DNA from: Actinomycetes bacterium
GTDB taxonomy: Bacteria > Actinomycetota > Acidimicrobiia > Acidimicrobiales > RAAP-2
DNA: 33,281 bases
Assembly (NCBI GenBank): GCA_021779735.1
Contig: JAJYAC010000015.1
Coordinates: forward strand, 1 to 33,281
Reading direction: 5' to 3'
Numbering within the stretch: the stretch's first letter is position 1; each line of letters begins with the position of its first letter. The position numbers were made by a program, and so were the translations under genes. Positions 1-33,281 of this stretch are shown one piece after another. The notes under the pieces are model-generated. The model was not told the origin of the DNA. It saw only the letters and a list, made by a program, of their open reading frames with translations, and did not search any database.

Positions 1-2
1 CT

Positions 3-1037
3 TCACAGTTCTCTTTGCTACCTGACCCCGGTCGAGTTCAAGGAGCTGTGGCACAAGCAACACCAACAACGACTCTTAGTCACATTGGACCACTAACAGG
101 GGTCCCCGCATGGTCGTCGAATCCGCGGATAGTGAAATTTGACGTCGTTCTCAAGTGTAAGACCGGAATGATCGCTCGGACTGCCAACTTCTCAGCGAAT
201 CCCTCGAACATTGATATGCGGTACACGATTACTTTGACCGTTGTTGGTGAAAAGACAAAAGTGCATCGATGGAAGGTCGTAGAGGCAGGAAAGTCACTGC
301 CTACTACTACGGTTTCGCCCACGCCCACGGCCACGACTACGACGACTACCCCAACTACTTCAACGCCCTACACCTACACTTACACGTCAGGAAACCTGAC
401 TTTCACTTGCACAGGTGATCATGTAGTCACAGCGGGCCAGCCCCCTAAGGACATCCAGACCTGTTTGGCGGGTGGAAACGTTACGGGAGTATCAGTCGGA
501 ACATTCTCCAACAGCTTAGGGAGCGCTTCAGGATACTGGCCAGTGGCTGCCTGGGGGGAAATATCATACATCTCGGATTACTACAAAGCACCAACCACCG
601 CCTCGAGTTGGTCAATAGACTCCATCAACAATGGAAACGGAACATTTACCTGGAATATGACGGCCGTTTATGCCGGATTGACAGTCCCTTTTACACCAGG
701 TCCAACAGTGTCAACGTCCTACAACTACGGACCTACGTCAAGTTGGCCAGCTACGTGCACAGGTGAACATGTCGTCACAGCGGGCCAGCCCCCTAAGGAC
801 ATCGAGACGTGCATATGGAGTGGCAACGTTACTACGATGACAGCAGGAACTTTCTCAAGTAACCCAGATTCCCCTTACGGAACTTGGCCAGTGAACGGAT
901 GGGGACAGCCACCTTATATTTCGGATTATTACTCCGCGCCCGTGGAGGCAACGAGTTGGTCAATAGTTTCCATCCACAATGGAAACGGAACATTTACCTG
1001 GAATATGACGGCCTACTACAACGGGCTAAGTAGTTAA
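3..1037 (+). CDS. Surface/exported-type repeat protein, 5'-truncated by window edge
   Basis: I do not recognise a family. The frame is open to the left edge; the first possible start inside the window is a TTG at 15 with no ribosome site and no signal peptide after it, so the true start probably lies outside. Visible parts, numbered from the TTG: a beta-type N-terminal stretch (about 1-93), a Thr/Pro linker (about 95-120), then two repeats of about 95 residues. Each repeat opens with a Cys pair framing the shared motif HVVTAGQPPKDI and closes with NGNGTFTWNMTA. Rich in Thr, Ser, Asn, Tyr and Trp and poor in charge, as in extracellular proteins. GC is visibly lower than in the rest of the window, suggesting acquired DNA. 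The paired Cys in each repeat could form a disulfide outside the cell (inference). Confidence 0.7.
   Translation, partial: SQFSLLPDPGRVQGAVAQATPTTTLSHIGPLTGVPAWSSNPRIVKFDVVLKCKTGMIARTANFSANPSNIDMRYTITLTVVGEKTKVHRWKVVEAGKSLPTTTVSPTPTATTTTTTPTTSTPYTYTYTSGNLTFTCTGDHVVTAGQPPKDIQTCLAGGNVTGVSVGTFSNSLGSASGYWPVAAWGEISYISDYYKAPTTASSWSIDSINNGNGTFTWNMTAVYAGLTVPFTPGPTVSTSYNYGPTSSWPATCTGEHVVTAGQPPKDIETCIWSGNVTTMTAGTFSSNPDSPYGTWPVNGWGQPPYISDYYSAPVEATSWSIVSIHNGNGTFTWNMTAYYNGLSS
408..1037 (+). repeat. Two direct repeats with a 348-bp period inside the first gene
   Basis: Copy 1 begins at about 408 and copy 2 at about 756. Three separated anchors (426 and 774, 605 and 953, 630 and 978) all have an offset of exactly 348 bp, or 116 codons, so there is no net indel between copies. 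Stretches of about 30 nt at the start and 36 nt at the end of each unit are identical in DNA, while the middle has diverged. This looks like an intragenic duplication whose ends are conserved or homogenised. Confidence 0.9.
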
Positions 1038-1312
1038 GTCAGCCAATTGTACCGACGTTTTCTGCCTCGAATTGAAGGCTACGGATGACTCGACGCGATG
1101 CTCTGCACCGCCTCAACAGCGACCTGATCCTGCCGGACCTGGCCTGTGCGTCAGGGAACGGTTCGCCAGTCGGAGGATGTGCACGTCAATCCTCCGACGC
1201 AAACACTCTCAGACATCGACACTTCAGTGTGTGCACATGGAGATTGCGCACTATCGGCGTGGCATGCAGTTTGCGGGTGCTGTGATACAGGGGGCGCACC
1301 CTGGGAGACACG
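1038..1312. other. Gene-poor interval with hairpins
   Basis: I see no convincing gene here; short open frames lack ribosome sites and show no family features. The interval holds a strong hairpin at 1169-1198 (separate entry) and a weaker inverted repeat GGGTGC/GCACCC (1275-1280 with 1296-1301). It separates the end of the repeat protein from the end of the leftward VOC/membrane gene, so it is a convergent intergenic region. Confidence 0.5.
1169..1198. terminator. 10-bp perfect-stem hairpin, possible bidirectional terminator
   Basis: GTCGGAGGAT at 1169-1178 pairs perfectly with ATCCTCCGAC at 1189-1198 around a 10-nt loop. It lies between two convergent genes, where a shared terminator would be expected. 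No T-run follows on either strand, so intrinsic termination is not certain; a structural or recombination role is also possible. Confidence 0.45.
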
Positions 1313-1939
1313 CTACTTCGAAGTCGCTAACAATACAATGACACCTACGAGTAGGAACAGAAAGGATCCGACAAACATTACTCCGTTTGCGACCGATCCA
1401 ATCCTACCGATCCGTGTGAATAGCTTTAGGAGCACTGGGTTATGAACTTTTCGCGATCTAACGATGAATTGAAGGATTATTGAAATACTAATTAAGACGA
1501 TCAACGCGATGAAGATGGCTTGAAAAATCACGGCGCCCCTCTCTTGGTCTTCTGATTCAGAGTTTAGGTTAGCCATTAAGTGATCTTGAACTCTCAGAGC
1601 GGTAAAAGCCATCCAAATGGATTTTGCTAAGTTCATGTAACGCGAGTGGCTTCCAGGCTTGAACTCGCCAGTTGGAGATTGTTGAGGTCGGCCCGCCGTC
1701 TCAATTGCTGCGGGGGCGACGTCGTGGTCATCAACCTCGATGTAGAACGTGAAGCCGGGCGAGTCCTCGGACCTCTTCGTCAGCGCTCCACCGGTACCCC
1801 CTCCGTCTCCGGCGGTCGTGGTCCAATACTCCATTGGCCCCCATTGATCGAGCTTCCAGCCGAACGCTCTTCCGTAAGAGCCGACTCCTAGATCGGTGTC
1901 ATCGAGTGGGATCTTGAAGTGCACTGCCTTGCCTGCCAT
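1313..1939 (-). CDS. Truncated VOC (glyoxalase-fold) domain joined to a two-TM segment
   Basis: Start ATG at 1939 has a good ribosome site (GGGAG, 6 nt spacer). Residues 1-85 match the first half of actinobacterial VOC/glyoxalase-like proteins (MAGKAVHFKIP..., then FYIEVDD). The usual second half (the second beta-alpha-beta unit and the DPEGN-type end) is missing. Instead the frame runs into an unrelated, lower-GC segment from about residue 90, with membrane helices at about 136-160 and 183-205. An internal ATG (residue 102, base 1636) could start the membrane part as a separate protein of 107 aa, though with only a weak upstream GGAAG. The product may be a chimera from a recombination event, with the VOC part probably non-functional. 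Function unknown. Confidence 0.6.
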   Translation of the reverse strand: MAGKAVHFKIPLDDTDLGVGSYGRAFGWKLDQWGPMEYWTTTAGDGGGTGGALTKRSEDSPGFTFYIEVDDHDVAPAAIETAGRPQQSPTGEFKPGSHSRYMNLAKSIWMAFTALRVQDHLMANLNSESEDQERGAVIFQAIFIALIVLISISIILQFIVRSRKVHNPVLLKLFTRIGRIGSVANGVMFVGSFLFLLVGVIVLLATSK

Positions 1940-2266
1940 GTCCAGCTCCCTTGGCCGTGACGAGAATGCCCATTCGGCTTGATCCTTAGATGCAACCGTC
2001 GGTGCGCCTGACTGCGCTGAGCCAAGTTTGTGATCTCTCTCTAGGGAAGAGTCAACTGGTTGAGTTCAGTCCAGGGGGCGAATTGCCGCCTCGACGTCTC
2101 GTCGTCGGACGTCGCACGACGGTTAGGGGGTGTGTGAGTTGCGAACCACCTCGAGGTGCTTCGCGCCGCGCCGCTTCGGCACGGTTCAAGCCGCCCAGAC
2201 GCGAGCTCGTCACCGACTCAACTGTCCGGGCGGTAGCGTCGTGACATGTTGGCGACTATTTGTGGC
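1940..2266. other. Intergenic region with palindromes, no gene seen
   Basis: No credible coding frame is visible between the leftward VOC gene and the rightward ABC permease. It contains an inverted repeat CGTCGT/ACGACG (2100-2105 with 2116-2121) and a perfect 12-bp palindrome, CACCTCGAGGTG, at 2147-2158. Both may be chance in GC-rich DNA or regulatory. It should carry the two divergent promoters. Confidence 0.5.
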
Positions 2267-2267
2267 T

Positions 2268-2294
2268 ATCATGGCGACAGAACGTTGCCATGAT
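2268..2294. promoter_or_regulatory. Candidate operator (8-11-8 inverted repeat) before the ABC exporter
   Basis: ATCATGGC (2268-2275) and GCCATGAT (2287-2294) form a perfect 8-bp inverted repeat with an 11-nt spacer. The left arm overlaps a -10-like TATCAT at 2267-2272, and the element lies 22 bp before the chosen permease start at 2317. Size, symmetry and position fit a TetR-family operator, and a TetR gene follows the transporter genes. No clear -35 at ideal spacing is seen. Regulation by that TetR is inference. Confidence 0.55.
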
Positions 2295-2316
2295 GGACGT
2301 CACGAGGAAGGCCGGA

Positions 2317-3429
2317 ATGTTCGTAGAGCTGCGAGATCTGAAGTTTGCCTGGGGGCGATTCTTACTCATGGGTTCGGTGATTGCCCTGGTGACCGTACTC
2401 ACCGTGCTGTTGACCGGACTCTCTTATGGGCTGGTCGATTCGGGAATCTCGGGGCTGCGAGCGATGCCGCTCACCGATCTCGCGTTTCAGCCGAAGACCA
2501 GTGCGACCTTCTCACAGTCGACACTCGATGCGACGACGATCTCGTCGTTGAATCGCCAGCCCGGCATCCACGCGGAGCCCATCGGGCTCACGTTCTTCAA
2601 CGCCAAGCTGGCCGGCGACGCGTCACTGTCTATTGCCCTGGTCGGAATCGAACCCGGTGGCTTCATGGCCAAAGGAATGGTGGGTGACCGCCTCGGCCGT
2701 GCGCCCATGGGCGTCATCATTTCCCAGGGAGTCGCGACGCACCACGTGCGGGTGGGCGATCAGATCACGCTCGACCGCTCACGGGTGCAACTGCGCGTCG
2801 TGGGATTTTCCCCAAAGGCCACCTACGGTCACGTCGATATCGTCTACGCCCCGATCGACCTCTGGCGCCAAGCGACCTACGGCCAAGTGACGGGTGGCGT
2901 GTTGCCGCGCAGCGCACAGGGGCTGGCGTCAGCAGCCGCACTGCAAGTGCGCCCGGGCGTCAACGTCAACGCCGTCGGATCGCGGCTCGGTGTAGAGATC
3001 GTGACCAAGCAACAGGCCTACCAAGGCTCACCGGGATATGTCGCCGAGACGGCGACTATGGGCCTGATCATCGACTTCCTCTACGTCATCGCCGCTCTCA
3101 TCGTGGGAGCCTTCTTCACCGTCTGGACCATTCAGCGCAGGTCTGACATCGGACTGCTGAAGGCCCTGGGTGCGTCTACCACCTCGGTCGTGTTTGGCGC
3201 GATAGGCCAGGTCGCGCTGGTGATGCTCGCCACGACCGCGGCTGGCGTGCTGGTCGGCACCGCGATCGGGAGTCTCATCTCCGGGGGAGCGGTTCCGTTT
3301 TCACTCCAGTCCGGCGCCGTGTTCGCGGCGGCCGTCATCCTCGTCATCGCCGGCCTCGTCGGATCCTTGGTGGGTGTGCGCCGCATCGCCGCGATTGACC
3401 CGATCATTGCGCTGGGCAGCGCATCGTGA
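2317..3429 (+). CDS. ABC transporter permease, FtsX/MacB-DevC type
   Basis: Membrane subunit of a type VII (MacB/FtsX-like) ABC system, 370 aa. The start at 2317 is chosen because AGGAAGG lies just before it and the protein then begins MFVELRDLKFAWGRF, as is usual in this actinobacterial family; upstream ATGs at 2290/2293 lack a ribosome site and overlap the operator. Layout: TM1 at about 16-38, a large extracytoplasmic domain (about 40-245), then three C-terminal TM helices (about 255-275, 300-330, 340-360). The motif RRSDIGLLKALGAS follows TM2 and is typical of FtsX-type permeases. The stop overlaps an alternative GTG of the ATPase gene, so the two are one operon. Substrate unknown; DevC-like proteins export lipids or other amphiphiles. 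Confidence 0.85.
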   Translation: MFVELRDLKFAWGRFLLMGSVIALVTVLTVLLTGLSYGLVDSGISGLRAMPLTDLAFQPKTSATFSQSTLDATTISSLNRQPGIHAEPIGLTFFNAKLAGDASLSIALVGIEPGGFMAKGMVGDRLGRAPMGVIISQGVATHHVRVGDQITLDRSRVQLRVVGFSPKATYGHVDIVYAPIDLWRQATYGQVTGGVLPRSAQGLASAAALQVRPGVNVNAVGSRLGVEIVTKQQAYQGSPGYVAETATMGLIIDFLYVIAALIVGAFFTVWTIQRRSDIGLLKALGASTTSVVFGAIGQVALVMLATTAAGVLVGTAIGSLISGGAVPFSLQSGAVFAAAVILVIAGLVGSLVGVRRIAAIDPIIALGSAS

Positions 3430-3446
3430 GTACGGAGGAGTGTGAC

Positions 3447-4157
3447 ATGGATCTTGGGCCCGCGCGCGGTGGACTTCGATTGGAGCACGTGTGTCTGCGC
3501 TTTGGCGATGGCGACGAAGAGGTTAACGCGCTTGATGACGTGTCCCTCGAGGTCAACGCCGGTGAGGTGGTGGCGGTGCTGGGTGCGTCGGGCTCAGGCA
3601 AGTCGAGCCTCCTCGCCGTGGCGGGTGCGATGCGTCAGCCCGACAGTGGTCAGGTCTTCTTAGGAGACGCTCTCGTGACCGATGTGCCGGAGAAGCGTCG
3701 CAACGTCCTTCGCCGGGACCGCGTGGGCTTCGTGTTTCAAGGCTCGAACCTGCTGGCGTCACTGACCGCACTCGAGCAGTTGGAACTGGTGGGCCGAATT
3801 GGCCGTGCGCCACGGGAGGCGACTCGACGAAGGGCACTCGATCTCCTTGAGGAGGTCGGACTCGCGGCGAAGGCGGGTCGTCGGCCCGCGCAGCTATCGG
3901 GTGGCGAGCGTCAGCGGGTCGGAATCGCTCGGGCGCTCATGGGCGAACCCGTGGTGCTTCTCGTTGACGAGCCCACGTCCGCGCTTGATCACCAGCGGGC
4001 CATCGACATCGTGTCACTCCTGGGCGTCGAAGCGCGCCGACACCAGATTGCCACCCTGACGGTCACGCACGACCGTTCCGTGGCCCGTTTGGCCGATCGG
4101 GTGCTGGAGATGCGCGACGGCCGTCTCGTCGTCCCCACTGACGCGTCGCTACCCTAG
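3447..4157 (+). CDS. ABC transporter ATP-binding protein, MacB/LolD type
   Basis: ATPase partner of the preceding permease. Start 3447 follows GGAGGAG (3434-3440) by 6 nt; a GTG at 3426 overlapping the permease stop is the alternative. All nucleotide-binding motifs are present in order: Walker A GASGSGKSS, Q-loop FVFQGSNLL, signature LSGGERQRVGIARAL, Walker B VLLVDEPTSALD and H-loop TVTHDRS. Length (236 aa) is normal for LolD/MacB-type subunits. With the permease it should form a homodimeric exporter energised by ATP in the cytoplasmic membrane; no periplasmic adaptor gene is next to it. The TetR gene begins 5 nt after its stop. Confidence 0.92.
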   Translation: MDLGPARGGLRLEHVCLRFGDGDEEVNALDDVSLEVNAGEVVAVLGASGSGKSSLLAVAGAMRQPDSGQVFLGDALVTDVPEKRRNVLRRDRVGFVFQGSNLLASLTALEQLELVGRIGRAPREATRRRALDLLEEVGLAAKAGRRPAQLSGGERQRVGIARALMGEPVVLLVDEPTSALDHQRAIDIVSLLGVEARRHQIATLTVTHDRSVARLADRVLEMRDGRLVVPTDASLP

Positions 4158-4162
4158 ACCCC

Positions 4163-4759
4163 GTGCCCCGTATCGCCGCGCCCACCGTCAAGGAGCATCG
4201 GGACCACCAACACGAGGCGATTCTCGACGCGGTGGGCGCCATCCTGGCTGAGCAGGGCTACGAGGGAGTGGAGCTTGCCGTCGTGGGCGAGCGAGTGGGG
4301 TTGGCTCGCACGTCGCTCTATCGGTACGCCCGCGATAGGGATGAACTGGTGGCCCAGTGGTTGGAGCGAGCCTTTGGACCCGCGATGGCCGACGCTCAGT
4401 CGGTGCTCGGATCTTCGGACGCGCCGGTCGAGCGGCTCGTGACGTGGCTTGAGGGGCAGCTGGAGTTCGCGGCCGCACCTCGTGATGGGGCCGCCGCGCG
4501 ACTCATGGCCGAGTTCGACCACCTACCCGAACAGATCCAAGCGTTGGTCATCGACGGTCATCGCCCACTGCGCGACGCGCTGGCGGCCACCGTCGAGGAG
4601 GCGTTGGCGTCTCAGCCTGAACGCGATCCGGCGCTGGTGCTCGCCCTTCTCGATGGGATCGCGGGAGCCGCAACGCGCCAGGCCGCCAGTGGCTTCAGCG
4701 CCCAACTGCGTGCTGAGACTCGTCACGCCGTCACGTCGCTCTTGTCCGGCGAGGCGTGA
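4163..4759 (+). CDS. TetR/AcrR-family transcriptional regulator
   Basis: 198 aa. The N-terminal helix-turn-helix is clear (about residues 15-60: HEAILDAVGAILAEQGYEGV, then VGERVGLARTSLYRYARDRDELV), followed by an all-helical ligand and dimerisation domain. Start is GTG at 4163; a -10-like TACCCT (4150-4155) lies 7 nt before it, inside the ATPase gene's end, so the gene may also be read from its own leaderless promoter. It probably represses the exporter operon through the inverted repeat at 2268-2294 and is released by an exporter substrate. That is inference from gene order and operator symmetry. Confidence 0.9.
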   Translation: MPRIAAPTVKEHRDHQHEAILDAVGAILAEQGYEGVELAVVGERVGLARTSLYRYARDRDELVAQWLERAFGPAMADAQSVLGSSDAPVERLVTWLEGQLEFAAAPRDGAAARLMAEFDHLPEQIQALVIDGHRPLRDALAATVEEALASQPERDPALVLALLDGIAGAATRQAASGFSAQLRAETRHAVTSLLSGEA

Positions 4760-5016
4760 CGGCGCGAGTGGCGAAAGGGCTTGGACGCCGACGGTGCCAG
4801 ACGGCACGGTGAGAGTCGGGGGAGTGCGACTTTCCGAGGGACGTCTCGAAGGGCCACTCACCGGGTCCGCGGCTCGCCTAAGACGTGGCGTCACGGGTCT
4901 CGGTAAGGCGCCACTGGGCAACGGGCGCGGCGCGCGGGTCGAGAGCAGCGAGCGAGTGTTCGCGGGGCTCGCGACGTCGGCCCGTCACTTTGGACTGAGG
5001 AAGTACTCTTGTCCGG
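4760..5016. other. Intergenic region, no gene seen
   Basis: Between the TetR gene and the next candidate start I see no convincing gene. A short hairpin GTGCC-AGAC-GGCAC (4794-4807) has no T-run. A -10-like TACTCT is at 5004-5009, seven nt before the GTG of the small frame at 5017. Confidence 0.4.
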
Positions 5017-5151
5017 GTGAACACGCTCGATGGAACTCTCGCCGTGATGCGCGGGACTTGTCTGTGCAGTCCGTCGGGTCAAGACTTCTCGCACCGGGGC
5101 GACGCCGACCAGATTTGCCGATCGCCCGGTATTCGAACTCCCGAGAAGTAG
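5017..5151 (+). CDS. Possible 44-aa protein (small ORF)
   Basis: GTG at 5017 opens a 44-codon frame ending in TAG at 5149-5151. The evidence is positional: TACTCT at 5004-5009 is 7 nt upstream, the same leaderless-promoter arrangement used by many genes in this window. The product (VNTLDGTLAVMRGTCLCS...) has three Cys and no recognisable domain. Its stop codon is embedded in the -10-like TAGTCT in front of the next gene. It may be a regulatory leader, a real small protein, or chance. Confidence 0.3.
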   Translation: MNTLDGTLAVMRGTCLCSPSGQDFSHRGDADQICRSPGIRTPEK

Positions 5152-5158
5152 TCTCGCG

Positions 5159-6148
5159 ATGACTGTCAGCACGACCGACATCATTCGTCGCGGCCTCATC
5201 AAGATCGACGCGGTTCGCGTGCTCGAACTCGTGGACGGTCTCGACCTTCGCCCGAGTGCGCGTGTCACCGCGGTCGTGGGCGTGCCGCTGCGCTCGCTCC
5301 AGCAGCGTCGTGACGTGGCGTCCTTCGCCGCGAGCGCGCCCCTGCCGGCGGTGCGCGCCGTCCTCGAACTGCTCGCGTTGGCCCCACTCGACAAGGTTGT
5401 TGAGGCCCTCGGCGATCACGCAGAGTCTCCGACGTTCGATCAGCTCTCCGCCGCGCTCGAACAGGTTCGCGCGGCGGGTATGGGTGACGACGACGTCGTC
5501 GCGGTTCTGTGCTTTGCCGTGGGAGAGGCCTTTCCGGCCGCCGCTCACTGTCGACGACTCCTTGAGGAGCGCGACCAGTGGCGCCTGCCGGAACTGCCCG
5601 AGGTTGGCCCAGGGACTCTCGCCTCGCGGTCGCGTGAAGTCGACCCCGCTCTCAAAGAGTCACGCCGTCAACGTCGTGAGGAGCAGCGGCGCAAGAAAGT
5701 GTCGAGTGCGCCGCCGCGCCACGTAAGGGCGCCGAAAGTCACTCGAAACGAGCAGAGCCCTCGCGCGAGTGTCGCTGACGTGGCGCCCGTAGTCGCGCGG
5801 CGCGATCCTCGGCTGACGCCGCGCGAGAGCGCGCTCTATGACGCGGCCCACCCGCTCGCGGGAACCGTGGTGCTCGCCGTGGTGCCCTTCGACGCGGTGG
5901 ATCCGGCGACGGAGGAGGCCACGGCCAAGGAGCGCCCCGCCCTCGTGGTCGCGGCGTCGCCAACCGGAGTCCTGGTGCGGGGCATCTACTCCCAGCAGTT
6001 CGCGAACCGAACGGTCTTTTCGCCGTGGCGACGTCTGCGCCTCGATCACGTCAGCTACATCAGCGACGAGCGCGTCGGCGTGGAGTTGCCGGTCGCGCCG
6101 GTCGCGCTCGGCGAGTTGACGATCGAGGAGTGGAACGCTCTCTTCTAG
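5159..6148 (+). CDS. Uncharacterised protein with PemK/MazF-like C-terminal region
   Basis: 329 aa, no clear family match. Residues about 1-140 are predicted helical and Ala/Leu/Val-rich. About 160-215 is a highly basic linker (KESRRQRREEQRRKK). About 230-329 reads like a small beta-barrel of the PemK/MazF (SH3-like) type: HPLAGTVVLAVVPF, then KERPALVVAAS, then an alternating hydrophobic segment. PemK/MazF proteins are often ribonucleases, but here the fold is embedded in a longer protein, no antitoxin gene is adjacent, and I cannot identify catalytic residues. The basic linker suggests nucleic-acid binding (inference). TAGTCT (5149-5154) lies 4 nt before the ATG, suggesting a leaderless or very short-leader transcript. 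Confidence 0.65.
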   Translation: MTVSTTDIIRRGLIKIDAVRVLELVDGLDLRPSARVTAVVGVPLRSLQQRRDVASFAASAPLPAVRAVLELLALAPLDKVVEALGDHAESPTFDQLSAALEQVRAAGMGDDDVVAVLCFAVGEAFPAAAHCRRLLEERDQWRLPELPEVGPGTLASRSREVDPALKESRRQRREEQRRKKVSSAPPRHVRAPKVTRNEQSPRASVADVAPVVARRDPRLTPRESALYDAAHPLAGTVVLAVVPFDAVDPATEEATAKERPALVVAASPTGVLVRGIYSQQFANRTVFSPWRRLRLDHVSYISDERVGVELPVAPVALGELTIEEWNALF

Positions 6149-6176
6149 GGGTTCGCACGAGCCCTACCATCGGGTC

Positions 6177-7556
6177 ATGGACTACAACTTCACGACCATC
6201 ATCGAGCCCTTCCGCATCCACTCGGTAGAGCCCCTACGCATGACGACGAGCGCCCAGCGAGCTAGCGCGATCGACGAGGCCGGCTACAACCTGTTCAACC
6301 TGCGCGCCGAGGACGTCCTGATCGACCTCTTGACCGACTCGGGAACGGGGGCGATGTCGCGCGACCAGTGGGCGGCGATTCAACACGGCGACGAGAGCTA
6401 CGCCGGCTCACCGTCGTGGTTCCGCTTTGAGGCCGCGGTCAAGGAGCTCTTCCCCTTTCGCCACGTGATCCCCACACACCAGGGCCGCGCCGCCGAGAAG
6501 ATCCTCTTCAGCGTGCTCGGTGGTGAGGGCAAGATCGTGCCCAACAACACGCACTTTGACACCACGCGCGCCAACGTCGAGGCGAGCGGGGCGGAGGCGC
6601 GCGACCTCGTCATCGAAGAGGGCCACGACGCGGCCACCCTGCACCCCTTCAAGGGCAACATGGACCTCGACGCTCTCGAGAACCTGCTGGCGACGCGGCG
6701 TGCTGACGTTCCCGTGGTCATGATGACGATCACGAACAACTCCGGCGGTGGTCAGCCGGTGTCGCTCGCGAACCTGCGCGGCGTCTCGGAGATCTGTCGG
6801 CGTTATAACGTTCCCTTCTTTCTCGACGCGTGCCGATTCGCCGAGAACGCGTGGTTCATCCACGAGAGGGAGGAGGGACAGGGCAACCGCGAGATTCCCG
6901 ATATCGTGCGCGAGATCGCGAGCCTGGCCGACGGCATGACGATGTCGGCCAAGAAGGATCCCTTCGGCAACATCGGTGGCTGGCTGGCGATGAATGACGA
7001 CGCCCTCGCCGAGGCGGCGCGCAACCTGCTCATCCTCACCGAGGGCTTTCCCACCTACGGCGGCCTCGCCGGACGCGACCTCGAAGCACTGGCCCAGGGG
7101 CTCAGCGAGGCCGTGCACCCGGACTACCTGCGCTATCGCATCCGCTCGACGGCCTACCTCGGTGACGCCCTCACTAGGGCCGGCGTGCCCGTCGTGCGCC
7201 CGATTGGCGGACACGCCGTCTACATCGACGCCAAGGCCCTCTTGCCCCACCTCGATCCGCTTACCTACCCCGGCCAGTCATTGTGCGTGGCGCTCTACCT
7301 CGCTGGCGGCATCCGCAGCGTGGAGATCGGCTCGGTCATGTTCGGCCGTCACCCCGACGGGACCGAGTCGCCGGCCGCGATGGAGCTCGTGCGCCTCGCG
7401 ATCCCGCGACGCACCTACACCCAGAGCCACATCGACTACGTCATTGAGGTCGTCTCGGCCGTGGCGAAGGACGCATCGTCCCTGCCGGGATACGCGATGA
7501 CCTACGAGCCGGCGGCACTGCGTCACTTCACCGCTCGCTTCAAGCCACTGGGGTAG
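6177..7556 (+). CDS. tnaA: Tryptophanase (tryptophan indole-lyase)
   Basis: PLP-dependent beta-eliminating lyase that splits L-tryptophan to indole, pyruvate and ammonia in the cytoplasm. 459 aa, close to E. coli TnaA (471). Family motifs are clear: LIDLLTDSGTGAMS, THQGRAAE, DACRFAENAWFI, and TMSAKKD with the PLP lysine at about Lys260. Tyrosine phenol-lyase is the near relative. Three positions that separate the two are all tryptophanase-like here: Asp128 (Thr in TPL), Ile384 in VEIGS (Arg in TPL) and His450 in LRHFTA (Phe in TPL). TACCAT (6165-6170) lies 6 nt before the ATG, so the mRNA is probably leaderless; there is no TnaC-type leader. No tryptophan permease is adjacent. Confidence 0.92.
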   Translation: MDYNFTTIIEPFRIHSVEPLRMTTSAQRASAIDEAGYNLFNLRAEDVLIDLLTDSGTGAMSRDQWAAIQHGDESYAGSPSWFRFEAAVKELFPFRHVIPTHQGRAAEKILFSVLGGEGKIVPNNTHFDTTRANVEASGAEARDLVIEEGHDAATLHPFKGNMDLDALENLLATRRADVPVVMMTITNNSGGGQPVSLANLRGVSEICRRYNVPFFLDACRFAENAWFIHEREEGQGNREIPDIVREIASLADGMTMSAKKDPFGNIGGWLAMNDDALAEAARNLLILTEGFPTYGGLAGRDLEALAQGLSEAVHPDYLRYRIRSTAYLGDALTRAGVPVVRPIGGHAVYIDAKALLPHLDPLTYPGQSLCVALYLAGGIRSVEIGSVMFGRHPDGTESPAAMELVRLAIPRRTYTQSHIDYVIEVVSAVAKDASSLPGYAMTYEPAALRHFTARFKPLG

Positions 7557-7600
7557 GTGGCGGCCCGGGCGGTCCAGGGCACCATCGCTAAGGTGAAATC

Positions 7601-8107
7601 ATGACCTCACTTCTGCGAGACGCGTTCGACCACCACTCGTGGGCGACGCTCAACATCATCGACGCCTGCGCCGCGCTGCCGCCGGCGATGCTCGACGTCG
7701 CCGTGTCCGGCACGTACGGCACCATTGAGGCCACGCTGCGCCACGCCATCGAGTCCGACTCGTACTACCTCGGCGACTTCTTCGGTGGGTGGCAGGCCCG
7801 CCAGCACCCCACCGGCACGCTGGGCGAACTGCGTGAGCTCGCCGTGGCCCAGGCCCAGGCGTGGTCGGCTCTCCTTGACGGAGATCTCGACGCCGACGAG
7901 GTGATCCACGAGGTCGACCCCGACGACGGGTACCAGCGCGACGCGACCGTGGGCCTTCGTCTGGCCCAGGCCCTGCACCACGGCAACGACCACCGCAGCC
8001 AGATCTGCACGACGTTGAGCGCGCACGGCTTCACGCCACCGCCGATCAGCGTGTGGGAGTACGGGTTTGAGAGCGGACGCGCCAGCGAGGTCCTGCCCGG
8101 CGAGTAG
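7601..8107 (+). CDS. DinB-family (DinB/YfiT-like) putative metalloenzyme
   Basis: 168 aa with the four-helix DinB/YfiT fold. It starts with the typical HHSWATLNIID helix. The likely metal-binding His triad is His48 (RHAIESD), His127 and His131 (ALHHGNDHRSQI). Some members of this superfamily act as thiol-dependent (bacillithiol or mycothiol) transferases; the specific reaction here cannot be told from sequence. TAAGGT (7589-7594) is 6 nt before the ATG, indicating its own leaderless promoter. The 3' end overlaps a degraded antisense acetyltransferase remnant. Confidence 0.85.
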   Translation: MTSLLRDAFDHHSWATLNIIDACAALPPAMLDVAVSGTYGTIEATLRHAIESDSYYLGDFFGGWQARQHPTGTLGELRELAVAQAQAWSALLDGDLDADEVIHEVDPDDGYQRDATVGLRLAQALHHGNDHRSQICTTLSAHGFTPPPISVWEYGFESGRASEVLPGE

Positions 8108-8333
8108 TTGAGCGCAGGTCCTCGAGAACGAAGTCTCCGTCTCGCCAGTAGCCCATCTGATCGGGCCAGTTCATCCGAACCCCGAGGGTGGTGCGATAGC
8201 CGCGTTCGCCGAGTGCTCGTTTGGCCCGTGGGCGCCTCGTGTTGACTCCGGCCGCCGTCGCAATCCCCGCGTCGTGGACGAGGGACTCCGCGCCGGTGAT
8301 CAGCGCGTCGGCGTCGACTGGCCGGCGAGACCG
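8046..8333 (-). pseudogene. Remnant of a GNAT-type acetyltransferase (C-terminal half)
   Basis: Immediately after the lgt stop codon, in the same frame, 96 codons stay open with strongly coding-like third positions. The translation resembles the second half of a GNAT fold: ADALITGAESLVHDAG, then GVNTRRPRAKRALGERGYR, the place where GNAT enzymes have a GV...RA...YERLGYR motif. There is no ATG, GTG or TTG before residue ~60 and no N-terminal half (acetyl-CoA loop) anywhere nearby, so it looks like a decayed gene fragment. Readthrough from lgt is possible but unsupported. The last part overlaps the end of the DinB gene. Confidence 0.5.
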
Positions 8334-9119
8334 CTACGAGGGGGACTCGATCGCTGAAGGTTCTCGCGCGCTCGGGCGACGGGAGCGGGCCAAGAGGACG
8401 ACCCCCGCGAGCGCCATGACGAGAGCCGCGCCCTGGACGCCGAGGGAACCGCTGTGTGAGTGCTGACCGAGGAGGAGCCGCTCGTCGAGAGCGCGCACGA
8501 GGCCCCAGACGGTCATGGCGACACCGGTGATGACTCCGGCGCGCCGCGCCAGTCCCCGACGCTGCGCCCACAGGAGCCCCAGCCACAGTAGAGCGTCCTC
8601 GGCGCCCTGGATCAGGGGCACTGGCACTCGCTTGCCAATTTGACCGGCGTAGCGCAGTCCGAACCACTGGTGCGTCAGGTGTCCGCCGCCCTGGTACATG
8701 AATTGGGGCCCGAGGACTCGGCCGAGCGCCCATCCGGCGACGAGTGCGGGCACAACGACGTCGGCGAAGCGCGCGAGGGACGTCGTGGGCCAGTAACGCC
8801 GAGCGAGAAACAGCCCGACGGGCAGCGCGAGGGCGATGCCGCCAAAGCTCGCGAGGCCGCCCTGCCAGATCGCGAGCCATCGAGCGGGATGGCTCTGGTA
8901 GTACGACCAGTTAGTCGCGACGTGGGCGATCCTCGCGCCGAGGAGTCCGCTCACAACGAGCCAGCCGGCGAAGCGAGCGAAGGGTTCGACGCCAAGCCCG
9001 GCGCGTGTGAAACGACGTCGCATGTACGCGTAACTGACGTAGGCCGCGATCGCGAGACCAAAGCCGTAGAGGTGAAAGGTGAGGGGGCCGAGGTGAAGTG
9101 CGGTGGGAAAGGGCGACAC
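8334..9119 (-). CDS. Prolipoprotein diacylglyceryl transferase-like membrane protein (divergent Lgt)
   Basis: 261 aa with about seven hydrophobic helices and the overall course of Lgt: N-terminal HLYGFGLAIAAY, then ARIAHVA, WQGGLASFGG, a GR-containing segment, and a terminal R-x2-DE-x-L region. Lgt adds diacylglycerol from phosphatidylglycerol to lipoprotein Cys residues. The family signature G-R-x-G-N-F-x-N-x-E is not intact (here GRVLGPQFMYQGG), and the His of the usual H-G-x-x-G site is not at the expected place, so this may be a second, altered or inactive copy. GTG start at 9119 overlaps the TAG stop of the upstream hydrolase by one base, implying translational coupling. Confidence 0.7.
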   Translation of the reverse strand: MSPFPTALHLGPLTFHLYGFGLAIAAYVSYAYMRRRFTRAGLGVEPFARFAGWLVVSGLLGARIAHVATNWSYYQSHPARWLAIWQGGLASFGGIALALPVGLFLARRYWPTTSLARFADVVVPALVAGWALGRVLGPQFMYQGGGHLTHQWFGLRYAGQIGKRVPVPLIQGAEDALLWLGLLWAQRRGLARRAGVITGVAMTVWGLVRALDERLLLGQHSHSGSLGVQGAALVMALAGVVLLARSRRPSAREPSAIESPS

Positions 9120-10219
9120 TAGGCCCGCGGGCGACCGGCGCCGGCGAAGCCGTAGCCCAGGCGCACCGGGGTGATGTGCACGGTGTAGCCGGTGCTCGGC
9201 GCCTCGATCATCTCACCGTGTCCGATGTACATCGAGACGTGCTCATCGCCGTTGTACCCGTAGAAGAGAAGGTCACCAGGTTCGAGGTTCCAGAGGGGCA
9301 CGCGTATCGTGTCGGCAAACTGAGCGCCCGAGTAGTGGGGGAAGAAGATGCCCGCTGCCTCGTAGGCCAGCATGATTAGACCCGAGCAGTCAACCCCGCG
9401 TCGTGACGCTCCACCCCACACGTAGGGCACGCCGAGGTACGACTCCGCGGCGCGAATCGCGATCGCGGCGCGCTGGTTGGGCGGCGGCGCGGGAAAGCCG
9501 GGGATCGGGCGCGCGCCACTGAGCGACGCACGCGACTTCGCCGCCGCGGCGGCCTGTTGCTGAGCGATGAAGGTGGCGATGGTGCCCTTGACCTGGTGGA
9601 GAGTGGAGTTGAGCGAGTGCTGGAGGGCCTGGGCTTCGTGGAAGGCGCGCGCGGCCGAGCGCTCGGCGGCCGCGGCCTGACGGTCCTCGTTGGCGAGGAT
9701 CCACCGCTCCTTGGTGAGCTGGATCTTGTAGTTCTTCAGGTTCGCGAGTGTCGTGGCGACGTTGCCCTCCGCGAGCTGGTTGTAGACGTTGGTCGCCCCG
9801 ATGTCGGCGCCGTGGTTGCTGAAGAGGGGATTGTTGCTCGCCGCCACGCCGTTGGTGACGTAGGCGAAGATGGCGTCCTGGCGAAGTTGGGCGTTGCCCT
9901 TGACCACGTTGCTCTCAATGCTGGCCACGACGTTCTTGGTGTTCTTGATCTGATTGTTGAAGTGCTCGAGCTTGACGTGGGCCTCGTCGTACTTCTGGCC
10001 CAAGACGCCGACGCGACTGTTGATGCTTTGAATTTGACGGTAGAGGATCGCCGCTTTGGCGCGTTCGTTGGAGATCGTCGACGCGCCCGCGCTCGCAAGA
10101 CCAGGCAGCGAGCTCGTCGAGACGACGAGGGCCACGAGCACGCTCATCCACCAGAACGCGCGGCGTTCTCCCGGCGGCCGTAGCGTCGTTGGGCGCGCGA
10201 AGCGCTCGACGTCAGTCAC
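9119..10219 (-). CDS. Secreted NlpC/P60 peptidoglycan endopeptidase with coiled-coil domain
   Basis: Cell-wall hydrolase of the RipA/RipC type that cuts stem peptides. 366 aa from the GTG at 10219, chosen because TAACGT (10227-10232) is exactly 7 nt upstream; a GTG three codons earlier is the alternative. Order: signal/anchor helix (FWWMSVLVALVVSTSSLPGLASAGA, about 22-46), a long Ala/Gln-rich coiled coil (about 50-230), a short Pro linker, then the NlpC/P60 domain (about 250-366) with the Cys in GVDCSGL and the His in EHVSMYIGHG. The coiled coil probably autoinhibits or targets the enzyme (known for the family). The Lgt-like gene follows and overlaps. Confidence 0.9.
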   Translation of the reverse strand: MTDVERFARPTTLRPPGERRAFWWMSVLVALVVSTSSLPGLASAGASTISNERAKAAILYRQIQSINSRVGVLGQKYDEAHVKLEHFNNQIKNTKNVVASIESNVVKGNAQLRQDAIFAYVTNGVAASNNPLFSNHGADIGATNVYNQLAEGNVATTLANLKNYKIQLTKERWILANEDRQAAAAERSAARAFHEAQALQHSLNSTLHQVKGTIATFIAQQQAAAAAKSRASLSGARPIPGFPAPPPNQRAAIAIRAAESYLGVPYVWGGASRRGVDCSGLIMLAYEAAGIFFPHYSGAQFADTIRVPLWNLEPGDLLFYGYNGDEHVSMYIGHGEMIEAPSTGYTVHITPVRLGYGFAGAGRPRA

Positions 10220-10369
10220 GGATTCCACGTTACCGGCTGAGGACGGGCGCGGTCGCGGCCGATCTCGTAAGAACTTCTGTACTTCCTGGTCACATCGGGC
10301 TTAATCTCGAGGAATCGCGACGTGACTCACTCATCTGGCGCGCGTGGCCGGTCCGAATAGGCTCACGGC

Positions 10370-11308
10370 ATGTCTCAACGCTCACGCAACTTGCCCCGAC
10401 GCTCGTGCCTCTCTACGCCCGGCTCCTCCGACCGATTCCTCGCCAAGGCCCCGAGCGCCGTCGCCGACATGACCTTCCTCGACCTCGAGGACTCGGTCGC
10501 GGCGAATGAGAAGGTGGCCGCGCGCGCCAAGGTCGTGCACGCGATTCGCACCCAAGACTGGGGCGAGAGGGTGCTGTGCGTGCGGGTGAACGCCTGGGAC
10601 ACGGCCTGGACCTACGGCGACGTCATCGACGTCGTCGGTCAAGCGGGCGAGCGCCTGGACGAGATCATGTTGCCCAAGGTCCAGAGCGCGGCCGAGGTCG
10701 TGGCGATGGATCTCTTGCTCAGTCAGGTCGAGAAGAACGCGGGTCTGCCCGTTGGGCACATCGGCATTGAGGCTCAGATCGAGACGGCGCGTGGCCTGAT
10801 CAACGTCGACGAGATCTGTGCGGCCTCGCCGCGCCTCGAGACCATTATCTTCGGACCCGCCGACTTCGCGGCGTCGATTGAGATGCCGGTGCTGACCGGC
10901 GGGGTGGCGATTCCCGAGTACCCCGGAGATCACTTCAACTACGTCTTCTCGCGCATTCTCATGGCGGGTCGGGCCAACGGCCTGCAGGTGATCGACGGGC
11001 CGTTTCTCAAGGTGCGCGAGCTCGACGCGCTGCGCGATTTCGCCCAGCGCACCCACATTCTGGGCTACGACGGCAAGTGGGCCCTCACGCCGGACCAGGC
11101 GCTCGTGCTCAACGAGGTCTACTCGCCCACCCAAGAGCAGTTCGACCGCGCCTGGGACATTCTCGAGGCGTACCGAGTCGCCACCGAGGAGAACCACACG
11201 GGGGCGGTGATGTTCGGCGACGAAATGATCGACGAGGCCAGTCGCAAGATGGCCATCAAGTTTCTCTCTCGCGGTGAGCGGGCCGGCCTCGCCCGCTCGG
11301 CGGGTTGA
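10370..11308 (+). CDS. mcl: CoA-ester lyase, probable malyl-CoA / beta-methylmalyl-CoA lyase
   Basis: HpcH/HpaI (CitE-like) TIM-barrel enzyme, 312 aa. Visible features: DLEDSV (about 39-43), VRVNAWDT (71-78), LPKV (101-104), the Mg-binding Glu138 in IETA and Asp165 in FGPADFA, then QVIDGPFLK. The C-terminal block GDEMIDEASRKMA is shared by actinobacterial Mcl proteins as I recall them. In the ethylmalonyl-CoA pathway Mcl cleaves beta-methylmalyl-CoA to glyoxylate plus propionyl-CoA and makes or cleaves malyl-CoA. The nearby mcd-like and mch-like genes support that role. TAGGCT (10358-10363) is 6 nt before the ATG (leaderless). A CitE-like lyase of other specificity is the alternative. Confidence 0.82.
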   Translation: MSQRSRNLPRRSCLSTPGSSDRFLAKAPSAVADMTFLDLEDSVAANEKVAARAKVVHAIRTQDWGERVLCVRVNAWDTAWTYGDVIDVVGQAGERLDEIMLPKVQSAAEVVAMDLLLSQVEKNAGLPVGHIGIEAQIETARGLINVDEICAASPRLETIIFGPADFAASIEMPVLTGGVAIPEYPGDHFNYVFSRILMAGRANGLQVIDGPFLKVRELDALRDFAQRTHILGYDGKWALTPDQALVLNEVYSPTQEQFDRAWDILEAYRVATEENHTGAVMFGDEMIDEASRKMAIKFLSRGERAGLARSAG

Positions 11309-11318
11309 GGGTCGTTAT

Positions 11319-11333
11319 TAGGAACTCTTCCTA
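11319..11333. promoter_or_regulatory. Perfect palindrome in the nickel-transporter promoter
   Basis: TAGGAA-CTC-TTCCTA is a perfect 6-3-6 inverted repeat ending 2 nt before the -10-like TAAGGT (11335-11340), which itself is 7 nt before the transporter ATG at 11348. The position, between -35 and -10, suits a repressor site, for example for a metal sensor. It is also 11 nt after the lyase stop but lacks a T-run, so a terminator is less likely. Confidence 0.45.
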
Positions 11334-11347
11334 CTAAGGTGGCCGCT

Positions 11348-12544
11348 ATGGCCACCCTGACCGAGTCGAGCCAGTCGCGCCGAGAGGTCCGCTCGGCCTT
11401 CAGCGGTCTCGAGCGCCGACGCCTCTACGCGATGTTCGCCTTCATCGCCCTTCTGCACGTCGTGGGCTGGGGTCTCTTGATTCTGGCCTCCACGCGCCAC
11501 TTTGGCCTCTCGGGAACGAAGATGCTCGGCGTGGGCACCGGCGTGCTCGCCTACACGCTGGGCATGCGCCACGCCTTTGACGCCGATCACATCGCGGCGA
11601 TCGATAACACCACGCGCAAGTTCATGTCCGAGGACAAGCGCCCCCTCTCGGTGGGCTTCTTCTTCTCGCTCGGTCACTCGTCGGTTGTCTTCGTCCTCAC
11701 GATTCTCCTGGGCTTGGGCGCGAAGGCCCTGGGCGCCCAGGTGCGCAACGCCCACTCGCCCCTGCATCACTACGGAACCCTGATCGGCACAGTTGTCTCA
11801 GGAGGATTCCTCTACCTCATTGCGATCTTGAACCTCATCATTCTCGTGGGCATCGTGCGACTCTTCGTGGAGATGCGCCAGGGCCGCTTCGACGACTCCC
11901 AACTCGAGAAGCATCTGAACGCTCGAGGCTTCATGATGCGCTTCTTTGGTCCCCTCGCTCGCAGTATCGACGCACCCTGGAAGATGTACCCGCTGGGCGT
12001 TCTCTTCGGCCTGGGCTTTGACACCGCCACCGAGGTCGCCTTCTTGGTGCTCGCCGGCACCTCGGTCGCGGCAGGGCTACCGCTGTGGGCGATCCTGTCG
12101 CTACCAATTCTCTTCGCGGCGGGCATGAGCCTGCTCGACACCATCGACGGCTCGTTCATGAACTTCGCCTACGGCTGGGCGTTCTCCAAGCCCGTGCGCA
12201 AGGTGTACTACAACATCACGATCACCGGGTTGAGTGTCTTCGTGGCCCTATTCATTGGCACGCTCGAGCTCGCCCAAGTGCTCGCCTCACAGTTGCACCT
12301 GCGCGGGGGACTGTGGCACTACGCGGCGAACTTCAATATCAATCGGGCGGGATTTATCATCGTGGGGATTTTCGTCGTCGTGTGGCTCGGCGCCCTCGGA
12401 CTGTGGCGCTTTGGCCGCGTCGAGCAGCGTTGGGAGGGCGCGGCCCTTCGCGCTCAGGTCGCCCGCGGCGAGACGCCCGATCGCCACGCGGCCGGCACGA
12501 CGCTCGGAGGGGTGCACCCGGCCTTCACGATTGACGGGGACTAA
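11348..12544 (+). CDS. Nickel/cobalt permease, NicoT (HoxN/NixA) family
   Basis: 398-aa integral membrane protein with about eight helices that imports Ni(II) and/or Co(II). The diagnostic H-x4-D-H signature is present in helix 2 as HAFDADH (His75, Asp80, His81), continuing HIAAIDNTTR. Further family motifs: GFFFSLGHSSVVF, and LGFDTATEVAFLV with LFAAGMSLLDTIDG. Start is ATG 11348, 7 nt after TAAGGT; a GTG at 11339 is less likely. Specificity for Ni or Co is not readable; a B12-dependent mutase of the ethylmalonyl-CoA pathway would need cobalt (inference). The stop TAA shares the CTAA tetranucleotide with the stop of the convergent dehydrogenase gene. Confidence 0.92.
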   Translation: MATLTESSQSRREVRSAFSGLERRRLYAMFAFIALLHVVGWGLLILASTRHFGLSGTKMLGVGTGVLAYTLGMRHAFDADHIAAIDNTTRKFMSEDKRPLSVGFFFSLGHSSVVFVLTILLGLGAKALGAQVRNAHSPLHHYGTLIGTVVSGGFLYLIAILNLIILVGIVRLFVEMRQGRFDDSQLEKHLNARGFMMRFFGPLARSIDAPWKMYPLGVLFGLGFDTATEVAFLVLAGTSVAAGLPLWAILSLPILFAAGMSLLDTIDGSFMNFAYGWAFSKPVRKVYYNITITGLSVFVALFIGTLELAQVLASQLHLRGGLWHYAANFNINRAGFIIVGIFVVVWLGALGLWRFGRVEQRWEGAALRAQVARGETPDRHAAGTTLGGVHPAFTIDGD

Positions 12545-14103
12545 TCTCCCGCGAGCCGGCGCGCAATGACCTTGAGACAGAGTGTCTCATCGGCGCCCTC
12601 GAAGATTGACAACACGCGCGCGTCAACGAAGTAGCGGCTCACGGGGTACTCCTCGGCGTAGCCCATGCCACCGTGAATCTGCATGGCCTCTCGCGTAACC
12701 CACTCCGCGGCGCGACACACGTAAGCCTTGGCCATCGACGCGCGTAGGGCCGCGTCGGGATCTGCGCTACCCATCGCCCGCGCCACCGAGAGCGCGCTCT
12801 GGCGCGAGCACTGGATGATCGCGGCCATCGTGCCCAGCTTGACGCGTGTGAGTTCGTAGTCAATCACGCTCTCGCCGAAGACCACTCGCTCACGCGCGTA
12901 CGACAGTGCCGCGTCGTAAGCGGCCTGCATCACCCCAACGGCCCGCGCGGCCGTCTGGAGGCGACCGTTCTCGAAGCCCGCCATCTGGAAGTAGAAGCCT
13001 CGTCCGAGGCCGCCGTCGCCGCCCAGGAGGTTCGCCTCGGGAACGAACCAGTTCTCAAATGCCAGTTCGTACGAGTGCATGCCGCGATATCCCAGGGTGT
13101 CGATGGGTCGGCCCTCTAAGCGCCCGCCGCTCTCTTGGTGAAAGAGGAAGCCGCTCGCCTCGCCGCGGGGCTTTTCGACGAGAAAGAGTGAGAGCCCCCG
13201 GTGGGCGAGGGATCGGTCGGGATCGGTGCGCGCGAGCAAGACGAGCACGTCGGCGCGCGCGGCGAAGGTGCACCAGGTCTTGGTCCCGTTGATCAGCCAC
13301 CCCCCGGTCGTACGCGTGGCCGTGGTCGACAGCCCGGCCACGTCGCTGCCGTAGTCGGGTTCGGTGACGGCGATCGCGGCGAGGATTTCCGCGCGGGCCA
13401 GGGGGCCAAGCCAACGCTCCTTCTGGGCGGGAGTGCCACCCTGGACGAGCGCACGCGCCATGATCTCGGGCCGGGTGATGAGTGAGCCGCCGATGCCCAG
13501 GCTCGCCCAGGAGAGCTCTTCGGTGGCGACCACCATGCCCAGGTACTCGGCCTCGCCGCCGGGGGAGTACCCGCCGAACTCCTCGGGCACCGAGAGTCCG
13601 AATCCGCCGAGTTCGGCCAGCCCCTCGATGATTGACTCGGGAATATCGCCGTTGGTGCGGTGCACGTGCTCGGCGTGGGGCCTCACCTGCTCGAGGGCGA
13701 AGCGGTGAAACGTGCTGGCCACCATCTCGTACTCGTCGTCGAGGTGGCGCGCGCCGGGCGATTCGGCGAGCGCGGCGAGGTACTCGGGCGAGCGCTTCGC
13801 GGCGACGAACTCGCGATACGGGGCGAACCAGTCGCCGGTGAGCCCCCAGAGCTCCTCGCGTCCAATGACGCGCGAGGCGAGGTCGCTCAACGCGAGCGCC
13901 ACGAACGCGTCAACGAGGCGTGCCTCGAGGTCGCCGCGAGCTCGGTAGTCCAGGCAGGCCCGCGCGGTCGCGAGGGCGCTCGTGGCGTGGGCGAGGTCGT
14001 AGGCGACGCTCTGGTGGGCCTCGACGCCTCCGCGCGCGCGCAACGCCTCGGCCGCGGCTCCGACGAGACGATGCGCGTCTTCGAGGATCTGCTCAGTGGA
14101 CAT
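12541..14103 (-). CDS. mcd: Acyl-CoA dehydrogenase with long N-terminal extension, probable (2S)-methylsuccinyl-CoA dehydrogenase
   Basis: FAD enzyme, 520 aa from the ATG at 14103; TAGGTT (14111-14116 on the complementary strand) lies 7 nt before it, and open frame further upstream is not needed. Residues 1-130 are an extra helical domain; about 131-520 form the normal ACAD fold with AVTEPDYGSDVAGL, WLINGTKTWCT, GFENGRLQTAARA, MQIHGGMGYAEEYPVSRYF and the C-terminal base Glu502 in FEGADE. Length and N-terminal extension match methylsuccinyl-CoA dehydrogenase (about 550 aa) of the ethylmalonyl-CoA pathway, which makes mesaconyl-CoA. The flanking lyase and MaoC hydratase act next in that pathway. 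Another large ACAD (for example AidB-like) is the alternative. Confidence 0.75.
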   Translation of the reverse strand: MSTEQILEDAHRLVGAAAEALRARGGVEAHQSVAYDLAHATSALATARACLDYRARGDLEARLVDAFVALALSDLASRVIGREELWGLTGDWFAPYREFVAAKRSPEYLAALAESPGARHLDDEYEMVASTFHRFALEQVRPHAEHVHRTNGDIPESIIEGLAELGGFGLSVPEEFGGYSPGGEAEYLGMVVATEELSWASLGIGGSLITRPEIMARALVQGGTPAQKERWLGPLARAEILAAIAVTEPDYGSDVAGLSTTATRTTGGWLINGTKTWCTFAARADVLVLLARTDPDRSLAHRGLSLFLVEKPRGEASGFLFHQESGGRLEGRPIDTLGYRGMHSYELAFENWFVPEANLLGGDGGLGRGFYFQMAGFENGRLQTAARAVGVMQAAYDAALSYARERVVFGESVIDYELTRVKLGTMAAIIQCSRQSALSVARAMGSADPDAALRASMAKAYVCRAAEWVTREAMQIHGGMGYAEEYPVSRYFVDARVLSIFEGADETLCLKVIARRLAGD

Positions 14104-14155
14104 AGGTGAGAACCTACCGTTTCGCCGCGGCGCGACGACGACGTAGTCTGAGGTG
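14104..14155. promoter_or_regulatory. Divergent leaderless promoters
   Basis: The 52-bp gap between the leftward mcd-like gene and the rightward small gene contains two -10-like hexamers in opposite directions: TAGGTT on the minus strand (14111-14116, 7 nt before the mcd ATG) and TAGTCT on the plus strand (14144-14149, 6 nt before GTG 14156). Their -35 regions must overlap, so the two genes may be co-controlled. Confidence 0.5.
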
Positions 14156-14593
14156 GTGAACGTGACGATGCTTCTGGCGGACGCGGCCCAGGTGGCCGAC
14201 GGCAAGCTCTACATCCTGGGCGGTGGGTGGTCCATTACCGGACCCGAGCCCGTGCCTTCGGCGGTGGCGATCAAGGTGGGGGTGGATCGCCACGAATTCG
14301 ACGCGACCCACCACTGGGAACTCTTCCTCGACGACGCCGACGGCCAGCTAGTGCGCTTCGAGACCCCGGACGGACTTCAGACGATTGAGGTGCGTGGCGA
14401 CTTCTCGGCGAGCGAGCCCATCGGGGTTCCCGTCGGTACGCCGGTCGACGTGCCGATCGCCGTTAACTTCGGGCCGATTCCCCTCGCGCCGGGTGCTCGC
14501 TACACGTGGCGACTCGTGATCGACGGCGAGAGCCTGCCGGGAGCGGACGCGTCGTTCACCACGCGCCCGCTGCCCATGCTCGAGGCCGAGTAG
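14156..14593 (+). CDS. Small uncharacterised protein (DUF6941-like)
   Basis: 145 aa. N-terminal MNVTMLLADAAQVADGKLYILGGGW resembles a small beta-rich actinobacterial family (DUF6941, as I recall it; not certain). The rest is alternating hydrophobic strands with a single ARYTWRLVIDG strand near the end, suggesting an Ig-like or jelly-roll sandwich. No signal peptide or catalytic motif is seen. GTG 14156 is preferred because TAGTCT lies 6 nt upstream; an adjacent GTG at 14153 is possible. It is codirectional with the MaoC gene 33 bp downstream. Confidence 0.6.
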   Translation: MNVTMLLADAAQVADGKLYILGGGWSITGPEPVPSAVAIKVGVDRHEFDATHHWELFLDDADGQLVRFETPDGLQTIEVRGDFSASEPIGVPVGTPVDVPIAVNFGPIPLAPGARYTWRLVIDGESLPGADASFTTRPLPMLEAE

Positions 14594-14626
14594 GCGTCGC
14601 ACGCCAACGCGGGCCACACTAGAGAG

Positions 14627-15139
14627 ATGACCACCTACGACCGTCCCTTCGGGCGCTACCTCGAGGACTTCATCCCCGGTGACGTCTACCGGCACTGGCC
14701 GGGCAAGACGATCACCGAAGCCGACGACCACCTCTTTTGCATGATCACGATGAATCACCACCCGCTGCACACGAACGCGTACTTCGCCGAGCACGAGAGC
14801 GTGCAGGGACGCAACGTCGTCGTCGGCAACCTTGTGTACTCGCTCGTGCTGGGAATGAGTGTTCCCGACGTGTCCGGCGCGGCGATTGCCAATCTCGAAG
14901 TCGAGAGCCTGATTCACCGGTACCCGACCTTTCACGGCGACACCATTTACGCTGAGACCCGCGTGCTCGACGCGGTGGCGTCCTCGTCCAAAGCCGACCG
15001 CGGCGTGGTGAGCGTAGAGACCAAGGGATTCAATCAGCACGGCCACGAGGTGTGCTACTTCCGACGCAAGGTCATGGTCTGGCGCCGGGACTTCGCCCCG
15101 ACGCGCCAACGCCCCTACGGTGACGACGTCTGGGACTGA
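14627..15139 (+). CDS. mch: MaoC-like hydratase, probable mesaconyl-CoA hydratase
   Basis: Single hot-dog domain, 170 aa. It begins GRYLEDFIPGDVYRHWPGKTITEAD, typical of MaoC proteins found beside mcl and mcd in Actinobacteria. The hydratase loop is MNHHPLH (about residues 42-48) with the His of the usual catalytic dyad (His48); the usual Asp position is Asn43, a pattern (MNTNPIH) I recall as normal in this subfamily. The expected reaction is hydration of mesaconyl-CoA to beta-methylmalyl-CoA, linking the mcd product to the mcl substrate. The better-known proteobacterial Mch is twice as long, so specificity is inferred from context. The MutY gene overlaps its last 20 bp. Confidence 0.75.
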   Translation: MTTYDRPFGRYLEDFIPGDVYRHWPGKTITEADDHLFCMITMNHHPLHTNAYFAEHESVQGRNVVVGNLVYSLVLGMSVPDVSGAAIANLEVESLIHRYPTFHGDTIYAETRVLDAVASSSKADRGVVSVETKGFNQHGHEVCYFRRKVMVWRRDFAPTRQRPYGDDVWD

Positions 15140-15989
15140 GTTCGTCGCGTTTCGCCGCTCGCTCGCTCGCGCGCGACGCGTCCTCGCGCGCGACCTGCCG
15201 TGGCGCAATCACCACGATCCGTGGGCGATTCTCGTCAGCGAGGTCATGCTCCAACAGACGTCGGTGGCGCGCGTTCTCGAGCCCTGGACCCGCTTCCTCG
15301 ACGCCTATCCGACTCCCGCGGCCCTAGCCGCCGCTCCCCTGGATGAGGTGCTCGTGCACTGGCGGGGACTGGGCTACCCGCGCCGGGCACGAAACCTGCG
15401 CCTCGCGGCCCTCGCCCTCGTGGAGCGTCACGGCGGGCGAGTGCCGGCGTCCACTTCGGACCTGCTCGCCCTGCCGGGAGTGGGTGCCTACACTGCCGCG
15501 GCCGTTGCCAGCTTCGCCTTCTCCCAACCGGTGACGGTGCTTGATACCAACGTCGGGCGCGTGCTCGCGCGAGCGGTGGCCAACCGCACGCTCGACGTCT
15601 CGGAGGCGCGCGACCTCGCTCAACGGGTGCGCGGTCGAACAGCGAGTGCACCTTTTAACCAGTCGTTGCTCGACCTCGGCGCGCAGTACTGCCGCGCTCG
15701 CGCACGCTGTGAGACGTGTCCCCTCGCACGTGCGTGCCGGTGGCGCCAAGAGGGCGGGCCCGATCCGGCCCCCGCGAGCGCCGCGGTCTCTCGCGCCCAG
15801 GCCCCCTTCGCGGGCTCCGAACGCGAGCTGCGTGGCCGCATCCTCGCGGCCCTCGAGGGTCGCCCGGGGCGAGGGGAGTTCGAGGAACGCTTCGCCGAGG
15901 TCGAGCCCGCGCGGCTCGCGAACGCGCTCGCGGGACTCGCGCGAGACGGTCTCGTCGACGCGACGCGGTTGAGACTCGCGACGAACTGA
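15120..15989 (+). CDS. mutY: A/G-specific adenine DNA glycosylase
   Basis: Removes adenine mispaired with 8-oxoguanine in DNA base excision repair. 289 aa, the short actinobacterial form without the NUDIX-like end of E. coli MutY; a small winged-helix-like tail follows instead. Features: catalytic Glu41 in SEVMLQQT, helix-hairpin-helix LPGVGAYTAAAV (about 118-129), catalytic Asp142 in VLDTNVGRV, and four Cys (191, 197, 200, 206) for a [4Fe-4S] cluster. The Cys spacing is C-x5-C-x2-C-x5-C, one residue shorter in the first gap than the usual C-x6. GTG 15120 lies inside the MaoC gene (20-bp overlap); no later start would keep the N-terminal PWRNHHDPW region. Confidence 0.92.
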   Translation: MTTSGTEFVAFRRSLARARRVLARDLPWRNHHDPWAILVSEVMLQQTSVARVLEPWTRFLDAYPTPAALAAAPLDEVLVHWRGLGYPRRARNLRLAALALVERHGGRVPASTSDLLALPGVGAYTAAAVASFAFSQPVTVLDTNVGRVLARAVANRTLDVSEARDLAQRVRGRTASAPFNQSLLDLGAQYCRARARCETCPLARACRWRQEGGPDPAPASAAVSRAQAPFAGSERELRGRILAALEGRPGRGEFEERFAEVEPARLANALAGLARDGLVDATRLRLATN

Positions 15990-16023
15990 CCGGGTCGCGC
16001 CCTTGACCGGTAAGGTCGTCGCC

Positions 16024-16497
16024 GTGTCCTCCCTCGACGTCACGCACTTCAAGCACGTGGTGGGTCACTTCGCCACCGGCGTGGTGGTCGTCGCCAGCGC
16101 CACCCCCCAAGGTCCGGTGGGATTTACCTGCCAGACGTTTGGCTCGCTCTCTCTTGAGCCCCTGCTCGTCTCCTTTGCCGCGAGCAACACCGGGCGCAGT
16201 TGGCCGCTCGTTCACCGCTCTGACTTCATCGGTGTGAGCATCCTCGCCGAAGACCAAGAGGCGGTCGCTCGCCTGTTTGCCACCAGTGGTGCGGACAAGT
16301 TCACGGGTCTCGAGCTCGAGTGGGCCCCGCGGGGTTCCCCGCTCATTGCCGGCGCACTGGCTCACCTCGAGGGTCGCATTGAGACGGTCGTCGCCCACGG
16401 TGATCACGACTTGGTGAGCGCCTCGGTGCACTTTGCGCACGCCTTCGCCGGCAAACCGCTGCTCTACTATCGCGGGGGCTTTGGACTTCTCGCGTGA
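16024..16497 (+). CDS. Flavin reductase-like, FMN-binding split-barrel protein
   Basis: 157-aa flavin reductase-domain protein (HpaC/ActVB-like family) that uses NAD(P)H to reduce flavin for a partner oxygenase, or a related flavoprotein. Features: FKHVVGHFATGVVVVAS, GFTCQTFGSLSLEPLLVSF (flavin-contact region), SILAEDQEAVARLFA, and the C-terminal PLLYYRGGFGLL. GTG 16024 is chosen because TAAGGT (16011-16016) lies exactly 7 nt upstream; a TTG at 16003 precedes that promoter and is unlikely. No oxygenase gene is adjacent, so the partner is unknown. Confidence 0.88.
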   Translation: MSSLDVTHFKHVVGHFATGVVVVASATPQGPVGFTCQTFGSLSLEPLLVSFAASNTGRSWPLVHRSDFIGVSILAEDQEAVARLFATSGADKFTGLELEWAPRGSPLIAGALAHLEGRIETVVAHGDHDLVSASVHFAHAFAGKPLLYYRGGFGLLA

Positions 16498-16542
16498 GTT
16501 CACTACGCTTCGAGTCGTGACTGGGCCACGCGAGAGTAACTG

Positions 16543-17310
16543 GTGAACGCCCTCCTCGTCATCGGGGCCGCGCTCGTGTTGGCGGCGGCGTTCGCCGCGC
16601 TGTGGTGGCGTGCCCAGCGCCGTGAGGCGGCCCGCGAGTCACACGACCAGCGCCCGCTGACCCCGCCGCCGTCGCCCTATCAACCCTCGAAGGGTTTTCG
16701 ACTTGTCGAGGGCCAAAATCCACCCGCGCCGCTGGAGCGACCGACGCCGCCGCGTCCGCGTCTCGACGCACGCGAGTACGTCTTCGGCGACGCCTCGGTG
16801 TCGGTCGACGACGGTGTGGCCGCCGCACGTCACGACTCGAGGTGGGCGCTCGAGCGCATGACTCGCCACCGCCGACGTAAGTGGCGCTCGCGACAGTGGA
16901 TGCGTTTGGGCGTCGTCATTCTCCTCGTCGTGCTCGCGGCGGGCTACGCGCTTCAACGTGGTCCACGCGCGGGCACGAGTACCACGACCACGACCACGTC
17001 AACGCCGTGGCCGACGCACTTCGTCGCCACGGCCACCGGGTCGCACTCGGCCCGCGTCGCGGTGCCGTCCTCGCACTACTCACTGAAAGTGGTTGCCCAC
17101 TCGACGGTCTCACTCGAGCTGAGTGGTCCCTCTCGCACCTACGTTCACGTCACGTTGGCCTCGGGTCAGTCGAGTGTCCGATCGATCGACGGGACGGTCA
17201 CGCTTCGCGTCAACGCCCTCGCGGTCAACGTCCAACTCAACGGCTCACCGGTGAGCCTGCCGGCGGGCGCGAGCGCGCCCTACTCCATCACCGTCAGCGC
17301 GGCGACGTGA
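16543..17310 (+). CDS. Two-TM protein with extracytoplasmic beta domain
   Basis: 255 aa, no named family recognised. TM1 at about 3-23, a Pro-rich cytoplasmic or loop segment (about 38-75), a very basic stretch (RHRRRKWRSRQW, about 108-119) directly before TM2 (about 121-138), then a Thr-rich linker and a Ser/Thr/Val-rich beta domain (about 155-255). The last part recalls the extracytoplasmic domain of RodZ-like proteins (DUF4115), a weak impression only. A possible -10 TACGCT is at 16504-16509 with GAGAG before the GTG. Its 3' end overlaps that of the convergent oligopeptidase gene by 17 bp. Confidence 0.65.
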   Translation: MNALLVIGAALVLAAAFAALWWRAQRREAARESHDQRPLTPPPSPYQPSKGFRLVEGQNPPAPLERPTPPRPRLDAREYVFGDASVSVDDGVAAARHDSRWALERMTRHRRRKWRSRQWMRLGVVILLVVLAAGYALQRGPRAGTSTTTTTTSTPWPTHFVATATGSHSARVAVPSSHYSLKVVAHSTVSLELSGPSRTYVHVTLASGQSSVRSIDGTVTLRVNALAVNVQLNGSPVSLPAGASAPYSITVSAAT

Positions 17311-19453
17311 TCTCGTCGAGGATGAAGGCCACGATTTGGGCTTCGTCGCGCCACGCGTCGTAGCGTCCCGACGGCCCACCGTGGCCGGCGCCCAGTTCGG
17401 TTTTGAGGTACGCGACGTTCTCGGGATTCGCGTCACGCACGGCGAGCACCCACTTGGCCGGCTCCCAGAAACCCACGCGTGGGTCGTTGAGGCCGCCCGT
17501 GGCCAGCAGATCGGGGTAGCGGCGAGCAGACCCGTCGTCGTTGAAGGCTCGTACGTTGTCGTAGGGCGAGTAGGCCTTCATTAAGCGGTAGAACGTGGCA
17601 CTCGCCGCCGGATCTCCCCACTCCTCCCACTCGCCCACCGTCAGGGGCAGGCTCGCGTCCTGCATGGTGGTCAGCACGTCGACGAAGGGCACTTCGGCGA
17701 CCACGCAGCGAAAGAGGTCGGGCGCGAGATTCATCGCGGCTCCCACTAAGAGCCCTCCGGCCGAGCCCCCGCGCGCCGCGAGACGCTCGGGGGTGCTGAA
17801 GCCCGCCGCGACGAGGTGTCGACCCACCGCGACGAAGTCGCTAAAGGTGGTGGCCTTTTGGGCCAGGCGACCCATCTCGTACCACGAGCGGCCCATCTCG
17901 CCGCCGCCTCGAACGTGGGCGATGGCGAAGATGACTCCGCGTTCGAGCAACGAGAGGCGCAGCGTCGAGAACGCGGGATCCATCGAGATCTCGTAACTGC
18001 CGTAGCCGTAGAGCAGCAGCGGCGCGGGCACCGGGGCGAACAGTTCGCTCGCGTCGTTCGTCTTGAGAACGTCCGCGCGCGCCACCACGGACACGGGAAT
18101 CCGGGCGCCGTCACTCGCCTCAACCCAGAGGCGACCGGTGACGAAGCGAGACGGGTCGTAGCCACCGAGGACGTGTTGGCGCTTTCGCACCTCGAGGACC
18201 CCCGTCGCCACGTCGACGTCGCCGACCAGGCTCAGGGTCGCCAGCGAAGTCGTCACGACCCGAACCTGGGTGGTGTCGTAGGTGGCGTTGTCGCCCAGAG
18301 CCACGGTGGCGGGCTGAGCCTCTCCGCGCACGAGGTACGAGCGCTCGAGCAGGTCGTCGCCGAAGGGGTCCTCTCCCGGGGCCAAGCTCACGATGCGTAG
18401 GGCCGCGCACCCGTCGAGCCGCTCGGCGAGGACGAGGAATCCCGCGAAGGCCTCAACCGCGTCGAGACGAGTGCCGCGTCGCTCACCCACCAGGGTGCGC
18501 CACTGCGCGTCGCCCTCGTGACGGGCGAGGAGCTGGAAGTCGAGCGCTCCCTCGTTGGTGAGTTTGAGCCACCAGCGTCGACCCGCGTGATCGCGCAGGT
18601 GTTCCACGCCGTACTCGATCCCGTGTCGGCGCGCCTCAAAGAGCACGAGATCGCCCGCGGGCTCGTGCGCGTCGAGAAAGTGGACCTCGGTCGTCGTGGA
18701 CGAACCCGTCATCACGACGATCACCTCGTCGTCACGGCTGCGTCCCACCGACACGCTGTACTGAGCGTCGGGCTCTTCAAAGACCAGGGCGTCCTCGCTC
18801 TGGCTCGTGCCCAGGCGGTGGCGCCAAATCCGGTGCGGGCGCAAGGCGTCGTCCACGGTCGTGTAGAAGACGTGGAGGTTGTCCATTGCCCAGGCGAATC
18901 CGTAGTACACGTCGTCGAGCACGTCGGCGACGGCGGCCTGTCCGGCGAGGGGGCGAAACGTCACGCGGTGCAGCTCGTCACCCTCGAAGTCCGATCCCAC
19001 GGCGGCCCACTCGTCGTCGGGACTGATGGCGAAGACGCCCACGGAGAGAAAGTCGTGGCCCTCAGCCTCGAGGTTCTCGTCGAGGATCACCTGTTCGCCA
19101 ACGAGGACGCTCGAGGGCTCGATGGCGGGGGGCGTGAGGTCCTCTCCGAGTGGGGCGCGACAACTCACGGGGTAGTTGAGCCCCTCTCGGGTGCGCTCGA
19201 AGTACCACCAGCTATTTCGTCGCACCGGCACCGACATGTCGGTTTCTTCGATGCGAGACTTCATCTCCTCGTAGATCTCCTCCTCGAGATGCTGAAGGGG
19301 GGCGAGGGACTGGGCGAGAAAGTCGTTTTCCGCGCGCAGGTGAGCGAGCACGTCGCCCGAGTCGCGCTCGCGTAGCCAGTAGTAGGGGTCGGTCCGCACG
19401 TCTGCGTGGGCGATGAGTTTCTCGGGACGGCGGGCGGGAGTGGGTGCGGGCAC
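17294..19453 (-). CDS. ptrB: Oligopeptidase B (prolyl oligopeptidase family, S9A)
   Basis: Cytosolic serine peptidase that cuts short peptides after Arg/Lys. 719 aa, normal for OpdB. N-terminal PARRPEKLIAHADVRTDPYYWLRERD is characteristic. A beta-propeller domain (about 70-430) is followed by the alpha/beta-hydrolase domain with Ser564 (GGSAGG), Asp657 (LNDPRV) and His691 (GAGHGG). The open frame extends to 19570 but that would run into sufB; GTG 19453 is chosen because it starts at the family's N-terminus and has a -10-like CAATGT 6 nt upstream. It is divergent from sufB. Confidence 0.93.
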   Translation of the reverse strand: MPAPTPARRPEKLIAHADVRTDPYYWLRERDSGDVLAHLRAENDFLAQSLAPLQHLEEEIYEEMKSRIEETDMSVPVRRNSWWYFERTREGLNYPVSCRAPLGEDLTPPAIEPSSVLVGEQVILDENLEAEGHDFLSVGVFAISPDDEWAAVGSDFEGDELHRVTFRPLAGQAAVADVLDDVYYGFAWAMDNLHVFYTTVDDALRPHRIWRHRLGTSQSEDALVFEEPDAQYSVSVGRSRDDEVIVVMTGSSTTTEVHFLDAHEPAGDLVLFEARRHGIEYGVEHLRDHAGRRWWLKLTNEGALDFQLLARHEGDAQWRTLVGERRGTRLDAVEAFAGFLVLAERLDGCAALRIVSLAPGEDPFGDDLLERSYLVRGEAQPATVALGDNATYDTTQVRVVTTSLATLSLVGDVDVATGVLEVRKRQHVLGGYDPSRFVTGRLWVEASDGARIPVSVVARADVLKTNDASELFAPVPAPLLLYGYGSYEISMDPAFSTLRLSLLERGVIFAIAHVRGGGEMGRSWYEMGRLAQKATTFSDFVAVGRHLVAAGFSTPERLAARGGSAGGLLVGAAMNLAPDLFRCVVAEVPFVDVLTTMQDASLPLTVGEWEEWGDPAASATFYRLMKAYSPYDNVRAFNDDGSARRYPDLLATGGLNDPRVGFWEPAKWVLAVRDANPENVAYLKTELGAGHGGPSGRYDAWRDEAQIVAFILDEITSPR

Positions 19454-19534
19454 CGATACACATTGCCAGTCATTGCGGCCCAGGCTGACGTTTGGGTAAG
19501 TACTATGTGCGTAGGGTAAATCCCAAGGAGCCCC
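19454..19534 (+). promoter_or_regulatory. sufB promoter region (divergent from ptrB)
   Basis: Contains two -10-like hexamers toward sufB, TACTAT (19501-19506) and TAGGGT (19512-19517), and a ribosome site AAGGAG (19525-19530) 4 nt before the sufB ATG. A direct repeat GGGTAA occurs at 19494-19499 and 19514-19519. I see no convincing SufR- or IscR-type palindrome. Confidence 0.45.
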
Positions 19535-20935
19535 ATGACCATCGACAACCTGGACTTCAGCCGCTACCAACTGGGCTGGTCCGACGAACAGATTCCCGTC
19601 TTCAAGCCCAAGAAGGGCCTCAACGAGGCCATCGTGCGCGAGATGTCGGACATGAAGAGCGAAGAGCCGTGGATGCGTGAGTTTCGTCTCAGCGCGTTGA
19701 AGCGATTCGAGAAGAAGCCCATGCTGCCGTGGTTCGCCGAGCGGATGCCCGACCTGGACTTTAACGACATCTACTACTACATCAAGCCCACCGAGAACCA
19801 GGTCGACCGGTGGGAGGACCTGCCGGACGCCATCAAGAACACCTACGAGAGGTTGGGCATCCCCGAGGCCGAGCGCAAGTACCTCGCCGGGGTGACCGCC
19901 CAGTACGAGTCAGAGGTCGTCTTTCACCGCAATCGAGAGGACCTCGAGCGCCTCGGCGTGATCTTCTGTGACATGGACACCGCGGTGCGCGAGTACCCCG
20001 ATCTCGTGCGCCGCTACTTCGGCACGGTGATTCCGCCCAACGACAACAAGTTCGCGGCGCTCAACTCGGCGGTGTGGAGCGGTGGATCCTTCATCTACGT
20101 CCCACCGGGGGTCAACGTCGACCAGCCCCTGCAGGCCTACTTTCGCATCAACACCGAAAACATGGGCCAGTTCGAGCGCACGCTCATCATCGCTGACGAG
20201 GGGTCCCAGGTGCACTACGTCGAGGGCTGCTCGGCGCCGGTGTACTCGACCGACTCGCTGCACTCGGCCGTCGTTGAGCTCGTGGCCCTGCCCGGGTCGC
20301 GCATCACCTACACCACGATTCAGAACTGGTCGAACAACGTCTACAACCTCGTGACCAAGCGCGCGCGCGCCGAGACCGAGGCGCACGTGGAGTGGATCGA
20401 TGGCAACATCGGATCGCGCCTGACGATGAAGTACCCGAGCGTCTACCTGATGGGCCCGAAGGCCTCGGGTGAGGTGCTCTCGGTGGCCTACGCCGGTCCC
20501 GGCCAGGTCCAAGACGCCGGGGCCAAGATGGTGCACCACGCGCCCGAGACCACGTCAACGATTATCTCGAAGTCGATCTCCAAGGACGGGGGCCAGACCA
20601 CCTACCGAGGGCTCGTCAAGGTCGAAGAGGGCGCGACCGGCGCGAAGAGCTTCGTGCGCTGCGACGCGCTGATTCTCGACGAGCAGTCGGTCTCGGAGAC
20701 GAAGCCCTACATGGAGGTCGGCGAGCAAGACGCCTCGATCGGCCACGAAGCCACGGTGTCGAAGATCGGCGACGACCAGCTCTTCTACCTCATGAGTCGC
20801 GGACTCAACGAGGCTCAGGCAATGGGCATGATCGTCAACGGCTTCATTGAGCCGGTGACGCGCACGTTGCCAATGGAGTACGCCGTCGAGTGGTCTCGCC
20901 TCATCGAACTCCAGATGGAAGGCTCGGTCGGCTGA
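19535..20935 (+). CDS. sufB: Fe-S cluster assembly scaffold SufB
   Basis: 466-aa core scaffold of the SUF system; with SufC and SufD it forms SufBC2D, on which Fe-S clusters are built from SufS/SufU sulfur. It opens with the usual SufB start (LGWSDEQIPVFKPKKGLNEAIVRE), followed by a right-handed beta-helix region (GGSFIYVPPGVNVDQPLQAYF, YTTIQNWSNNVYNLV) and the C-terminal helices EATVSKIGDDQLFYLMSRGL. Cys376 (FVRCDALIL) matches the cluster-assembly Cys405 of E. coli SufB. Start is set by AAGGAG and the family N-terminus. First gene of the rightward suf group. Confidence 0.96.
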   Translation: MTIDNLDFSRYQLGWSDEQIPVFKPKKGLNEAIVREMSDMKSEEPWMREFRLSALKRFEKKPMLPWFAERMPDLDFNDIYYYIKPTENQVDRWEDLPDAIKNTYERLGIPEAERKYLAGVTAQYESEVVFHRNREDLERLGVIFCDMDTAVREYPDLVRRYFGTVIPPNDNKFAALNSAVWSGGSFIYVPPGVNVDQPLQAYFRINTENMGQFERTLIIADEGSQVHYVEGCSAPVYSTDSLHSAVVELVALPGSRITYTTIQNWSNNVYNLVTKRARAETEAHVEWIDGNIGSRLTMKYPSVYLMGPKASGEVLSVAYAGPGQVQDAGAKMVHHAPETTSTIISKSISKDGGQTTYRGLVKVEEGATGAKSFVRCDALILDEQSVSETKPYMEVGEQDASIGHEATVSKIGDDQLFYLMSRGLNEAQAMGMIVNGFIEPVTRTLPMEYAVEWSRLIELQMEGSVG

Positions 20936-20970
20936 GTTCAGCGATTGAGTGACAGACTACGACCGTGGGA

Positions 20971-21315
20971 ATGCGCGAAGAGTGTAAGCACTTTCAGAGC
21001 CGCACGTACAACTCCGGTGAGGTCGCGCGATTCTGCGTGCTGGGCAACGCCCCCGACCAGCCGTGGTCGTGCCCCGAAAACTGTCCCACTTACGAACGGC
21101 GATTCGCCGACGTGGGCTGGAGCCACGGTTCGCTGGTGGATCGACCCGTTGAACTTGCGCCTGACTCCTCGGTGCCTCTCGATGAGCGGCGCGAATTGCT
21201 CGACGCCGCCAGCGAGATTGTGAACGCGGTGGCGCCAGAGTTGATCGAAGAGAGGCGCCGTGACGTCGAGCAACAGACGCGAAGTTCGCGTGGATGGAAG
21301 TTCTGGCGGCGCTAG
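20971..21315 (+). CDS. Small four-cysteine protein in the suf locus
   Basis: 114 aa, function unknown. Numbered from ATG 20971, Cys5, Cys22, Cys34 and Cys38 form a C-x16-C-x11-C-x3-C pattern in the first third (EECKHF, RFCVLG, SCPENCPTYERRF). The rest is an acidic helical segment and a basic tail (RSSRGWKFWRR). The four Cys suggest binding of zinc or an Fe-S cluster. It starts 35 bp after sufB, so a role in cluster assembly or iron handling is plausible (inference). A -10-like TACGAC is 7 nt before the ATG; a GTG at 20965 is an alternative. Its stop shares CTAG (21312-21315) with that of the convergent isomerase gene. Confidence 0.7.
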   Translation: MREECKHFQSRTYNSGEVARFCVLGNAPDQPWSCPENCPTYERRFADVGWSHGSLVDRPVELAPDSSVPLDERRELLDAASEIVNAVAPELIEERRRDVEQQTRSSRGWKFWRR

Positions 21316-22136
21316 TCTCCGCGATAGACCGGTGGACGCCGTTCGACGAAGGCGGCCATTGCCTCGGCGAGATCGTTGCTCTTGAGATACATCGTGTTCC
21401 AGCGCGCGACGAAGTCGAGTCCGTCGGCAATGGCTCGCTCGTCGGCCGCGCGCAAGACGGCTTTGGTCCCGCGAACGGCGAGGGGCGAATTGGCCGCGAT
21501 GCGCGCCGCGAGGTCGCGCGCCGCGGCGAGGACGTCGTCGAAAGAGTCGTGGACCGCGTTCACGAGGCCAATTGACTCGGCCCTCGCCGCCGTGATGTCC
21601 TCGCCGGTGAAGGCGAGTTCTGCGACGTGTCCCGCGCCAACAATGCGCGGTAGACGCTGCAAGGTGCCAAGATCCGCGACGATCGCCACCTTCGTCTCGC
21701 GCACGCTAAAGAGCGCGTCGGCACTCGCGAGGCGAATGTCCGCCGCGCAGATCAAATCCACGCCGCCTCCGATGCAGTACCCGTGCACGGCGGCCACGAC
21801 GGGCACGGCGAGATTGGCGAGGGCATTCACCGATGCCTGCATCTCGCGCACCGCGCCGTAGGAGGCCGCGCTCGCGGCGGCCGGGCTCGCGGCCGGCACT
21901 GGCGTCACGAGGGGCCCGGCGAGTTCCTTGAGGTCGAGGCCGACGCTGAAGTGCGGCCCGCGAGCCGCGAGTACCACGGCGCGAATCTCGTGATCGGCCC
22001 CGAGCGCCTCGCAGGCAACCGGTAGGTCGCGCCACAGGGCCCGCCCCAGGGCGTTGCGCGCCTCGGGTCGATCGAGCCACAAGGTGGCGACGTGGCCGTC
22101 GACGTCGAGGGACAAGACATCAGATGAGAATTCCAT
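21312..22136 (-). CDS. Enoyl-CoA hydratase/isomerase family, delta3,5-delta2,4-dienoyl-CoA isomerase type
   Basis: Crotonase-fold enzyme, 274 aa. ATG 22136 follows GGAGG by 5 nt; an ATG at 22148, 4 nt after TAGTCT, is an alternative leaderless start. The oxyanion-hole region is AVHGYCIGGGVDLICAAD. Three acidic residues match the catalytic set of mammalian dienoyl-CoA isomerase ECH1 (Asp176, Glu196, Asp204) in identity and spacing: Asp127 (GGVDL), Glu147 (VRETK) and Asp155 (VADLGTLQRLPR). The enzyme would process unsaturated fatty acids with odd-numbered double bonds. It lies between sufB and sufD on the opposite strand and is not expected to serve Fe-S assembly. Confidence 0.85.
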   Translation of the reverse strand: MEFSSDVLSLDVDGHVATLWLDRPEARNALGRALWRDLPVACEALGADHEIRAVVLAARGPHFSVGLDLKELAGPLVTPVPAASPAAASAASYGAVREMQASVNALANLAVPVVAAVHGYCIGGGVDLICAADIRLASADALFSVRETKVAIVADLGTLQRLPRIVGAGHVAELAFTGEDITAARAESIGLVNAVHDSFDDVLAAARDLAARIAANSPLAVRGTKAVLRAADERAIADGLDFVARWNTMYLKSNDLAEAMAAFVERRPPVYRGD

Positions 22137-22211
22137 AGCAGCCTCCATCGTCAGACTAGGTCGGTCGAAACTCTCCTCTCGACCAGTACACTTGCCACGG
22201 CCCACGCCGCT

Positions 22212-23447
22212 ATGACGACCTTCACCGACGCCGCAACTGACTACCTCGCCCCCCTCGGTACCGACGACGTCCGCCGTCGGGCGTGGGCGGCCTTCGAGCA
22301 GGTCGGACTGCCGACGACGAGCGACGAGGTGTGGCGTTACGCCCCCCTGGCCGACTTCTCGTTGGACCGCTTCACCCCGGTGAGCGTGCCGCGCCTGGTC
22401 GCGACCTCGGAGTTCGCCCAGAGGCTCGCCGCGCGCGGGGCTCTCGTCGTTCGCGTCGTCGACGGTTTCCTTGAGGACGGCCCAGAACTAGAGGGCGTGC
22501 GCGTCGAGTCCCTCGACGACGAGCGAAGCCTGGACGGCCAGTCGCGACTGACGCGCTACGCGGGAGACGCCTTCGCCCTGCTCAATGCGACCTTCGCTCC
22601 CTCGACCATCGTGGTGCGCGTGGCGCCGGGCGTGCACGTGGAGCGGCCGATCGTGGTGCTCAACGTCACGAACTCGTCGACGTCGTTCCCGCGCCTGCAC
22701 GTCGAAGTCGGCCGAGGAGCCAACGCCACCGTGGTGGAGTACCTCGAGGGGGGCGAGGACGCGCTCGTCGTCCCCCTGACCGAGTACCACGTGGGCGAGA
22801 ACGCGTCGCTCCAGGTGGTGACGTACCAGCGTCTCGCCCCCTCCGCCTGGCACGTCGGGCGCTCTACCGGCTTTCTCGAACGCGATGCGCGCCTGCGTCA
22901 GGCCGTCGTTGGCGTGGGCGCTCACTACGACCGATCTCGAAACGATGCCGAGATGCGCGCCAGCGGCGCGTCGAATGAGTTGCGCACGACGTACCTCGGG
23001 GCCGGCGAGCAGGTGCACGACTTTCGCACCCACCAGTTCCACGTGGCGCCGCGCACGCAGTCGACACTGCTCGCCAAGGGGGCCGTCGCCGACCGTTCGC
23101 GTTCGATCTACACCGGACTCATCGAAATCGAAAAGGGCGCCAAGCGCACCGACGCGCGCCAGACGAATCGGAACCTGCTGCTCTCGCCCAGCGCGCACGC
23201 CGACAGTGTCCCGAACCTGGAGATTCGCGAGAATGACGTCGTGTGCGCTCACGCCTCTAGCGTCGGTCCCCTCGATGAGATGCAGCGCTGGTACCTCGAG
23301 TCGCGGGGCGTCGAGCGAGCTGACGCGGAACGACTCATGATTCAGGGGTTCTTTAACGAGATGATGGTGGCGCTGCCCGACGACGTGGCACTGCTCATTG
23401 AGTCCGACGTCAACGCCGCGTTGTCGGTCGTCGAGGTCCACGCGTGA
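22212..23447 (+). CDS. sufD: Fe-S cluster assembly protein SufD
   Basis: 411-aa SufD partner of SufB in the SufBC2D scaffold. N-terminal helices TDAATDYLAPLGTDDVRRRAWAAF and PTTSDEVWRYAPL are typical, followed by the beta-helix (VVRVAPGVHVERPIVVLNV, NATVVEYLEG, ASNELRTTYLGAGEQVHDFRTHQFH) and C-terminal DEMQRWYLESRGVERADAERLMIQGFFNEM. TACACT (22187-22192) gives a promoter with a leader of about 12 nt. Its TGA overlaps the Rieske gene's GTG (GTGA, 23444-23447), so sufD, Rieske and sufC' form one coupled operon. Confidence 0.95.
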   Translation: MTTFTDAATDYLAPLGTDDVRRRAWAAFEQVGLPTTSDEVWRYAPLADFSLDRFTPVSVPRLVATSEFAQRLAARGALVVRVVDGFLEDGPELEGVRVESLDDERSLDGQSRLTRYAGDAFALLNATFAPSTIVVRVAPGVHVERPIVVLNVTNSSTSFPRLHVEVGRGANATVVEYLEGGEDALVVPLTEYHVGENASLQVVTYQRLAPSAWHVGRSTGFLERDARLRQAVVGVGAHYDRSRNDAEMRASGASNELRTTYLGAGEQVHDFRTHQFHVAPRTQSTLLAKGAVADRSRSIYTGLIEIEKGAKRTDARQTNRNLLLSPSAHADSVPNLEIRENDVVCAHASSVGPLDEMQRWYLESRGVERADAERLMIQGFFNEMMVALPDDVALLIESDVNAALSVVEVHA

Positions 23448-23755
23448 AGAGCGCCGACATCGGAGAGCTGGCGGACTTCGTGTCCGGGGCGGCGCGCGCG
23501 GTGCGAGTCGAAGATCGCGAACTCGTCGTGGTGCGCATCGACGACGACCTCTACGTGCTCGACGATCGCTGCAGCCACGAAGCCTTCTGGCTCTCCGACG
23601 GCGACGTCGACGTAGAGAACCGCGAGATCGAGTGCGCGCGTCACGGCGCCATGTTCAGCCTCGAGAGCGGCGAGCCGCTCTGCCTCCCGGCGACGTCGCC
23701 GGTGGCGCGCTACGACGTGGCGCTACGCGACGGGCGAGTGGAGGTGACCTGGTGA
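23444..23755 (+). CDS. Rieske-type [2Fe-2S] ferredoxin of the suf operon
   Basis: 103-aa soluble Rieske protein. Ligands are Cys43 and His45 (DRCSHEAF) and Cys64 and His67 (CARHGAMF), giving the C-x-H...C-x2-H arrangement of dioxygenase-type ferredoxins. Such small proteins often sit between sufD and sufC in Actinobacteria, where they may carry electrons for cluster assembly (role not proven). GTG start overlaps the sufD stop by 4 nt (GTGA), and its own stop overlaps the next GTG in the same way. Confidence 0.92.
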   Translation: MKSADIGELADFVSGAARAVRVEDRELVVVRIDDDLYVLDDRCSHEAFWLSDGDVDVENREIECARHGAMFSLESGEPLCLPATSPVARYDVALRDGRVEVTW

Positions 23756-24471
23756 GACTGGTCATCGAGGGACTGTGCGTTGAGGTGGCGGGCAAGGAAG
23801 TGCTGCGGGGACTGGACCTGAGCATGGACTCCGGCGAAGTCCACGTCATTATGGGCCCGAACGGGTCGGGCAAGTCGACCCTGGCCCACGCCCTCGCCGC
23901 CCGACCGGGCTACGTCGTCACGGCGGGCTCGGTCACGCTCGGCACGACAGATGTCTTGGCTCTCTCGGCCAGTGAACGCGCGCGCGCCGGTCTGCTCCTC
24001 GCACTTCAGCAACCCCTCGAGGTGCCCGGCGTACGCCCGCTCGAGATGTTGCGCGCCGCGGGCGCCGACCCCGTGGGTCTGCGCGAGCGCATGAGCGCAG
24101 AGGCCGCACGTCTGGGGCTGAGAGACGAGGTGTTGGACCGTTTCGTGAACGTGGATCTTTCTGGTGGTGAGCGCAAGCGCGCCGAGGTGGTCCAAGTCGG
24201 CGTTCTGCGACCGGCCTTCGCCGTCTTCGACGAGATCGACTCGGGCCTCGACGTCGACGCCCTCGGGGCGGTCGCGCGACGTCTCGACGCCGCGACCCGG
24301 GAGTGGGGCTGCGGCGTACTCGCGATTACTCACTTTCGGCGTCTGCTGCACGAACTCACCCCGACCAAGATTCACGTCGTCAGCGCGGGGCGCGTGGTCG
24401 CCACGGGCGGACCGGAACTGGCCGAAGTGCTCGAGCGAGATGGGTACGAACCCTTTCGCGCGCTGCCGTAG
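23752..24471 (+). CDS. sufC: SufC-like ABC ATPase (paralogue in the sufBD group)
   Basis: 239-aa SufC-type ATPase without membrane partner. Motifs: Walker A GPNGSGKST, Q-loop LLALQQPLEVPGV, signature LSGGERKRAEVVQ, Walker B FAVFDEIDSGLD and His switch ITHFRRLL. SufC hydrolyses ATP in SufBC2D. A second, more canonical sufC lies at 27527-28285; this copy is shorter and deviates at usual SufC positions (LQQPLE for the common FQYPxE; RAEVVQVG for RNEILQM). Being coupled to sufD by GTGA it is the natural partner of SufB and SufD here. Start is fixed by the overlap with the Rieske stop. Confidence 0.9.
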   Translation: MRLVIEGLCVEVAGKEVLRGLDLSMDSGEVHVIMGPNGSGKSTLAHALAARPGYVVTAGSVTLGTTDVLALSASERARAGLLLALQQPLEVPGVRPLEMLRAAGADPVGLRERMSAEAARLGLRDEVLDRFVNVDLSGGERKRAEVVQVGVLRPAFAVFDEIDSGLDVDALGAVARRLDAATREWGCGVLAITHFRRLLHELTPTKIHVVSAGRVVATGGPELAEVLERDGYEPFRALP

Positions 24472-24502
24472 CGCAGGATTTGGCGACGGGTAGAATTCTC
24501 TG

Positions 24503-25828
24503 ATGGCCGAAGGACGTCACAGCGCAGGGCGAGGACGACCGGAGGGGACCTCGCCGACGTCGGGGGCCCTGGCCAACGAGCAGCGCCTCCTCGCTCTGGG
24601 CGACGCAGTGGACCGTCACGCCGGGGTCGCGCCGAAGAAGAAGCGCCAGCGGGGTTCGCGTCGGCGCTACCTCATCATTAGCGCCATCGTCGTGGTGGGT
24701 CTCATCGCCGGTGTCCTCGGTGGGGGATACCTCTACGCCCAGTGGCGGTTCAGCCAGATCACCAAGGTCAACGTCTCGGGCGAAGTCCAGACGATCCCGA
24801 ATCAGCCCTTTAACATCCTCTCCATCGGCTCGGACTCGCGTGTGGGTCTCACCGGCCTGGTCGCGCGCCAGAGCGGCGCGACGACGGGTCAGGCGGCGGG
24901 GCAGCGAAGTGACGTGGTCAAGATCATGCACGTCGATCCCGCCAAGGGAACCATCACCATTCTCTCGATTCCGCGTGACACGATGGTCACCCTGCTCGCC
25001 AATCAGTCGCTCTTTGGTCGTTTCAACCGCATCAACGTCAACTACGGCAACGGTCCCTCGCTGCTGGCCCAGACCATCACCGCGAACTTCGGGATCCCCA
25101 TCAGCCACGTCGTCCAGGTGAACTTCGCGGGTCTCATCAATGCCGCCGACGCGGTGGGCGGGGTCTACCTGGACTTTCCCTATCCCGCCAAGGACCCGTA
25201 CTCCGGGCTGCGAATTCAGCACGCGGGCTGTCAGATCGTGACGGGATTTCAGGCCTTGGCGGTCGCGCGCAGTCGTCACTACTACTGGTACGAACACGGC
25301 CAGTGGAACTACGACGTTACGAGCGACTTTGGTCGCATCCAGCGACAGAACGCGTTTCTACGCGCGCTACTGAGTCGCGTCAAGAGCATCTACAACCCGC
25401 TGACCCTGAACTCCTTCCTCTCCAAGATTCCTCAGGGCATCACCCTGGACTCGAACTTCTCGCTGAACGAGCTCATCGGTCTCGCGCTCAAGTTCCACAA
25501 TCTCAATCCCAACGCCATGAAGACCTACACGTTGCCGACCCTCGGCGCCTCAAGTTCGGTGGGCGACGTTCAATTCGTGGTCGAGCCCGCGGCTCAGACG
25601 GTGCTCACGAACATCTTCGGGTCCGAGCTCCAGCGTCCGACGAACCCGCCGCCCAATTCGAGCCTCCAGACGCCGATGCCCCCAGTGATCTCGGTAACGA
25701 CGACGACCGCACCCGCGCACGCGTCCACAAGTGGGGCCGCGGGCACCTCGAGTGCACATCCCACGACCACGACGACACAGCCCCCCGAGGGTCTCCAGTA
25801 CTTCGACCCGGTGCCCTGCGCGCCCTAG
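24503..25828 (+). CDS. LytR-CpsA-Psr (LCP) family cell-wall glycopolymer ligase
   Basis: 441-aa membrane-anchored enzyme that transfers lipid-linked glycopolymers to peptidoglycan outside the cell. Cytoplasmic basic N-terminus ending KKKRQRGSRRRY, TM helix at about 54-76, then the LCP domain: NILSIGSDSR, RSDVVKIMHVDPAKGTITI, SIPRDTMV, RINVNYGNGPSLL, VNFAGLINAADAVGGVYLD and ALAVARSRHY. A Pro/Ser/Thr-rich tail follows (about 375-430). TAGAAT (24491-24496) is 6 nt before the ATG (leaderless). The TAG stop shares CTAG at 25825-25828 with that of the convergent sufU. Confidence 0.93.
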   Translation: MAEGRHSAGRGRPEGTSPTSGALANEQRLLALGDAVDRHAGVAPKKKRQRGSRRRYLIISAIVVVGLIAGVLGGGYLYAQWRFSQITKVNVSGEVQTIPNQPFNILSIGSDSRVGLTGLVARQSGATTGQAAGQRSDVVKIMHVDPAKGTITILSIPRDTMVTLLANQSLFGRFNRINVNYGNGPSLLAQTITANFGIPISHVVQVNFAGLINAADAVGGVYLDFPYPAKDPYSGLRIQHAGCQIVTGFQALAVARSRHYYWYEHGQWNYDVTSDFGRIQRQNAFLRALLSRVKSIYNPLTLNSFLSKIPQGITLDSNFSLNELIGLALKFHNLNPNAMKTYTLPTLGASSSVGDVQFVVEPAAQTVLTNIFGSELQRPTNPPPNSSLQTPMPPVISVTTTTAPAHASTSGAAGTSSAHPTTTTTQPPEGLQYFDPVPCAP

Positions 25829-26292
25829 GAGGGCGCGACGTCCGCGAGCGCCTGGGCCAACGTGTTCCAGGCGAGGGTCGCGCACTTGATGCGCACGGGG
25901 AACTTGACGACACCGGCGAGGGCCGCGATCTCTCCCAGCGTGCGCAAGTCGAGGATGATGGGCTCACCCTGGTCGTCGAGACTGCGTTCCTTGAGCGTCA
26001 TCATCTCCTTGAATCGATCGATGATGGCGTGGACCTCGACGACGGCCTTGCCCTTGACGGCGACGCTCATCATGGATGACGAAGCCTGGGAAATGGAACA
26101 TCCGTGTCCGCTCAGCTTGATGTCGGTGACGACGCCGTTGTCCACGTTGAGGTAGACCACCAGTTCGTCACCGCACAGCGGGTTGAAGCCCTCGACACGC
26201 ACGGCCGGTGGAGAGGCCAACTCACCCCGGTTGCGCGGCGTGCGGTAGTGGTCGAGGATGATCTCGCGGTAGAGGTCGTCGAGGTTTGACAC
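25825..26292 (-). CDS. sufU: SufU, zinc-dependent sulfur-transfer partner of SufS
   Basis: 155-aa NifU/IscU-fold protein. Zinc ligands match SufU: Cys40 and Asp42 (FNPLCGDE), Cys65 (GHGCSIS) and Cys137 (RIKCATLAW). The segment between Cys65 and Cys137 is longer than in IscU, as is typical of the SufU type. It accepts persulfide sulfur from SufS and passes it to SufBCD. GTG start at 26292, two nt after the sufS TAA, so sufC-sufS-sufU is one operon. Confidence 0.95.
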   Translation of the reverse strand: MSNLDDLYREIILDHYRTPRNRGELASPPAVRVEGFNPLCGDELVVYLNVDNGVVTDIKLSGHGCSISQASSSMMSVAVKGKAVVEVHAIIDRFKEMMTLKERSLDDQGEPIILDLRTLGEIAALAGVVKFPVRIKCATLAWNTLAQALADVAPS

Positions 26293-26294
26293 GG

Positions 26295-27530
26295 TTAGCC
26301 GAAGAGCGAAACGGCTTCGCCCAGCGCCTCGATCAGCACGTCGGTGTCCGACGTGAGTGAGTAGGGTCCAAATGACGCGCGCGCCGTCGCCGCGAGGCCA
26401 AAGCGACGCATGAGGGGCTTGGCGCAGTGGTGGCCCGGTCGCACGCAGACCCCGTACTGGTCGAGAATTTGGGCGACGTCGTGGGGATGCACGCCCTCGA
26501 CGTCCAGACTCAGCACGCCTCCTCGCGCGTGCGCGTCGGCCGGGCCGATGATCCGCACGCGTCCCGAGAATTCGCTCTCCAAGCGCGTGAGGGCGTCAAT
26601 CGTTAAGTCGTGCTCGTGAGCGGCCACGTGGTCCATTCCCAGAGCGCTCAGGTAGCGAACCGCCGCGGCGAGGCCCGCGGACTCGGCGATCGCCGGCGTG
26701 CCGGCCTCGAAACGGGTGGGGCCGGCTGCGGGCACGTAGCCGTCGGTGCGCACGTCGAGGATCATGCCGCCGCCGCCGAGGAACGGCGGCATGTCCGCGA
26801 GAATCTCCCGGCGTGCCCACAAGACGCCAATTCCGGTGGGGCCGAGCATCTTGTGGCCCGAGAACGCGAGGAAGTCAACATTGGAGGCGCGTACGTCGGT
26901 CGCCAGGTGGGCCACCGACTGCGCGGCGTCCACCGCGATGAGCGCACCGTGGCGGTGCGCGATGCCCGCGAGCTCGGCGATCGGGTTGATGGTGCCCAGG
27001 ACGTTGGACATGCCCGTCACCGAGAGCAGTTTGACGCCTCTCATCAATTCGTCAATGTTGCTCAGATCGAGGCGGAAGTCGTCGGTGACGGGTATGAAGC
27101 GCACTTCGATGCCGGTCGTCTCGCGTAGTTGGAACCACGGCACGATGTTCGCGTGGTGCTCCATCTCGCTGACGAGCACGACGTCGCCAGCACCCAGGTT
27201 GGCCGCCCCCCAGCTGCGGGCGATGAGGTTGAACGACTCGGTGGTGCCGTGGGTGAAGACGATCTCGTCGGCGCCGCCGGGCGCGTTGATGAAGGCGGCG
27301 ATGGCTTCGCGAGCGCCCTCGAAAATAGCCGTTGCCTCGTTGGCAGTCGTGTAGACGCCTCGGTGGACGTTCGCGTGGTGCAACTCGTAGTAACGGCTGA
27401 TCGCCTCGATGACGGCCCTCGGTGGCAGGCTCGACGACGCGCTGTCCAAGTACGTGATCGCTCGCCCGTTGACGACGCGCCGCAGCATCGGCGTATCGGC
27501 CCGTACTTGACGGGCGCTGAAGGTCGTCAC
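26295..27530 (-). CDS. sufS: Cysteine desulfurase SufS (group II)
   Basis: PLP enzyme that takes sulfur from L-cysteine as a persulfide. 411 aa from GTG 27530, chosen because it overlaps the sufC stop as GTGA; a GTG six codons earlier is the alternative. Features: ITYLDSASSSLPPRAV, HHANVHRGVYTTANEAT, FTHGTTESFNLIA, PLP Lys227 in FSGHKMLGPTG, and active-site Cys369 in VRPGHHCAKPLM. The YLDSASSS and HHC forms vary slightly from the most common YLDNAAT and HHCA but keep all key residues. The second gene of the leftward suf operon. Confidence 0.95.
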   Translation of the reverse strand: MTTFSARQVRADTPMLRRVVNGRAITYLDSASSSLPPRAVIEAISRYYELHHANVHRGVYTTANEATAIFEGAREAIAAFINAPGGADEIVFTHGTTESFNLIARSWGAANLGAGDVVLVSEMEHHANIVPWFQLRETTGIEVRFIPVTDDFRLDLSNIDELMRGVKLLSVTGMSNVLGTINPIAELAGIAHRHGALIAVDAAQSVAHLATDVRASNVDFLAFSGHKMLGPTGIGVLWARREILADMPPFLGGGGMILDVRTDGYVPAAGPTRFEAGTPAIAESAGLAAAVRYLSALGMDHVAAHEHDLTIDALTRLESEFSGRVRIIGPADAHARGGVLSLDVEGVHPHDVAQILDQYGVCVRPGHHCAKPLMRRFGLAATARASFGPYSLTSDTDVLIEALGEAVSLFG

Positions 27531-28285
27531 GTGCTCACCGAGCGCCACGCGTCGTAGCCGTCGTTCTCAATGCGCTCAGCCAGGGTGGCGTCACCGGACT
27601 CCACGATGCGGCCGTCGATCAGGATGTGCACACGATCGGGCGCAATCTCCTCGAGCAACTTGACGTAGTGGGTGACGAGCAGCACGCCCATCGCCGGGTG
27701 TTCCTCGCGGACGGTGCGCACACCTCGGGCGACCACGCGAAGCGCGTCGATGTCTAGGCCCGAGTCGGTTTCGTCGAGCAGGGCCACGACGGGCTCGAGC
27801 AGGGCCATCTGGAGGATCTCGTTGCGCTTTCGCTCACCCCCGGAGAATCCCTCGTTGAGGTGACGTTCGGCGAAGGCCGCGTCCATGCCGAGGCGATCCA
27901 TCCACTCGGCGAGGTCGAGACGCACTTCGAGCACGCTGAGCTCTTCGAGGCCCTTGCGCGCGGCGATGGCTTGGCGCAGGAACTGAATGACCGACACCCC
28001 GCTAATGGCCTCGGGGTACTGGAAGGCGAGGAAGATGCCGTGGCGCGCGCGATCGTCGGCACTCCAGGTGGCGATGTTCTCACCGCGCAAGAAGATGTCG
28101 CCCGCGGTGACTCGGTAGCCCGGATGACCCATGATGACGTTGGCGAGGGTCGACTTGCCGGCTCCGTTGGGACCCATGAGAGCGTGCACCTCACCCTCGT
28201 GGACCTCTAGCGACACGCCGCGCAGGATGTGGGCTCCGTCGGCGTCGACGTGCAGATCACGCAGTTCTAGGAGGGCCTCGGACAC
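27527..28285 (-). CDS. sufC: Fe-S assembly ATPase SufC (canonical copy)
   Basis: 252-aa canonical SufC: Walker A GPNGAGKST, Q-loop AFQYPEAISGVS, signature FSGGERKRNEILQM, Walker B VALLDETDSGLD, switch VTHYVKLL. The C-terminal RIENDGYDAW is also typical. TAGGAT (28293-28298 on the complementary strand) is 7 nt before GTG 28285, so this operon has its own leaderless promoter. It is translationally coupled to sufS (GTGA). With the copy at 23752 this makes two sufC genes within 5 kb. Confidence 0.95.
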   Translation of the reverse strand: MSEALLELRDLHVDADGAHILRGVSLEVHEGEVHALMGPNGAGKSTLANVIMGHPGYRVTAGDIFLRGENIATWSADDRARHGIFLAFQYPEAISGVSVIQFLRQAIAARKGLEELSVLEVRLDLAEWMDRLGMDAAFAERHLNEGFSGGERKRNEILQMALLEPVVALLDETDSGLDIDALRVVARGVRTVREEHPAMGVLLVTHYVKLLEEIAPDRVHILIDGRIVESGDATLAERIENDGYDAWRSVST

Positions 28286-28324
28286 AGGCTCGATCCTACC
28301 GGGACGGCTCTTCTCTTCGACCCT

Positions 28325-28942
28325 CTACCAGCCTCGTTCGATCCACTCGTCGAGGTGCGGTCGTTCCGCGCCCAGCGTCGAGGGCGCGCCGTGGCCGGGC
28401 CAGATGATCGTCTCGTCGCCAAAGGCGCGAAAGATGCGCTCCTCGAGTGAGCGAATGATCGTCGCGAAGTCGCCACCCTCGAAGGTTGTGTTGCCCGGAC
28501 CACCGGGAAAGAGGGTGTCGCCCGAAAAGAGTAACGGCGTGCCCTCGACGTAAAACGACGTCGAACCTGGCGTGTGACCGGGGGTGTGCACCACGCGCAC
28601 CCTAAGGTCGCCCACGCGGCGCACGGAGTCGTCCTCGAGGAGGTGGTCGTAGCTGTGGAGCATATGCGCATCCGCGTCGTGCACCCACACGTCGATCCCG
28701 GCCTCGCGCACCTGGGCGATGGCTCCCACGTGGTCCCAGTGTCCGTGGGTCTCCAGGACCGAGGTGACGCCCAGGCGCGTCGCCACGCGTAGGAGTCGCT
28801 CGTGCTCGTTGGCCGCGTCAATCAGCATGGCCTCGCCGCTGCGCCGGCATCGCACCACGTAGACGTTGTTCTCAATGGGGCCGACGACGAAGCGGTGCAC
28901 GTCGACGGCGGCGTCGCTCCAGACCAGATCGGTGTTGTCCAT
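28325..28942 (-). CDS. MBL-fold hydrolase, glyoxalase II-like
   Basis: 205-aa metallo-beta-lactamase-fold hydrolase with a complete di-metal site: THGHWDHVG (H-x-H-x-D-H), HTPGHTPGS, SGDTLF and the terminal PGHGAPS. It is the hydroxyacylglutathione hydrolase/glyoxalase II-like subgroup common in Actinobacteria; the thiol substrate (perhaps mycothiol-linked) is unknown. The frame is open to 29041, but ATG 28942 (MDNTDLVWSDAAVDV) gives the usual length and avoids overlap with the divergent dehydrogenase. Confidence 0.88.
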   Translation of the reverse strand: MDNTDLVWSDAAVDVHRFVVGPIENNVYVVRCRRSGEAMLIDAANEHERLLRVATRLGVTSVLETHGHWDHVGAIAQVREAGIDVWVHDADAHMLHSYDHLLEDDSVRRVGDLRVRVVHTPGHTPGSTSFYVEGTPLLFSGDTLFPGGPGNTTFEGGDFATIIRSLEERIFRAFGDETIIWPGHGAPSTLGAERPHLDEWIERGW

Positions 28943-29014
28943 CTCTCTAGGTTCCCACGTGGCGACTTTGGCTAGTGTCGCTGGTGATACCGTCCGGTAA
29001 CGACAGGGGACGCC

Positions 29015-30130
29015 ATGAACTTTGGATTTAGCGAAGAACAAGAGGAACTGCGCAAGATGGTCCGGCGCTTCCTCGAGGAAAAGTCGCCCGAGACCGAAGT
29101 TCGGCGTCTCATGGCGACCGAGGATGGCTACGACCCCGCCGTGTGGGCCCAGATGGCCAACGAGCTCGCCCTTCAGGGCCTGGGGATTCCCGAGGCGTAC
29201 GGTGGCCAGGGCTACGGACCGGTCGAACTCTACGTGGTCTTTGAAGAGATGGGCGCCGCGCTGCTGTGCTCGCCGTACTTCTCGAGCGTCGCCCTCGCGG
29301 CGAACGCGTTGATGCGAGTCGGCACCCCAGAGGACCAGGCGACGTACCTACCCGGCATCGCGAGCGGTGAGACTATCGCCACCCTCGCACTCACGGACGA
29401 CGCCGGCCAGTGGGACCTTTCGACCACGTCGACGACTGCTCGCGAGGACGGCGCAAGCTGGCGGGTGAGCGGCGTGCGCAACTACGTAACCGATGGCTCC
29501 CTCGCGTCGCTGATCCTCGTGCCCGCCGTGACCGATCGGGGCCTGTCGCTCTTCGCCGTCGCCGGCGACGCCGCGGGCCTAAGCAAAGAGAACCTGCCCA
29601 CGATGGACCAGACGCGCAAGCAGAGCCGCCTGGTGTTCGACAACGTCGAGGCCGCGTTGGTGGGCGTGGAGGGCGACGCCCTCGCGGGACTCGTCACGAC
29701 GACGCAGATCGCCGCGGCCGCACTCGCCGCCGAGCAGGTGGGCGGCGCCCAGCGCGTGCTGAACAACGCGGTCGAGTACGCCAAGACACGCATTCAGTTC
29801 GGCCGACCCATCGGGTCGTTTCAAGCAATCAAGCACAAGTGCGCCGACATGCTCCTCGACGTCGAGTCGGCTAAGTCCGCGGCGTACTACGCGGCGTGGG
29901 CGGCTCAGGAACTCAACGACGAGCTCGCCGTGGCGTCGAGTCTGGCGAAGTCATTCTGCTCCGAGGCCTACTTCCACTGCGCGGCGGAGAACATCCAGAT
30001 CCACGGGGGCATTGGCTTCACGTGGGAGCACCACGCCCACCTCTACTTCAAGCGGGCCAAATCCTCCGAACTCTTCCTCGGTGACCCCGCGTACCACCGC
30101 GAGCTTCTCGCCCAGCGCCTGGGTATCTAA
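29015..30130 (+). CDS. Acyl-CoA dehydrogenase
   Basis: 371-aa FAD-dependent acyl-CoA dehydrogenase: MNFGFSEEQEELRKMVRRFLEE, GIPEAYGGQGYGPVEL, LALTDD (the flavin/substrate loop, usually LTEP), YAKTRIQFGRPIGSFQAIKHKCADMLLD, IQIHGGIGFTWEHHAHLYFKRAK. The WEH-x-HLY ending is the form seen in actinobacterial FadE proteins that often work as heteromeric pairs; I see no partner here, and the usual C-terminal Glu of medium-chain enzymes is not obvious. ATG 29015 is preceded by GGGGAC. Probably in one unit with the alpha/beta protein 6 nt downstream. Confidence 0.88.
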   Translation: MNFGFSEEQEELRKMVRRFLEEKSPETEVRRLMATEDGYDPAVWAQMANELALQGLGIPEAYGGQGYGPVELYVVFEEMGAALLCSPYFSSVALAANALMRVGTPEDQATYLPGIASGETIATLALTDDAGQWDLSTTSTTAREDGASWRVSGVRNYVTDGSLASLILVPAVTDRGLSLFAVAGDAAGLSKENLPTMDQTRKQSRLVFDNVEAALVGVEGDALAGLVTTTQIAAAALAAEQVGGAQRVLNNAVEYAKTRIQFGRPIGSFQAIKHKCADMLLDVESAKSAAYYAAWAAQELNDELAVASSLAKSFCSEAYFHCAAENIQIHGGIGFTWEHHAHLYFKRAKSSELFLGDPAYHRELLAQRLGI

Positions 30131-30136
30131 GGCGAA

Positions 30137-30883
30137 GTGCTGGCCCACGAGCAGCTCGACAGCGAGTCATCGCTGCTCGATCTGCGCATCGCGACGTCGA
30201 ACTCGCGCCCGGTGGCGGGCCACGTCCTCATCCTCGTTCACGGCCTGCCGCGGGCGCTGGGCATGGGCCGCCAGGCCGCCGGACTCCTGCCTGAGCTCGC
30301 GACGCACCTCTCGACCGAGTCCGGGTGGATCGTCGCCACCGGCACGCTTTCGGGAGTGGGGGCGAGCCAGGGGACATTCTCGGCCACCCAGTGGCGAAGT
30401 GACCTCTCGCGGATCGTGACGCGCATGGCCCAGGGGGACCAACGCATCTCGCTCGCCGGTTTTGGCTTCGGCGGCTCGTTGGCGCTCGCGTGCGCCGCCG
30501 AGGACGAGCGAGTGCGCGGCGTGGCGACCTTCGCGGCCCCCGCGCATCTCGCTCCCTGGTGCGGCTCTCCTCAGGAGTTGCGCGCGGCGGTGCAAGTGGC
30601 CGGCGTCGTGGGCAACGAGAAGGACCTGCTAAGCGCCGAGGATCTCTATCGTGACGTCATGGCGATCGATCCGCTGGGCGCCATCGCAACGCTCCCGCCC
30701 CGACGGCTCCTGGTGGGTCACGGCACCGAGGACCAGGAGGTGCCCGTGAGTGACGCGCGAGATCTGGTCGCCGCGGCCGACGGTCGCGCCGAACTACGCC
30801 TCATCCAGGGCGCGGGCCACCAGCTGCGCGCCGATCCGCGTATGGTTGCCACCCTGCTCGGGTGGCTCGACCGGCACCGCTAG
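30137..30883 (+). CDS. Alpha/beta-hydrolase-fold protein lacking the Ser nucleophile
   Basis: 248 aa with a clear alpha/beta-hydrolase course: HVLILVHGLPRALG (oxyanion region), ISLAGFGFGGSLALA (nucleophile elbow), RRLLVGHGTEDQEVPV (acid, about Asp199) and IQGAGHQL (His228). The elbow reads G-F-G-F-G, so the usual Ser/Cys/Asp nucleophile is Gly110. As I recall, related actinobacterial proteins have GFGTGG here, so this may be a non-hydrolytic branch rather than a local mutation. GTG 30137 lies 6 nt after the dehydrogenase stop. Its TAG shares CTAG (30880-30883) with that of the convergent thiE. Confidence 0.78.
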   Translation: MLAHEQLDSESSLLDLRIATSNSRPVAGHVLILVHGLPRALGMGRQAAGLLPELATHLSTESGWIVATGTLSGVGASQGTFSATQWRSDLSRIVTRMAQGDQRISLAGFGFGGSLALACAAEDERVRGVATFAAPAHLAPWCGSPQELRAAVQVAGVVGNEKDLLSAEDLYRDVMAIDPLGAIATLPPRRLLVGHGTEDQEVPVSDARDLVAAADGRAELRLIQGAGHQLRADPRMVATLLGWLDRHR

Positions 30884-31509
30884 GCCGTCTCCAGCGCCTC
30901 GTTGATCGCGCCGCGAAGCTCGCGAGCGGACCCGCCGGGATCCGACGACTCGGTGAGAGCACGCACGACGACGAAGTGGCGCAGCCCCCTGTGCACCAAG
31001 TCTCCGACGTTCAGGGCGTTGACGCCGCCCGTGACGAACACGGGCCGGTCGCTACGGGTTTGGCACTCGAGTGCGTAGTCGAGGCCGGTGCCCGGGCGGC
31101 CGAGCTTGGTCGGGGTCGCCACGATCGGTCCCGCGCTGAAGTACGTCGCGTCCTGGACGAGGGCACGGTCAAATTCTGTCCTCGCGTGCGTGGAGAGGCC
31201 GACGATCGCCTCCTGCCCCAGAAGGTCGCGACAGTGCGCGACGCTGACGTCGTCTTGACCCACGTGGACGCCATCGGCACCACAGTCCAGGGCCAGGCGC
31301 GGCGAGTCGTTCATCACAAAGGGAACTCCCAAGTCCCGACAGATCGCCACCATGCGCCGCGCCGCCGCCAGGCGCACTTCGTCGGGGCGTTCCTTCTCGC
31401 GTAGTTGCACCACGTCGACTCCTCCCGCAATGACGGCGGGCAAAAAGTCGTCCATGTCATCGCGCACTCCCACGCACAGGTAGAGGCGCCGATTGGCGAG
31501 GTCGTACAC
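30880..31509 (-). CDS. thiE: Thiamine-phosphate synthase ThiE
   Basis: Joins the pyrimidine and thiazole moieties to give thiamine phosphate. 209 aa from GTG 31509, with TAGGAT 7 nt upstream and the protein starting YDLANRRLYLCVGV, as expected; the longer open frame is antisense to the Rrf2 gene. TIM-barrel motifs: VVQLREK, PFVMNDSPRLALDCGADGVH, VGQDD, GLSTHARTEFDRA, FSAGPIVATPTKLGRPG and VFVTGGVN. No other thi gene or TPP riboswitch is visible; the leaderless promoter leaves no room for one. Confidence 0.93.
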   Translation of the reverse strand: MYDLANRRLYLCVGVRDDMDDFLPAVIAGGVDVVQLREKERPDEVRLAAARRMVAICRDLGVPFVMNDSPRLALDCGADGVHVGQDDVSVAHCRDLLGQEAIVGLSTHARTEFDRALVQDATYFSAGPIVATPTKLGRPGTGLDYALECQTRSDRPVFVTGGVNALNVGDLVHRGLRHFVVVRALTESSDPGGSARELRGAINEALETA

Positions 31510-31572
31510 GGCGCTAATCCTAGGAGTTGCCTCGTGGCCGCTCGCGGGGGCCGGGTAGGGCAGAATGGGCGT
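31510..31572. promoter_or_regulatory. Divergent leaderless promoters of thiE and the Rrf2 gene
   Basis: In this 63-bp gap, TAGGAT on the minus strand (31517-31522) lies 7 nt before the thiE GTG, and CAGAAT on the plus strand (31561-31566) lies 6 nt before the Rrf2 ATG. No clear Rrf2-type palindrome was found between them. Confidence 0.5.
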
Positions 31573-32031
31573 ATGCAGATTCCCGCCAAGGCTGAATACG
31601 CGGTGCGGGCGCTTCTCACTCTCGCCACCAGTGACCACTCCGTGAGTGCCGAGCAACTCGCGCGTCAACAGGACCTGCCCGCGAAGTTTCTCGGTGCCAT
31701 TCTCTCGGACCTGCGCCGGGGAGGACTGGTGACAAGTCAGCGTGGACCCGAAGGGGGTTTTCGCCTGGCGCGAGACCCCGCGACGATCATGATCGCCGAC
31801 ATCTTGCGCGCGGTGACCGGTCCAATGGCCGGCGTGCGCGGCATGCGACCCGAAACGGTGGTCTACGAAGGCGAAGCGGAGCACCTGCGCGACGTGTGGG
31901 TCGCTGTCCGCGGCGCACTACGTGAAGTCCTCGAACACGTCAACCTCGCCCAAGTGCTGCGCGGTGAATTGCCCGATGCGGTGACGCGTTTCACGAACGA
32001 CCCGGACGCGTGGGTGACTCGTCACATATGA
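31573..32031 (+). CDS. Rrf2-family transcriptional regulator without cysteines
   Basis: 152-aa winged-helix regulator: MQIPAKAEYAVRALLTLA, VSAEQLARQQDLPAKFLGAIL, the wing GLVTSQRGPEGGFRLAR, and dimer helix IADILRAV. IscR-type members bind [2Fe-2S] through three Cys around residues 90-105; this protein has no Cys at all, so it cannot sense through such a cluster. It belongs to the actinobacterial subgroup with GVRG..PE and VWVAVRGALREVLEHVNLA. Target genes unknown; the suf operons nearby are one possibility. CAGAAT is 6 nt before the ATG. The stop overlaps rnhA as ATGA. Confidence 0.9.
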   Translation: MQIPAKAEYAVRALLTLATSDHSVSAEQLARQQDLPAKFLGAILSDLRRGGLVTSQRGPEGGFRLARDPATIMIADILRAVTGPMAGVRGMRPETVVYEGEAEHLRDVWVAVRGALREVLEHVNLAQVLRGELPDAVTRFTNDPDAWVTRHI

Positions 32032-32465
32032 AAAGAATTCATACCGACGGCGCCTGTCGCGGTAACCCGGGTCCCGGCGGATGGGCGTGGGCCGAAGGCA
32101 CGACGCGCTACGCGAGTGGCGCCGAGGCCCACACGACGAACCAGCGGATGGAAGTGCGAGCGGCCATCGAGGCTCTGCGATCCACTCCCGAGGGCGCCGT
32201 GGAGATCGTCAGCGACTCTTCCTACGTCGTGAAGTGCTTTAACGACAAGTGGTACCTGGGTTGGCGGCGCCGTGGCTGGAAGAACTCCCAGGGTCAGCCC
32301 GTAGCCAATCGCGACCTCTGGGAGGAACTCTTCGCGCTCGCTCTCGAGAGCGAGCGTCAGGTGATCTTCTCGTGGGTCAAGGGCCACTCGGGCGATCCGA
32401 TGAACGAGTTCGTCGACGCCCTCGCGACGTTGTCCGCCGACACCCAGCGTCCCTCGAGTTCCTGA
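32028..32465 (+). CDS. rnhA: Ribonuclease HI
   Basis: 145-aa RNase HI that cleaves the RNA strand of RNA-DNA hybrids. The four catalytic acids are present: Asp7 (HTDGACRGNPGPGGW), Glu42 (NQRMEVRAAIEAL), Asp63 (IVSDSSYVV) and Asp130 (NEFVDALA), with the mobile His120 (VKGHSGDPMNE). ATG 32028 overlaps the Rrf2 gene's TGA (ATGA), so translation is coupled and no separate ribosome site is needed. Complete and of normal length. Confidence 0.95.
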   Translation: MKRIHTDGACRGNPGPGGWAWAEGTTRYASGAEAHTTNQRMEVRAAIEALRSTPEGAVEIVSDSSYVVKCFNDKWYLGWRRRGWKNSQGQPVANRDLWEELFALALESERQVIFSWVKGHSGDPMNEFVDALATLSADTQRPSSS

Positions 32466-32490
32466 GCGGAACGCGAGGCTCGCTAAACAT

Positions 32491-32522
32491 TAGGATTTCG
32501 CTTGGTTTGAGACATAAGCGAA
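32491..32522 (+). promoter_or_regulatory. Promoter with 7-12-7 inverted repeat before lpd
   Basis: A -10-like TAGGAT (32491-32496) is followed at once by TTCGCTT (32497-32503), a 12-nt spacer, and its perfect complement AAGCGAA (32516-32522). The right arm touches the ribosome site (AAGGG, 32521-32525) of the next gene. Covering the likely transcription start, it could be a repressor site; as RNA it could mask the ribosome site. Confidence 0.5.
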
Positions 32523-32532
32523 GGGAACGCCC

Positions 32533-33281
32533 GTGGCACCAGAGGTCCAGCAGTTCGATGTCGTCGTCATTGGTGGTGGTCCGGGCGGCTACGCGGCCGC
32601 CCTCTACGGCGCGGCCGCCGGTCTCAACATCGCCCTCGTCGAGCGCGACAAGGTGGGCGGCACATGCTTGCAGCGCGGCTGCGTGCCGGCGAAGGAATTT
32701 CTCGAAACCGCCCACGTACGTCGTACCTTGGAGCACGCGTCGGCCTTTGGCATCACGCCGGGCGCCGTGACGGTGGACTTCTCGGTGTCCCAGGGTCGCA
32801 AGACCGACGTGGTGGACAAGCTCACCAAGGGTTTGACGGGACTACTCAAGGGGCGCAAGGTCACCCTCTTTGAGGGCACCGCCCGACTCGACGCCGGTCA
32901 GAACGTGGTGGTACTCGACGGCTCTGACGCCGGCGCCAGCCTCCACGGGACGAACGTCGTTCTCGCCGCGGGTTCCGTGCCGCGCACGTTGCCCGGTTTT
33001 GACGTCGACGGCGTCACGGTCGTGACGTCGGACGAGTTTCTCGATCTCAACAGTCTGCCCGCCAGCGCGGCGGTGATCGGTGGAGGCGCGATTGGCTGTG
33101 AGTTCGCCTCAATGCTGTCCGACATGGGTTCCAAGGTCACGATCTTGGAGTTCCTACCCACGATCCTCAATGGCTGTGACAGCGAGGTCGTCAGCGTCGT
33201 GCAGCGCTCATTCAAGCGCCGGGGCATCGAGGTCTTGACGGGCGTCAAGGCCACGGGTCACTCGCCCAAGAAGAGATCGGA
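32533..33281 (+). CDS. lpd: Dihydrolipoamide dehydrogenase (E3), 3'-truncated by window edge
   Basis: FAD- and NAD-dependent disulfide oxidoreductase, the E3 of pyruvate and 2-oxoacid dehydrogenase complexes. The visible 249 codons from GTG 32533 stay open to the right edge. Features: FAD-binding VVVIGGGPGGYAAALYGAAAG (about 10-30), redox disulfide GGTCLQRGCVPAKEFL, the second glycine motif LAAGSVPRTLPG, and NAD-binding AAVIGGGAIGCEFASMLSDMG. The Pro-Ala-Lys after the second Cys is usual for E3 (C-V-P-[ST/A]-K). AAGGG lies upstream of the GTG. The C-terminal dimerisation domain lies outside the window, so thiol-reductase relatives cannot be fully excluded. Confidence 0.9.
   Translation, partial: MAPEVQQFDVVVIGGGPGGYAAALYGAAAGLNIALVERDKVGGTCLQRGCVPAKEFLETAHVRRTLEHASAFGITPGAVTVDFSVSQGRKTDVVDKLTKGLTGLLKGRKVTLFEGTARLDAGQNVVVLDGSDAGASLHGTNVVLAAGSVPRTLPGFDVDGVTVVTSDEFLDLNSLPASAAVIGGGAIGCEFASMLSDMGSKVTILEFLPTILNGCDSEVVSVVQRSFKRRGIEVLTGVKATGHSPKKRS

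Follow-up and report, generated by a model that had tools for sequence, protein, structure and literature searches.

The hexamers that lie directly before many start codons on this actinobacterial contig are very probably the -10 elements of SigA-like promoters, from which mRNAs would begin at the first base of the start codon or no more than about one base away. All 16 hexamers picked out in an earlier, sequence-only reading were found before the starts it named in the window (the whole stretch of 33,281 nucleotides analyzed), seven at a gap of six bases (starts 6177, 7601, 10370, 14156, 19453-, 24503, and 31573, where a trailing minus denotes the reverse strand) and nine at a gap of seven (4163, 5017, 10219-, 11348, 14103-, 16024, 20971, 28285-, and 31509-). 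As it had also stated, 13 of the 16 conform to TANNNT, the exceptions being CAATGT, TACGAC, and CAGAAT. What we observe is the position of the boxes, their enrichment and conservation, and a scarcity of Shine-Dalgarno (SD) sites before starts of the listed type; the peak at gap 6, the boxes conserved within the genus, and the SD scarcity all point to the proposed leaderless mRNAs, which are probable because a -10 box sits directly before the start codon.

TANNNT is placed compatibly with transcription starting at the start codon more often than chance allows. The genome-wide distance count suggested in the sequence-only reading was run on about 30% of the metagenome-assembled genome (MAG), a sample that includes the window; genes were called in-house from codon scores with greedy handling of overlaps and with no use of the motif, their starts are approximate, and operons were deduced from gene spacing alone. 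A sharp peak emerged at gap 6, where 41 of 279 operon-first or short-gap starts carried TANNNT against 1.73 in shuffled sequences (maximum of 6 in 100 shuffles), with none at gaps 0 to 2 and 5. Divergent pairs carried the peak too (22/124), and among operon-internal starts the box stood at gap 6 in 4 of 134 cases. In a second genus sample of six genomes, 27 of 190 starts had it at gap 6 versus 1.5 per gap; in an alphaproteobacterial control the counts were 1/101 at gap 6 and 3/101 at gap 7 (shuffles, 0.73 and 0.74). The order-level genome G026 (75% GC), in which the gene caller gave only 69 genes per 100 kb, had TANNNT at gaps 0 to 12 before none of 55 first or short-gap starts and at gaps 6 to 7 before two of eight operon-internal ones. 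Within the window, starts picked by coding score alone had TANNNT at gap 6 or 7 in 8 of 30 cases (7/21 operon-first or short-gap, 1/9 operon-internal), where shuffles predict about 0.4. Gaps 7 and 6 were represented by 4 and 4 boxes in window genes versus 6 and 43 elsewhere.

A gap of six bases places the hexamer in frame with the start codon, and TAG is its commonest opening there (29 of 47). The peak might then reflect start calling, with an in-frame TAG or TAA at -12 serving as a stop and the next start being called, which would yield TARNNT at gap 6. We consider this very improbable and reject it through two controls: TAYNNT, which contains no stop codon, peaks equally sharply (15 at gap 6, 0 to 2 at every other gap up to 15), and TGANNT, also a stop, shows no peak (3). 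Furthermore, TAR without the last T reached only 4, TAGNNT at the in-frame gaps 3, 9, 12, and 15 occurred 2, 5, 1, and 1 times versus 29 at gap 6, and the ortholog footprint described below spans the out-of-frame gap 7 (49 rows) besides gap 6 (58 rows).

Starts with the box rarely have an SD-like site. In the MAG's own sample, such sites preceded 1 of 57 starts with TANNNT and 112 of the remaining 369 (P = 2e-7), and in the genus 1 of 41 versus 60 of 247; in the order sample the difference (2/25 versus 60/273; P = 0.12) was not significant. SD-like sites are used instead by many genes that lie inside operons of this genome. A 16S search for the anti-SD tail gave no match in this MAG. These data bear on two further readings. 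True -10 elements might direct transcripts that start a few bases off, or a second, upstream promoter might add leadered mRNA, so that the genes would be leaderless only in part. This is possible, if rather unlikely: it agrees with the smaller TANNNT counts at gaps 7 to 10 (8, 7, 6, and 4 among the MAG's own first or short-gap genes) and with shifts of the gap among orthologs, but the mode lies exactly at gap 6, matching a +1 on the start codon, and SD sites are scarce. Alternatively, in a high-GC genome with starts that lack SD sites, an A/T-rich spacer could keep the initiation region of leadered mRNAs unstructured for SD-independent translation, with no promoter involved. That seems scarcely credible, given three fixed bases (T, A, and T) mostly at one spacing rather than a general A/T enrichment, and given the rarity of the signal in operon-internal genes.

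Conservation among orthologs singles out the same boxes. We counted the best match per genome only and excluded rows with identity below 45%, an alignment beginning past residue 25, scant upstream DNA, or no start codon within 10 codons. For the ten listed TANNNT starts with genus orthologs, the box was present at gap 6 or 7 in 107 of 113 rows, compared with none of the 198 rows from 15 window genes that were not listed. The listed non-TANNNT starts 19453-, 20971, and 31573 were omitted from both sides of this comparison, and TANNNT at gaps 5 to 9 occurred in 0 of their 29 ortholog rows. The Fisher value is only descriptive because related genomes are not independent (L043 and G002 are probably one genome). 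Seven control spacings gave 0 to 1 of 113 rows. The gap varies by at least one base among orthologs of a single gene. When alignments were anchored on the hexamer, identity was 0.51 to 0.65 at the four preceding and the inner bases, and 0.22 to 0.48 from -30 to -5. By eye, and among the matches listed, order-level boxes are kept in several loci for 10370, 14103-, and 28285-.

Several of these boxes are conserved throughout the genus rows. TAGGCT (10358..10363, plus strand, gap 6) precedes start 10370 of an HpcH/HpaI aldolase family gene and is found in 9 of 9 genus orthologs; by eye, TANNNT also stands at gaps 6 to 8 in four listed order-level rows (L173, L175, L181, and L220).

The box TAGAAT (24491..24496, plus strand, gap 6; start 24503, LytR/CpsA/Psr family) likewise recurs in 9 of 9 orthologs, and TAGGAT before SufC (28293..28298, minus strand, gap 7; start 28285) in 22 of 22, with gap 6 in 10 of these and gap 7 in the other 12. 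TAGTCT (14144..14149, plus strand, gap 6; start 14156, DUF6941 protein) is kept in 17 of 17 orthologs, and TAGGTT (14111..14116, minus strand, gap 7), before the divergent acyl-CoA dehydrogenase start 14103-, in 13 of 17; in the four misses the nearest-start rule picked a downstream codon, and the box precedes an upstream ATG. For TACCAT (6165..6170, plus strand, gap 6; start 6177, beta-eliminating lyase family PF01212), 12 matches were listed; by eye, TANNNT stands at gaps 5 to 7 in each of the six named relatives that align from residue 1, and the six others lack alignment at the start.

The proposal that the box chooses between alternative starts held where orthologs could arbitrate at four genes and failed at one. 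TAACGT (10227..10232, minus strand, gap 7; NlpC/P60 protein), with TANNNT at gaps 6 to 8 in 9 of 9 orthologs, favors 10219- over 10147; 14156 is favored over GTG 14153; and TAGGAT (31517..31522, minus strand, gap 7; ThiE thiamine phosphate synthase), kept in 9 of 9 orthologs, favors 31509- over 31884. The fourth is 16024 (flavin reductase family), whose box TAAGGT (16011..16016, plus strand, gap 7) also admits an SD-like reading, as do the TAAGGT boxes of 7601 and 11348. The idea that an SD site had been mistaken for a -10 element was rejected at 16024, where orthologs keep TANNNT in 8 of 8 cases and AAGG in 1 of 8. This rejection is weaker at 11348 (TAAGGT, 11335..11340, plus strand, gap 7; NicO nickel transporter family), since most of its 12 orthologs retain AAGG as well; the model splits evenly there (0.49 versus 0.49). 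By eye, about 4 of the 12 lose AAGG yet retain TANNNT, which is present in 12 of 12. The box also overlaps an inverted repeat at 11315-11337, which could itself be the conserved element. At 7601 (TAAGGT, 7589..7594, plus strand, gap 6; DinB family) the leaderless score of 4.39 compares with an SD score of 2.88, and the start ranks first of 8. Orthologs of 7601 and 4163 were found in neither of the two sets of loci searched. The box of 4163 (TACCCT, 4150..4155, plus strand, gap 7; TetR family) is weak, with a score of 0.67; the start lies 5 nucleotides past the upstream stop. TACTCT (5004..5009, plus strand) lies 7 nucleotides before GTG 5017, which opens a 44-codon reading frame that is doubtful as a gene: the start scores 1.80 and ranks first among only three in frame, and the frame had no homologs in the first of these sets of loci.

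The one failure, at 20971, arose because the rule as worded omits a TGN variant. The listed start scores -1.90, and GTG 20965, two codons upstream, fits better; it opens a 116-amino-acid protein with no NCBIfam match and is preceded by TGA-CAGACT (20950..20958, plus strand, gap 6). A similar extended element, TGG-CAATGT (19460..19468, minus strand, gap 6), precedes 19453- of the oligopeptidase B family, and a third, TGG-GAACCT (28949..28957, minus strand, gap 6), precedes 28942- of an MBL-fold hydrolase, a start that had gone unlisted and that scores -1.16 under the TANNNT-trained model. CAGAAT before the Rrf2 family regulator 31573 (31561..31566, plus strand, gap 6) has no TGN. It is quite unlikely that the three listed non-TANNNT sites are chance near-matches before leadered genes. 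The misassigned 20971 and the absence of a clear gap-6 peak for non-TGN VANNNT (13 versus a background of 11 in the own sample) favor that idea. Against it, counting the window, TGN-NANNNT is kept at gaps 5 to 7 in 10 of 10 rows of 19453- (8 at gap 6) and at gap 6 in 10 of 11 rows of 20965, all 11 of which have ATG or GTG, and CANNNT at gap 6 in 11 of 11 rows of 31573, inside a longer conserved block. In 28942-, TGN-NANNNT stands at gaps 5 to 6 in 22 of 22 rows including the window, 21 of them at gap 6.

TG at positions -3/-2 of the hexamer is above chance and conserved in three gene families. TGN-VANNNT occurred at gap 6 in 6 own, 3 other genus, and 4 order cases, against background means per gap of 0.72, 0.61, and 0.44 and single-gap maxima of 4, 4, and 2. 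The genus count alone lies within its shuffle maximum (3), and the pooled Poisson value of 5e-8 assumes an even background although single background gaps reach 4. A syntenic genus set with 12 cases at gap 6 includes orthologs of genes in the window itself and was therefore not pooled. In the own genome, TGN accompanied 6 of 19 gap-6 hexamers without the first T versus 1 of 47 TANNNT hexamers. We somewhat favor the view that the leaderless promoters of this lineage form two heritable classes, one being TANNNT, which seldom carries TG, and the other TGN-VANNNT, with TG replacing the first T. A gene family would hold to its class throughout the genus, and the -10, which marks the start of translation as well, would be written in two interchangeable codes. 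If so, start-finding rules based on TANNNT alone miss the second class.

A mixture model estimated that about 27% of genes in the own sample are leaderless (34% of first, 43% of short-gap, and 11% of internal genes), the trait being commoner at the head of a transcript than inside an operon, with gap 6 taking 67% and gap 7 13% of the spacing and with base frequencies of 0.82 (T1), 0.96 (A2), and 0.99 (T6). Class weight alone is no proof, because re-learning on four shuffled sets also gave 0.21 to 0.26, with diffuse motifs; the discriminating evidence is motif sharpness together with the fixed-parameter null, under which the leaderless share of first genes was 0.1 to 0.7% (four shuffled sets). 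The high density claimed for this stretch is true only mildly, and a special density was rejected: 10.2 to 11.7 leaderless genes are expected among 31 in the window (10.2 with the window held out of training) versus 106 of 403 (26%) elsewhere in the sample. The held-out model places 13 of the 16 listed starts ahead of every alternative start in the same reading frame, the exceptions being 4163 (third of 16), 19453- (fourth of 54), and 20971 (fourth of 10); it gives weak scores to 4163, 16024, and 19453-.

Mechanistically, the hexamers would be -10 elements of housekeeping-type (sigma-70/SigA-like) promoters. RNA polymerase would read these mainly through the -10, which is usually TANNNT and in a minority of cases NANNNT extended by TGN, there being no clear -35. 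Transcription would begin at a purine 7 to 8 nucleotides downstream, the A or G of ATG or GTG, and the ribosome would engage this 5'-terminal start codon and translate without an SD sequence. From the DNA we infer that the polymerase binds there, where the transcripts begin, and that they are translated without a leader. A -35 element was rejected: TTGACA with at least 4 matches at spacers of 14 to 21 occurred per spacer in 0 to 2 of 57 own, 0 to 3 of 41 genus, and 0 to 3 of 25 order starts (order maximum, 3/25 at spacer 17), and ortholog alignment revealed no conserved block at the -35 location. Because no -35 stands out, the promoter calls rest on the -10 alone. Slippage of transcription to the start codon would predict a pyrimidine at -1 in gap-7 starts, and there is a tendency, though no more than that, in this direction (9/10 own, 11/14 genus, and 7/13 order). 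Searches of the window returned no Rfam matches and no tRNAs.

The leaderless habit is well known in Actinobacteria, as the sequence-only reading had noted: the survey by Zheng et al. (2011, PMC3160421) of TA-led leaderless genes in Actinobacteria and Deinococcus-Thermus describes TANNNT leaderless genes in 86 of 89 actinobacterial genomes, at about 20%, and in its section 7 a TG peak before the box in several low-GC genomes; its main text nowhere mentions the name Acidimicrobium. Here it is documented in a further genus, together with a minor promoter variant. On the strength of model estimates and footprints among orthologs, our analysis extends leaderless expression to an uncultured genus, apparently of Acidimicrobiia, and offers a practical start-codon rule for such MAGs; the TGN variant moves at least one start, from 20971 to 20965, and adds the gene 28942-. 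For the field this is confirmatory, and the TG-for-T exchange alone may interest promoter specialists. Mycobacterium tuberculosis is similar in its TANNNT and lack of a conserved -35 (Cortes et al. 2013, PMC3898074); there, among genes that have a primary start site, 26% are leaderless by experiment, 85% of starts are purines, C is commonest at -1, and TGN accompanies 7% of TANNNT promoters, whereas here it goes mainly with hexamers lacking the first T. In Deinococcus-Thermus, TANNNT likewise directly adjoins about one-third of open reading frames, as tested by mutation and with spacing requirements, but in a different phylum (PMC12340547, whose main text does not contain the word "extended"). 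Housekeeping sigma factors are described as recognizing promoters in a mix-and-match fashion, their elements complementing one another (PMC5333181), and a TGN that stands in for T1 of the -10 would exemplify this; here the exchange forms a conserved class of promoters that are presumed to be leaderless and have no clear -35.

The sixteen hexamers that the sequence-only reading placed 6-7 nt before start codons in the window, thirteen TANNNT and three near-matches, all stand where it put them (16/16), and the enrichment that it proposed to look for is found beyond the window. The window spans one entire contig of a genome of 1.71 Mb in 108 contigs (88.7% completeness, 65.7% GC). Genes in it and in a further 40 stretches of that genome (together 510,884 bases and 448 genes) were called blind, by codon score alone, which avoids a motif-based choice of starts, and sorted by spacing into operon-first, short-gap, and operon-internal genes. 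Among 279 first or short-gap starts, TANNNT lay at gap 6, that is, 6 nt before the start codon, in 41, compared with a mean of 1.73 and a maximum of 6 in 100 shuffles. Gaps 7, 8, 9, and 10 had 8, 7, 6, and 4, gaps 3 and 4 had 2 each, gaps 0-2 and 5 had none, and the background over distances 12-30 was 2.3 per gap. Operon-internal starts had TANNNT at gap 6 in 4/134, and 30/134 carried Shine-Dalgarno (SD) cores versus 2 at a control distance. Across the sample, SD-like sequence preceded only 1/57 TANNNT starts but 112/369 others. The window alone showed the motif at gap 6 or 7 in 8/30 blind starts versus about 0.4 in shuffles, divided 4 and 4 between these gaps compared with 43 and 6 in the remaining sample, a difference for which small numbers may account.

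A peak of this kind could be a by-product of upstream stop codons. We rule this out, since the peak persists in divergent pairs (22/124) and for TAYNNT (15 at gap 6), and neither TGANNT (3) nor TAR lacking the last T (4) shows it.

Mixture modeling with leaderless, SD, and no-signal classes yielded a hexamer of T(0.82) and A(0.96), inner bases rich in G/C, and a last T(0.99), with 67% of spacing at gap 6 and 13% at gap 7. It assigned 34% of first, 43% of short-gap, 11% of internal, and 27% of all genes to the leaderless class; in four shuffled sets the same parameters gave 0.1-0.7% of first genes. The window was expected to hold 10.2/31 leaderless genes when excluded from training and 11.7/31 when included, versus 106/403 elsewhere. 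Hence, the high density claimed for it comes down to a window that is slightly rich but not exceptional.

The relatives searched numbered 40, with 24 from this genus and 16 from this order, and conservation was assessed by aligning orthologs at the start codon. Among the best 80 of 594 matches to the protein encoded at 6177-7556, the top named homologs were MAGs labelled Actinomycetes, Actinomycetota, and Acidimicrobiaceae, the first three rows 84-87% identical; these labels suggest that the genome belongs to Acidimicrobiia. For ten listed TANNNT starts, the motif was kept at gap 6 (58) or 7 (49) in 107 of 113 rows, a count that leaves out the three near-matches, whose orthologs had no TANNNT. 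At seven control spacings it occurred in 0-1 of the 113 rows, and for 15 window genes off the list in 0/198 at gap 6/7. Of the six misses, two have the motif at gap 8 and four belong to the acyl-CoA dehydrogenase gene (14103, minus strand), where the start rule picked a downstream codon and the boxes are visible in the alignment. When anchored on the hexamer, identity to the window was 51-65% for the inner and four preceding bases and 22-48% at -30 to -5, and nothing stood out at -35. By eye, the box still adjoins the start in 4/4 order-level rows for the HpcH/HpaI aldolase family gene (10370), and in most of those listed for 14103- and for the sufC gene at 28285 (minus strand).

Some boxes resemble SD sequences themselves. 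The TAAGGT before the flavin reductase family gene (16024) is one, yet 7/8 orthologs read TAGTCT, TAATGT, TAGCCT, TAGTGT, TAGGGT, or similar; judged by the alignment, it is the letters of the putative promoter that are conserved and not those of an SD. For the NicO family gene (11348), the case for a promoter is weaker, because most orthologs retain TAAGGT (about 4/12 differ, with TAGGGT, TAGGTT, TAGTGT, or TAGCCT) and the box shares bases with an inverted repeat. This repeat, TTATTAGGA-N5-TCCTACTAA at 11315-11340 (plus strand), overlaps the -10 of what is annotated as a nickel-transporter gene, and similar arms are visible in most genus orthologs. It looks like a putative operator on a leaderless promoter, perhaps a metal-responsive one.

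Leaderless expression is the best reading of the position, enrichment, and conservation of the boxes and the scarcity of SD sequence that we observe; RNA ends and translation we infer. Housekeeping RNA polymerase would recognise the -10 alone, transcription would begin at the start codon's own A or G, and translation of the mRNA would proceed without a leader. The proposal that this rule chooses between alternative starts held for 10219 (minus; favoured over 10147), 14156 (plus; over 14153), 16024 (plus; over 16003), and 31509 (minus; over 31884), as judged by orthologs. It failed at 20971, where 11/11 rows carry ATG/GTG two codons earlier, at 20965 in the case of the window. The start at 5017 is doubtful as a gene start; it opens 44 codons with no homologs in the loci searched. 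Neither 4163 nor 7601 had orthologs in these loci; the model scored 7601 well and 4163 weakly.

Start 20965 has TGN-NANNNT exactly 6 nt upstream in 10/11 rows. Likewise, 19453 (minus strand) reads TGG-CAATGT, with TGN-NANNNT at gap 5-7 in 10/10 rows, and the unlisted start 28942 (minus strand) has it at gap 5-6 in 22/22. The near-matches thus appear to point to a second promoter class, a TGN extension with a hexamer lacking its first T. Among blind starts this combination was most frequent at gap 6 (6 in the own-genome, 3 in the other-genus-genome, and 4 in the order-level sample) over mean backgrounds of 0.72, 0.61, and 0.44 per gap, with single gaps reaching 4, 4, and 2; the pooled Poisson probability of 5e-8 assumes an even background. 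At gap 6, TG accompanied 6/19 hexamers without the first T versus 1/47 with it in the own sample (p=0.0017), 3/11 versus 1/29 in the genus sample, in the same direction (p=0.056), and 4/18 versus 1/12 in the order sample, which was not significant (p=0.62). TG being commoner where the first T is missing, it appears to substitute for it. The remaining near-match, CAGAAT at 31573, has CANNNT in 11/11 rows without TGN and lies inside a longer conserved block, where, as a guess, the Rrf2-family product may bind.

The SUF gene set (19535-28285) is divided over both strands and has two SufC homologs with 44% mutual identity, one at 23752-24471 (plus) that follows sufD and a ferredoxin-like gene, the other at 27527-28285 (minus) with sufS and sufU. 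Of 24 other genus genomes, 23 carry one kind and 22 the other. Upstream of sufB, a block at 19497-19535 (plus) is conserved in most of eight orthologs (TACTATG..., TAGGG, then AAGGAG before ATG). As its upstream region reads, sufB is a leadered, SD-type gene within the window, and the block is a possible regulator site. At sufD (22212, plus), the window and 10 orthologs have TACACT/TACAAT-like boxes about 18-22 nt upstream of the start. An SD-like site is present in only 1/10; this is perhaps a third arrangement, with a very short leader and no SD. At order-level sufC loci L147, L149, L151, and L152, stretches resembling palindromes (CTCCTACG...GTAGG-AG or CACTAC...GTAGTG) lie just ahead of the -10 box and are again a possible regulator site.

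In a second genus sample of six other genomes, drawn from outside the syntenic region, TANNNT stood at gap 6 in 27/190 starts. Four order genomes had 10, 11, and 7 of 224 at gaps 6, 7, and 8; their SD contrast was not significant (2/25 versus 60/273), and one of the order genomes (G026, 75% GC), in which the gene caller found few genes, had none in 55 first or short-gap starts. Named Acidimicrobiia-like MAGs (ten loci) had 12/61 at gap 6. Other named Actinobacteria (eight loci) had 2/50 at each of gaps 6 and 7, a single Solirubrobacter locus had 0/9, and alphaproteobacterial loci had 1 and 3 of 101 at gaps 6 and 7. In Chloroflexi-labelled loci, 6/57 blind first or short-gap starts had gap-6 TANNNT versus 0.07 in shuffles, which suggests that leaderless promoters are common in these as well.

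That leaderless mRNAs are known in Actinobacteria, as the sequence-only reading stated, is borne out by published work. Zheng et al. (2011; PMC3160421) place TANNNT some 10 bp ahead of starts and describe leaderless genes (about 20%) in 86/89 actinobacterial genomes. Cortes et al. (2013; PMC3898074) report leaderless transcription in M. tuberculosis by start-site mapping; the promoters there have TANNNT and lack a -35, and 7% of the TANNNT promoters carry TGN. In Deinococcus-Thermus the motif has been tested by mutation (PMC12340547), and the excerpts of PMC10783764 mention Acidimicrobiia a single time, where anti-SD types are tabulated. No paper title on TG in place of the first T in leaderless promoters was found in the literature searched. 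Given these reports, the phenomenon is already known, and our analysis adds a modest refinement to it.
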